DNA of 45,322 nt. Source: Desulfobacterales bacterium (lineage in GTDB: Bacteria > Desulfobacterota > Desulfobacteria > Desulfobacterales > JARGFK01). A model generated the notes under the pieces. It saw nothing but the letters and a program-made list of their open reading frames with translations, had not been told where the DNA came from and did no database searches. Shown here piece by piece: positions 1 to 45,322 of this stretch. A program made the position numbers and the translations under genes. The stretch is taken from positions 1 through 45,322 of the forward strand of contig JARGFK010000029.1 in assembly GCA_029211065.1 (NCBI GenBank), in the 5' to 3' direction. Each line of letters starts with the position of its first letter. Within the stretch, counting starts at the first letter, position 1.

Positions 1-90
1 CTTTACGAAAAATAGTTTGACAATTACTTCTCAAGGCCCACCAAACCCTACTTTACAAACTGACCGAGAATTGCTGGAAAATCATAAAAA

Positions 91-122
91 AACCCACGGC
101 CCTTTGGGACCGCGGGTTTTTT
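91..122. terminator. Bidirectional intrinsic terminator downstream of dnaK
   Basis: An 11-12 bp inverted repeat (AACCCACGGCCC pairing with GGACCGCGGGTT, with a TTTG loop and one internal mismatch) is flanked by an A-run on the left and a T-run on the right. It can therefore act as a Rho-independent terminator in both directions. It would end grpE-dnaK transcripts on the minus strand and any plus-strand transcript entering from the left. Only intergenic sequence is seen at bases 1-90. Confidence 0.75.
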
Positions 123-148
123 GTGATTTTTAGATGTGATGTATTCCC

Positions 149-178
149 CTCGCCGAAGCTCAACTGAGCGTAGGCGGG
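149..178. repeat. REP-like palindrome after dnaK
   Basis: A compact hairpin is formed by GCTCA and TGAGC separated by two bases, nested inside CGCC and GGCG arms. It lies in the non-coding stretch between dnaK and the terminator. It resembles small dispersed extragenic palindromes of many Proteobacteria and Desulfobacterota. Whether it is repeated elsewhere in this genome cannot be seen from one window. Confidence 0.4.
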
Positions 179-189
179 TTAAAGCTACG

Positions 190-255
190 GCGCAATTCCG
201 CTTTGATACCCCGCTGCTGGTCGAAGATCCCGGTTTATCGGGGCTGCGGGGAGCT
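190..255. repeat. Palindromic element abutting the dnaK stop codon
   Basis: CCCCGC at 209-214 pairs with GCGGGG at 246-251, and inside it CCCG pairs with CGGG around a short AT-rich loop, giving a two-storey hairpin just after the dnaK stop. The flanks (AATTCCGCTTTGATA on the left and AGCTTCATT on the right) look like those of a dispersed extragenic palindrome. In a dnaK transcript it could protect the 3' end. This is inferred from structure only. Confidence 0.4.
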
Positions 256-2175
256 TCATTTCTTATCGTCTTTTACTTCCTCAAAATCGGCATCCACCAC
301 ATCATCATCAGGCTTAGAGGCGCCGGGTTGATCGCCGCCCTGGGGCCCGGCCTGCTGGCCGCCGGCCTTGGAAGCCTGCTGGTACATGGCTTCCGCCAGC
401 TTATGGGATGTCTGGGTGAGTTCTTCCGTCAGTCGTTTGATTTCATCCGGGTCTTCACCTTCCATGGCCTTTCTAAGGGATTCAATCGCCGCCTCGACCT
501 TGGTTTTGGTCTCCGCGTCAACCTTGTCGCCCAGTTCTTTAATCGATTTTTCGGTGGAATAGATCATGGCATCGGCCGTGTTGCGGGCTTCCACCAGGAC
601 TTTTTTCTTTTTGTCATCATCTGCGTGGAGTTCGGCATCTTTGACCAGCTTGTCAATTTCTTCCTGGGACAGACCGCTGGAAGCCGTAATCTGAATCGAT
701 TGCTCCTTGCCGGTGGCCATGTCTTTGGCCGAGACATTTACGATTCCATTGGCATCGATATCAAAGGTGACTTCAATCTGCGGGACGCCTCTGGGCGCCG
801 GCGGTATGCCCACCAGTTCAAAACGACCCAGGGTTTTATTGCCAGCAGCCATTTCCCGTTCACCCTGAAGCACATGAATCGATACAGCCGGCTGGCTGTC
901 GGCGGCAGTCGAAAAAGTCTGGCTCTTCTTGGTGGGGATGGTCGTGTTTTTTTCGATCAGACGGGTCATGACACCCCCCAGGGTTTCGATGCCCAGGGAG
1001 AGAGGGGTAACATCCAGAAGCAGGACATCTTTAACGTCCCCTTTCAGAACACCTCCCTGAATAGCGGCGCCGATGGCAACGACTTCATCCGGGTTAACGC
1101 CCCTGTGGGGCTCTTTGCCGAAGAGTTTTTTAACCCGTTCCTGAACGGCCGGCATGCGGGTCATACCGCCCACAAGGATGACCTCATCCAGCTGACTGGC
1201 GGAAAGTCCGGCGTCTTTAAGGGCGGTAATGCAGGGCCGTTCAAGCTTGTCGAGCAGGTCGGACACGAGGGACTCCATCTTGGACCGCTTCAATTTGATA
1301 TTCAGGTGCTTGGGTCCGCTGGCGTCGGCGGTGATGAAGGGGAGATTCACATCGGTCTCAACAGAAGCGGACAGCTCCATTTTTGCTTTTTCAGCCGCTT
1401 CTTTCAATCGCTGCAGCGCCATTTTATCATTGCGGATGTCGATGCCCTGATCTTTTTTAAATTCCGACGCCATATAGTCGATAATTCGCAGATCAAAGTC
1501 TTCGCCGCCCAGATGGGTATCGCCATTGGTGGCCTTTACTTCGAAAACACCGTCGCCGATTTCAAGAATGGAAACATCAAATGTGCCGCCGCCGAGGTCA
1601 AAGACCGCAATCTTTTCATCTTTTTTCTTGTCGAGGCCATAAGCCAGGGAAGCTGCCGTGGGCTCATTGATGATCCTGAGTACATTCAATCCGGCGATTT
1701 TGCCGGCATCTTTGGTGGCCTGGCGCTGGCTGTCATTGAAATATGCCGGCACGGTAACGACCGCATCGGTCACTTTTTCCCCCAGATAATCTTCGGCCGA
1801 TTTTTTAATGTTTGCCAGAATATAGGACGAAATCTCAGCAGGGCTCAACTGCTTGCCGCGAACATTGATGTGGGCATCCCCGTTGGCGGCCTGTTCGATC
1901 TTATAAGGCAAAATTTTAATGTCGTTCTGTACTTCCGGTGAAGCGAATTTCCGGCCGATGAGTCTTTTGACTGCAAAAACCGTATTTTCGGGGTTTGTGA
2001 TGGCCTGGCGCTTGGCTATCTGCCCCACCAACCGCTCACCACTGCTGGAAACGGCAACAATAGATGGGGTTGTGCGGCCGCCTTCGGCATTGGTGATAAC
2101 TTTGGCTTCATTCCCCTCCATGATGGCCACGCAAGAGTTGGTGGTGCCCAAATCAATTCCGATTACCTTACCCAT
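256..2175 (-). CDS. dnaK: Molecular chaperone DnaK (Hsp70)
   Basis: ATP-driven cytoplasmic chaperone working with DnaJ and GrpE. At 639 residues it has the usual family length. The N-terminal nucleotide-binding domain shows the phosphate-1 signature [13 protein letters not shown] near residue 5, the second Hsp70 signature [14 protein letters not shown] near 195 and the third, VGGMTRMP, near 338. The substrate-binding beta domain occupies about 390-505, followed by the helical lid and an acidic tail ending EEVKDDKK, the conserved co-chaperone-binding tail. A strong GGAGG lies before the ATG. It follows grpE by 71 bases on the same strand, so the two probably form one heat-shock operon. No dnaJ or hrcA is present here, and no CIRCE repeat was found upstream of grpE. 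Confidence 0.97.
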
Positions 2176-2246
2176 GTGTTTTCCTCCTTAAAATTGTATA
2201 TATTCTGTCAGGTTTTTATACGTTAACCTAAATTTAATGATAGTAT

Positions 2247-2816
2247 TTACTTTGAAACCACTACCATGGCCGGCCGCAGCAGCCGATCATGGAGCAGATA
2301 CCCTTTTTGCAGTTCTTTAGTGACGGTCTGGGCCGGAGCATCGCTCGTTTCCTCCTGCATGACAGCCTGGTGAAACGCTGGGTCAAAGGCCTGTTCCAGC
2401 GCCGCAATCGGTTTTACTCCGAATTTATCAAGAATTTTCAGTATTTCATCCAGGGTCATCTGAACCCCTTCGATCACGCAGAGGTTCGAATTTTTATCGT
2501 CGCAAGATGAGTGGATGGCCCGCTCGAGGTTGTCAACCACGGCAAGTAATTCCATGATCAAAGAGTCATTTGCATATTTTCTGAAATCATCCATCTGACG
2601 GGCGGTGCGTTTCTTGTAATTTTCAAGTTCAGCCGCATTTCTCAGGAAACGGTCATAATTCTCTTTGGCTTCCTGCTCTTTTTCTTCCAGTTTGGTCTTC
2701 AGCTCTTCAATCAGAAACGCACTTTTTTTCTTTTCTTTTTTAGTCGTATCCGCTTTTGGTTCAGCTGCTGTGTCCCTATCTGCGGTTTCGGCTTGCTTTA
2801 TGGCTTTTTCAGTCAT
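2247..2816 (-). CDS. grpE: Nucleotide exchange factor GrpE
   Basis: Cytoplasmic co-chaperone that releases ADP from DnaK. At 189 residues it is normal for GrpE. The first 35 residues are a charged, disordered Lys/Glu/Ala region, followed by the long parallel coiled coil (about 35-110), where the motif LENYKKR sits. The C-terminal beta domain carries the family signature around GYLLHDRLLRPAMVVVSK. It lies directly upstream of dnaK on the same strand, so translation of the two is probably linked by a shared transcript. The start is the ATG with GGAG about 11 bases ahead. Confidence 0.95.
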   Translation of the reverse strand: MTEKAIKQAETADRDTAAEPKADTTKKEKKKSAFLIEELKTKLEEKEQEAKENYDRFLRNAAELENYKKRTARQMDDFRKYANDSLIMELLAVVDNLERAIHSSCDDKNSNLCVIEGVQMTLDEILKILDKFGVKPIAALEQAFDPAFHQAVMQEETSDAPAQTVTKELQKGYLLHDRLLRPAMVVVSK

Positions 2817-2930
2817 CAGACGGTGCTTTCTCCAAAAATATAAGGGGTATACCCAAAATAAAAAGAATGCGGGGCAACACCCGAAAATAAATCACAAAAT
2901 TCAAATAAATCCCTTTGACTTTTGACCAGA

Positions 2931-2958
2931 AAAATAAGACTGTTTGTAACGATGTCAA
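2931..2958 (-). promoter_or_regulatory. Candidate promoter for grpE-dnaK
   Basis: On the minus strand a perfect -35 box TTGACA (2953-2958) is followed after 16 bases by TATTTT (2931-2936). This lies about 115 bases upstream of grpE. The extended CCTTGACA context could also be read by a heat-shock sigma factor, but no good CCCCAT-type -10 box is seen. No CIRCE inverted repeat is present. Confidence 0.35.
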
Positions 2959-3089
2959 GGTGTTAATTGCGATGTTTGTTGCTTTCGGCAGTTTTTTTGA
3001 AAGGGGCGGTTTGTCTGCCGTTCAACCTCTCGGCGACCAACGGAAGTCTGGCGGATGTTCACCGGCCACAAAAGGCGGAACATGGTAGA

Positions 3090-3346
3090 ATGGTTGTGCA
3101 CCCCCTATCGTATTTCATCTGAAAAAAGGGAGTCAAAAATAGGCCGGGGTCAAACCACGACACAAACCGCATCATTTATCGCTGCTTCCTTCCGGACCTG
3201 ACGAGGTTCATGACCGTCTGTTGCGCGGCGTCCGGCCGGTATGACTTGCCGAATTTCAGAAAATAAATCCTCTAGGGGGAATTCAGCCCCGCATAAAGCG
3301 GATTTCGGGACAAGGGCACCGCTAACTCCCCGCCTAGCACAACCGG
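3090..3346 (-). ncRNA. ffs: Signal recognition particle RNA, large bacterial type
   Basis: RNA scaffold of the signal recognition particle, which binds Ffh and targets membrane and secreted proteins. The S-domain apical core AGGTCCGGAAGGAAGCAGC is present on the minus strand (complement near 3180-3205). Upstream lies the Alu-type 5' domain with GTGCTAGGCGGGGAG and AGCGGTGCCC, as in the Bacillus scRNA. The ends pair: GGTTGTGC at the 5' end with GCACAACC near 3092. Several successive helix-5 segments also pair, such as CCCCCTA with TAGGGGG, TCTGAAA with TTTCAGA, and AGTCA with TGACT. The length is about 255 nt rather than the short 4.5S form. A consensus promoter sits exactly upstream. An open reading frame overlapping it is a shadow of the RNA. 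Confidence 0.93.
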
Positions 3347-3351
3347 TTAGG

Positions 3352-3380
3352 TTTATAGTCGTTAAAAGCGGTTTTATCAA
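3352..3380 (-). promoter_or_regulatory. Sigma-70 promoter of the SRP RNA
   Basis: Minus-strand -35 box TTGATA (3375-3380) and -10 box TATAAA (3352-3357) are separated by exactly 17 bases. Transcription would begin near 3345, which coincides with the first paired base of the SRP RNA terminal helix. This agreement supports both calls. Confidence 0.8.
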
Positions 3381-3564
3381 GAGAAAACACGGTCGGCATC
3401 GATGGGGAGTGAAAAAAAGAAATATCACAAAATAACCATTCATTTATCCGGCGGCACACCATATCAAGTGTTTTTCATTGACTTGAAAGGGGCTTTGTCG
3501 TAGCCTGTCAATATTAAAATATTTCGGGTAAATAGACGAGGCCATTGCCAATGGAAGGAAAAAT

Positions 3565-3957
3565 ATGAAAACGATATCAATGATAGCAGCGTTATTGGCC
3601 TGTATTATTGTTTTTACGGGTTGTGTCGCGCTGGTCGCCGGTACGGCCGCCGGTGTCAGTGTATATACCTATATAAATGGCGAATTGAAACGTTCCTATC
3701 CGGAATCGTTTGATAAAATTTACGCCATATGCATCGACACCCTCGAAGGTCTTAAGATCAATATCGAGGAAAAAGAATCGGACGGGATTGGCGCCACCAT
3801 CAATGCCAAGCGGGTCGACGGGACACCTGTCTGGGTAAAGGTCTTTATGATTACCCCAAAAATCACCGAGGTGTCCGTCCGTTCAGGTGTGGTGGGCGTA
3901 TGGGACAAAAAAGTTTCCGAGTTGATTCATGCCAGTATCGCGCAAAGGTTGCCCTAA
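3565..3957 (+). CDS. DUF3568 family lipoprotein
   Basis: A 130-residue small envelope protein. Residues 1-19 form a lipoprotein signal peptide ending in a lipobox VFTGC with the acylated Cys at about 20. It is followed by a Gly/Ala-rich hydrophobic stretch and the sequence YTYINGELKRSYP typical of DUF3568. The mature part is a small alpha/beta domain of unknown function. The ATG is preceded by GGAAGGA. It overlaps the start of tilS by 29 bases in another frame, so tilS translation may be coupled to it. No enzymatic role can be inferred. Confidence 0.75.
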   Translation: MKTISMIAALLACIIVFTGCVALVAGTAAGVSVYTYINGELKRSYPESFDKIYAICIDTLEGLKINIEEKESDGIGATINAKRVDGTPVWVKVFMITPKITEVSVRSGVVGVWDKKVSELIHASIAQRLP

Positions 3958-5398
3958 CAAACTCATTCGTGAAACCGAACGGACGATCAAAGCATATGGA
4001 ATGTTTCAGCCCGGCGATTCTGTTCTGGTTGGGGTTTCCGGCGGGCCGGATTCAGTTGCACTGCTCTATGTGCTGAACATGCTCGCGTCCCGGCTATCCC
4101 TGGGACTGGGAGTCGCACACCTGAACCATTGTTTGCGTAAAAAAGCGTCAGATCAAGATGCCGCCTTTGTCGAATCCCTCGCAAAAAAATTAGACCTTCC
4201 CTGTTATATCCAGAAAACGGATATACGGGCCTATCAGCACCGGCACAAGCTTTCCCTTGAAGAGGCGGCCCGCCAGGTTCGTTATACCTTTTATAAAAGC
4301 GTCGCAGGGGCGCACCGGTTTGGCAAGGTCGCCCTGGGGCATCATTCGGATGATAACGCCGAACTGGTATTAATGTATCTGTTTCGCGGGAGCGGGGCCC
4401 TGGGCCTTGGGGGGATTCCGCCCGTGCGCGATGCGGCGATTGTTCGGCCGTTTATCGAAGTGGGGCGGTCTGAAATAATGGAATTTTTAGATCAGAACGG
4501 TCTTGAATATGTTTGTGACCGATCCAATCAGGATGTGCGGTTTTTGCGCAACCGGGTGCGCCAGGAGCTGATCCCGCTCTTAAAAAAAGAGTATAATCCA
4601 AAGATTGTGGATTCCCTGAACAGGGTTTCGGCCATTTTAAGATCGGAAGACGAATGGCTGGAAGCACTGGTGGCACCCCTTTACGACCAGGTCATAGCTG
4701 CTGCGCAAGAACATAAAATAACCCTTTCGGCTCTAAAGTTGGGCCGCCTGCCGTCAGCTGCCGTCAGACGGATCGTCCGGCGGGCGATAGCTGCCATCAA
4801 GGGAGATTTGCGCCGAATCAGCTTCAGGCACATCCATGCAATTAGGCAGCTGACAGCGTCCGGCCCGGAGATGAAGCGGCTGGATCTTCCCGACCGGATC
4901 TGCGTCCGGCGCGAAGGTGAACACTTGGTTTTTTCAAAGGAAGCAATGCCGCTGCGTCAACTTGGTGGTTCATCCGGAGCGGCGCAATCGATTTCAAGAG
5001 CGCCGGATTATAGTTATGAAGTCAGGGAGCCGGGCATATTGCTGATCAGGGAGATCGATTGCTGTCTGACGTTTGAGGCGGTGGACAAAAAAAGGCTAAA
5101 GAATTTTCGTCAAGCTGGACATTCCACCGCTTTTCTTGATATGGATAGATTGCACTTTCCGTTGAAGGTCAGAAATTACAGATCCGGAGATTGTTTTACC
5201 CCGCTGGGGATGACGGGAACTCAAAAGATAAATAAATATTTTATCGACAACAAGGTCCCGCGAGCCGAAAGGCGCCGGTGTCCGCTGCTGCTGAGCGCCG
5301 GGAAAATTATCTGGGTCGCGGGGCATCGCATCGCTGAATCGGTCAAAATTTTGCCGACAACCCAAAGCGCCTTAAAAGTGGAACAGGTGCTTGCCTAA
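3929..5398 (+). CDS. tilS: tRNA(Ile)-lysidine synthase TilS
   Basis: ATP-dependent enzyme that converts C34 of the tRNA-Ile CAU anticodon to lysidine, so the codon AUA is read as isoleucine. The N-terminal PP-loop ATPase motif SGGPDS is at residues 37-42, followed by conserved NHCLRKKASDQDAAFV and GHHSDDNAELVLM segments. A central TilS substrate-binding domain and the C-terminal TilS_C domain (RNYRSGDCFTPLGM...KINKYFIDNKVP, about 410-489) complete the three-domain form, giving 489 residues. The start lies inside the end of the DUF3568 gene. No later in-frame start codon keeps the conserved N-terminal helix, so the overlapping start is preferred. Confidence 0.95.
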   Translation: MPVSRKGCPNKLIRETERTIKAYGMFQPGDSVLVGVSGGPDSVALLYVLNMLASRLSLGLGVAHLNHCLRKKASDQDAAFVESLAKKLDLPCYIQKTDIRAYQHRHKLSLEEAARQVRYTFYKSVAGAHRFGKVALGHHSDDNAELVLMYLFRGSGALGLGGIPPVRDAAIVRPFIEVGRSEIMEFLDQNGLEYVCDRSNQDVRFLRNRVRQELIPLLKKEYNPKIVDSLNRVSAILRSEDEWLEALVAPLYDQVIAAAQEHKITLSALKLGRLPSAAVRRIVRRAIAAIKGDLRRISFRHIHAIRQLTASGPEMKRLDLPDRICVRREGEHLVFSKEAMPLRQLGGSSGAAQSISRAPDYSYEVREPGILLIREIDCCLTFEAVDKKRLKNFRQAGHSTAFLDMDRLHFPLKVRNYRSGDCFTPLGMTGTQKINKYFIDNKVPRAERRRCPLLLSAGKIIWVAGHRIAESVKILPTTQSALKVEQVLA

Positions 5399-5532
5399 CG
5401 GTTAATGATGATTAATATGGTGCCAGGGTTTTTAAAACAACCCGTTGTCGGGCGAAAATACATCCATAGAATCGTCGCATTTATACCGCTTTTCATCATA
5501 AAGTTCCGTAACAATGAATTGCGGTATAAGGG

Positions 5533-5579
5533 GTTGTAGAAAAAAACGTTGGGGATAACGAAACGTTTTTTTTGACAAC
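5533..5579. terminator. AT-rich inverted repeat between tilS and ftsH
   Basis: AAAAAAACGTT and AACGTTTTTTT form an 11-bp stem around a loop of about 11 bases. It is extended by GTTGT and ACAAC at the outer edges. In the tilS direction the T-run makes it a plausible, if GC-poor, terminator. The right arm ends in TTGACA (5572-5577), which could double as a -35 element for ftsH, although no convincing -10 was identified. Confidence 0.45.
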
Positions 5580-5646
5580 CGATATAAGCGCTTAAGCTGA
5601 TTCAGACAACCGTTTTATTATAAACATAGTGGGGAGGACCGTTCAT

Positions 5647-7497
5647 TTGAATCCGTTTTACAAAAATTTGGCATTATGGCTTGTGATCACCCTGATGATG
5701 ATCATGCTGTATAATCTGTTTAATCAACAGCACGTGACGGAAGCAAAAATCAGTTACACGGATTTTCTCGGCATGGTTGAAAAAGGGCAGGTTGCCGAGG
5801 TCGTGATTCAGGGTCAAGACCTTTTTGTAACTGATGAAAATCGAAACCGATATAAAATTTATGCGCCACCGGACGGCGACCTGATTAAAACCCTCCGACA
5901 AAAGGGTGTATCCATTCAGGCCAAACCCCCCAGCGAGTCTCCCTGGTACATGTCCATTCTGGTTTCCTGGTTCCCCATGATTGTGCTCATCGGCATCTGG
6001 ATATTTTTCATGCGTCAGATGCAGTCCGGCGGGGGTAAGGCCCTTTCTTTCGGTAAAAGCCGGGCCCGGCTCTCATCCGATCAGTCCGCCAAAGTCACAT
6101 TTGCGGATGTTGCCGGCATCGATGAAGCCAAGGAAGAGCTGGGTGAAATTGTCGAGTTCCTGCGGGAGCCCAAAAAGTTTACCCGTCTGGGGGGGCGCAT
6201 CCCCAAAGGGGTCTTGTTGATGGGACCTCCGGGAACGGGTAAAACCCTTCTGGGACGCGCCATCGCCGGGGAAGCCGGCGTGCCTTTCTTCAGCATCAGC
6301 GGGTCGGACTTTGTGGAGATGTTTGTGGGCGTGGGTGCATCCCGGGTGAGGGATCTTTTTGTTCAGGGCAAAAAAAACGCCCCCTGCATCATCTTTATTG
6401 ATGAGATCGATGCAGTCGGCCGGCACCGCGGCGCCGGCCTCGGCGGCGGCCATGATGAAAGAGAACAGACCCTGAACCAGCTCCTGGTTGAAATGGATGG
6501 ATTTGAATCCAACGAGGGCGTCATTTTGATCGCCGCCACCAACCGTCCCGATGTACTGGATCCCGCCCTGCTGCGGCCGGGCCGTTTCGACCGGCAGGTG
6601 GTTGTTTCGCTGCCGGATATCAGGGGCCGGGAAAAAATCCTTGCGGTCCATATGCGCAAAACACCGATTGCCGCGGATGTCAATGCCTTAATCCTGGCAA
6701 AAGGAACACCGGGTTTTTCAGGTGCCGACCTGGAGAACCTCGTTAATGAGGCCGCTCTGCTGGCGGCCAAAAGAAACAAAGAAAAAATTGAAATGGTCGA
6801 CTTTGAGGAATCCAAGGACAAAGTCTATATGGGTCTGGAGCGCAAGTCGAAAGTTATTTCGGATGAGGATAAAAAAACCACGGCATATCACGAAGGCGGA
6901 CATGCCCTGGTGGCTCGGTTTCTCCCCTTTACCGATGCCGTCAACAAGATCACCATTATTCCCAGGGGGCGGGCTGCCGGCGTGACCTGGTTTCTGCCCG
7001 AAGAAAGAGATTTTAAATACAAAGACCAATTGGAGAGCGAGCTTGCCGTGGCCTTTGGCGGACGCGTTGCCGAAGAAATCGTTTTCAAACGCATCAGCAC
7101 AGGGGCTTCCAACGATATTAAGCAAGCCACCGAGCTTGCCCAGAAGATGGTGCGGGCCTGGGGCATGAGCGAAAACCTGGGACCGCTCTCTTACTCCAAA
7201 GATGAAGAACATATCTTTCTGGGACGTGAAATCGCTCAGCACCGGGATTACTCTGAAGAAACCGCCCGCAAAATCGATGCAGAAGTGAACAACCTGATCA
7301 TCAATGCGTATAGACGCGCCAAGGAAGTTTTGGAAGAAAATATCGATGTTCTTCATAAACTGGCGGAGAACCTGCTTGAAAAAGAGACGGTCATGGGGGC
7401 TGAACTGGATGCGCTTATAAAGACAATGAAACCGGAATTTCAGCGGCCGTCTAAGCCGGCGGAAGAAACGGATAAAAAAGAAAATTCCGAAAGCTAA
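5647..7497 (+). CDS. ftsH: ATP-dependent zinc metalloprotease FtsH
   Basis: Membrane-anchored AAA+ protease that degrades misfolded membrane proteins and regulatory substrates. The order is: a transmembrane helix near residues 6-24, a small periplasmic domain, a second transmembrane helix near 105-122, then the AAA domain with Walker A GPPGTGKT (about 192), Walker [11 protein letters not shown] and the second region of homology [20 protein letters not shown]. The M41 zinc site HEGGH is near 414. A GTG at 5629 opens the same frame, but GGGGAGG at 5631-5637 is ideally placed nine bases before the TTG at 5647, so that TTG is taken as the start (616 residues). The C-terminal tail is Lys/Glu-rich. 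It leads the ftsH-folP-ybbR group. Confidence 0.96.
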
Positions 7498-7596
7498 AAC
7501 GGTCTTATCTTGTTCATTATCCCCTCAGGCTGCCGGCAATCCGTTTGTCAACGGCCGTAGATCCTTTTTGAGGGCGCCGGGTAAAAACCAATAGTC

Positions 7597-8472
7597 ATGG
7601 GGATACACACATTAGCCTGGGGGGCGCACTGCCTCTCGTTCGGCCGACGGACCAATATCATGGGGGTTTTAAATGTTACCCCCGATTCATTTTCCGACGG
7701 CGGCCGATTCTATCCGTGCGATCTGGCTGTCGCCCAGGGCCTGAAACTGGTTCAGTCCGGCGCCGACATCCTGGACATCGGCGGAGAATCGACGCGTCCG
7801 TTTTCCGAACCGCTCTCCGCCGAAGAGGAAATCCGGCGCGTTCTACCGGTGATTAAAAAGCTCTCCCCTCAAATTTCCATTCCGATTTCCATCGATACCA
7901 CCAAAGCCCGGGTGGCCCGGCAAGCCCTTGAGGCCGGGGCCGCCATGATCAATGATATCGGCGCGCTGCGCCTTGATCCGGACATGGCAAGGGTGGCCGC
8001 GGAATATCAGGTGCCGATTATTCTGATGCATATGAAGGGGACCCCTAAAACCATGCAGGTCGCACCCCGTTATGACAACCTGATGGCGGAAATTAAATCG
8101 TTCCTGTCGGAAGCTGCCGCCCGGGCGCAGGCAGGCGGAGTCCCCGGAACGCACATTATCATTGATCCGGGGATCGGTTTTGGTAAAACATTTCATCACA
8201 ATCTGGCCATCATCAACCGGCTATCTGAACTCAAGTCCCTGGGCTTTCCCATTCTGGTGGGGCCGTCCCGAAAAGCGTTTATTCGAAACATTCTCAAAGG
8301 CGAAGGCGACGCGGATATCGATCCGGATTCCGAACTTGTGGAAACAGGCACCCAGGCCGCGATTGCTGCAGCGGTCATAAGGGGGGCCGACATCGTCAGG
8401 GTGCATGATGTTGCCCGGACCCGGCCGACCGCAGCGATTTGTGACGCGATTAAAAAGGCATCGGGCGATTGA
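7597..8472 (+). CDS. folP: Dihydropteroate synthase FolP
   Basis: Cytoplasmic folate-biosynthesis enzyme that joins 6-hydroxymethyl-dihydropterin pyrophosphate and p-aminobenzoate. The 291-residue TIM barrel shows NIMGVLNVTPDSFSDGG near residues 20-36, DIGGESTRPF near 61, the MHMKGTPKTMQ strand, DPGIGFGKTFHHN near 190, GPSRKAF near 222 and the closing RVHDV motif. Its stop codon overlaps a potential upstream start of the YbbR gene and lies 20 bases before the preferred one, so the two are probably translated from one mRNA. In relatives such as Geobacter a diadenylate cyclase gene normally sits between these two. It is absent here. Confidence 0.95.
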   Translation: MGIHTLAWGAHCLSFGRRTNIMGVLNVTPDSFSDGGRFYPCDLAVAQGLKLVQSGADILDIGGESTRPFSEPLSAEEEIRRVLPVIKKLSPQISIPISIDTTKARVARQALEAGAAMINDIGALRLDPDMARVAAEYQVPIILMHMKGTPKTMQVAPRYDNLMAEIKSFLSEAAARAQAGGVPGTHIIIDPGIGFGKTFHHNLAIINRLSELKSLGFPILVGPSRKAFIRNILKGEGDADIDPDSELVETGTQAAIAAAVIRGADIVRVHDVARTRPTAAICDAIKKASGD

Positions 8473-8492
8473 CCAGCCGCAGGAAATTGCCA

Positions 8493-9401
8493 ATGATTCG
8501 ATCCGGCCAGTTGAAATGGATTTTTGTCCTTGGGCTGATGGGGCTCTGTTTTGTCTTGCTGTGGCCCGGCATGACAACGGATGAAGTCGACTGGTATGTC
8601 CCAATCGAAATTGAAAACCTGCCTAAGGGGTTGATCGCAATCCAGTCGCACCCAAAGGGGGTTGAAATCCGGGTACGCGGACCCCGGACGGTTGTTCAAA
8701 CCCTTTCTGACCAAAAAATTGAATACCGCTTAAATCTGGGAGACGCAACACCCGGAATGCATGCTGTCGTTATCGACCCCAATTTAATCGGGCTGCCAAA
8801 GGGCCTGAAGATCCGGTCGGTAAATCCTTCCCGGTTTTCAGTTAAGATCGAAAACGAGATCAACAAAGAATTGCCTGTCAGAGTATCTTTTCAGGGAGAA
8901 CCTGCCCCCGGTTTTTTTATTGCCGATGCGCTCGCCATACCGGATGCCGTTGTTTTGCGAGGTCCTGAAAGCGTCTTGGCGCCCCTGACGAAAATAGAAA
9001 CAAAGCCGATTGACGTGGGCGGTTTAAATGAAACGTTCAGAAAAGAAGTACCACTTGATTTGGCCGAAGGGCTTGATGTAGTTTCAGCTTCCCGGCTGAC
9101 GATGGTTGCGGTTACCGTCGCCGAGAAAGTTACAACCAAAAAGATGGAAAATGTGCCGATTCAGGGAAAAAACACACGTTATCGGTACCGGATTTCACCG
9201 GCCACGCTAAGAATCGTCGTAAAGGGACCGGCACAGGTCCTTGAAAAGCTGGACGCAGCCCGGGACATAAGCGTAACGGTGGATCTAAAGGGATTGGCTC
9301 CGGGTACGTATACGAAAAGGGCGGCCTTTACCCTGCCGGTCCAAGCGACCCTGGTTAGCGCTGAGCCGGAAGAGTTTAAAGTAACGCTGACGGTCCGTTA
9401 G
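8493..9401 (+). CDS. YbbR/CdaR-domain membrane-anchored protein
   Basis: A 302-residue protein with one N-terminal transmembrane helix (about residues 8-27, followed by a WPGM segment) and three to four YbbR repeats of about 80 residues outside the membrane, seen as recurring blocks such as GLxxxxxPxxVxVRGP. CdaR proteins with this architecture bind and modulate the diadenylate cyclase CdaA. A TTG at 8469 overlaps the folP stop in the same frame, but the ATG at 8493 has AGGA at an ideal distance and is preferred. No cdaA is adjacent, so the regulated partner is unclear. The next gene is coaX, not the usual glmM. Confidence 0.82.
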   Translation: MIRSGQLKWIFVLGLMGLCFVLLWPGMTTDEVDWYVPIEIENLPKGLIAIQSHPKGVEIRVRGPRTVVQTLSDQKIEYRLNLGDATPGMHAVVIDPNLIGLPKGLKIRSVNPSRFSVKIENEINKELPVRVSFQGEPAPGFFIADALAIPDAVVLRGPESVLAPLTKIETKPIDVGGLNETFRKEVPLDLAEGLDVVSASRLTMVAVTVAEKVTTKKMENVPIQGKNTRYRYRISPATLRIVVKGPAQVLEKLDAARDISVTVDLKGLAPGTYTKRAAFTLPVQATLVSAEPEEFKVTLTVR

Positions 9402-9456
9402 CCCGGATATTTCATGAAAAGTTTTCAGCAAGAATTAAAAATTAAGGATTGCAGCG

Positions 9457-10221
9457 ATGATTTTTGTCATTGATGTGGGCAACACCAATACCGTTATGGG
9501 TATTTTTAAGGGCGAAAAGCTGGTCAAGGATTGGCGTATCCGGACGGAAAGAAACGCAACCGAAGATGAGTTTAATGTCCTGGTAACCGGGCTGTTTAAC
9601 GGCAGCAACATTCCCTTTCAGGCGGTGGAAAAAACCATCATTTCCAGTGTGGTGCCGCCCATGGTTAAGGTCCTGGAAGCGTTCTGCCGAAAATACCTGG
9701 GACGGGCGCCGCACTGGGTTGATGCCAAATCAGCCGCCGGCATGCCGATTCTCTATAACAACCCGGCTGAAGTGGGCGCGGACCGGATTGTCAATGCGGT
9801 GGCCGCCTTTAACAAGTATAAAACCAGTCTGATCGTGATTGATTTCGGCACGGCCACAACCTTTGACGTGATTTCTGCAAAGGGCGAGTATCTCGGCGGC
9901 GCCATCAGTCCCGGCATCATGATCGCAGCCGAGGCGTTATATAAAGAAACATCCAAGCTGCCCCGGGTTGAAATTATTGTGGCGCCGGAAAATGTCATCG
10001 GCAAGGATACAGAAAACAGCATCAAGTCCGGCGTTATTTATGGTTATGCCGGGCTGGTGGATGGAATGGTGCGGCGAATGAAAGCTGAAATGGGAACGAC
10101 CCCTAAAGTTATTGCCACCGGCGGGCTGGCGACACTGATGCATGAAGTTGCCGAAACGATCGAAGCGATCGAGCCGGATCTAACCCTGAGGGGGCTGAGG
10201 ATCATCAGCGAACATATTTGA
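9457..10221 (+). CDS. coaX: Type III pantothenate kinase CoaX
   Basis: First step of coenzyme A synthesis: phosphorylation of pantothenate, by an ASKHA-fold kinase that needs a monovalent cation. At 254 residues it has the normal length. The N-terminal phosphate motif DVGNTNTVMGIF is at residues 6-17, GADRIVNAVAA near 107, the second phosphate motif IDFGTATTFDVI near 125 and the adenosine-proximal GGAISPGI near 148. A good AAGGA precedes the ATG. It follows the YbbR gene by 55 bases and is probably the last gene of the ftsH-folP-ybbR-coaX group. Confidence 0.95.
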   Translation: MIFVIDVGNTNTVMGIFKGEKLVKDWRIRTERNATEDEFNVLVTGLFNGSNIPFQAVEKTIISSVVPPMVKVLEAFCRKYLGRAPHWVDAKSAAGMPILYNNPAEVGADRIVNAVAAFNKYKTSLIVIDFGTATTFDVISAKGEYLGGAISPGIMIAAEALYKETSKLPRVEIIVAPENVIGKDTENSIKSGVIYGYAGLVDGMVRRMKAEMGTTPKVIATGGLATLMHEVAETIEAIEPDLTLRGLRIISEHI

Positions 10222-10540
10222 TTCTAATTTGAGAAGCTGGTCCTCAAGGCGAGGTCAGAGTTCAATGGCTCTTTCTTGAAGCGAAAAGACTCTAAATCCG
10301 AAGCACGAAACCCGAAATCCGAAACAAAACTCAATGACCAAAATTCAAATGATCAAAACGGATTTGTTTTTTTGTGCATTTGATATTTGGATTTACCCTT
10401 CGACTTTGCTCAGGGCGGTGAGCCAGCCGAACTGTTTCGAATTTCGAGATTCGAATTTCGGGCTTTGCCGACGCAACCACACAAATCATACCTTCTGGGC
10501 TTAGATCAAAGCCGGGTTTTCCGGATCCGGAATTTTTACT
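10222..10540. repeat. Intergenic stretch with dispersed-repeat-like sequence
   Basis: This 319-base gap has no credible gene. The first half (about 10285-10390) is a low-complexity run of AAATCCGAA, ACGAAACCCG and CAAAATTCAAATGA blocks, with a partial inverted partner ATTTGATATTTGGATTT. It is the kind of dispersed sequence often seen between genes of this group. At 10396-10430 is CCCTTCGACTTTGCTCAGGG followed by CGGTGAGCC, which closely resembles a widespread bacterial extragenic palindrome. At 10436-10462 TTCGAATTTCG occurs twice in tandem. Function is unknown. Confidence 0.5.
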
Positions 10541-11200
10541 TCAGATTCGTCCGGTCTTACGCATCATTTCTTTATAGATCCGGTAAAAGTAATCGTTGTC
10601 GGTGAGGCCCCGCCGCAGGATCTTGTCAAAGTCCTTGATATTACTGAAATTTATAATGATATTAACGCTTTTGTTGAAAGCCATCATATTGTCCATGGTA
10701 CGAAACCGGTTGCTGATCAGGACAACGAACATGTCCCGTCGGATAGACATATTCAAGCGCTCAATAAAGATCAGTACCCCATTCCTGTCCGGGTCGGCCG
10801 TGTCAAATTCCTCGTTGGCCAGAATCAGATCGTAATTATGATAGCGCATCTTTTTGAGTGCGTCTCTGGCGTTTTCTGCGTCGGTAATATGATAGTCCAG
10901 GGCCGTCAGGGCGTTGCTGATGGTTTTTTTGACGCCGGGGTCCGATTCGCAGACAAGAGCGGTCTTGCCTTCTTCCTCAACGAAATCAAATGGCTTATCA
11001 GACGCATCGTAAGTCTCAGAAGCCGCTGCTGAAGAAGACATCTCGGGCTGATGCGGCGTTTCTTCCGGTGAGGCCGGCGGCCCTCCCACCGTTATTTTCT
11101 CTTTACATTTGGGACAGCGGAGGATTGCCACCTTGTCTGTGGGAATCTTTTCGTCCGGGATCTTGAACTTGCTTTGACATTTATCACAGGTAATATCCAT
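10541..11200 (-). CDS. Zinc-ribbon protein with degenerate response-regulator receiver
   Basis: A 219-residue protein. The N-terminal 38 residues are an MJ0042-type zinc ribbon: CDKC near residues 5-8 and CPKC near 29-32. A Pro/Ser/Glu-rich linker (about 40-75) leads to a receiver-like domain (about 78-200), starting TALVCESDPGVKKTI. The strand where the phosphoacceptor Asp should lie reads DLILANEEFD, so Asp appears replaced by Asn or displaced. The domain is therefore probably not phosphorylated in the normal way. It follows two PilT ATPase genes on the same strand by 21 bases, so a role in twitching motility or its regulation is inferred. Confidence 0.72.
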   Translation of the reverse strand: MDITCDKCQSKFKIPDEKIPTDKVAILRCPKCKEKITVGGPPASPEETPHQPEMSSSAAASETYDASDKPFDFVEEEGKTALVCESDPGVKKTISNALTALDYHITDAENARDALKKMRYHNYDLILANEEFDTADPDRNGVLIFIERLNMSIRRDMFVVLISNRFRTMDNMMAFNKSVNIIINFSNIKDFDKILRRGLTDNDYFYRIYKEMMRKTGRI

Positions 11201-11221
11201 GATGCCAGAACCTACTCCTCT

Positions 11222-12388
11222 CTATTTTTTCTTGCCGTATTTTGCGTCCATCACAAGGTCATCGATGTCTGTTGTGGCTTCACCGCGTGAGCTTTTAACC
11301 TTATCAATACCGCGGCCGACGATCCCCTTGCGGGATGAATAGGCCAGGGCGGTTTCTTCGGTGATGAGCCCTTTTTCGTACAGACCGACAATGTAGTCGT
11401 CAAAGGTCGTCATTCCAAAGGCCTTGCCGGCCTGCATGATTTCATAAAAAGTTTTGCCTTCAGACTCACCGTGCAGAATGGCATCGATAATTCTGAGGTT
11501 CGATCCCAATATTTCAAATGCAGCCACCCGCCCGCCGCCGACCTTGGGGAGGAGCCGCTGACAGACGATCCATCGAACCGTGTCGGCCAGGCGAATTCGG
11601 ATTTGGTTCTCCTCTTCGGTGGAAAACATGCCGAGAATGCGGTTGATGGTTTGACCGGCGTCAACGGTATGAAGGGTTGACAAGACCAGGTGGCCGGTTT
11701 CAGCAGCGCTCATTCCGATTTCAACAGTTTCGCGGTCGCGCATTTCTCCAACGAGGATAACTTTGGGCGCTTGGCGCAGGGCTGCACGGAGTCCACTGGA
11801 AAATGCGTCGAAATCCGTACCCAGTTCACGCTGGTTGAAAGTGGATTTTTTATGAGGGTGCTGATATTCAATGGGATCTTCCAGGGTAACGACATGAAGC
11901 GATTTGTTGTTGTTGATTTCATCCAGTGCCGCTGCCAGAGAGGTCGACTTACCGGAGCCGGTTGCGCCGGTTACAAAAACAATCCCGTTTTTTTCCTGGG
12001 CGATTTTGTAAAAAGCCGGCGGCAGGTTGAGCTCCCTGATGGTCGGTATTTTGGATTCCAATTTTCGTAATACAATGGAATAGTTGCTGGATTGTGAAAA
12101 GATGTTAACCCGGAAGCGGGCCTTGCCGGCAAGGGCATAGGAGAGGTCGCAGGATCCTTCATTGAGCAGTATTTCCGTCAGACGGCGATCCTGATTGATG
12201 AGATTCATGGCAAAAACTTCAGTCTGAAAAGGAGTGAGCTCTCTGAATTCAGGTTCCAATTCCACACCCACCAGTTCGCCGGCGCTTTCAACCTGAAGCG
12301 GTTTTCCGACGGTTAAGTTCAGGTCGGATACGTTATTATGGGAGTCCAGCATCTTTGTCAAGATATGATCTATTTCCTGTTTTTTCAT
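11222..12388 (-). CDS. PilT-like type IV pilus retraction ATPase (second paralogue)
   Basis: A hexameric secretion-type ATPase of 388 residues, related to PilT/PilU. Seen are Walker A GATGSGKSTSLAA near residue 140, the Asp box VVTLEDPIEYQH near 165, Walker B KVILVGEMRD near 210 and the His box GHLVLSTLHTVDAG near 232. The N-terminal PAS-like domain starts with DSHNNVSDLNLTVGKPL. The C-terminal tail of about 40 residues after the family core is charged. It lies 16 bases downstream of the first pilT. Two tandem PilT genes suggest a retraction motor plus an accessory PilU-like ATPase. Which is which cannot be decided by eye. Confidence 0.88.
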   Translation of the reverse strand: MKKQEIDHILTKMLDSHNNVSDLNLTVGKPLQVESAGELVGVELEPEFRELTPFQTEVFAMNLINQDRRLTEILLNEGSCDLSYALAGKARFRVNIFSQSSNYSIVLRKLESKIPTIRELNLPPAFYKIAQEKNGIVFVTGATGSGKSTSLAAALDEINNNKSLHVVTLEDPIEYQHPHKKSTFNQRELGTDFDAFSSGLRAALRQAPKVILVGEMRDRETVEIGMSAAETGHLVLSTLHTVDAGQTINRILGMFSTEEENQIRIRLADTVRWIVCQRLLPKVGGGRVAAFEILGSNLRIIDAILHGESEGKTFYEIMQAGKAFGMTTFDDYIVGLYEKGLITEETALAYSSRKGIVGRGIDKVKSSRGEATTDIDDLVMDAKYGKKK

Positions 12389-12404
12389 AATAGCACCCCA
12401 ACTG

Positions 12405-13487
12405 CTAAGCTTCGGTAAAGTCGGCCGGCGGTGTTTTTAAAAATGGCCGGAAACGACCCTTGTCGTTTGATTTGGCATATGCCTCGTCCGCACTTATCCG
12501 CCGTTTTTCAAGCAGTTCCATAATGGCGTCATCCAGAAGCTGCATGCCGTATTTCTTGCCGGTCTGTATCATGGAGTTGATCTGATGGGTTTTGGCTTCG
12601 CGGATCAAGTTGCGAACGGCCGGGTTGGCGATTAATATTTCAAGCGCCGGGACGCGGCCTTTCACGTCGATGCGCTTAAAAAGAACTTGGGCAATGATCG
12701 CCCGCAGACCATCCGACAACGTTGAGCGGATTTGGGGCTGCTGGCTGGCCGGAAAAACTTCTATGATACGATCGACGGTTTTGGCGGCACTGGAAGTATG
12801 CAGTGTTCCAAAAACAAGGTGGCCGGTGGAGGCGGCCTCGATGGCCAGCGAGATGGTTTCCAAATCTCTTAATTCCCCCACCAGTATAATATCCGGATCC
12901 TCGCGCAATGCCCCCCGCAAGGCCGCACTGAAAGTCTTGGTATGAAGACCGACTTCACGATGATTGACGATGCACGCCTGGCTTTCATGCACAAATTCGA
13001 TGGGGTCTTCAACGGTGATGATGTGGTCTTTGCGTGTTCGGTTGGCCACGTCGATAATGGCTGCAAGGGTCGTCGATTTGCCGCTTCCGGTGGGGCCGGT
13101 CACCAGGACCAGCCCCCGGGGGAGTCCGGCAAGCTTTGACATGACCGGCGGCAGCCCCAGCTTTTCAGCCGTCATGATTTTACTGGGAATTTCTCTAAAA
13201 ACCGCGGCGACACCATATTTCTGCATAAAGAAGTTGGCCCGGTATCTTGCCAGCCCCGGGATTTCATACCCGAAATCCGCGTCGCCGGTTTCCTCGAATA
13301 ATTTGACCTTGTCTTCCGGGGCAATTTCATAAAGCATCGATTTTAACTCGTCATTGTCAAGGTTTTTATACTTCACCCGCTCCATATCGCCCCGGATTCT
13401 TAGAGCAGGCGGCTGTCCGGATACCAGATGAAGGTCAGAGGCCCCCTGGTCGTTCATCAGTTTGAAAAAAGCATCAATTTTAGCCAT
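12405..13487 (-). CDS. pilT: Type IV pilus retraction ATPase PilT
   Basis: A 360-residue twitching-motility ATPase acting at the cytoplasmic base of the type IV pilus. The N-terminal domain carries DQGASDLHLVSGQPPALRIRG. The core has Walker A GPTGSGKSTTLAA near residue 130, the Asp box ITVEDPIEFVHE near 155, Walker B DPDIILVGELRD near 198 and the His box GHLVFGTLHTSSA near 222. The C-terminal AIRNLIREAKTHQI-type motif appears as AVRNLIREAKTHQI, typical of true PilT. It is the upstream member of a tandem pair and is preceded by the yggT gene on the same strand. Confidence 0.92.
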   Translation of the reverse strand: MAKIDAFFKLMNDQGASDLHLVSGQPPALRIRGDMERVKYKNLDNDELKSMLYEIAPEDKVKLFEETGDADFGYEIPGLARYRANFFMQKYGVAAVFREIPSKIMTAEKLGLPPVMSKLAGLPRGLVLVTGPTGSGKSTTLAAIIDVANRTRKDHIITVEDPIEFVHESQACIVNHREVGLHTKTFSAALRGALREDPDIILVGELRDLETISLAIEAASTGHLVFGTLHTSSAAKTVDRIIEVFPASQQPQIRSTLSDGLRAIIAQVLFKRIDVKGRVPALEILIANPAVRNLIREAKTHQINSMIQTGKKYGMQLLDDAIMELLEKRRISADEAYAKSNDKGRFRPFLKTPPADFTEA

Positions 13488-13585
13488 CTGTGACTCCTAA
13501 TCTTAGGTAAAACATTTCGGTTCTAAATCCCGGATGAAAAACAACCCCTGTTCCCCATTCGATAATATGGATTTCCGTACTAAAA

Positions 13586-13885
13586 TTACAGCAGCGAACT
13601 TGAAAATCTAAAAAGACTGCTGACGACAAATGTCCGCAGAAATATCACGCCCAAGAAGACGATAATCGGGGAAAAATCTATGCCGCCGAAACTGGCGGGT
13701 AAAAAGGTTCGGATACGATATAAAACCGGTTCCGTTATATTATGAATAAATCGAACAATTGGATTGAAGGGGTCGGGGTTTACCCATGATAAAACCGCAC
13801 GGGCAACGACTATCCACATGAAACAAAGCAGGACAAGATCCAGTATCTTTGCAATTGCCATTAAGAAATAGCCGAAAACAAACAT
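13586..13885 (-). CDS. YggT family membrane protein
   Basis: A 99-residue integral membrane protein with two YGGT-type hydrophobic segments (about 5-30 and 65-92) joined by the conserved loop SWVNPDPFNPIVRFIHNITEPVLYRIRTFLP. Family members have been linked to cell division, cytochrome maturation or osmotic stress, but no activity is established. The gene is divergent from proC, next to which yggT often lies in other genomes. The pilT gene follows on the same strand after about 100 bases. Confidence 0.85.
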   Translation of the reverse strand: MFVFGYFLMAIAKILDLVLLCFMWIVVARAVLSWVNPDPFNPIVRFIHNITEPVLYRIRTFLPASFGGIDFSPIIVFLGVIFLRTFVVSSLFRFSSSLL

Positions 13886-14110
13886 TCAGAAAAAAACCTT
13901 TGATAGCGGAAAAACACCAGCGATAAATCTTGATTTGTGAGCCCAAGGAATTATACTTGGTTAAATTAATTATATTTTTGTTAATAAGTCAAGATATTTT
14001 GAGGCAAAGGGATTGACATCCCGAACGGGTGAACGCTATGGTGGAAGACCTTAACCCGGTTGTTCCATGAAAACTTTTCAGCAAATTTTAAATCAAAGGG
14101 GAGTGAACGC

Positions 14111-14962
14111 TTGACAAAAATCGAAAAAAAAATAGGGGTGTTGGGTGCGGGAAACATGGGCGAAGCATTTGTGGGGGCCCTGGTACGATCCAAGGTTTCA
14201 GAACCTGCCATGATCGCTATCAGTGATGTTCGCAAAGAGCGCCTGGATTTTATGCATGCGACATATGGCGTTATGCCGTTTGCAGACAATTTTAAGCTTT
14301 TTAACGACTGCGCTGTTGTGATACTTGCCGTCAAACCGCAGCAAACAGATGAGGTGCTGCAACAGATTGCCGGTCACTCCGGATATGGGATAGCAGCGCG
14401 GAAACTGTTTATTTCAATAGCGGCGGGCATACCGATCCGTAAATTGGAAGCATTACTATATAGTCCCCTGGATGAAGGCATGCGCATAAAGCTGCCGATC
14501 ATTCGGGTCATGCCGAACACGCCCGCGCTTGTTTTAGCCGGCATGTCCGGTATGAGCGCCAACGCGAATGCCACCCCGGAGGATCTTGAGACGACCCGGA
14601 CGATTTTGGGGGCTTTAGGAAAGGTCATGGCGTTCAAGGAGGCCGACCTGGATGCCGTAACCGCCCTTTCCGGTTCAGGGCCTGCCTATGTTTTTTATTT
14701 TATCGAATCCATGATAGCAGGCGGCCTGGCAGCCGGACTCGAACCGCATGCTGCCGAGACGCTGACGCTGCAGACGCTGAAGGGGGCTTTAAAGCTGTTG
14801 CGGGAACGGAAAGAGCCGCCGGAAGAACTGCGCCGCAAGGTTACATCACCCGGCGGCACGACCGAGGCCGCCCTCAAGGTGATGGAGGCCCAACAGGTTA
14901 AACAAAACATCGTTGCGGCAATTGTTGCAGCCGCCCGGCGATCGCAAGAACTCAGCCGCTGA
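14111..14962 (+). CDS. proC: Pyrroline-5-carboxylate reductase ProC
   Basis: Last step of proline synthesis: NAD(P)H-dependent reduction of pyrroline-5-carboxylate. The Rossmann motif GVLGAGNMGEAF is at residues 9-20, followed by VILAVKPQ near 74, the VMPNTPA strand near 130 and the C-terminal dimerisation helices with ALSGSGPAYVFYFIE and PGGTTEAALKVME. The frame stays open back to 14060, but GGGGAG at 14099-14104 lies seven bases before a TTG at 14111. That TTG gives 283 residues and the normal N-terminus, so it is chosen. Confidence 0.94.
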   Translation: MTKIEKKIGVLGAGNMGEAFVGALVRSKVSEPAMIAISDVRKERLDFMHATYGVMPFADNFKLFNDCAVVILAVKPQQTDEVLQQIAGHSGYGIAARKLFISIAAGIPIRKLEALLYSPLDEGMRIKLPIIRVMPNTPALVLAGMSGMSANANATPEDLETTRTILGALGKVMAFKEADLDAVTALSGSGPAYVFYFIESMIAGGLAAGLEPHAAETLTLQTLKGALKLLRERKEPPEELRRKVTSPGGTTEAALKVMEAQQVKQNIVAAIVAAARRSQELSR

Positions 14963-14998
14963 TGTCGGACTGGGGCATTTCAAACAAACCGAGAAAAT

Positions 14999-15703
14999 AT
15001 GTTTGCTGATACCGTAACCTATCCTGCTGCTTTCATAGCGGGTGTCTTTTCTTTTTTTTCACCCTGTATCCTGCCCCTGATACCGGGATATTTTACGTTT
15101 ATTACCGGTTACTCCCTGGACGACATGACCGGCGGGGCGATTGCCGGCATTCGCAAAAAGGTTTTTATCTCAACCCTTGCATTTGTCTTTGGGTTTTCAG
15201 TCGTTTTTATTTTGCTGGGGGCCTCAGCTTCATTTGTGGGAAGCGTTCTGTTCAGGTACCGTGACGGGATTCGCATCATCGGCGGTATGATCATCGTGAT
15301 ATTCGGCATACATTTAACCGGCTTGGTTCGAATCCCCCTGCTGGATTTTGAAAAGCGAATCCAGTTGGACAGGAAGCCGATCCATTTCCTGGGGACATTT
15401 ATTGTGGGCATGGCGTTTGGGGCGGGCTGGAGCCCCTGCATCGGGCCGTTACTGGGATCGATTCTGGTCATCGCCGGCGGCAAGGAGACGGTTCAAGAGG
15501 GCATGGTGCTGCTGGGCATCTACTCAGCCGGGCTGGCGGTACCCTTTGTAACCATATCCGTTTTTATTCATTTCCTGCTGGTCTTTATCAAAAAAACAGC
15601 CTGGGCACTGAAATATTTAAACTGGGCGGCCGGTATTCTGTTAATCGTTTTGGGGCTTTTATTAATGACGAACCGGCTGAACCTGATAGCAGTTTCAATT
15701 TAG
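14999..15703 (+). CDS. ccdA: CcdA-type thiol:disulfide transporter
   Basis: A 234-residue inner-membrane protein with six hydrophobic helices. It moves reducing equivalents from cytoplasmic thioredoxin to the periplasm. The two redox cysteines lie in FSPCILPLIPGY (about residue 22) and GAGWSPCIGPLLGS (about 142), the characteristic paired CcdA/DsbD-beta motifs. Substrates usually include apocytochrome c haem-binding thiols, relevant in a genome with 16- and 4-haem cytochromes. The following gene is a periplasmic thioredoxin-like protein 11 bases away, so the two form a reductive relay. Confidence 0.9.
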   Translation: MFADTVTYPAAFIAGVFSFFSPCILPLIPGYFTFITGYSLDDMTGGAIAGIRKKVFISTLAFVFGFSVVFILLGASASFVGSVLFRYRDGIRIIGGMIIVIFGIHLTGLVRIPLLDFEKRIQLDRKPIHFLGTFIVGMAFGAGWSPCIGPLLGSILVIAGGKETVQEGMVLLGIYSAGLAVPFVTISVFIHFLLVFIKKTAWALKYLNWAAGILLIVLGLLLMTNRLNLIAVSI

Positions 15704-15714
15704 GAGTAAACACA

Positions 15715-16176
15715 ATGAAACATAAACTTGCGGGATTGATGCTGGCGGTCCTGTTTTTTCTGGGATTATTTTTGACCGGCAGCCCTGCCGCGTCGGGCAA
15801 TATCAAATGGTACCCCTATGAAACGGGAATGGAACTTGGAAAAAAAGAAAATAAAAAGATATTTCTGCACTTCTGGGCGGAATGGTGCGACTACTGCAAA
15901 CAAATGGCCAGGGAAACATTTACCGATTCAGCCGTGATTGCCTATTTAAATAAGTACTTTATTTCCATCAAAGTGAATTCCGATAAAGAGCAGGCAATTG
16001 CTTCAGGCTATAACGTCCGCGGCCTGCCGGACAACTGGTTTATCGACGAAAAAAACGTGATCATCGGAAATCATCCGGGCTATATCCCGCCGGATAAACT
16101 GCTGCCCCAGTTAAGATATATTCACAGCAACAGCTATCAGAAAATGTCGTATAGCAAATTTCTGAATGTGAAATAA
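15715..16176 (+). CDS. Periplasmic thioredoxin-like protein
   Basis: A 153-residue protein. Residues 1-25 are a cleavable signal peptide ending near PAASG. The mature domain is a thioredoxin fold of the thioredoxin_7/DUF255-like group with the active site WAEWCDYCKQMARETF (CxxC near residues 60-63). A cis-Pro loop GLPDNWFIDE occurs near 103. It lies 11 bases after ccdA and is probably the periplasmic partner reduced by CcdA, possibly for cytochrome c maturation or general disulfide repair. The exact partner is inferred. Confidence 0.85.
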   Translation: MKHKLAGLMLAVLFFLGLFLTGSPAASGNIKWYPYETGMELGKKENKKIFLHFWAEWCDYCKQMARETFTDSAVIAYLNKYFISIKVNSDKEQAIASGYNVRGLPDNWFIDEKNVIIGNHPGYIPPDKLLPQLRYIHSNSYQKMSYSKFLNVK

Positions 16177-16191
16177 CCCATATGGTGCTGG

Positions 16192-16494
16192 ATGCTTTTT
16201 GTCTCCGATCCCTTTCAAAAAGACATACAGGCGTTTGTGGGGTTGTGGAACGGAGAGGGTCCCGTACGGTTCGATCCTGCCGAAATCGCGCGGGTTTTCG
16301 AAATACCTTTAACCCGGCTGGTCGACATTCACCGGCGGCGCAACTTCCACGGTCGTGTCCCGGATATCCGGGAGCTTCGCTACCCTTTTGAGAATGTTGA
16401 AATATGGGGTGCGACTGCCAGGATTCTGCACTTTTTTATTGAGCTGCTGTATCCATTGTATCGGCCCCCGCCGAACAGTGGCGTTTCAATTTAG
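16192..16494 (+). pseudogene. C-terminal remnant of a Nudix (CoA pyrophosphatase-like) hydrolase
   Basis: The 100-residue frame contains FDPAEIARVFEIPLTRLVD and VEIWGATARILHFFIELL, both hallmarks of the C-terminal half of NudL-type Nudix hydrolases. The catalytic Nudix box (GX5EX7REUXEEXGU) and everything before it are missing. No Nudix box was found upstream in any frame, since the thioredoxin gene ends only 15 bases earlier. The ATG has only a weak ribosome-binding site. This is best read as a truncated gene left after a deletion, although expression as a small protein cannot be excluded. Confidence 0.6.
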
Positions 16495-16523
16495 TGGCAA
16501 TCACTTTAGGAATTGAGTTTGGG

Positions 16524-16781
16524 CTATTTGGCATACCGGTGAAGGTATCTCTTTAGCAGGCGGATGAGGGTGGATAGGATTACCCCGCTGCCCAAGACGA
16601 TCAGGAGCACCGGGACCCAGTTATGCGAATTTGTGGCGGGATTTTCACGGGCTACTGAGATTCCGCTGAAACCAAAAAATATGATGATTCCCATACAGAC
16701 AATGACGATATAACAGGCCGTGTCGGAATCATACCAGGGGACGATAATTTTTCGAAAAAAAGGATTTTGATCCATTCGCAT
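16524..16781 (-). CDS. Small two-helix membrane protein, unknown function
   Basis: An 85-residue protein with two predicted transmembrane helices (about 22-42 and 54-74) joined by a short polar loop ENPATNSHNW. The C-terminus is basic (RLLKRYLHRYAK), which by the positive-inside rule places it in the cytoplasm. No family is recognised. An alternative start two codons later, at MDQN, is possible. It is isolated, with its 3' end facing the Nudix remnant. Confidence 0.55.
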   Translation of the reverse strand: MRMDQNPFFRKIIVPWYDSDTACYIVIVCMGIIIFFGFSGISVARENPATNSHNWVPVLLIVLGSGVILSTLIRLLKRYLHRYAK

Positions 16782-17175
16782 CGCTTGGCCTGTCTTGATG
16801 GGGAAATGATTTCCGAGAAAATCAAACTGTTCGGACCGTGTAAAGGTCTCTTGCTGATATATACCAGCAATTATTGCGAAAAATCAAGCCATGAAAAGGA
16901 CAAAAAACCATTTATAACAGTTGTCAAAATTACGTTCCGATTCAGCCGCCGGACAATTCCGTTTCAATCGGCAAAAACTCGCAAATAAAAGCGCGTAACA
17001 ATTGAACCCGGCCCAAATGTTAAGACCATTTAACACGAATCGATTTTTGTATAAATTTAGTCAATCAGATAATGTTCAATTGAACGCGCTCTAATTTGCT
17101 CAAACAGTTTGCCGACCGAAACAGAACCATCCGGCGTCTGGCGTAAAAGTTATATGAACGTTATTCAAGGGGGAC
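16782..17175. other. Non-coding gap before the ChaN-like gene
   Basis: About 390 AT-rich bases with no convincing gene. A short open frame across the left part lacks a ribosome-binding site and family features. A perfect 12-bp palindrome GTTCAATTGAAC lies at 17074-17085, and its half CAATTGAAC recurs near 16997. This spacing upstream of the lipoprotein gene would suit an operator, but the binding protein is unknown. Confidence 0.4.
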
Positions 17176-18126
17176 ATGTTTTTGACAATGACTCTAAGGT
17201 TCAATGTAAATAGATCTTTGCAAAAGGGTGCGTTTTACAAAGGGCTCTTAAACGGAACAGCCGTCCAGGCGCTGTTCCTGAGTTTCATTTTAGCGGGTAT
17301 ATTGTGGGGGTGTGCCGTGTCGACCAAAAAATTGGTCATACAGGATAGTTTAAAAGAATTTGAGACCGGGACAATTGTATCCGCAGAGACTGCTACGCCC
17401 ATTACCTTTGAGGTCCTGATAGATGAATTAAAAGATGTTCGGGTCATTTATGTGGGAGAAAATCATATTGATCCGGCCCACCATCAAATCCAGTTAGACA
17501 TCATTCGGGCTTTGGCCCAAGAACGGCCCGATGTGTCCGTGGGTATGGAAATGTTTGACCGTTCCTACCAGCCCATTCTCGACCAGTGGTCCGGCGGGCT
17601 ATTGCAGCAGGACGAATTTGTTAAAAAGACGCACTGGTACGGCAATTGGCGCTACCCTTATGAACTGTATGCCGATATCCTTGATTTTGTAAAAGCAAAG
17701 AACCTGCGGCTTGTGGCGTTGAACCTGCCGTTTCATATTCCACCCAAGATACGCATGGGCGGAATCGACAGCCTGATGGAAGGTGATTCCGCCTATCTGC
17801 CCAAAGAGATCGACACGACCCACCCGGCCCACCGGGCCTATCTTGAGGAAGTTTTTAAACAACACCATGGACGGGTGGGGGATAATTTCGAAAGTTTTTA
17901 TCAGGCGCAGTGCGCCTGGGAAGATGTTATGGCGGAATCGGTCGCCTTACACCTGAAAGGGGAGGTGATAGTTGTCTTGGCGGGAAACGGCCATATCATT
18001 CGCAAATTCGGCATTCCCAATCGAGCGTTTAAGCGTTCCGGCACCCCTTTTCGGACTATTTATCTGGCGCCCGCCGGAAGCACGGTGACCCGTGATGTCG
18101 CCGACTATATATGGGTAACGCCCTGA
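17176..18126 (+). CDS. ChaN-like haem-binding lipoprotein
   Basis: A 316-residue PF04187 (ChaN) protein. The N-terminus is long and basic, followed by a hydrophobic helix and a lipobox LWGC near residue 47, so it is probably membrane-anchored. The family core follows: VIYVGENHIDPAHHQIQLDI near 93, VGMEMFDRSYQPILDQWS near 122, NWRYPYELYADILDFVKA near 157, LNLP near 179 and GNGHI near 275. The GENHxxxxHH residues and the second His-containing strand correspond to the haem/metal-binding face. AAGGGGG at 17167-17173 fits a TTG at 17182 better than the ATG at 17176, so the true start may be two codons later. A role in haem or iron handling is inferred from the family. Confidence 0.82.
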   Translation: MFLTMTLRFNVNRSLQKGAFYKGLLNGTAVQALFLSFILAGILWGCAVSTKKLVIQDSLKEFETGTIVSAETATPITFEVLIDELKDVRVIYVGENHIDPAHHQIQLDIIRALAQERPDVSVGMEMFDRSYQPILDQWSGGLLQQDEFVKKTHWYGNWRYPYELYADILDFVKAKNLRLVALNLPFHIPPKIRMGGIDSLMEGDSAYLPKEIDTTHPAHRAYLEEVFKQHHGRVGDNFESFYQAQCAWEDVMAESVALHLKGEVIVVLAGNGHIIRKFGIPNRAFKRSGTPFRTIYLAPAGSTVTRDVADYIWVTP

Positions 18127-18237
18127 AAGGAATTCTAGTTGTATTCACAACGCGTTATCCGAAGCCGTTTTTTTGTAAAAATAATTATCGAATGGTGTTT
18201 GGGCCGGTTTACGGGTTTAGAGACAGGTAAAACCAAA

Positions 18238-18284
18238 TCACAATATGTAGAATTTATTTCTTGACAAACAACTATATGTTGGGA
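18238..18284 (+). promoter_or_regulatory. Paired NrdR boxes upstream of nrdD
   Basis: Two 16-bp sites match the NrdR box consensus aCaCwATATaTwGtgt: TCACAATATGTAGAAT at 18238-18253 and CAACTATATGTTGGGA at 18269-18284. Their ATATG centres are exactly 31 bp apart, the three-helical-turn spacing known for NrdR operators. The second box overlaps the promoter spacer and -10. NrdR is the ATP/dATP-sensing repressor of ribonucleotide reductase genes. Confidence 0.78.
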
Positions 18285-18288
18285 TAAA
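18261..18288 (+). promoter_or_regulatory. Sigma-70 promoter of nrdDG
   Basis: A perfect -35 TTGACA (18261-18266) is followed after 16 bases by GATAAA (18283-18288). The -35 lies between the two NrdR boxes and the spacer contains box 2, so a bound repressor would block RNA polymerase. The predicted leader is about 300 bases. Confidence 0.6.
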
Positions 18289-18600
18289 AACCATCTTGCC
18301 GTCTTAAAGAAGCGTTTCCGCAAGATGATATAATTCTTAAATCTTCAGATTAAAAAAGTTTAATCCAATGAGTCTTTTAAGGCTGCCCGGCAGTCTTAAC
18401 CTGACGTTTCAGCAGAGGACAATTTTCTCGGCACTATCTGTTTAGACAGGCAGATATGTACAAACAGTTTTCAATGGTATGGATCCGATAATGTCAGCAC
18501 AGTTGGTTGCGCCGTTTTTTCCATCTTCGGATAGTTGGAATTAGCCGCAGAATGATTCACAACAATTATGGACCAATATAGGCCGGTTGGGGGGATGCAC

Positions 18601-20691
18601 GTGTTTGAAACGATAAAAAAGCGCGACGGGCGGGTTTTGGATTTTGATTCAGCAAAGATTACCAGTGCGATTGCAAAGGCAGGAAAAGCCACTGCCGAAT
18701 TTGATCAGCGCGAAGCAAGGAAATTGACGCTGCGGGTCCTGACGCTGGCACATGAACTGCGCCTGGGGCAGGTGCCCGAGGTGGAAGAGATTCAGGACAT
18801 TGTTGAACGGGTGTTGCTGGATTCGCCTTATTATAAATCCGCCAAGGCATACATCCTGTATCGCGAGCAGCACGCCCAGATCCGCAGCATCACCACCAAG
18901 GCAAACATCGATCTGGTGGATCACTACATCCAGAAGCTGGACTGGAAAATAAAGGAAAACAGCAACATGTGCTACTCCCTGCAGGGGCTTAACAACTATA
19001 TTTCTTCGGATGTAACCTCTGAGTACTGGCTCAACAGCATCTATCCCCCCGAGATCAGGAGAGCCCATAAGAGCGGGGATCTTCATATTCATGATCTCAG
19101 CCTGCTTTCCGTCTACTGTGTGGGGTGGGATCTGCAGGATCTGCTGAGACAGGGATTCAAGGGGGTCGAAGGCAAGGTGGAAAGTGCGCCGCCGAAGCAC
19201 CTGCGCTCCGCTCTCGGTCAAATTGTTAATTTTTTCTATACCTTGCAAGGAGAAGCGGCCGGCGCCCAAGCCATTTCCAATTTTGACACGCTTCTGGCGC
19301 CCTTTGTTCGTTATGACGGGCTCGATTTTAGCGAGGTAAAACAGGCCATTCAGGAATTTGTTTTTAACATCAATATTCCCACACGGGTGGGCTTTCAAAC
19401 CCCATTTACCAATATCACCCTCGATCTTTATGTCCCCGACATCCTTGCCCAGCAGCCGGTGGTCATCGGGGGCAAAGAGCGAGCCGAGACCTATGCCGAC
19501 TTCCAGCCGGAGATGGATCTGATCAACCGGGCGTTTGCCGAGGTCATGATGGAGGGCGATGCCAAGGGCCGGGTGTTTACCTTTCCGATTCCGACCTACA
19601 ACATTACCAAAGACTTTGACTGGGACAACCCCAATATTGACACGATTTGGAAAATGACAGGCAAGTACGGCATTCCCTACTTTTCAAATTTTGTTAATTC
19701 AGACATGTCGCCTGAAGACGCCCGCTCCATGTGCTGCCGGCTGCGGCTGGACAACCGCGAGCTTTTAAAAAGAGGCGGCGGTCTTTTCGGCGCCAACCCG
19801 CTGACAGGATCCATCGGCGTGGTTACCATCAATCTGCCCCGCATCGGATTTCTGGCCGAAAATGAGGATGATTTTTTCAGTCGTTTAAAAGACAACGTGC
19901 AGCTGGCGATTAAGAGCCTGACGATCAAACGAAAGATTTTGGAAAAATTTACCGATAAAAATCTTTATCCCTATTCCATGTTTTATCTGCGGGAAATCAA
20001 GAACCGAAGCGGCCTGTACTGGAAAAACCATTTCTCTACCATCGGGATTATCGGTATGAATGAAGCCAGCTTAAACTTTCTGGGGGAAAATATCGCCAGC
20101 CAGGCCGGACAGCAGTTTGCCTTAAAGGTTATGGATTTCATCCGCGCCATCATCACCCAGGTTCAGGAAGAAACCGGCGATATTTTTAACCTGGAGGCAA
20201 CACCGGCAGAGGGGACTTCTTATCGCCTGGCCATGCTGGACAAAAAAATGTACCCGGGAATGCAGTGCGCCAACGAAAGCGACGCCCAAAAAGGTGCGGC
20301 GCCCTACTATACCAATTCGACGCAACTGCCCGTGAACTATACCGACGACATTTTTGAGACCCTCATGCTCCAGGACAACCTCCAGGCAAAATATACCGGC
20401 GGCACCGTGTTGCATATTTTCCTGGGTGAAAATGTCAGTGATACCCGTGTCATCAAGAGTCTGATCCGAAAAATTTCGGCCAATTACCGGCTGCCCTATT
20501 TTACCCTGACCCCGACTTTCAGTATTTGCCCGTCCCACGGTTATCTGACCGGCGAGCAGGAGGCCTGCCCCAAATGCAGACACGAAACCGAAATTTATTC
20601 ACGGGTTGTGGGATACCTCCGGCCGGTGAAACAGTGGAATCAAGGCAAACAGGCCGAATATGCCATGAGAAAAACCTTTAAGGTGGCCTAA
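18601..20691 (+). CDS. nrdD: Anaerobic ribonucleoside-triphosphate reductase NrdD
   Basis: Oxygen-sensitive class III ribonucleotide reductase that makes deoxyribonucleotides with a glycyl radical. An N-terminal ATP-cone (KKRDGRVLDFDSAKITSAI, about 5-90) senses ATP/dATP. The catalytic barrel follows. The zinc site near the C-terminus reads ICPSHGYLTGEQEACPKC, and the radical loop RVVGYLRPVKQWNQGKQ places the radical Gly at about residue 671 of 696. An ATG at 18568 opens the frame. The poly-G block at 18589-18594, however, is correctly spaced only for the GTG at 18601, which gives the normal N-terminus. An ATG at 18595 is the alternative. nrdG follows 37 bases later. Confidence 0.95.
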   Translation: MFETIKKRDGRVLDFDSAKITSAIAKAGKATAEFDQREARKLTLRVLTLAHELRLGQVPEVEEIQDIVERVLLDSPYYKSAKAYILYREQHAQIRSITTKANIDLVDHYIQKLDWKIKENSNMCYSLQGLNNYISSDVTSEYWLNSIYPPEIRRAHKSGDLHIHDLSLLSVYCVGWDLQDLLRQGFKGVEGKVESAPPKHLRSALGQIVNFFYTLQGEAAGAQAISNFDTLLAPFVRYDGLDFSEVKQAIQEFVFNINIPTRVGFQTPFTNITLDLYVPDILAQQPVVIGGKERAETYADFQPEMDLINRAFAEVMMEGDAKGRVFTFPIPTYNITKDFDWDNPNIDTIWKMTGKYGIPYFSNFVNSDMSPEDARSMCCRLRLDNRELLKRGGGLFGANPLTGSIGVVTINLPRIGFLAENEDDFFSRLKDNVQLAIKSLTIKRKILEKFTDKNLYPYSMFYLREIKNRSGLYWKNHFSTIGIIGMNEASLNFLGENIASQAGQQFALKVMDFIRAIITQVQEETGDIFNLEATPAEGTSYRLAMLDKKMYPGMQCANESDAQKGAAPYYTNSTQLPVNYTDDIFETLMLQDNLQAKYTGGTVLHIFLGENVSDTRVIKSLIRKISANYRLPYFTLTPTFSICPSHGYLTGEQEACPKCRHETEIYSRVVGYLRPVKQWNQGKQAEYAMRKTFKVA

Positions 20692-20728
20692 ATTATTTTT
20701 TGAAGGCGTCTATTAGGGACATATTTGT

Positions 20729-21427
20729 ATGATTTTCGGCGGTCTGCAGAAAAGCTCGCTCATTGATTATCCCGGCAAAATCAGCTGCGTCTTGTTCACC
20801 ACGGGATGCAACTTCAGCTGTCCGTACTGCCACAATCCCCAGCTAGCCAGGGGATGTATGGACGATGCGACGACACTTGATGAGCAGACGGTTTATGGTT
20901 TTCTTGAAAGACGAAAGGGGTTTTTGGAAGGAGTGGTCATTTCCGGTGGGGAACCGACGCTCCAGAGCGATCTTGCGGCCGTATGTGAAAAGATCAAGCA
21001 GATGGGGTATCCGGTCAAACTCGACACCAACGGCAGCCGTCCGCAGGTTATAAAGCGACTGCTGGATGATGCCCTGGTTGACTATATCGCCATGGATATC
21101 AAAACAGACCCTTTCAGTTACAACCCCTTGATACAGAAGGACTTCAACCCATCGTCCCTGCTGGAAAGCATCCGCCTGGTAATGTCCGCAACGGTTGAAT
21201 ATGAATTTAAAACCACCTGTATCAAACCGCTGGTCGATGCGACCGTGGTTGAAAATATTTCCCGTCTGATCAGCGGCGCCCCGCTTTACGCCCTGCAGCA
21301 GTGTCAACCGGCCGACGTGCTTAGCCCCGAATTTTTCCGGCAACATGACCGCTGCTATAACGAGCGCGAACTCATGTCATTACAATCCATCGCACAACCC
21401 TGGGTCGGCGAATGCCGGGTCCGGTAG
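20729..21427 (+). CDS. nrdG: Anaerobic ribonucleotide reductase-activating protein NrdG
   Basis: A radical SAM enzyme that abstracts a hydrogen from the NrdD glycine to form the glycyl radical. The 232-residue protein has the cluster motif CNFSCPYCHNPQ (CxxxCxxC, about residues 28-35), then VVISGGEPTLQ (SAM-binding GGE motif, about 74) and KLDTNGSRP near 97. The partial TIM-barrel length suits this family. It sits directly downstream of nrdD and shares its NrdR-controlled transcript. It converges with a response regulator gene on the opposite strand. Confidence 0.93.
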   Translation: MIFGGLQKSSLIDYPGKISCVLFTTGCNFSCPYCHNPQLARGCMDDATTLDEQTVYGFLERRKGFLEGVVISGGEPTLQSDLAAVCEKIKQMGYPVKLDTNGSRPQVIKRLLDDALVDYIAMDIKTDPFSYNPLIQKDFNPSSLLESIRLVMSATVEYEFKTTCIKPLVDATVVENISRLISGAPLYALQQCQPADVLSPEFFRQHDRCYNERELMSLQSIAQPWVGECRVR

Positions 21428-21472
21428 GGAGAAACGCTTTGATGCCGGCCGAACGGGGCCGAATATCAACCG

Positions 21473-21823
21473 CTATCCGATCGTACTTTTAACGATGCCC
21501 AGCAGTTTGTCCGGATCAAAGGGCTTGGAAAGGTAAGCCACCGCGCTTTTGGCAGCGTGCTGGCCTGCCATACCGCTGATGATGATCACCGGGGTGTCCT
21601 TAAAGTCCTTTTCCTTGGTCAGCCTGCGGTAAAATCGACTTCCCCATTCTTCAGGCATTTGCAGGTCGAGGGTGATCAGGTCCGGCTTTTCTTTTTTCAG
21701 AACGTCAAGGGCCGCCACCCCGTCGGAAGCGGTGCAGGTTTCGTAGCCGTTGTCGGTAAAAAGCGTTACCAGGTATTTAACGATGATGGGGTCGTCATCA
21801 ACGACCAAAATTTTCTTTGCCAT
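21473..21823 (-). CDS. Single-domain response regulator after tmcA
   Basis: A stand-alone receiver domain of 116 residues. The acidic pair is VVDDDP (residues 7-12), the phosphoacceptor is Asp53 in LITLDLQMPEEWG, the Thr/Ser switch lies in IIISG and the conserved Lys in LSKPFD. No output domain follows, so it works by protein contact. It begins about 30 bases after tmcA on the same strand and is likely the last gene of the tmc operon. It is about two-thirds identical by eye to the receiver at 28991-29344 that ends the hmc group. Both carry the unusual PEEWGxRFYRxLTKE segment. Confidence 0.88.
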   Translation of the reverse strand: MAKKILVVDDDPIIVKYLVTLFTDNGYETCTASDGVAALDVLKKEKPDLITLDLQMPEEWGSRFYRRLTKEKDFKDTPVIIISGMAGQHAAKSAVAYLSKPFDPDKLLGIVKSTIG

Positions 21824-21853
21824 TATAACCCTCTCTTTTGGATGCGGTATGGA

Positions 21854-22240
21854 CTATTTTTGGTGACAATCACTGCAGAGGATCGGGCCCGCCTTTTTTT
21901 CGACATGACACCCTTTACACTGCAGGTGATACACCCTTACCAGCGGCATGGGGCTATTCCCCTTTTCCAGGGTATGACACTCCGAACAACTGGTGCCTTC
22001 GGATGTTTCGCCGTCGACCCGTTTGCCGTCCTGGTAGACATGATGGCAGACGCCGCAGTCTTCTATCTGAGCGGTTTCATTGTGTTTGTCGTGAGTAAAA
22101 GGAACAGGCGGCCGCATTCGTGATGTAAACGCACTGTCCTTAACAAATTTGACGTCTTCCTGGGAACTGGCTGAGAAAACAGCCATGATGGAAGCCATCA
22201 CTGTTAAGATTATCGATAGCGTCAGAGTCCGTTTTTTCAT
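21854..22240 (-). CDS. tmcA: Tetrahaem type II cytochrome c3, TmcA
   Basis: Periplasmic electron carrier subunit of the Tmc transmembrane complex. A signal peptide covers about residues 1-25. Four CxxCH haem-c motifs are seen: CGVCHH, CSECH, CKGCH and CSDCH, with additional His ligands such as FTHDKH. At 128 residues it matches class III cytochromes. A GTG further upstream opens the same frame, but GGGAG is spaced eight bases from the ATG at 22240, which is therefore chosen. The preceding genes tmcD, tmcC and tmcB support the assignment. In Desulfovibrio this cytochrome takes electrons from type I cytochrome c3 and periplasmic hydrogenases. Confidence 0.88.
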   Translation of the reverse strand: MKKRTLTLSIILTVMASIMAVFSASSQEDVKFVKDSAFTSRMRPPVPFTHDKHNETAQIEDCGVCHHVYQDGKRVDGETSEGTSCSECHTLEKGNSPMPLVRVYHLQCKGCHVEKKAGPILCSDCHQK

Positions 22241-22300
22241 TAGGTGCACTCCCTTGTTAAAATCCTTCTAAATAGTGGTCTCATGCTGCGTCAGGCAGGT

Positions 22301-23644
22301 CTATGCCGCCGGTTTTTCGATTGCTTCGTAAAGAATATCACCCAGAAACTTCAGCTCCATGTCCAGTCCATAATGGTGAATAATATCTTCCAATCCGCCA
22401 TGGCAGTTATGGCAGGGCGCGATAATGGTTTTAGCGCCCCGGGCTTTGGCTGCAAAAAGCTGCTCGGCCTTTATTCGATTACCTTCCACCCGGGTCATCT
22501 TAAAGGGAGGGCCGCAGTTGATGACGCCGCCGCCGGCGCTGCAGCAGTAATTGTGCTCCCGGTTCGGATGCATTTCGATAAACTCGCTGCAGGCCGCCCG
22601 GGTAACATAACGGCCCATTTCATGAAGTCCGCGACCCCGGACCGTGTTGCAGGGATCATGAAAGGTAACCGGTTTGTCGTATTTTTTGGCGATCTTCAGT
22701 TTACCCTCTTTCAGCATTTCATAATAAAACTGGATGGCATGCACGACCGGAATGGGCGTCGTTTTCCAGCCCAGGGCCCGGTTGCCCACATCGTAAATGG
22801 AGCGAAAGGCGTGTCCGCATTCACCCATCACGATTTTTTTGACCTTCAGCCGGAAAGCGGATTCGTAGTGGACCTTTTTCAGCCGGGTCATCATTTCATT
22901 GTCGCCGGTGAACATGCACATATCGCTGTTATCCCAACCCGGACGGGACGGCATTGTCCAATCCACGCCGGCTGCATTCATGATAACGGCCGCCTGGTAA
23001 ATCAGCTGGGCGCGAAACTTCGGTTCCGGGCCGATGACGGAATAGTAGATGTCCGCGCCTTCTTTATCCAGCGGGATCCGCAGGTTCGGTATTTCATCCT
23101 GGGCCTCTTCTTCCTGCCACTGGAGACTGTCAATCCACTCGTCATCCTTTACCCACATCTGATTCATGGTGGCGGCGTGGCTGTGGGCGGTATCCTGGAT
23201 GTACTGCGGGGTTACCCCCAGTTTGTGACAGATCCGGCGCATGACCAGCATTAAGTAGGCCACGTCGATTCCAAAGGGGCAGTACATGGCGCAGCGACGG
23301 CACAGGTTGCATTCGGTGGAGGCGATTTCAGAGGCGCGTTTAATAAAGTCCGGTGAAACCTTCCCCCTTTTTTTCAACACTTCCCAAATGGTCTGTTTAA
23401 CTTTGCCGGCCGGTGAAAACTTTGGATCATTGTCGTGGGAAAGATAAAAATGACAGGCTTCGGAACACAGGCCGCAATGGACGCAGGTGTCCACATAGGT
23501 CTTGAAGCGCGCACCGGTTTCACTGCTTAAGACCTTGTTAATGACCTGTTCAATTTTTTCAGGGGTCAGCTTGGCCGCACCCTGTTCGATGCCTTTGTCA
23601 AACACTTTGGTTTTGGCTTCAGTTTTAACTGCAGGTTCAACCAT
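22301..23644 (-). CDS. tmcB: HdrD-like Fe-S subunit of the Tmc complex, TmcB
   Basis: Cytoplasm-facing iron-sulfur protein of 447 residues, related to heterodisulfide reductase HdrD and DsrK. The N-terminal half has two [4Fe-4S] motifs, CVHCGLCSEACHFY and CNLCRRCAMYCPFG. The C-terminal half has one canonical CCG domain: DPCNTVRGRG, then NYCCSAGGGVINCG, then APCHNCHGG. CCG domains bind the non-cubane clusters at which disulfides are reduced. An additional conserved MGECGHAFRS segment lies between. GGAG precedes the ATG. It lies between tmcC and tmcA. It is paralogous to HmcF in this window. Confidence 0.9.
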   Translation of the reverse strand: MVEPAVKTEAKTKVFDKGIEQGAAKLTPEKIEQVINKVLSSETGARFKTYVDTCVHCGLCSEACHFYLSHDNDPKFSPAGKVKQTIWEVLKKRGKVSPDFIKRASEIASTECNLCRRCAMYCPFGIDVAYLMLVMRRICHKLGVTPQYIQDTAHSHAATMNQMWVKDDEWIDSLQWQEEEAQDEIPNLRIPLDKEGADIYYSVIGPEPKFRAQLIYQAAVIMNAAGVDWTMPSRPGWDNSDMCMFTGDNEMMTRLKKVHYESAFRLKVKKIVMGECGHAFRSIYDVGNRALGWKTTPIPVVHAIQFYYEMLKEGKLKIAKKYDKPVTFHDPCNTVRGRGLHEMGRYVTRAACSEFIEMHPNREHNYCCSAGGGVINCGPPFKMTRVEGNRIKAEQLFAAKARGAKTIIAPCHNCHGGLEDIIHHYGLDMELKFLGDILYEAIEKPAA

Positions 23645-23678
23645 AATCGTTACTCCTTATATAGAGAAAAAATCTTTC

Positions 23679-24338
23679 TTACCAGTCCTTGACATGTCTG
23701 ACGGCGCCGAATTCAGAACCCATGTAGCCGCGCGTAAACGGGAAGAACAGCATGTGGCTCAGGCGGGTAAAGGGAATGACCGCCAGCATGACTTCACCTG
23801 AAAGCATGTGGAGAACCGCCATCCATTGATGTCCGGCCCACTGATGATAAGTCCAGAAACCGGTTACAAACGGGGCCGCAATAATGGATAGGATCACAAA
23901 GTCGGAAGCGGACGTCAGAAACCGGACTTCCGGCTGCGTGATGCGCCGAACCGCGAAAAACACACACCCCGCAATCACAATCAGCGTCATAAAGTCGGCT
24001 GCGCCGTCAGAGAGAAACCACCAGCTGATGTTCCACGACTCTTTAAAAAGAATGATATGTGCAAACAAAAAAATCGGCACGAAGATGAAGCCGATATGAA
24101 ACAAAAAGGTGACGATCGTTAAAATCGGGTTTTTCCTGGAGTTGACGCTGGCAAACGGTATGATCCAGTGAAAGATCGACCGCAGGGCAAACTTAGGATT
24201 CATGTAAGCATAAACCATCGGGTCTTTTTTCTTTGCCAGCAACGCCATTGAGACCAAGCGGTAAATACTGCCGCCGATAAAAATGATAAAGGCAACCCAG
24301 ACCAGCGGGCCGCTGACAATATTGCAAATTGCATGCAT
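23679..24338 (-). CDS. tmcC: Membrane b-type cytochrome subunit TmcC
   Basis: A 219-residue integral membrane subunit of the DsrM/NarI-like group with about five or six helices. His residues likely to ligate haem b are seen in FLFHIGFIFVPIFLFAHIIL, in the HQWAGHQWMAVLHMLSGE segment and in FTRLSHMLF. The end GYMGSEFGAVRHVKDW closely parallels HmcE at 31888-32565, which ends with a similar GQLGMDYG block. It would pass electrons between TmcA, the quinone pool and TmcB. AAGGAG precedes the ATG, and the gap to tmcD is only 15 bases. Confidence 0.88.
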   Translation of the reverse strand: MHAICNIVSGPLVWVAFIIFIGGSIYRLVSMALLAKKKDPMVYAYMNPKFALRSIFHWIIPFASVNSRKNPILTIVTFLFHIGFIFVPIFLFAHIILFKESWNISWWFLSDGAADFMTLIVIAGCVFFAVRRITQPEVRFLTSASDFVILSIIAAPFVTGFWTYHQWAGHQWMAVLHMLSGEVMLAVIPFTRLSHMLFFPFTRGYMGSEFGAVRHVKDW

Positions 24339-24353
24339 GGATTCTTCTCCTTA

Positions 24354-25631
24354 TTAGCCGATAATATCCGTAAGCGCTAAAACCTGCCGGTAATATTTTC
24401 CTTGATTATCATCGCTGCCGATACCCCGCACCAGCAGTTTGCTTCCATCCGGACTGAAACAGGGGTTCCAAGCCTGGCTGAATTGCGATTTCAGGGCCCG
24501 CCCGTCAACCAAAATCTGGTAGCGGCCGTTTTTTTCAACTTTGGCAGCCACATGCTTATTGTCGGGGCTGAAAACCGGCTGCCAGACCATATCAAATCTT
24601 TCATTCCAGGCCTTGCCGTCAACCACTACCGCCCAGCGCTCACCTTCTTTACCTATGCAGGCCACGCGGCTGCCGTCCGGGCTGAAAACCGCATCAATAA
24701 CCAGATCGCCGAATGTCAGGTCCCAGGGGGTTTCATTGACGGCAACGGTCCAGCGCCCGAATTTGGGCGCCACAATGGCAGCGAGGTTCTTTCCGTCCGA
24801 ACTGTACATGTGCTGCCACAATTGAACAAAGCCCCGATTCCACAGGGGCTTTCCGTCCCGGGCCAGGGTCCATCCCCCCGGTGTTTTTACCGGAGCGGTT
24901 ACACTGCCGTCGGCCGGGCTGAACATGGGTTTCCAGACGGTGGCGTAGTTCTGATTCCAGCAGGCACCATCCACGGCAATGGTATAGTCATAAAGAGACG
25001 TGCGGACTTCTGCGGCAACATGCTTACCATCCTTGCTGAAGGCAAGATCCCAGACATTTACAAAGTTTTTGTCCCAGACTTTTCCGTCAACCGCTACCGA
25101 ATAACACCCTTCCTGAAATTTATAAATTTCAGCTTCATTGAAAGGAACCGTCTGGACCACGGCTGCCAGCCCCTTGCCGTCCGGACTGACCGTAAGATTG
25201 GTCATGGAAAGGAAGCTTTCTTGCCAGGGGGTGTCGTTGGCAGCCGCAAAATATTTTCTCGCTTTCTGGCAAGACACAGCAATGCCGCTGCCGTCGGGTC
25301 CGAATTGGGTGTCCCACACATATTCAAACCGGTTTTCCCATGGTTCTCCATCCACAGCGACGGTCCACTCTCCCGTATCGGATACCAAAGCAGTGAGGCG
25401 ATTGTCCGGTGTAAACTTTGCGTGCCAGATCTTGTCAAAGGTGTTTTCCCAGGGTGTGCCGTTTTCACAGAGGCTGAATTCAGCCGATTCATTCTTGATG
25501 ATGGCAGCTACCTTTTCGCCATCCGGGCTGACCTGCAGCTCTTCCATGTATTCATAATTTTTTTTCCACTCGCTGATATCGGCAATCACCCGTTTGCCGA
25601 CTTCCCAGTCCCAGCTGGCTGAATTTGTCAT
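24354..25631 (-). CDS. tmcD: TmcD, beta-propeller-like repeat protein
   Basis: A 425-residue protein made of roughly ten tandem repeats of about 40-46 residues. Each has a variable strand, then a W(D/N/E)xxF segment, then FSPDG, then AAxV, then WxVAVDG. Such SPDG/VAVDG repeats fold as WD40- or TolB-like propellers. No signal peptide or membrane helix is seen, so it is probably cytoplasmic. TmcD is the Tmc subunit without a cofactor and of unknown role in Desulfovibrio; the assignment rests on position and repeats. It is the first structural gene here and sits 71 bases after the HTH regulator. GGAGG precedes the ATG. Confidence 0.82.
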   Translation of the reverse strand: MTNSASWDWEVGKRVIADISEWKKNYEYMEELQVSPDGEKVAAIIKNESAEFSLCENGTPWENTFDKIWHAKFTPDNRLTALVSDTGEWTVAVDGEPWENRFEYVWDTQFGPDGSGIAVSCQKARKYFAAANDTPWQESFLSMTNLTVSPDGKGLAAVVQTVPFNEAEIYKFQEGCYSVAVDGKVWDKNFVNVWDLAFSKDGKHVAAEVRTSLYDYTIAVDGACWNQNYATVWKPMFSPADGSVTAPVKTPGGWTLARDGKPLWNRGFVQLWQHMYSSDGKNLAAIVAPKFGRWTVAVNETPWDLTFGDLVIDAVFSPDGSRVACIGKEGERWAVVVDGKAWNERFDMVWQPVFSPDNKHVAAKVEKNGRYQILVDGRALKSQFSQAWNPCFSPDGSKLLVRGIGSDDNQGKYYRQVLALTDIIG

Positions 25632-25702
25632 GCGCCCTCCTAAAAATTATCAGAATGCTTGATTTTAGCTTTTATTTTGTTTTTTAACACAGACAATAAA
25701 CT

Positions 25703-26434
25703 TTATATTTTAACCGGTTCCGCCAGTAAAAGCCAAGCGCCGCTAGGTTCTTTCAGCGGAAAAACGTCAATATGGGCTTCAATTTTATTCAGTTTAGAAT
25801 TTTTTAAAAAAATCTGATCGGTCCGTGGTGCCGAATGATCTCCCAAGGCCCTCTTTTTATTGTTGGAAATAACCTTTTCCAGCGAATCAGGATGACATAT
25901 TTTTTCAATACCCATCCCCACCAGATCTTCCTCCATCACCTCGCATAGTTCTGCCCATTTGTTATTGCCCCCCCAAAAATATAAATCTTTACAGACTGCA
26001 GCGGGAAAATCTATTTGGTGGATAAATTGTATTTTGGCAAAATAAGTTTCTTGATAAAATTCGCAGGCATTGCATACTCCGCCGCACGCCAGGGCACTGC
26101 TGGCTTTACCGATGAAACAGACATCCAGCCGATTGTTAAAAACCGTACAATTTTCGCAGTTGCAGTTTGTTTTTTCCCCCTGAAAATATTGCCAGCAATA
26201 TTGATGGGATCTAAAAAACGGTCCTTTTAGGTTCTTGCCCCCAAGCGCTTCAGGGATTTTCTGGCCGGTTGATTTCATAAAAAAGATCAATTCTTCAAAA
26301 CGGATTGCATATTTTTTCCCAACGCGCAAAGCAGAGAGTTTGCCGGATCGTATCCATAAACCGACCGTGTTGCGGTTCACGCCGCATATATTGGCGACCT
26401 GGGCCACCGAGAATGTTTTACTTGAAAAATCCAT
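25703..26434 (-). CDS. Cys-rich HTH/PAS regulator upstream of tmc
   Basis: A 243-residue protein of three parts. Residues 5-60 are an excisionase/MerR-like helix-turn-helix (SVAQVANICGVNRNTVGLWI, then a beta wing RVGKKYAIR). Residues 75-130 hold eight cysteines: C80, C91, C93, C96, C106, C117, C121 and C124, suggesting an Fe-S cluster or zinc site. Residues 140-243 look like a PAS domain (FPAAVCKDLYFWGGNNKWAE and a final HIDVFPLKEPSGAWLLL). It lies immediately upstream of tmcDCBA on the same strand and is preceded by a cluster of TTnGCAWAA sites. It is a good candidate redox switch for the tmc operon. This architecture was not recognised as a named family. Confidence 0.75.
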   Translation of the reverse strand: MDFSSKTFSVAQVANICGVNRNTVGLWIRSGKLSALRVGKKYAIRFEELIFFMKSTGQKIPEALGGKNLKGPFFRSHQYCWQYFQGEKTNCNCENCTVFNNRLDVCFIGKASSALACGGVCNACEFYQETYFAKIQFIHQIDFPAAVCKDLYFWGGNNKWAELCEVMEEDLVGMGIEKICHPDSLEKVISNNKKRALGDHSAPRTDQIFLKNSKLNKIEAHIDVFPLKEPSGAWLLLAEPVKI

Positions 26435-26770
26435 TTGGTTTAACCTTGATCAGTTATTTGCATAAACATATTATGCTTAGCAAAATAAATCATAGACAGT
26501 TTTTGCAAAAATAATATTGGCATAATTAGCAAATAGAATTTATAAGTCAAGCAGAATTATTTATTTAATTTCGATTTCCGGCACTGACGGAAAAATCAAG
26601 TGTAGTTCACAACTTATTGAAAAAATATTGTCTAAAGATCATTTTCGTGGTACCTGAAAATGCGATCGATTGAATCGATCCGGTGCCAATTTTCCACCCC
26701 TCCAAAAGGGCTGGAGTTTAAACTTGCTGGCTGATGCTTTGATTGACCAGAAAAAAAGGAGGTATGGTAA
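26435..26770. other. Divergent intergenic region with operator-like repeats
   Basis: About 335 AT-rich bases between the HTH regulator and a divergent small gene. The half nearest the regulator carries the TTnGCAWAA sites described separately. Further right is a perfect palindrome GATCGAT-TGA-ATCGATC at 26664-26680. No open frame with a ribosome-binding site was found in it. Confidence 0.5.
26457..26534. promoter_or_regulatory. Cluster of five TTnGCAWAA repeats, candidate operator
   Basis: Near-identical 9-mers occur at 26457 (TTTGCATAA), 26477 (TTAGCAAAA), 26502 (TTTGCAAAA), 26517 (TTGGCATAA) and 26526 (TTAGCAAAT), all in the same orientation. They fill the 20-100 bases before the HTH regulator start. 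Direct repeats of this kind suit the wing-HTH protein encoded just downstream, suggesting autoregulation and co-control of tmc. Binding is inferred. Confidence 0.5.
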
Positions 26771-27265
26771 GTGGTTAAATATAAATTATATGTACCGGTT
26801 GCGGTGGCTGTATTTTTGGGAATTATTTTGCAGGTAATATTGATCCTGGCTGATTGTACACCGACACCGGGCAGGGCAGCGGTTGAATTTGCCAAGGCAT
26901 TTTACCGGATCGACCCCGCGATGTCGTCTCTCCTTTGTAGTAAAAATTTGGAAATGGATGAGGGCAGTGTGGTAGAAAAATATATCCAGAGTGTGACCCA
27001 AGAGGCCAGGGATCGCGGGTTCGGCTTAAATAACATGAAATATATGCTTTACCACATTGAAACCCATACCCGTCGAATTGACGATACCACTGCTGAGGTT
27101 AAACTAACTGCCACAAGAAAGGTTTCCATAAACCCGATTTACGCACTGGTTGCAAAATTTTTTCTGATCGGGGAAACTTATAAAGTTGACGAGCTCATCC
27201 TCGTGGTAAAGGAAGACGGCCTGTGGAAAGTCTGTGATGGTCTTTTTCCCTCTTCTGAAATATAA
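26771..27265 (+). CDS. Membrane-anchored protein of unknown function
   Basis: A 164-residue protein with one N-terminal transmembrane helix (about 7-27, VAVAVFLGIILQVILILAD) and a soluble alpha/beta domain outside the membrane. That domain begins with PTPGRAAVEFAKAFYRIDPAMSSLL and ends with LILVVKEDGLWKVCDG. This pattern resembles NTF2-like or DUF4878-type small domains, but no family can be named with confidence. The GTG start has GGAGG nine bases upstream, which is why it is chosen. It is divergent from the tmc regulator and convergent with a histidine kinase gene. Confidence 0.7.
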   Translation: MVKYKLYVPVAVAVFLGIILQVILILADCTPTPGRAAVEFAKAFYRIDPAMSSLLCSKNLEMDEGSVVEKYIQSVTQEARDRGFGLNNMKYMLYHIETHTRRIDDTTAEVKLTATRKVSINPIYALVAKFFLIGETYKVDELILVVKEDGLWKVCDGLFPSSEI

Positions 27266-27382
27266 GGGGGTGATAGTTGTGAGAGAAGGAGGTCCGGCTG
27301 GTTGGGGATCAAATTTAGCTTTGAATCACTCGAATCTTTGCAACTTAAGCAGATGTTTATTCCTGCTTTTCAGTTGCGAACG

Positions 27383-28876
27383 TTATTCCTGGCTCTTCTT
27401 TTCTTTAACTGATTCGGGCAACTCCTTGAATAGTATTATCCTAAATTGTGACCCCTTTCCTGGTTCTGAAGCTACTTCAATTGAACCACCATGTTGCTCG
27501 ATAATCTGGTTGGCGACGAAAAGCCCCAGCCCGGTGCCTCTGTTCCCTTTTGAAGAAAAGAAAAGGGTGAACAGATTCTCCCGTGTCTGCCTGTCCATGC
27601 CAATGCCATTGTCTAGTGTTTCAAAAATAACATGATCTTCGTTCTCATTTACCCTGAAGATCACCTGGTGCGTTTTTTTATCAGACCTGTCATCTACGCA
27701 GGCATCTATAGCATTTTCAAGGATATTTACAATCGCTGAACTAACCGTGCCGGGGTCAATTTCTATCGGTGACTCAGTGCAATTTAAGTCATAAACAAAC
27801 TCGATGTTGTGTTTTTTAGCTTTCGGTTTGCTGATCGTAGCTATCTGATTTGAAAAGTCCTTGACATTGACCCGGGTCCAGTTCAAATCCCTGTCCTTAG
27901 TATAATAGAGGATATCAAGCACCATGGTCTTGATACGGTGGACCATGTTCTTGACAACTTCCAAGGCGTCATCAATTTTTTGTTTGTTTCCGTTTTTAAG
28001 GCCTTTTTCGAGACTATAAATGCCTCCGTCAAGGGCTGTTAATACGCCCCGTATTCCGTGAGACATGGATCCAACCAAAAGGCCAAGGGATGTTAAATGG
28101 CTTTGCAGCTTCCGGATTTGAGTGATGTTGGTCGACATTTCCATGACCTCGGTAATTTTGCCGGTTTCATCCCGCAAAGGGGCGGTCCAGGTCAACACAT
28201 TATATTGCTCTCCATGTTGCGAGGTAACCACCTCTTCTGTTTGGTGGGGGACCCCATCTTCAAAGGTGGCTTCCACCGGGCAATCACGGCAGGGCTCATC
28301 CCTGTGCTTGTAAATTTTATAGCAGAAGAATCCGACATGATCACCAAAATCATTTTTAAACCGCTTGTTAGCGCCCGTCAGCCTGAAATTGACATCTTGT
28401 ATAGAAATATAACACGGCACTTCATCGAAGAGTTGTTGAAATAATGCATTGTTTTTTCTGGCTATTTCGAGCTCCATTTTATATTTTACATTATTAAACC
28501 ATATTTTTCGCTTCTCATATGCCCTTTGAAGGGCGATCTTGAGGGCTTCGCTGTTAATCGGTTTAGTTAGATAATCCGATGCCCCTAACCGCAGGCATTC
28601 TAAAGCCGAGTCTAAATCACCTTCCGCAACCATCATTATCATTTGAATTGCGGGAAAGCTTTGTTTTGTTTCTAACAGAAGTTCAGTGCCTGTAATATCT
28701 GCTAAATCGATTCCGGATAAGACAATGGCGGGTAAATGTTTTGAGATTGCAGACAGGGCCGTTTGACCGGTTTCCGGTTGAATGACATCATAACCGTATC
28801 TGGCCAAATGTTTTCCCAAAGCATGGCACAGTTCTTTATCCTTGTCCAAAATCAATACGGAATTGTCTGTTGCCAT
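27383..28876 (-). CDS. REC-PAS-histidine kinase with degenerate receiver
   Basis: A 497-residue cytoplasmic protein. An N-terminal receiver-like domain (4-118) lacks the phosphoacceptor: the strand reads IVLSGIDLADITG, with Gly55 where Asp is expected, and only one Asp remains of the usual acidic pair in LILDKDKE. The Lys (Lys105) is kept. A PAS domain (about 145-255) includes CRDCPVEATFEDG with Cys196 and Cys199. The kinase core has His273 in SMSHGIRGVLTALDGGIY, the N box NILENAIDAC, the G1 box DNGIGMD and the G2 box GNRGTGLGL. It follows a paralogous response regulator and closes the hmc-usp-RR group. Confidence 0.88.
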   Translation of the reverse strand: MATDNSVLILDKDKELCHALGKHLARYGYDVIQPETGQTALSAISKHLPAIVLSGIDLADITGTELLLETKQSFPAIQMIMMVAEGDLDSALECLRLGASDYLTKPINSEALKIALQRAYEKRKIWFNNVKYKMELEIARKNNALFQQLFDEVPCYISIQDVNFRLTGANKRFKNDFGDHVGFFCYKIYKHRDEPCRDCPVEATFEDGVPHQTEEVVTSQHGEQYNVLTWTAPLRDETGKITEVMEMSTNITQIRKLQSHLTSLGLLVGSMSHGIRGVLTALDGGIYSLEKGLKNGNKQKIDDALEVVKNMVHRIKTMVLDILYYTKDRDLNWTRVNVKDFSNQIATISKPKAKKHNIEFVYDLNCTESPIEIDPGTVSSAIVNILENAIDACVDDRSDKKTHQVIFRVNENEDHVIFETLDNGIGMDRQTRENLFTLFFSSKGNRGTGLGLFVANQIIEQHGGSIEVASEPGKGSQFRIILFKELPESVKEKKSQE

Positions 28877-28990
28877 TTGTATTAAACTTTATAATGTAAT
28901 TTATTGGTAACATTCACATAATAATCTTCAATACCGCTTAAACATTATTTAACCAATGAAGGAAGCCCAGATTAAAGATCATATACATCT

Positions 28991-29344
28991 TCAGCCGATG
29001 GCCTCTTTTACAATTTTCAGCAACTGGTCGCGGTCGAACGGTTTGTGGATGCTGGCTATCGCCTTTTGGATGGCATATTTGCTACCGGTCAAACCGCTGA
29101 TCACTATTACGGGAATATTCTTAAATTCTTCCTCTTTGGTAAGCTTGCGGTAAAATCTGGGCCCCCACTCCTCCGGCATTTCCAGATCAAGCGTTATCAG
29201 ATCCGGTTTTTCTTTTTTAACAACTGTCATTGCTTCAGAACCATCTGCGGCTACACACGTTTCATAGCCGTTGTCGGTAAAAATATCTTCGAGGTAGGTA
29301 ACGATATTGGGATCATCATCGACAATTAAAATTTTTTTTGCCAT
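28991..29344 (-). CDS. Single-domain response regulator downstream of hmc-usp
   Basis: A 117-residue stand-alone receiver domain, with IVDDDP acidic residues, phosphoacceptor Asp53 in LITLDLEMPEEWG, VISG switch and HKPFD Lys. About two-thirds of its residues match the receiver after tmcA (21473-21823), including GYETC, KKEKPDLITLDL and RFYRxLTKE. It lies between the universal stress protein and the degenerate-receiver histidine kinase, all on the minus strand. Its own receiver is intact, so it could be the partner of that kinase. Confidence 0.88.
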   Translation of the reverse strand: MAKKILIVDDDPNIVTYLEDIFTDNGYETCVAADGSEAMTVVKKEKPDLITLDLEMPEEWGPRFYRKLTKEEEFKNIPVIVISGLTGSKYAIQKAIASIHKPFDRDQLLKIVKEAIG

Positions 29345-29393
29345 CTTAACGCCCTCCTTACCATCAAGTAAAATACATTTCAGCGCGGATTGC

Positions 29394-30317
29394 CTATAAG
29401 TCTATAACTTTATCAGGACGGTTCACACTTGCTACCGGACAAGTCGCCCGCAAGACAACCTGCTCTAATGTGCTTCCGAGCAGGGCCTTTTCAGGGCTCG
29501 GCTCCCTGGTGTGGTGGGCCATGACAATAAGATCGGCAGATCTTTCACGGGTATACTTAACGATCTCCACGTAGGGTATTCCTTCCCATACATCGATCTC
29601 ATAATCATCAAACCCTTTCATCCTGGGCACATACATTTTTCTTATTTTTTCTCGCGCTATCCGCAAATTGTCTTCAATTTCATACTGTTCTAATAACTTA
29701 CCGGCATGCACGCCGCTAATGTCACAGGCGTGGAACAGATGCAACTTACATCCAAGCGTTTTAGCCACCTTATATGCAAACATAAAAGCCGAATCCGCAG
29801 CCCTTGAAAAATCGGTTCCAAATACAATATCGGAAAAACCGCCCCAGAATGACGCCGCCGGCCGGCCAATGACAAGAACGGGACAGCGGGCGGCCTTGGT
29901 TACAGTTTGCAGGGTGCTGCCCGCAATGTTTCGGTAGGTATAGGTGCCTTCATTTTCTTCCCTGGTGGTGGAGCCCATGACGATAAGATCCGCGTCTTCC
30001 TTGCGCGCGGCTCTTAAGATTTCGGTGTGTGGAATTCCGGTCAGCGCTTCTATTGTACAGTTTTCATGCATTTTAAGCTGTTTGGCATAGGTGTTTTTGA
30101 TCTCCTCCTTTACCCATTCGAGATAATCATCATTATATGATACGGTTTCGCCGGTTCTCACATCTTTTACAAACTGGCTGAATCCCCTTGAGGGGATCCC
30201 CAGAACATGAAAAACTGTGAGTTCAGAACCGTATCGCTTGGCCATGTCAAAAGCCACTCGGGCGGCATGGTCACAGGAAGGGGAAGCAGTTGTTGCAAAC
30301 AGAATTTTTTTAAACAT
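29394..30317 (-). CDS. Tandem universal stress protein (UspA family)
   Basis: A 307-residue cytoplasmic protein made of two Usp domains (about 1-150 and 160-300). The first ends with VMGSTTREENEGTY...AGSTLQTV, the second with MAHHTREPSPEKALLGSTLEQVV. Both match the ATP-binding G-2X-G-9X-G(S/T) pattern only partly: the first has GSTT and AGST, the second has replaced the first Gly by Ala. Each domain begins with FATTxSxxxDHAARVAFDMA-type or FGTDFSRAADSAFMFAYKVA strands. It follows hmcF on the same strand, as usp genes often do near redox complexes. Confidence 0.88.
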   Translation of the reverse strand: MFKKILFATTASPSCDHAARVAFDMAKRYGSELTVFHVLGIPSRGFSQFVKDVRTGETVSYNDDYLEWVKEEIKNTYAKQLKMHENCTIEALTGIPHTEILRAARKEDADLIVMGSTTREENEGTYTYRNIAGSTLQTVTKAARCPVLVIGRPAASFWGGFSDIVFGTDFSRAADSAFMFAYKVAKTLGCKLHLFHACDISGVHAGKLLEQYEIEDNLRIAREKIRKMYVPRMKGFDDYEIDVWEGIPYVEIVKYTRERSADLIVMAHHTREPSPEKALLGSTLEQVVLRATCPVASVNRPDKVIDL

Positions 30318-30463
30318 ACGTCACCTGTAAATGAATAGTGATATGTAGTCCATCGATATGTAAATTCGATCACGAATTTACTCACTCAGGACTAAGTGCT
30401 GAGTGAAAAATTACATTGAATTGATCATGCAAAATACGTTATAGTAATTTCGAATCGAAGCAC

Positions 30464-31852
30464 TTAGCCTTCATCCCTTGGTTTAAGATGTTCGGGCACC
30501 TCCACCATTTTAATGAGAATGGGTTTTAAAAAGGACCACTTAATTCCCATATGATAGATCTCTTCCATATCCCGGATGGCATCCCAGCAGTTGTGACAAG
30601 GAGCAATAACCAACTTCGCCCCGGTTGCAAGAATCTGGTCCCTTTTAACTTTCATGCCGATGTTCCGCGCTTCACGGTATCGACCGATTCCATTAAGCCC
30701 GCCCCCGCCGCCGCAACAGAAGTTATGCTCCCGGTTGGGCGTCATTTCCCTAAAGTCTTCTGCAATATAGCTCATGATTTCCCTGGGAATATCGGCAAGT
30801 CCGGCATTGCGTATATAGTTACATGAATCCTGGTAGGTAACAGGCTCTTTTATTTTCTTAGAGGGATCGATTTTCAATTTGCCGGTTCGCAACGCTTCCG
30901 CGACCCATTCCACATAATGAAAGCTTTCAACCGGGGGTTGTCCTGATTTAAGCCCCGCCCAATAAGGGCCTTCAATGACAGTGGCCCGGTAGGCGTGGCC
31001 GCATTCCGTTACGACCATCCGTTTCGGTTTTAACCTGTCCATGGCTGCGTACACATTCTCGACCTGCATTTTACATGCCGCCCAGTCGCCCGCGAACATG
31101 GCGAGACTGGTCTCTTCCCAGCCCTCGCTGGGAACGGTCCAGTTTTCCCCGGCCAGATGGAACAGAACAGCCGCTTCAGCAATATCCTGGGGGTAATGCT
31201 TCGGCTCCCGGGCATTTACCGTATACAGGATATCCGCATTCTCTTTGTCGACGGGTATCTTCAGGCCGGGGTATTCTTCTTCCCATTCTTCCGCCATCCA
31301 TTCGCAAGTATCAAGCCAGTCTTCTGTGGTAACATCCATCTGGGCTTTATAGATCCGGTGCATCCCCGTTCCGATCTTCATTTCCCATGGAGTAAATCCC
31401 TGGGAAAAGAGAAGGCCGCGAAGATAACCAAACATGACCCCCATGTCGATGCCGAATGGGCAATAGACTCCGCAGCGGGTGCAGCAGGAGCACTTCGAGA
31501 ATGCCGTGTCCATGCACACCTGCATGAAAGTATTGTCCACTTTGCCTTTGCGCTTTACCAATTCGCCCAGGGTCGACTGAATCTTGTATGACGGCACCTG
31601 CCTGGGATCTCTGTTGTTGGCAGTATAATAAAAACAGCTTTCCGCACACATACCGCAGTGGGCGCATATCTCCAGCCACGTTTTTAATCGCGACTTAAGC
31701 GACTTTTGAATCGTTACCCACAATGCATCGCTATCGACATCAAGCTGTTTCATCTCTTTATAATACTGGGCGCCGCCGGCATCAGCCAAAAGCGCATCGA
31801 GCTGTTCCTTGGTGTCCACCATTTTCTTATTGCAGAGTATTCCTTCCGGCAT
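30464..31852 (-). CDS. hmcF: HdrD-like Fe-S subunit of the Hmc complex, HmcF
   Basis: Cytoplasmic iron-sulfur subunit of 462 residues. Two [4Fe-4S] motifs lie in the N-terminal half ([14 protein letters not shown] and [14 protein letters not shown]). The C-terminal CCG domain reads [31 protein letters not shown], with [10 protein letters not shown] before it. This matches HdrD/DsrK/TmcB proteins. In Desulfovibrio HmcF is the cytoplasmic end of the Hmc conduit. It ends the hmcABCDEF operon, and the predicted start has GGGG about ten bases ahead. It is paralogous to TmcB at 22301. Confidence 0.9.
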
Positions 31853-31887
31853 AATGATTCATTCCCCAAGTTTTTATTGTTAAAAAA

Positions 31888-32565
31888 TTACCAGGCAAAC
31901 CCTTTGCCCTTCATCCCGCCCCGTTTGATGCCGTAGTCCATTCCCAGCTGACCTCTTGACATAAAGAATAAAACAAAATGAGACAATTTTGTGAAGGGGA
32001 TGGCAATCAACATGATTTCACCGCAGATGATGTGCAAAATCGTCCAGAGCTTATAATCGGACGCCATATGATGCGCAATGAATCCGGTAACAAAGGGTGC
32101 AACCGCTATAATGATGACTGCAAAATCATAAACAGTCGTAAGAATCCTGACTTCGGGCAGCGCGATTCTTCTTAGGATAATAAAAATTGAGGCAACAATC
32201 AAGGCAATTGTCAGTAGATCAGCTGCCGATTCCGGGATTGTCCAGAAGCTGAACCCCCATCTTTCCTTGAGAATAATGTTATGCGCTGTTAGAAAGATTG
32301 GCGTAATCAGCAAACCGGTGTGGAAAACAAGGAAAAGAGCCGTGAAGAATGGATTTTTTCTCCAGCTGCGGGTGCCGAATGGAAGCAGCCAGAAGACAAC
32401 GGATCTCACCGCCCCCTTCATCCCGTATGAAAAGTGAGCGGTGTAGGCAACTCTGTCGGCCTGCCAGTTGAGACCTTTAACATAACGTATGATGCGAACG
32501 ATGCAGCCGATAATGAAAATTGCAAATGACAGCCATAGCAGGGGGCCGGTTACGAACTGATACAT
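31888..32565 (-). CDS. hmcE: Membrane b-type cytochrome subunit HmcE
   Basis: A 225-residue membrane protein of the NarI/DsrM group with about five or six helices. Haem-ligand His candidates are in LVFHTGLLITPIFLTAHNII, GFIAHHMASDYKLWTILHIICGE and FTKLSHFVLF. It is paralogous to TmcC at 23679, with matching loops SWRKNPFF and a similar final block. Position between hmcD and hmcF fixes its identity as HmcE. Its ATG lies 12 bases after the hmcD stop. Confidence 0.9.
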   Translation of the reverse strand: MYQFVTGPLLWLSFAIFIIGCIVRIIRYVKGLNWQADRVAYTAHFSYGMKGAVRSVVFWLLPFGTRSWRKNPFFTALFLVFHTGLLITPIFLTAHNIILKERWGFSFWTIPESAADLLTIALIVASIFIILRRIALPEVRILTTVYDFAVIIIAVAPFVTGFIAHHMASDYKLWTILHIICGEIMLIAIPFTKLSHFVLFFMSRGQLGMDYGIKRGGMKGKGFAW

Positions 32566-32577
32566 TTCAGTCTCCTT

Positions 32578-32712
32578 TTACTCGTCTTGATCCCTTTCAA
32601 CCAGAAAGTTCCAGAACCCTAACATTCCCAAAAGGATAACCACAATCAATACATAGGTGACACCTTCCGTGTGTGTCATGAACTCCTGAAGTGTATAAAA
32701 AGATCCGTCCAT
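32578..32712 (-). CDS. hmcD: Small single-helix Hmc subunit HmcD
   Basis: A 44-residue protein found by reading the gap between hmcC and hmcE. It starts MDGSFYTLQEFMTHTEGVTY, has one transmembrane helix (VLIVVILLGMLGFWNFLV, about residues 21-38) and ends in the acidic tail ERDQDE. GGAGC before the ATG is a usable ribosome-binding site. HmcD of Desulfovibrio is likewise a very short membrane protein between the C and E subunits. Its size means it is easily missed by automatic annotation. Confidence 0.85.
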   Translation of the reverse strand: MDGSFYTLQEFMTHTEGVTYVLIVVILLGMLGFWNFLVERDQDE

Positions 32713-32741
32713 TGCTGATAGCTCCTAGTAAAAAATATCAA

Positions 32742-33914
32742 TCAATGCTCATCTTCATAATCAGGGTGCTTATAAAAGATTGGCATTTGGGTTACGATAA
32801 ACTTAAAGGCAATCAGGCCCAGTGTGACGATAAAAATTGAAATGCCGATTTCCATCCAGTGCGGAAAATATCTCTCGTCGCTTGGCAGATGATAATTAAA
32901 CGCCACCAGACATATATTGAACCGGTTGACGATAATACCCAGAACGGTCCAGGCTGAAGTCCACTTGATCAATGTCAGGTTCTTGTCCCGTACGCCGACG
33001 GCATAAAGGAAACAGGGGAGGGTGACAAAACCAAGAAGCTCCACAAGAAACCAGAGTCCATATGGGGTCGCAAGCAGCTGCCAGTGATTGCCCGTCGAGA
33101 TTCCGATTACTTTGATCGCGAAATAGCCTGCTAAAATCCATGCGGCCGCCTTTCCGAATCCAAAAGGAATCAGGCTTTCTGCTTTAAGGTGATCTTCATC
33201 CATTTTAGCGGAGAAAAATTTATGCGAAAGCGTACTTTCAAAAATGACCATGGACAATCCGGCAATCATGCTTGTTACGAAAAAGTAAATGGGCAGATAA
33301 GACGAGTACCAGAGGGGGTGCAGTTTTGACGGCGCAATCAGAAAAAGGGCGCCAAGTGATGATTGGTGCAGGGTGGAAAGGATGACGCCAAATATGGTAA
33401 GCACCAGGGTAAGTTTGTGGATCAGGTTTCTCAGCTTGCTCAATCCCAGCCATTCAAGTGCGGCAGGCGAGAACTCCAGAAAAAGAACGGTAAGATAAAG
33501 CGCGACGCAGGCAGCCACTTCAAAAAGGAGGGATGTGGTGCCCTGCTGAATGATAAAGGGATAAGGCAGCCGCCAGGGTCTGCCCACATCATAATGGAGC
33601 GCAAGGACGACCAGCGCGTATCCTAAAAAGCCGGTAAGGATGGCGGGCCTTACTGCGGAATGGTATTTTTTCATTCCGAACAGATAGACTGCCGCCGACG
33701 TAACATAGCCGCCGGCTGCAAGGGCAACGCCAACGAGCAGATCAAAACCTATCCATATCCCCCAGGGATTATAATCCGACAAGTTGGTTACCGCAGCCAA
33801 ACCTCCGGCAAACCGAATGCCCGTCAAAATTAAGCCAATGATGACGATAATGCCAGCAATCGCATTAAAGGGGGTAAAATACGATTTTGCGGCAGTTGTG
33901 GTTTCGTCTGACAT
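32742..33914 (-). CDS. hmcC: NrfD-like integral membrane subunit HmcC
   Basis: A 390-residue polytopic membrane protein with about ten helices, of the NrfD/PsrC quinone-interacting family. Characteristic segments are YNPWGIWIGFDLLVGVALAAGGY, YDVGRPWRLPYP and STLHQSSLGALFLIAPSKLHPLW. In complexes of this type NrfD subunits oxidise or reduce menaquinol and pass electrons to the Fe-S subunit. Its ATG overlaps the hmcB stop (TGATG), so the two are translationally coupled. Confidence 0.93.
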   Translation of the reverse strand: MSDETTTAAKSYFTPFNAIAGIIVIIGLILTGIRFAGGLAAVTNLSDYNPWGIWIGFDLLVGVALAAGGYVTSAAVYLFGMKKYHSAVRPAILTGFLGYALVVLALHYDVGRPWRLPYPFIIQQGTTSLLFEVAACVALYLTVLFLEFSPAALEWLGLSKLRNLIHKLTLVLTIFGVILSTLHQSSLGALFLIAPSKLHPLWYSSYLPIYFFVTSMIAGLSMVIFESTLSHKFFSAKMDEDHLKAESLIPFGFGKAAAWILAGYFAIKVIGISTGNHWQLLATPYGLWFLVELLGFVTLPCFLYAVGVRDKNLTLIKWTSAWTVLGIIVNRFNICLVAFNYHLPSDERYFPHWMEIGISIFIVTLGLIAFKFIVTQMPIFYKHPDYEDEH

Positions 33915-34969
33915 CAGGACCCCTCCTCTTTTTGTACCTTTTGAACTTCAGCAAGCGCCTTTTTCACTTCTTTTTGTATGGCGACCTCTTTTTCTTTTTG
34001 GGCTTTTGTCAAGGCTTCGGAAAGTTTTAACTGCGCCGCCGCATCGGCCTTTTGCAGGGCATGGAAAACGGCCTGTTCTTTTTCTTTTTGGGCGATTTGC
34101 TCCTTGCGCTTGGTCATGGCATAAACTCCGGTCAGGAGTACCGGCCAAAGGCCGACGACAATTGGAACAGCGCCTAGAACGCCGGCGGTCAGTTCAGGAG
34201 CAGGAACGGTTCCGAGATCTTCGCGCATTCCTATTTCTTTGTACGGGGCGCCTGAAAGATAAAGCCAGTTCGTCCCGCCCATCTCGTGTTCCCCATAAAT
34301 ATGATCCACATAACGGTCCGGAAACTTTTTGATGCGTTCCCGGGCGATATTGATTAAATCTTTGCGTTTGCCGAATGTGAGGGACTCTGTTGGACAGGCT
34401 TCCACACAACCGGGAAGCTTGCCCTCAATGACCCGGGGATGGCACATGGTACACTTTCTGATCCGGGGGGTAAGGGGTTCATCGTATTCATAAGCTGGTA
34501 TTTCAAAGGGACAGGCAATCATGCAATAGCGGCAGCCGACGCACACGGAAGCATCATAAACAACCGCTCCTTCTTTCGTTTTGGTAAACGCCCTTACAAA
34601 ACATGCTGATGCACAGGCAGGCTCCAGGCAGTGATTGCACTGTATCTTGCGAAATATGGGGCTTTTTTTACTATGGGTATTTTCATAACGGTTAACTACC
34701 GTATAGGCCTTACTGCTTGTTCTCCTTTTTTTGGCAAGAACTGAAAGATCATCAAAGGGCTGGCTCGGCGGTGGCAATTCATTGACTTTGTTGCAGCCTG
34801 CTTCACAGTTTCGACACCCGATGCACAATACGTTGTCAAAGAGAACGCCAACGCTATCAGGATAGCCTTTAAATTGCTTGTTTGCAGCAGCATGGGCCGA
34901 CTTTCCAAAAGTGGCGCCCAGCCCTGCCGCACTCATCCAGCCAATAAATTTTCTGCGTGATATGGACAT
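33914..34969 (-). CDS. hmcB: Periplasmic ferredoxin-like Fe-S subunit HmcB
   Basis: A 351-residue protein with a Tat signal (SRRKFIGW, residues 4-11). Four [4Fe-4S] motifs follow: [35 protein letters not shown] and CTMCHPRV...GCVEAC. A C-terminal transmembrane helix (about 262-283) is followed by a 67-residue Lys/Glu/Ala-rich tail from about 285 with heptad character, probably a coiled coil on the cytoplasmic side. It links the 16-haem HmcA to the membrane subunit HmcC. The tail is noted as an unusual feature. Confidence 0.92.
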
Positions 34970-35004
34970 ACAAGACTCCTCACAGAGATTCTAACAGGCT
35001 ATTT

Positions 35005-36609
35005 TCAGACCCTTTTTAGCTTATGACAATCGGTACACCCGGTCGACGTTGGTTTTACAAGTTTCAGCACCTGGTGGCATCCCATGCACTGCTGGTGAAA
35101 AGCTCCCATGAGTCCGGGTCTGAAAGCGTTGCTTTCATCAAACGGTTTGCCGTGGCAGCTTCCGCAGTTAGGCGGCTTCTTGGCAACCGGGCTGTTATGG
35201 TGACAGCCCTGGCAGATCGTTCCCTGATCGCTATGATAATAGCCTGCCAGCTTACTATCCTTGATGTTATTTAAGAGCGTATGGATAATCTTGCGATGGG
35301 GAAGTTCAACCGCCTCGTATTTTTCAGAAAGCGCTTTGATAACAACTTTTTCCGGAATATCTTCAGCATTATATGTTAAGACTTTGGTCTTTCTTGAATT
35401 GAGCAGCATCTCTGCAATCTGGCGTTCATCCTGCGCGATATTTTTTGAAACACCGCTTAACGGATTCATATGACACAACTGGCAGGTGGTTGACTCCGGC
35501 CGGCGGTCTTTTGCTAAAAACGCATGGCAGGCCGCACATTCCGGTTTGCGCTGATTTGTTTCATGGCAACCGAGACAGCTTTGTTCTTTAGCCTTCAGAT
35601 GCATGGCACTTTCAAGCTTAATAAATTTCCCCTCTTTTGCGCCCTCCGAGGTATGGCATTGGACACAGGATTGCAAACTTTCGTGATGACACACAATACA
35701 CGTGTTGTTATAAGTTTCATGGGCTTTGTGGTTGAAAGGTGCGGGATTCATTCTGAAAGACGGGCCTTCCTTGTTTGGGCCTGGAGTTTTTACCCGGATT
35801 AGGACAAAATCAGGCTGTTTTCGCTCCATTCTGGGGACGACTTCAATCTTTTCAATTTTCTTTTGCATTTCATGGTCGTGACAGCCCATGCATTTAACAG
35901 GACCTGATTCTATTTTTACGGCCACTTTTTTTCGGTGGCAATCGATGCAGGCATCATGGGATGCCAGTTTCATGGATGAACGATTCTCTTCGGTTGTTTT
36001 TTTGTGGCAATAGCGACAGGACCCCTCCTTTTCTTTGGCGTAAAACAGCTTCTTTGTCTTTTCATTATATTCGTGGTGACACAGTGCACAGTCGCCTTTA
36101 TTGGTCCTTTGGTCTTTATTCGCTTCGGCATGACGGTAATGGAGCGAGTGATCAAAGGAGATGGGCTGCCTAGAAGATATTAACAGGTTTTTTTTAGGAT
36201 GACATTCGCCGCAAGTTTCAATCGGCCCTGCTTTTTTGCCCGTCGCAGATGTTTCTTTATGGCACCCGATACAATTGGTATGATAAATATCCATTACTGC
36301 TTGTTTGTCAGTATCTTTCAGCCGCTTAAATTTAGGAACCAGTCGATTGTTTTCCATCTGGTGGCATGCCTGGCAGTCTTTATTCTGCTTTTCAATGGCG
36401 TCAGTATGTTTATCATGAAGAAATACAACTTCCGGCCTTTCAAGGCGTCCAAACACCCTCATGGAATCAATTGGAATGATATCGGCCCGTATTTCTTCAG
36501 AACCTTCAAGCAGTTTCTGAACTCCCTGGGCTCCGAGACCGGTAATAGAGAATAGAGCAACGGCGACCAAGATTCCAACCTGTCGTAGCAGCGGTCTTGC
36601 AGTTTTCAT
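35005..36609 (-). CDS. hmcA: Sixteen-haem high-molecular-weight cytochrome c, HmcA
   Basis: A 534-residue periplasmic multihaem cytochrome with a signal peptide of about 27 residues. Sixteen CxxCH motifs were counted, from CQACH near residue 80 through CIGCH, CGECH, CALCH, CRYCH, CIDCH, CMGCH, CIVCH, CVQCH, CLGCH, CAACH, CQLCH, CQGCH, CGSCH, CMGCH and CTDCH at the C-terminus. This is the exact haem count of Desulfovibrio HmcA. It receives electrons from hydrogenase or formate dehydrogenase via cytochrome c3. It is the first structural gene, 45 bases after an Rrf2 regulator, with hmcB 35 bases downstream. Confidence 0.94.
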   Translation of the reverse strand: MKTARPLLRQVGILVAVALFSITGLGAQGVQKLLEGSEEIRADIIPIDSMRVFGRLERPEVVFLHDKHTDAIEKQNKDCQACHQMENNRLVPKFKRLKDTDKQAVMDIYHTNCIGCHKETSATGKKAGPIETCGECHPKKNLLISSRQPISFDHSLHYRHAEANKDQRTNKGDCALCHHEYNEKTKKLFYAKEKEGSCRYCHKKTTEENRSSMKLASHDACIDCHRKKVAVKIESGPVKCMGCHDHEMQKKIEKIEVVPRMERKQPDFVLIRVKTPGPNKEGPSFRMNPAPFNHKAHETYNNTCIVCHHESLQSCVQCHTSEGAKEGKFIKLESAMHLKAKEQSCLGCHETNQRKPECAACHAFLAKDRRPESTTCQLCHMNPLSGVSKNIAQDERQIAEMLLNSRKTKVLTYNAEDIPEKVVIKALSEKYEAVELPHRKIIHTLLNNIKDSKLAGYYHSDQGTICQGCHHNSPVAKKPPNCGSCHGKPFDESNAFRPGLMGAFHQQCMGCHQVLKLVKPTSTGCTDCHKLKRV

Positions 36610-36654
36610 ATTTTATCCCTATTAATCGTCAAATATTCTCATGAAGCAAATATG

Positions 36655-37086
36655 TTATGAGCTATTATTGGCATCATTGTCGAGCAGGTCTTGTATGGTG
36701 GTCGTATCATAGATATTAAAAATTGCAGCATTGACTTTGTGCCACATGGAAGCAAAGGCGCAGTTGCCGACCAAGGGGCACTTTGATATCGACACACAGG
36801 AAATACAATCGGAAGGCGTCAAATGGCGCGTCATAAATCTGAATATGTCTCCAACAGTAATTTCTTTCGGAGACCCGACCAAATAATACCCGCCATAAAA
36901 CCCGCGCTTAGACCTTACAAGCCCACTCCCTTTCAACTGGCCAAGGATAACCTCTAAAAATCGTAACGGAATTGCCTGTGCCCGGCTAATTTCTAAAATT
37001 TTTTTTGGGCCTTTGCCAATGCATTTGGATAGCTCATAAATTGCCCGCAAGGCATATTGATTCCTTTTTTGCGTCCAGTAATACAT
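36655..37086 (-). CDS. Rrf2-family regulator leading the hmc operon
   Basis: A 143-residue winged-helix repressor of the Rrf2/IscR family. The conserved start is QYALRAIYELSK, with the recognition helix in LRFLEVILGQLKGSGLVRS and the wing in KRGFYGGYYLV. Four cysteines, C94, C97, C103 and C109 (DCISCVSISKCPLVGNC), form a probable Fe-S ligand set. The frame opens at a TTG at 37140, but the ATG at 37086 gives the family N-terminus and is chosen. It lies 45 bases ahead of hmcA, whereas in Desulfovibrio vulgaris the rrf genes follow hmcF. Control of hmc by cluster status is inferred. Confidence 0.9.
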   Translation of the reverse strand: MYYWTQKRNQYALRAIYELSKCIGKGPKKILEISRAQAIPLRFLEVILGQLKGSGLVRSKRGFYGGYYLVGSPKEITVGDIFRFMTRHLTPSDCISCVSISKCPLVGNCAFASMWHKVNAAIFNIYDTTTIQDLLDNDANNSS

Positions 37087-37108
37087 GGCAAATCTTTCTT
37101 GACTTATA

Positions 37109-37160
37109 TAGTCGAAAAACTTCCCGATCTTATTAGTCAAGAAAGTAGTCGAAAGTCAAA
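37109..37160. promoter_or_regulatory. TAGTC(G/A)AA repeats, candidate Rrf2 operator
   Basis: TAGTCGAAA occurs at 37109 and 37146, TAGTCAA at 37134 and AAGTCAA at 37153. TTGACTTATATAGTCGAA at 37099-37116 forms an imperfect dyad of the type bound by Rrf2 dimers. The copies straddle the predicted promoter and start of the Rrf2-hmc transcript, so autorepression is plausible. No footprint data exist for this sequence. Confidence 0.5.
37130..37159 (-). promoter_or_regulatory. Promoter of the Rrf2-hmcABCDEF transcript
   Basis: Minus-strand -35 TTGACT (37154-37159) and -10 TAATAA (37130-37135) are 18 bases apart. Transcription would start about 35 bases before the Rrf2 ATG at 37086. The spacer contains one copy of the TAGTCGAAA operator-like motif. 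Confidence 0.5.
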
Positions 37161-37248
37161 CTTTTTTTTCAAAACAACAAAATATTTTATTAAAGATAAA
37201 AAATGTAATGTTTTCTTTCGGTTGCGATAAGATCAAAATTCACGGCAT

Positions 37249-37283
37249 AAAAAAACCGGCCCATTACAAACGAATGTACCGGC
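37249..37283 (-). terminator. Intrinsic terminator of the response-regulator gene
   Basis: Read on the minus strand, AGCCGGTACATT and AATGGGCCGG pair around a seven-base loop (two mismatched positions) and are followed by a run of seven T. It ends the transcript of the response regulator at 37351-37875 before the Rrf2-hmc promoter begins. Confidence 0.65.
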
Positions 37284-37350
37284 TATAATAAAAATTTCGT
37301 TGCCGCGGCCTTACTTAAATCGCCGCCGATACTGAATAACAGTAACGATA

Positions 37351-37875
37351 TTATGTGTTCAATATTGCGCGAATCCGTTTAAGGGTAGCGGAATCGGTTT
37401 CATTTAATAACTTCATGATTGATCTGCGTTCGGAATCCATGGCATCGTCGGTTGCCTGACCAGTATCCACTTCAACATCTAGGATCTTACAAATTGTTTT
37501 GATCAGATTGGCCGGTGAAATCGGTTTTTCCATTGTAATTCTGGGGCGCAATCCGGATGTCATGGCATTGAATCCTTTTATTTCTTCACTTCCGAGTTCG
37601 TCGTGAGCATGTGCGGTGATAACAATTACCGGCAATTTAGCCCATCTTTCGATTGTCCGCAGTTTACGGATGACCTTGACACCCGATAGCCTGGGCATAA
37701 CCATATCAAGAGTCATTAAATCCGGCGTATATGCGTCTATCTTTTCAAGCGCGTCAACACCATCGACTGCTGTTTCAACGTTAAAGCCAGCGTCTTCTAA
37801 ACAGGCAGCCAGAAAACTTCGAACATCCGGCTCATCTTCCACCACCAGAATTCTTTTTTCAGATGCGTGTGCCAT
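37351..37875 (-). CDS. Response regulator with short C-terminal extension
   Basis: A 174-residue protein. The receiver domain (about 8-125) has the acidic residues VVEDEPD, phosphoacceptor Asp in LMTLDMVMPRLSG and the ITAH switch. About 45 residues follow with no known output domain: GQATDDAMDSERRSIMKLLNETDSA and a helical end. It is probably read from the transcript of the REC-kinase at 38382 and the receiver at 37975, forming a three-gene phosphorelay. It ends in a clear terminator. Confidence 0.87.
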   Translation of the reverse strand: MAHASEKRILVVEDEPDVRSFLAACLEDAGFNVETAVDGVDALEKIDAYTPDLMTLDMVMPRLSGVKVIRKLRTIERWAKLPVIVITAHAHDELGSEEIKGFNAMTSGLRPRITMEKPISPANLIKTICKILDVEVDTGQATDDAMDSERRSIMKLLNETDSATLKRIRAILNT

Positions 37876-37974
37876 TTTTCCTCTCCTTTACTGTAGAAAT
37901 TACCTCATATAAAAAATGGAAACTTAATGTTGAAACCAACCTTGGAAATAGGGACTGCGGTCCATATTTACAGA

Positions 37975-38367
37975 CTAATTGATCTTAACCGACAAAAGCG
38001 CAGCGACCTTCTGTAACAGCTTTTCAGGGTCAACGGGTTTATTCACAAACCCCTCCGGGCCGGTAATCCCATTGAGTTTCTCAAGGAAACTGCTCATGGA
38101 ATCGTCAGCGGCGGTTATGATGATTACCGGGGTGTTTTTTAATGTAATATCTATTTTATATTGACAATATGTTCGAACTCCGGATTGAACCGGCATGGTT
38201 ATGTCCAGCGTGATCAGGTCTGGTTTTTCCGATTTGGCTATCTCAAAGCCCTGTTCGCCGTTAAAAGCGGTTATCGTATCATAGCCGCCGTCCTGGAAAA
38301 GCGCTTCAAAATAGGTCACAATATCCAATTCGTCATCCACAATCAGGATTTTTTTATTTTTACTCAT
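37975..38367 (-). CDS. Single-domain response regulator
   Basis: A 130-residue receiver. It shows VDDELDIVTYFEALFQDGGY, phosphoacceptor Asp in LITLDITMPVQSG, the IITAADD switch and Lys in FVNKPVDPEKLLQK. It has no output domain. Its start lies 14 bases after the stop of the REC-kinase, on the same strand, so it is the likely immediate partner of that kinase. Confidence 0.87.
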   Translation of the reverse strand: MSKNKKILIVDDELDIVTYFEALFQDGGYDTITAFNGEQGFEIAKSEKPDLITLDITMPVQSGVRTYCQYKIDITLKNTPVIIITAADDSMSSFLEKLNGITGPEGFVNKPVDPEKLLQKVAALLSVKIN

Positions 38368-38381
38368 AAATTCTTATGTGG

Positions 38382-39554
38382 TTAGCGTCCAATGTCCTTG
38401 GCTTTATTATCGATCGTTTTGGGCAAGCGTTTTCTATGTAATGTGATACGGAAAGTTGAACCTTCCCCAGGCTCGGTTTTTAGGTCTATGGCGCCGCCGT
38501 GTTCTTGGATTATTTTCTTTGTCATTAACAACCCTATACCGGATCCTCCCAGCCCTTTGGTTGTGAAAAAAGTGGTAAACACCTTTTTCTTGACCTCGTA
38601 ATCCATGCCACACCCATCGTCAACAACCTCATAGATAACAGTCTCATTTTCTTCAAAAGTTCGAACGGTTACATGCGTTCTGCGGCCCTTTTCGCTTAGG
38701 TGGCAGGCGTCAATGGCATTGCCTACCAGATTCGTCAGGCATTCATGCATGCTTTCATAATCTATTGGGGCAGGTTTAATATTGCCGGAGCATTCATTAT
38801 TAAGCTCTATACCCAGCTTGCGTGCTTTAACTGAATATAACTCCACAACTTCTTTTGCGATTTCAGCGGGGTTGCTAAGTTTAACCTTAATTTCACGTCC
38901 CCTGGAAAAGCTTAAAAATGCTTTCACAAAAGTTGAAATCCGCTCGATATTGCGCGTCAGCATTTCCAGACCCTTCTGGATACGATCAGTGCTGCTTTGG
39001 CTTAAGCCGGAACTTAACATATACATGCCGCCCTCAAGGGCGGTAATAAGATTTTTGATGCCGTGTGCCAGGCCCGCAACCGTTTGCCCGACGGCCGCCT
39101 GTCTTTCGATCTCTACAATTTTAGCGGACTTTTCACGTACCAGCTGTTCAAGGTTTTCAGTATATTCTTTGATCTGACGGCGCATGGATATTTTTTCGTG
39201 CGCGCGGTTGAGTGCTATTTCCAGCACATCCTGGTTGATGGGTTTGCTGATGAAATCGGTTGCTTCATATTTCAAGCTTGTAATGGCCAGGTTCATATCA
39301 CCATGGCCGGTTATCATGATGACTTCCGTTTCAGGATTTTCCGTCTTGATTTTGTGCAGCAGCTCAATGCCGTCCATTCCGGGCATTTTGATGTCGGTTA
39401 AGACCACCGGGGGCTGAAATTCTTTGAAGATGCGCAAGGCTTTTTCGCCGTTTTCAGCTGTGAGAACGTCGTATCCGATATCGGCCAGGGATATTCCCAA
39501 AACCTTGCGGATGCCTTCTTCATCATCTACCAGTAATATTTTTTCAGCTGCCAT
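38382..39554 (-). CDS. REC-histidine kinase
   Basis: A 390-residue cytoplasmic kinase with an intact N-terminal receiver: LLVDDEEG acidic pair, phosphoacceptor near Asp54 in VVLTDIKMPGMDG, Lys in ISKPIN. A coiled-coil linker leads to the kinase core with His165 in GLAHGIKNLITALEGGMY, the N box NLVGNAIDAC, G1 DDGCGMD and G2 GSGIGL. The frame opens at 39593, but the ATG at 39554 begins with the normal receiver N-terminus and is preferred. The core resembles the kinase at 27383 (HGI.xxxTAL.GG motif). The two differ in that only this one keeps the receiver Asp. Confidence 0.88.
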   Translation of the reverse strand: MAAEKILLVDDEEGIRKVLGISLADIGYDVLTAENGEKALRIFKEFQPPVVLTDIKMPGMDGIELLHKIKTENPETEVIMITGHGDMNLAITSLKYEATDFISKPINQDVLEIALNRAHEKISMRRQIKEYTENLEQLVREKSAKIVEIERQAAVGQTVAGLAHGIKNLITALEGGMYMLSSGLSQSSTDRIQKGLEMLTRNIERISTFVKAFLSFSRGREIKVKLSNPAEIAKEVVELYSVKARKLGIELNNECSGNIKPAPIDYESMHECLTNLVGNAIDACHLSEKGRRTHVTVRTFEENETVIYEVVDDGCGMDYEVKKKVFTTFFTTKGLGGSGIGLLMTKKIIQEHGGAIDLKTEPGEGSTFRITLHRKRLPKTIDNKAKDIGR

Positions 39555-39641
39555 AAGATGTCCGGAATCGTGAATAAAAACCGGTTTAAACATTGCTGCA
39601 GGGGGCGGTTATTTCCGATCCCTGAATAACGAAACCCCTTA

Positions 39642-39723
39642 GAAAAAGCGCCGGAATCAATTTCTGTCCAGCAACGGGTTTGTTAAGGGTTGCAACAAAA
39701 AATTTCTTTCCCGGCGCTTTTTC
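39642..39723. terminator. Long inverted repeat with T-runs after the DUF1641 gene
   Basis: GAAAAAGCGCCGG at 39642-39654 and CCGGCGCTTTTTC at 39711-39723 are perfect 13-bp complements separated by 56 bases. Each arm ends in a run of A or T, so terminator function is possible in both directions, separating the DUF1641 gene from the REC-kinase group. The loop itself contains GTTGCAAC. The long loop weakens the terminator reading, and a mobile-element footprint is another option. Confidence 0.5.
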
Positions 39724-39741
39724 CGTTATAACAGTTGCGCT

Positions 39742-40440
39742 TTATGCTTCGGTGCCGGCTGGCTGTATTTCAGGCACATCGGCTTCATCGGGCATTTTCA
39801 GTTTGCCCAGGGCGCGGGTCAGTTCCATCAATACCCCCAACCCCTGTTTGACGTCTTTGGTGGCGCTGACCGAAATCAGGCCAAAGGGTCCGACATCCTT
39901 GCAGTTCACCAGGTCCAGCTGGGAGGGTATCCCGGCCGCCTTCTCCAGGAAGGCCATTGCACGGGGATCGGAAAGTTTCTTGGCCAGACCCAGCAGGGCG
40001 ACAAACACATCACCGATCTGGTCGATATCTTCGGGCGAGTAGGCGTCGGCAACTTTGGCACGAACATCCAGCATGGACTGGATAACGCGCAGAACGCCTT
40101 TTTGTTCGAGATCATCCAGGTAGTGAATCAGCTTTGGCACGGATGATTTCAACAGCGGTTCCAGGGTGGTGATAAAATCGATGACAAGCTGCAGTTGATT
40201 CAGCGCAAAGGTAATATCTTTTACGCTGCGAAGCATCCGTTTGAACAGCTCCAGCAGATCTTCCATCTGGAAGCTGGATTCGACATCCTGCAGCTCAGTG
40301 ATCATCATTTTGACGAACTGATGACTCAGCGGCATCAGATCTTCCTTAAGTTCATTCACCCCCCGTGCCGTCTGCACCAGTGGTGCGAGCTGAGTTTCAA
40401 TCCGACCCAGTCGTTCTAAAATCAATTCTTCGTTTGTCAT
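39742..40440 (-). CDS. DUF1641 protein paired with SQR-like oxidoreductase
   Basis: A 232-residue mainly helical protein. The N-terminus is a coiled coil (ILERLGRIETQLAPLVQTARGVNEL). The C-terminal part has the DUF1641 core with GPFGLISVSATKDVKQGLGVLMELTRALGKL. DUF1641 genes are commonly found next to sulfide:quinone oxidoreductase or formate dehydrogenase-like genes, and here the gene follows the SQR-like gene by ten bases. Its biochemical role is unknown; an accessory or membrane-adaptor function is inferred from context. Confidence 0.85.
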   Translation of the reverse strand: MTNEELILERLGRIETQLAPLVQTARGVNELKEDLMPLSHQFVKMMITELQDVESSFQMEDLLELFKRMLRSVKDITFALNQLQLVIDFITTLEPLLKSSVPKLIHYLDDLEQKGVLRVIQSMLDVRAKVADAYSPEDIDQIGDVFVALLGLAKKLSDPRAMAFLEKAAGIPSQLDLVNCKDVGPFGLISVSATKDVKQGLGVLMELTRALGKLKMPDEADVPEIQPAGTEA

Positions 40441-40450
40441 GGCGGCCTCC

Positions 40451-41692
40451 TTATCCTGTCACGAGACTGGGCCGCATCTTGCCGGCCATCATCATCTGCT
40501 CTTCCAGCGGCAGGTCAATACCCTTGAGCATCATATTCCAGTACACCCACTTGAACATCATCTTGCCCCAGTAATTAAAATTACTGTCTCCCAGCAGGGA
40601 GAAGGGGCCGAGTCCCGGGAAGGGGAACTTGCCGGGAAGGGGCTCGACCTTGTAATTAAAATCGATCAGAATCGCCTTTTCATACCCCGAGCAGATAAAG
40701 CAGGTGGCATGTCCGTCAAAGGTCGGTTTGGGCTCCTGCCCCTCTATTTCGCGGACCAGGTTATCCACAACAGTTTCAGACTGGTAGTGGGCAACGGCGC
40801 CTGCTTTTGAAGCCGGCACATTGGTGGCATCGCCGACAACATAAATGTGATCATAATTTTTGGCTTTTAAGGTAAAGTGGTCGGTATTCACGAAACACAA
40901 GGGGTCGCCCATTCCGGAATCGGCGATATATTGTGCCCCAAAGTTGGGGGGTATGGATATCAGCAGATCATAAGGAACCTTTTCGCCCTTATGGGATTCC
41001 AACGTTTTTTCCTCTGCATTGACCTGGGCGATATCAAAATTGGGGGTCACTTTAATGTTTTTTTTGACAGCCGTTTCACCTAGAATCCGGGATGCGATCG
41101 GTTTGGAAAAAGCACCGGCAATGGGTGTCACCAATTCAATTTCAATTTTATCGCGGCAGCCGTTTTGCGCAAAGAACCAGTCCGCCATAAAAATAAATTC
41201 AAGGGGTGCGACGGGGCATTTATAGGGGAGTTCCGCAATGTTCAGGACAACTCGCCCGGAATTGAAATATTTCATTTTCTTGCGAAGCGCGAGTGCGCCT
41301 TCAAGGGTATAAAAGTCATGAATGTTGCCGTGCCAGTCATCCATCATGCCTTCGACTTCTTCGGGAACAATCCGGCATCCCGAGGCAATGACCAGCCAGT
41401 CATAATTATATGTCGCCTTTTTCCCCGACACCTGGCGTTTGTCCGGATTGACGCCCACGATTTCATCGTACACAAAATCGACCCTTCTGGGAATAAAATC
41501 TCTTTTGGGTTTTTGGCAGTCCTGGGCGGTGTAGATGCCGAAAGGTATGAACAGCCATCCGGGTTGATAGTGATGGATTTCATCGTTGTCGATGATCGTG
41601 ATCTGCCACTCAGATTCACTTAATTCTTTCCGCAGTTTGCTGGCAACGATGGTGCCGCCGGCGCCGGAACCTAAAATAACTACTTTTTTCAT
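40451..41692 (-). CDS. SQR-like FAD-dependent oxidoreductase
   Basis: A 413-residue flavoprotein of the sulfide:quinone oxidoreductase/flavocytochrome c group. The N-terminal dinucleotide motif ILGSGAGGTIVASKL (about 6-20) binds FAD, and GDATNVPASKAGAVAHYQ near 287 is the second FAD motif. Candidate redox cysteines are Cys159 in LPYKCPVAPLEF and Cys331/Cys334 in TCFICSGYEKA. The C-terminal GKMMFKWVYWNMMLKG segment is amphipathic and could attach to the membrane, as in SQR. It lies downstream of a second Rrf2 gene and upstream of the DUF1641 gene. The substrate (sulfide, polysulfide or another sulfur compound) cannot be fixed from sequence alone. Confidence 0.85.
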   Translation of the reverse strand: MKKVVILGSGAGGTIVASKLRKELSESEWQITIIDNDEIHHYQPGWLFIPFGIYTAQDCQKPKRDFIPRRVDFVYDEIVGVNPDKRQVSGKKATYNYDWLVIASGCRIVPEEVEGMMDDWHGNIHDFYTLEGALALRKKMKYFNSGRVVLNIAELPYKCPVAPLEFIFMADWFFAQNGCRDKIEIELVTPIAGAFSKPIASRILGETAVKKNIKVTPNFDIAQVNAEEKTLESHKGEKVPYDLLISIPPNFGAQYIADSGMGDPLCFVNTDHFTLKAKNYDHIYVVGDATNVPASKAGAVAHYQSETVVDNLVREIEGQEPKPTFDGHATCFICSGYEKAILIDFNYKVEPLPGKFPFPGLGPFSLLGDSNFNYWGKMMFKWVYWNMMLKGIDLPLEEQMMMAGKMRPSLVTG

Positions 41693-41864
41693 GAATACCC
41701 TCCTGTGTTAATTTTTTACTCTTTGGTGAATATGGTTTATGGGAACTGTCCCAAAACTTTCGTTAGACGTTCTGCTATCCGTGGCGGTGTAAGGAAAACT
41801 TTCCGACCCGGCAAAAATATTTTTATCCATAGCGGCAGAATCCACTTTAATCTGAAAGCTGCGG

Positions 41865-42326
41865 TTAAGACGGTTTGGGTTTGCGGACCGGGCGGCAGGC
41901 CTCTTTGGCGCCGTTTGTGTGGGTATCGGCTTTTAAGAGATCTGCAATGGAGGTTGTGTCCAGCTTGTTGTAAAGTGCCTGGGTCGCATCCATCCAGGCC
42001 AAACGAACCCGGCAATCGTTGGACATGGGGCATTTTTCCGGGCAGCTGATACATTCTACCAGTTCGGCCTGGCCTTCGAACAGGCGTACGATTTGTCCCA
42101 GGGTGACATCTTTCGGTTTTTTTGCCATGACGTGTCCACCCTTGGGCCCCCTGACGCTGGTAACCAGTTCGGCCTCTTTAAGCGGCCGAATGAGCTGTTC
42201 CAGGTATTTTACGGAAATTCCCTGCCGTTTGGAAATCTCACCGATTTGCACGGGTCCCTGGTTCTGATGGTTTGCCAGATCCACCAGAATTCTGGTGCCG
42301 TAGCGGCTGCGGGTCGATAGTTTCAT
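41865..42326 (-). CDS. Rrf2-family regulator of the SQR-DUF1641 unit
   Basis: A 153-residue winged-helix regulator. The start MKLSTRSRYGTRILVDLA, the recognition helix in ISVKYLEQLIRPLKEAELV and the wing SVRGPKGGHVMA match Rrf2/IscR proteins. Four cysteines C92, C95, C99 and C105 (ECISCPEKCPMSNDC) are spaced for an Fe-S cluster. It lies about 170 bases upstream of the SQR-like gene on the same strand, and its own promoter region carries a dyad. Local control of SQR-DUF1641 is inferred. The C-terminal 20 residues are basic and variable. Confidence 0.92.
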   Translation of the reverse strand: MKLSTRSRYGTRILVDLANHQNQGPVQIGEISKRQGISVKYLEQLIRPLKEAELVTSVRGPKGGHVMAKKPKDVTLGQIVRLFEGQAELVECISCPEKCPMSNDCRVRLAWMDATQALYNKLDTTSIADLLKADTHTNGAKEACRPVRKPKPS

Positions 42327-42370
42327 GGTCTCCTCATCTATAATGGATTTTTATCAGACCTTTTTAATCT

Positions 42371-42385
42371 ATATCATATTGGTAT
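42371..42385. promoter_or_regulatory. ATAYCA-N3-TGRTAT dyad, candidate Rrf2 operator
   Basis: ATATCA and TGGTAT are inverted six-base arms (one mismatch) with a three-base centre. The site lies immediately downstream of the -10 box of the Rrf2 promoter on the minus strand, overlapping the predicted start of transcription. That position is typical for a repressor site. Confidence 0.45.
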
Positions 42386-42387
42386 GG

Positions 42388-42416
42388 ATTATGCTGAAAG
42401 AAAAATAAACTGTCAA
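42388..42416 (-). promoter_or_regulatory. Strong sigma-70 promoter of the Rrf2-SQR-DUF1641 unit
   Basis: On the minus strand TTGACA (42411-42416) and CATAAT (42388-42393) are separated by exactly 17 bases. The predicted leader before the Rrf2 ATG at 42326 is about 55 bases. This is the closest match to a consensus promoter among the operons in the right half of the window. Confidence 0.75.
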
Positions 42417-42482
42417 GAATTTTTTTCAGAGAGGAAAATTTAATCTAAAATGGACCGATTCTTTGATAGTGGGGAATTCAGG

Positions 42483-44342
42483 TCAGCTTTTCGGCGGATC
42501 GGGTATCGGAAATTTGATGATAAAGCGGGCGCCGCCTTCCTTGCCGGATAATGCCTGGATGCTGCCGCCGCAATCCTTAATGATGCCGTAGCTGATGGAT
42601 AGTCCCAGCCCGGTGCCCTGGCCTACTTTTTTGGTTGTGAAAAAAGGTTCAAATATCTTGTCGGAAATGGATTCGGGAATTCCCGTGCCCGTATCACGAA
42701 CCTCAATGATGACGGTCTTGCCTTCAGAAACCGTTTTCAGGGTAATGCATTTGTCGTCTTTGCCGGTTTTTTGATTATGCCAGCGGTCTTCAATGGCGTC
42801 CCGGGCATTGATGAGCAGGTTGATGAACACCTGTTCCAGGCGGCCGGGGTCCGCCATTATTTCCGGCAGGTCCTTTTCAATCGTCCAGACCACTTCGATT
42901 TCCCTTAGCTTCAACTGCTGGCTGAAAATCTGAAACGCATTTTTCAGCAGGTCATTGACCTGAACCGGCTCCATGGTCAAATCCGACTTGCGGCCGAACT
43001 GTCGCATGTGATTGATAATGTTCGTAGCGCGATCAACATAACTGTCGATCTCCTTTGACATGGTAAAAAGGGTTTCATCATCAATCTTTTCATTTTTGCT
43101 GATTTTTCGCATAAAATAATTGCTGGCGGTTTTAATGACGGACAGCGGCTGATTTAGTTCATGGGCCACGCCGGTGGACATTTCGCCGAGGGTTGCCATC
43201 TTGCTGGCATGAATCAATTGGCGTTCGGCTTCAAAAATTTTGGTAATGTCGCTGGTGGTAACCAGGAGCACCTTTTGACCCGGATATTCCGAAGGTGACA
43301 CCCGGATATGCACATACAACGCGCGGCCCTTGTCGTCCAGATGCTTGACCCGGTTGATGAAAGCCGATGTCTTGATTTTAGCGGCATACATCTCTTTTTC
43401 ATCTTCTTGAAAAAGTTCCAGAAAGGACTTTCGGATGATTGCAGATTTTGGAAACCCGTAAACGAATTTGACGCTTTCGTTGCAGTCCAGAATTTCCAGA
43501 CTGTCAACATCCAGGACAAAGACCGGATTGGGGATATTGTTGAAAATTGCGTAGTATTTTTTTTCGGATTTTTCCAGTTTTTCTTCCAGCAGCTTGCGGT
43601 GGGTGATATCAAGGTTCATTTCGATAACGGCGACAATTACACCTTTTTCGTTCTTGATGGGCGAGGTGTTGACGATCCAGTGCGCCACGCTCCCGTCCTT
43701 GTTAAAGCCGGTTTCTTCGCTGTAATGAGACCGGCCGTCTTCAAAGGTCTGTTCCACCGGGCAGACCGGGCATTTTTCGCTGCGCCCTTTGTAGGCGTAG
43801 TAGCAGAAATCACCGGGTTTGGGGTCGAACTTTTCGGCAAATTCACGGTTATACTTTATAAGCTTGTAGTTCCGGTCCTGCACGGTGATAATGCAGGGAA
43901 CCAGTTCAAACATGGTTTGATATTCTGCGCGCTGTTTGTTGAGTTCCGTCTGCTTTTCACCGATTTCCTTACCCATCTGATTGATTGCCGTGGCCAGCTG
44001 GCCCATTTCATCCTTTTGGTCGATATGAATCCGGGTTGCGTATTTTCCCCTGGCAATGAACTGGGTCCCTTTAATCAACAGCTTGATGGGGCGATGAACA
44101 AATCGGTAGACCAGAAAGAGAATAACGGCTGCTGTTAAAACAAATACAAGGATTGCCAGCACCAAAAGCCATTTTTGAAACAGAAGAACTTCGCGATAGA
44201 GACCGACCTGGTTGACAATCTTTTCCATGTAGGCATAGTTCAGGTAGGTCCACGCGGAAATACTGACGATCAGGGTGAGGCCCATTGAAAGGATAAACTT
44301 GGAAAGGAGGCTTTGCCGAATGGTATGAAGTGTGGTTGACAT
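42483..44342 (-). CDS. Membrane PAS-PAS sensor histidine kinase
   Basis: A 619-residue sensor kinase. Two transmembrane helices (about 16-36 and 55-79) enclose only a very short periplasmic loop. A HAMP domain covers about 80-132. PAS1 (about 143-250) carries CPVCPVEQTFEDG with Cys191 and Cys194, and PAS2 covers about 263-372. The kinase core has His394 in STGVAHELNQPLSVIK, the N box INLLINARDAIED, G1 DTGTGIP and G2 GQGTGLGLSIS. The small external loop suggests that it senses intracellular or membrane redox state rather than an external ligand. No response regulator is adjacent. Confidence 0.9.
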   Translation of the reverse strand: MSTTLHTIRQSLLSKFILSMGLTLIVSISAWTYLNYAYMEKIVNQVGLYREVLLFQKWLLVLAILVFVLTAAVILFLVYRFVHRPIKLLIKGTQFIARGKYATRIHIDQKDEMGQLATAINQMGKEIGEKQTELNKQRAEYQTMFELVPCIITVQDRNYKLIKYNREFAEKFDPKPGDFCYYAYKGRSEKCPVCPVEQTFEDGRSHYSEETGFNKDGSVAHWIVNTSPIKNEKGVIVAVIEMNLDITHRKLLEEKLEKSEKKYYAIFNNIPNPVFVLDVDSLEILDCNESVKFVYGFPKSAIIRKSFLELFQEDEKEMYAAKIKTSAFINRVKHLDDKGRALYVHIRVSPSEYPGQKVLLVTTSDITKIFEAERQLIHASKMATLGEMSTGVAHELNQPLSVIKTASNYFMRKISKNEKIDDETLFTMSKEIDSYVDRATNIINHMRQFGRKSDLTMEPVQVNDLLKNAFQIFSQQLKLREIEVVWTIEKDLPEIMADPGRLEQVFINLLINARDAIEDRWHNQKTGKDDKCITLKTVSEGKTVIIEVRDTGTGIPESISDKIFEPFFTTKKVGQGTGLGLSISYGIIKDCGGSIQALSGKEGGARFIIKFPIPDPPKS

Positions 44343-44565
44343 CTGTTCACCATTTATTTGTATTTTACGAGAATAAGTTGCCGCCGGTCTTTTGGCCGGT
44401 CCTTGGCTGATGGCGTATTAAAATACCTTAAATAAGGCTTCAGGTCAACCGGGTGTCACACGTTGTGGTAAGTTCAGACAAGTGTGTAAATATTTTCTGT
44501 GCGGCGACAAAAAGATCGGATCTGTTCACAAAGATCCATAATTAATGTCCGCCTCTTTTATGGGT

Positions 44566-44799
44566 TCAACTTTTTTTGTCCTTCAAACACAAGTCGGCTT
44601 GCGCTATATGACGGTTTGCCTTTTTTGAAAGATCGAGCGCCTGGCGCAATTCATCAGCAACTTTGATAAGTCCGGCGGCTTCGGCCTTTTTGATCCATTG
44701 CTCCTGGTCACGAATATGATCATTGTTATGGTGGAGCCAGTGCGGCAATAAAATAGATAATTTATCAATATCCGTTTTAGCTTTGTTTGGGTTTTCCAT
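44566..44799 (-). CDS. Small helical protein, unknown function
   Basis: A 77-residue soluble protein predicted almost wholly helical. The pattern LPHWLHHNNDHIRDQEQWIKKAE followed by AADEL/AL repeats with several His residues suggests a four-helix or metal-binding bundle of a DUF8180-like kind, but that family assignment is tentative. GGGAGG before the ATG is a strong ribosome-binding site, supporting it as a real gene. It stands alone next to the sensor kinase. Confidence 0.65.
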   Translation of the reverse strand: MENPNKAKTDIDKLSILLPHWLHHNNDHIRDQEQWIKKAEAAGLIKVADELRQALDLSKKANRHIAQADLCLKDKKS

Positions 44800-45098
44800 G
44801 GAGTACCTCCCTTTATATATAAATCATGGGGTGGCGATTTAATCCCCCCCCGAAAGTTATGTTACAATAAAAAGAATGGAAATTGAAGCCCCTATATCAT
44901 TCCGATATGGAGGGTGGCTGGATTTAACCGGAATACCGTCGACAGTTTCAAACCCTTTACGAGGATAATCAGCAATTTTGACTGAAAGTGATAAGTGCTA
45001 ATTTCAGTGCATATTATGCATTAATCTGAAAAAAATTTCGCGATGTGATTCTTGTAAAAACAACGTAACAGCTTGTTTTTATTTCAAATAAAAATATC

Positions 45099-45127
45099 TA
45101 GACATAACCCCTTTATATTGCTATATA
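45099..45127 (+). promoter_or_regulatory. Candidate promoter of the transposase gene
   Basis: TAGACA at 45099-45104 and TATATA at 45122-45127 are 17 bases apart. The -10 sits in the loop of the large hairpin at 45107-45156, so a transcript starting near 45134 would contain only its right arm. Confidence 0.45.
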
Positions 45128-45156
45128 AAATAACAGGCTATCCAATATATAGGGGT
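45107..45156 (+). other. Hairpin covering the transposase ribosome-binding site
   Basis: ACCCCTTTATATTG (45107-45120) and CAATATATAGGGGT (45143-45156) pair at 13 of 14 positions around a 22-base loop. The right arm contains AGGGG, the ribosome-binding site of the transposase start at 45162. In a transcript read through from outside, the site would be folded away. The structure is directly visible; its role is inferred. Confidence 0.6.
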
Positions 45157-45161
45157 ACGTG

Positions 45162-45322
45162 GTGCACACCAAAAAGCATCTGAGTTTCAGCGCGCTTCGA
45201 AAGGCTCTTTCAGAGCTCTTCGAGAATATCGCTGACAGTCGGCAGGCGGGTAAAATCGACTATACGCTGCACGACTGTTTAATGAGCGCTCTGGCGATGA
45301 TGTTTTTTCAAGATCCTTCCGT
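45162..45322 (+). CDS. Transposase, N-terminal part (cut by window end)
   Basis: The partial frame reads HTKKHLSFSALRKALSEL, then a short stretch ending RQAGKIDYTLHDC, then LMSALAMMFFQDPS before the window ends. The HDCLMSxxAMMFFQDPS block is typical of a group of DDE transposases common in Desulfobacterota; the exact IS family is not assigned. The GTG at 45162 has AGGGG six bases upstream. Only about 53 residues are visible, so intactness is unknown. Confidence 0.72.
   Translation, partial: MHTKKHLSFSALRKALSELFENIADSRQAGKIDYTLHDCLMSALAMMFFQDPS

Follow-up and report, generated by a model that had tools for sequence, protein, structure and literature searches.

Work on sulfate reduction has yet to settle in which direction electrons flow through the Hmc and Tmc complexes and which cytoplasmic partner they use (PMC4215793). 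A Desulfobacterales locus carrying both gene sets side by side raises the question of whether the two conduits share one regulatory module, as a first-pass annotation had proposed, or are each controlled by their own genes. We analyzed a stretch of 45,322 nucleotides containing this locus, termed the window, and compared it with related loci in other genomes. The region probably represents two complete transmembrane conduits that have come to lie adjacent, each accompanied by control genes of its own.

Two conduit gene sets in the window

The window contains complete hmcABCDEF and tmcDCBA sets, all on the minus strand, and all ten subunits score above the cut-offs of the curated NCBIfam equivalog models. 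The Hmc set comprises the 16-heme cytochrome c HmcA (35005..36609; NF045713 654 bits, cut-off 400; 16 CXXCH motifs), the iron-sulfur protein HmcB (33914..34969; NF045715 546 bits, cut-off 420), the NrfD-type integral membrane protein HmcC (32742..33914; NF045714 681 bits, cut-off 550), the 44-aa membrane peptide HmcD (32578..32712; NF045712 71 bits, cut-off 34), the NarI-like membrane subunit HmcE (31888..32565; NF045716 358 bits, cut-off 275), for which a Pfam search of the window protein gave no match at 0.001, and the cytoplasmic CCG/4Fe-4S protein HmcF (30464..31852; NF045711 925 bits, cut-off 750). A PDB sequence search with HmcF returned a single match, 9ojn_A at 6e-5, which was not used. 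The Tmc set consists of the beta-propeller-like TmcD (24354..25631; NF045725 621 bits, cut-off 440), the membrane anchor TmcC (23679..24338; NF045723 342 bits, cut-off 240), the CCG/4Fe-4S protein TmcB (22301..23644; NF045724 850 bits, cut-off 735) and the tetraheme cytochrome c3 TmcA (21854..22249; NF045722 162.8 bits, cut-off 114; 4 CXXCH motifs). Membership in Hmc is given by the 16-heme HmcA together with the HmcB to HmcF equivalogs, and membership in Tmc by the 4-heme TmcA together with the TmcB, TmcC and TmcD equivalogs.

The distance from hmcF to the HTH gene preceding tmcD is 4.03 kb, confirming the first-pass annotation, which had placed two full sets roughly 4 kb from each other on the same strand. 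The genes are arranged in two blocks, Rrf2a-hmcABCDEF-Usp2-RRh-kinase and HTHcys-tmcDCBA-RRt, separated by a 948-bp gap that holds an opposed, conserved open reading frame of 164 aa (Lip164; 26771..27265, plus strand). Lip164 displays an N-terminal hydrophobic stretch seen by eye and gave no Pfam match at 0.1; its homologs adjoin tmc in 5 of 20 unlinked tmc loci, chosen by hand and mostly from long contigs, and in 13 of 80 named tmc loci. Promoter and terminator scans yielded 39 promoter-like sites (25.4 expected) and 20 terminator-like sites (20.4 expected), neither of which was used.

Recurrence of the linkage across genomes

Comparison of gene order across genomes, the check that the first-pass annotation had put forward, revealed that the linkage recurs. 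Among the matches listed for the order Desulfobacterales, TmcD and HmcC are no more than 13 kb apart in 19 of the 95 genomes with both, spanning 11 family groups, with 18 of the 19 on the same strand. TmcD matches are listed for at least 148 genomes, with 181 over the cut-off, and HmcC matches for at least 143, with 144 over the cut-off. Uniform random placement in a 4.6 Mb genome gives an expectation of about 0.5 linked genomes out of 95, which the observed number exceeds roughly 35-fold; the linkage of hmc and tmc is beyond chance. The other 76 genomes are not shown to have the two genes within 13 kb among the matches listed, and since many are fragmented, 'not shown linked' differs here from 'unlinked'. 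The 40 relatives searched all belong to families other than that of the window.

A single origin of the window-order linkage was rejected, as the TmcBs of these loci do not form one clade (AU test, p = 6.8e-13); the window's gene order has formed more than once. In trees built on subsets of the fetched loci, several of which are quick trees, the TmcB of the window is nearest to that of locus L062, and its HmcF groups with unlinked loci. Three loci (L158, L169, L185) carry a tmc block with the NrdG/NrdD flank of the window and no hmc in the stretch read. A further locus, L046, has hmcA to tmcA on a single strand and no gap longer than 94 bp, which would permit co-transcription there.

The differing tree positions of the window's TmcB and HmcF, the lack of a single clade of window-order TmcBs and the large share of genomes not shown linked would all be expected if the linkage had no regulatory meaning and resulted from gene transfer or from the joining of two loci, each kept as an operon. 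We consider this explanation unlikely, because the observed frequency, the common strand and the spread over family groups stand against it, and because the repeated joining of hmc and tmc suggests selection.

Regulators of the two blocks

The first-pass annotation had envisaged one redox switch common to both conduits, in which the regulators and the pair of response regulators choose Hmc or Tmc. Its observation of a Cys-rich DNA-binding protein ahead of each set holds, with an Rrf2 protein before hmcA and an HTH_17 protein before tmcD. Rrf2a (36655..37086, minus strand; PF02082 91 bits; ATG at 37086) combines the Rrf2 domain with the three or more conserved cysteines taken to mark Rrf2 iron-sulfur regulators: with the window included, C112 and C115 are found in 14 of 15 sequences and C121 and C127 in all 15. 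Lying 9 bp upstream of its ATG, a tandem 24-bp palindrome (37096..37144, minus strand; copies 37096-37119 and 37121-37144) with the approximate sequence TTTCTTGACTAWWWWRGTCRAGAAA was detected by palindrome-constrained EM, which located such a dyad in all 14 upstream regions of rrf2-hmcA examined, including that of the window. The EM score, the best of four widths, was 122.4 from 40 starts, compared with 37.7-44.3 for five mononucleotide shuffles, which were given fewer restarts (15 each). Scanning with the matrix, built with the window's own site included, gave 22.3 and 24.2 bits for the two window copies, with 18.8 as the top value of 50 shuffled windows, and these copies are the only matches to the palindrome with 0-2 mismatches in the 4.94 Mb genome. 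We propose the palindrome as a candidate operator of Rrf2a, assigned purely by adjacency.

Near tmcD, neither the window nor any of the seven other loci examined that share its gene order showed an Rrf2-type palindrome of at least 12 bits, and an operator common to the hmc and tmc promoters did not emerge, the Rrf2-type palindrome being the only motif examined. This restriction to the hmc promoter argues against a common switch, as does the separate regulator upstream of tmc. The latter, HTHcys (25703..26434, minus strand; PF12728), carries a Cys-rich centre whose six cysteines are shared by all 7 sequences compared, that of the window among them. Of its initial description as an HTH-PAS protein, the HTH part stands, whereas the PAS-like C-terminus is weakly supported: the window protein has no Pfam PAS match and one homolog reached E = 0.0028, below the cut-off. 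The AlphaFold model, obtained with six sequences, has a pLDDT of 53.3 and is usable for the HTH part only, and a PDB sequence search gave nothing better than E = 0.055. Eight upstream regions were inspected by eye for a common HTHcys operator, and nothing is claimed from them. That HTHcys was found in 1 of 20 unlinked tmc loci and in 5 of 80 named ones, of which many are short, likewise speaks against a shared switch.

Single-domain response regulators of one type indeed follow both sets: RRh (28991..29344, minus strand; 207 bits) and RRt (21473..21823, minus strand; 187 bits) both exceed the cut-off of 160 of NF045717, the DVU0259 family, and are 67.5% identical. RRh does not adjoin hmcF, coming after Usp2, a tandem universal-stress protein (29394..30317, minus strand; PF00582, two stretches). 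Of the 20 unlinked hmc loci examined, likewise chosen by hand and mostly from long contigs, 12 have a Usp2 homolog. The phospho-acceptor residues D10, D11 and D53 are kept in 52 of 52 and 11 of 11 sequences, window included. In a quick tree of 118 columns with moderate support, excluding rows below 53% identity, RRh clusters with hmc-linked and RRt with tmc-linked response regulators (SH-aLRT 92 for the split). A recent duplication giving rise to both is not supported by this tree, and the separate groups are at odds with a common switch. Among the matches listed, 101 of 150 family members lie less than 10 kb from a listed TmcD or HmcC, 97 of the 101 on the same strand. The search scored the best 15 candidates per genome, so the copy numbers are at-least values. 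For copies away from listed conduit genes, 10 of 20 stretches were free of any Hmc or Tmc gene, so that the DVU0259-type family is not exclusive to the conduits.

Downstream of RRh lies a hybrid kinase (27383..28876, minus strand) with a receiver-PAS-histidine kinase architecture by Pfam. C155, C185, C196 and C199 of its PAS domain and H273 are shared by all 30 sequences compared, that of the window among them; the PAS cysteines are also invariant in a set of 16 of 16. Usp, receiver and hybrid-kinase genes go along with hmc and sometimes with tmc, and in the seven window-order loci they lie between the conduits as in the window, consistent with a shared switch, but the receiver there is of another type (82 and 69 bits in the two tested, against a cut-off of 160).

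Taken together, the proposal of one regulatory module finds support in the recurrent linkage over several family groups, the shared neighbours, the invariant sensor cysteines and the short gaps of L046, but not in the proposed operator, which was found only at hmc, or in the response regulators, which belong to separate lineages. The gap with its opposed reading frame weighs against it as well, and so do the proteins of Desulfococcus multivorans, found under different conditions: Hmc subunits in phenylacetate- and phenylpyruvate-adapted cells, and most Tmc constituents under all 17 conditions, within proteome detection limits (PMC5109826). One switch for both conduits thus appears improbable.

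Two adjacent conduits under separate control remain the reading that we favor. Rrf2a would, via a cysteine-bound cluster, repress its own gene and hmc and release the DNA upon a change of redox or iron-sulfur state, and HTHcys would act likewise on tmc. The hybrid kinase may use the four cysteines of its PAS domain to sense redox and may phosphorylate RRh and RRt, which, as they lack an output domain, would act by protein contact, either in a phosphorelay or by binding a kinase or the complex. Transcription of hmc and tmc would be switched separately, and the signalling layer may couple both. By analogy with relatives, Tmc would carry H2-derived electrons inward and Hmc perhaps outward or in syntrophy. 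Separate control is supported by the tandem palindrome at the rrf2-hmc promoter with none found near tmc, the split of the response regulators, the gap between the blocks and the repeated origin of the linkage, together with the differing protein patterns in D. multivorans and the opposite fitness of Hmc and Tmc on H2 in D. alaskensis (PMC4215793). The short gaps of L046, the moderate support of the response regulator tree and the non-exclusive family count against it; the direction of Hmc is also disputed, and hmc deletion impaired growth of D. vulgaris on H2 (PMC10924467). The response regulator family that tracks the conduits, the proposed Rrf2 operator and the four-Cys PAS kinase provide testable handles on conduit choice.

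Subunit redistribution and comparison with known systems

The most striking result, the redistribution of subunits between the complexes, was found outside the window. Runs of HmcABC(D)-TmcDCB are complete in five loci and cut by contig edges in two. Three of these genomes (G136, G033, G191) carry HmcABCD-TmcDCB at one locus and HmcEF-Usp2-RRh-TmcA-like at a second; the other four searched gave no HmcF over the cut-off, one of them being 66% complete. TmcDCB-HmcABC clusters also occur in some genomes outside the order Desulfobacterales. The seven chimeric TmcBs are nested within canonical TmcB, which argues, as far as TmcB is concerned, against a derivation of the chimeras as a retained composite of other lineages; in this tree, nine TmcB-like proteins of the composite group (L245, L249-L256) passed the filter, L246-L248 dropped out, and a long-branch warning applies between L249-L251 and HmcF.

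When a linked cluster is read as the segments hmcABCD, hmcEF-Usp-RR, tmcDCB and tmcA, alternate segments give the split loci of the three genomes. Together with the TmcDCB-HmcABC clusters, this suggests that the 16-heme HmcA with the NrfD-type HmcC could use TmcBCD as cytoplasmic end, and cells with both sets, including that of the window, may form mixed complexes. We tentatively propose that Hmc and Tmc are interchangeable modules and that linked clusters like that of the window are the place of exchange. That the linkage itself matters through subunit sharing, with linked clusters as the source of mixed complexes, would agree with the chimeric runs, the second loci, the clusters outside the Desulfobacterales and the nested TmcBs, but seems doubtful at best given that the window is not chimeric and that HmcF was not recovered in four of the chimeric genomes. 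Natural HmcABCD-TmcDCB complexes, if real, would reveal which of the subunits make up the cytoplasmic end that can be exchanged, and comparison of the natural swaps would allow the partner question to be tested.

Among the papers searched, none names both HmcC and TmcD, although a 2011 comparative paper on the energy metabolism of sulfate reducers may mention linkage or composite clusters, and the available parts of PMC2702500, PMC4046663, PMC4287179, PMC5701242 and PMC11887813 report no hmc-tmc linkage. The linkage is nevertheless not new, having been printed for D. multivorans DSM 2059, where hmc lies downstream of tmcA1 and is accompanied, as in the window, by genes for response regulators, histidine kinases and a universal stress protein (PMC5109826). 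At that locus (L053) tmc precedes hmc, whereas hmc precedes tmc in the window, and neither HTHcys nor Rrf2 was assigned, both of which the window has. The composite loci L245-L256 resemble Thermodesulfovibrio, where a CCG ferredoxin, a 16-heme cytochrome, a periplasmic ferredoxin and an NrfD protein form one run, which is named Hmc in PMC5165239, a paper that does not use the word Tmc. For the response regulator at the tmc locus, the likeness is to D. vulgaris, as the model matching both window proteins over its cut-off is named after DVU0259. We take DVU0259 to be located beside the D. vulgaris tmc genes, at a locus separate from hmc, and rrf1 of this species is presumably a receiver protein. 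Regulators beside hmc are not new either: in D. vulgaris Hildenborough, as in the window, hmcA-F are accompanied by such genes, rrf1 and rrf2, named as regulators of hmc expression, which are there the two downstream genes, whereas Rrf2 lies upstream in the window (PMC10924467).

Gene content of the window and the palindrome ahead of hmc

The assembly amounts to 4.94 Mb in 269 contigs, the window being its contig C29. On the minus strand, from 37144 to 21473, a tandem palindrome is followed by the Rrf2-family regulator Rrf2a, HmcA, HmcB, HmcC, HmcD, HmcE and HmcF, then by a tandem universal stress protein (Usp2), a single-domain response regulator (RRh) and a receiver-PAS-kinase. Beyond a 948-bp gap with an opposed ORF come HTHcys, an HTH protein with a Cys-rich centre, TmcD, TmcC, TmcB, TmcA and a second single-domain response regulator (RRt). 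All 10 Hmc and Tmc subunits exceed curated NCBIfam cut-offs, confirming the complete sets described in the first-pass annotation. Outside the two blocks, positions 39742–41692 encode a DUF1641 protein and a type III sulfide:quinone reductase, the latter matching a 'selenoprotein subtype' model (665 bits, cut-off 525) and read without in-frame stop. On other contigs of the same genome, a single in-frame TGA in three of six FlpD/MvhD-type matches (L001, L002, L003) is suggestive of selenocysteine.

A search constrained to palindromes, run on the rrf2a upstream regions of 14 rrf2a–hmcA loci (the window among them), yielded a 24-bp dyad that occurs in 14/14 and scored 122.4, compared to 37.7–44.3 in five shuffles. 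The tandem copies of the window (37096–37119 and 37121–37144, minus strand) scored 22.3 and 24.2 bits, versus a top score of 18.8 across 50 block-shuffled windows. Searched genome-wide with up to three mismatches, the pattern of both copies was found at its own promoter and at one three-mismatch place, the control giving one match. Near tmcD, neither the window nor the seven loci of the same gene order contained a dyad of at least 12 bits. Because the dyad lies at the rrf2a–hmc promoter and not near tmcD, the most likely targets of the Rrf2 regulator are its own gene and hmc rather than tmc.

Repeated linkage and mixed loci of hmc and tmc

Among 291 genomes of the order, TmcD was above cut-off in 181 and HmcC in 144. 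For the 95 genomes with both among the matches listed, the two were separated on the same contig by less than 13 kb in 19 and less than 30 kb in 22, and by at least 30 kb in eight, the contigs of the remaining genomes being uninformative. The 19 pairs within 13 kb, 18 of them on the same strand and from 11 family groups, compare to ~0.5 expected if positions were drawn uniformly along a 4.6-Mb genome.

The order hmc, signalling genes, tmc recurs in seven further loci (L046–L051 and L182, with L048 and L182 being near-copies). In 7/7 the receiver between the conduits best matches another type, and the two tested scored 82 and 69 bits against the DVU0259-family cut-off of 160. The tmc genes come first in L052–L055 and L121, hmc subunits in changed order adjoin tmc in L061 and L062, and some further linked loci have hmc and tmc opposed. 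A separate collection of 80 named tmc loci contained an Hmc-subunit best match in 14, the sole Hmc signal in two of these (L142, L176) being an HmcB match of 29–31%.

Monophyly of TmcB across the eight window-order loci is rejected (AU p=6.8e-13). The TmcB of the window pairs with L062 (SH-aLRT 93), whereas the HmcF of the window clusters with five unlinked loci (91/84). An NrdG/NrdD flank like that of the window, with one additional gene in between, occurs at the tmc loci L158, L185 and L169, where hmc was absent from the upstream sequence read (10 kb for L158 and L185, 4.6 kb for L169); L158 also carries HTHcys and the opposed ORF. The window thus has the appearance of an otherwise ordinary tmc locus beside which an hmc block has come to stand.

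In five genomes of the order sample (G136, G013, G235, G033, G191) and the named loci L151 and L170, TmcD comes immediately after HmcC, with an HmcD-like peptide between them in 6/7 as judged by eye (the L151 peptide is unlike). HmcA, HmcB and HmcC are all present in five of these seven chimeric loci; L058 (G235) and L170 end by HmcC at a contig edge. Six subunits of L059 exceed their cut-offs (HmcA 603, HmcB 532, HmcC 653, TmcD 599, TmcC 330, TmcB 817), as do HmcC (671) and TmcB (823) of L056 and HmcC (642) of L060. A second, complement locus in G136, G033 and G191 encodes a response regulator, HmcE, HmcF, Usp2, RRh and a tetraheme TmcA-like protein, so that the subunits are redistributed as HmcABCD–TmcDCB at one locus and HmcEF–Usp2–RRh–TmcA-like at the other (L056/L186, L059/L187 and L060/L188, respectively). 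HmcE (321–333) and HmcF (904–910) of the complement loci are above cut-off, the TmcA-like protein (82–94) below its cut-off of 114. This HmcF is the sole one above cut-off in each of the three genomes; none was found in the other four chimeric genomes searched, G235 being 66% complete. In G013, a second TmcB and TmcD are accompanied by a TmcA above cut-off. The seven chimeric TmcBs form one clade (100/100) nested within canonical TmcB, and the three complement HmcFs likewise form one clade (97/100 in one tree, 100/100 in the HmcF tree). As a separate observation, L080:6016–10185 (G069) has TmcDCB after a short HmcA-like protein with seven CXXCH motifs, its TmcB falling with the chimeric ones in the TmcB tree.

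Outside the order, 12 composite loci (L245–L256; 11 genomes, three family groups) have the arrangement TmcD–TmcC–TmcB-like–HmcA–HmcB–HmcC, with 16 or 17 CXXCH in HmcA and the TmcB-like part divided over two ORFs in L246–L248. TmcD, TmcC and HmcA of L245 are above cut-off and its TmcB, HmcB, HmcC and response regulator below; in L252, TmcB and HmcA are above and HmcC far below. Since the composite TmcBs tested fall outside canonical TmcB plus chimeras (100/99, unrooted tree), and the chimeric ones inside canonical TmcB, Tmc- and Hmc-type genes would have been combined at least twice, by parsimony on this subunit alone. Each mixed set may form a single protein complex.

The signalling genes

RRh and RRt are both DVU0259-family members with the phospho-acceptor residues retained. 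At 1e-28 the family matched in 160/291 genomes of the order, with at least one and up to three copies found per genome (15 candidates scored in each). Among the 150 copies listed, 101 have a listed TmcD or HmcC no more than 10 kb away, in 97 cases on the same strand. From the other 49 copies, 20 stretches with 22 copies were examined: Hmc or Tmc genes were present in ten and absent in ten, the regulator standing beside kinase genes in seven of the latter. A tree of 68 rows and 118 columns split the regulators (SH-aLRT 92) into a group of 14 (10 hmc-linked, three of complement loci, one tmc-linked) and a group of 54 (48 tmc-linked, three hmc-linked, three of complement loci), with one window regulator in each.

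In the kinase between the blocks, four PAS cysteines are conserved in 30/30 sequences. A second PAS kinase (42483–44342) has the same four in 16/16. HTHcys is not a general partner of tmc, as it was found in only 1/20 unlinked and 5/80 named tmc loci, and in L050. Homologs of the opposed ORF (26771–27265, plus strand; no Pfam hit at 0.1) stand beside tmc in 5/20 unlinked and 13/80 named loci. Directly before Usp2, many hmc and some tmc loci carry a conserved gene of ~178 aa (L089:12536–13072, kin elsewhere) with no Pfam or NCBIfam match; none was seen in the window.

Gene content, the palindrome, the grouping of the response regulators and the recurring linkage were observed directly; what Rrf2a and the kinase sense, and what the response regulators bind, is inferred, and the kinase may feed both regulators.

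Comparison with Desulfococcus multivorans and Desulfovibrio vulgaris

The D. multivorans paper (PMC5109826) places hmc downstream of tmcA1, near response regulators, a universal stress protein and kinases, so the linkage as such is known from one published genome. For this linked organism, the same paper reports Hmc subunits in phenylacetate- and phenylpyruvate-adapted cells, whereas most Tmc constituents were detected in all 17 conditions. These differing protein patterns favour separate control and speak against the single redox switch common to hmc and tmc proposed in the first-pass annotation, which we consider improbable; it is most plausible for relatives like L046, in which a single transcript could span hmcA to tmcA. 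Published work leaves the direction of Hmc disputed: opposite fitness of Hmc and Tmc on H2 is reported for D. alaskensis (PMC4215793), and impaired growth on hydrogen upon hmc deletion for D. vulgaris (PMC10924467). The best reading, which we hold to be fairly probable, is that hmc and tmc encode redox-regulated conduits transcribed separately, that their loci have been joined repeatedly, and that a signalling layer may couple the two.
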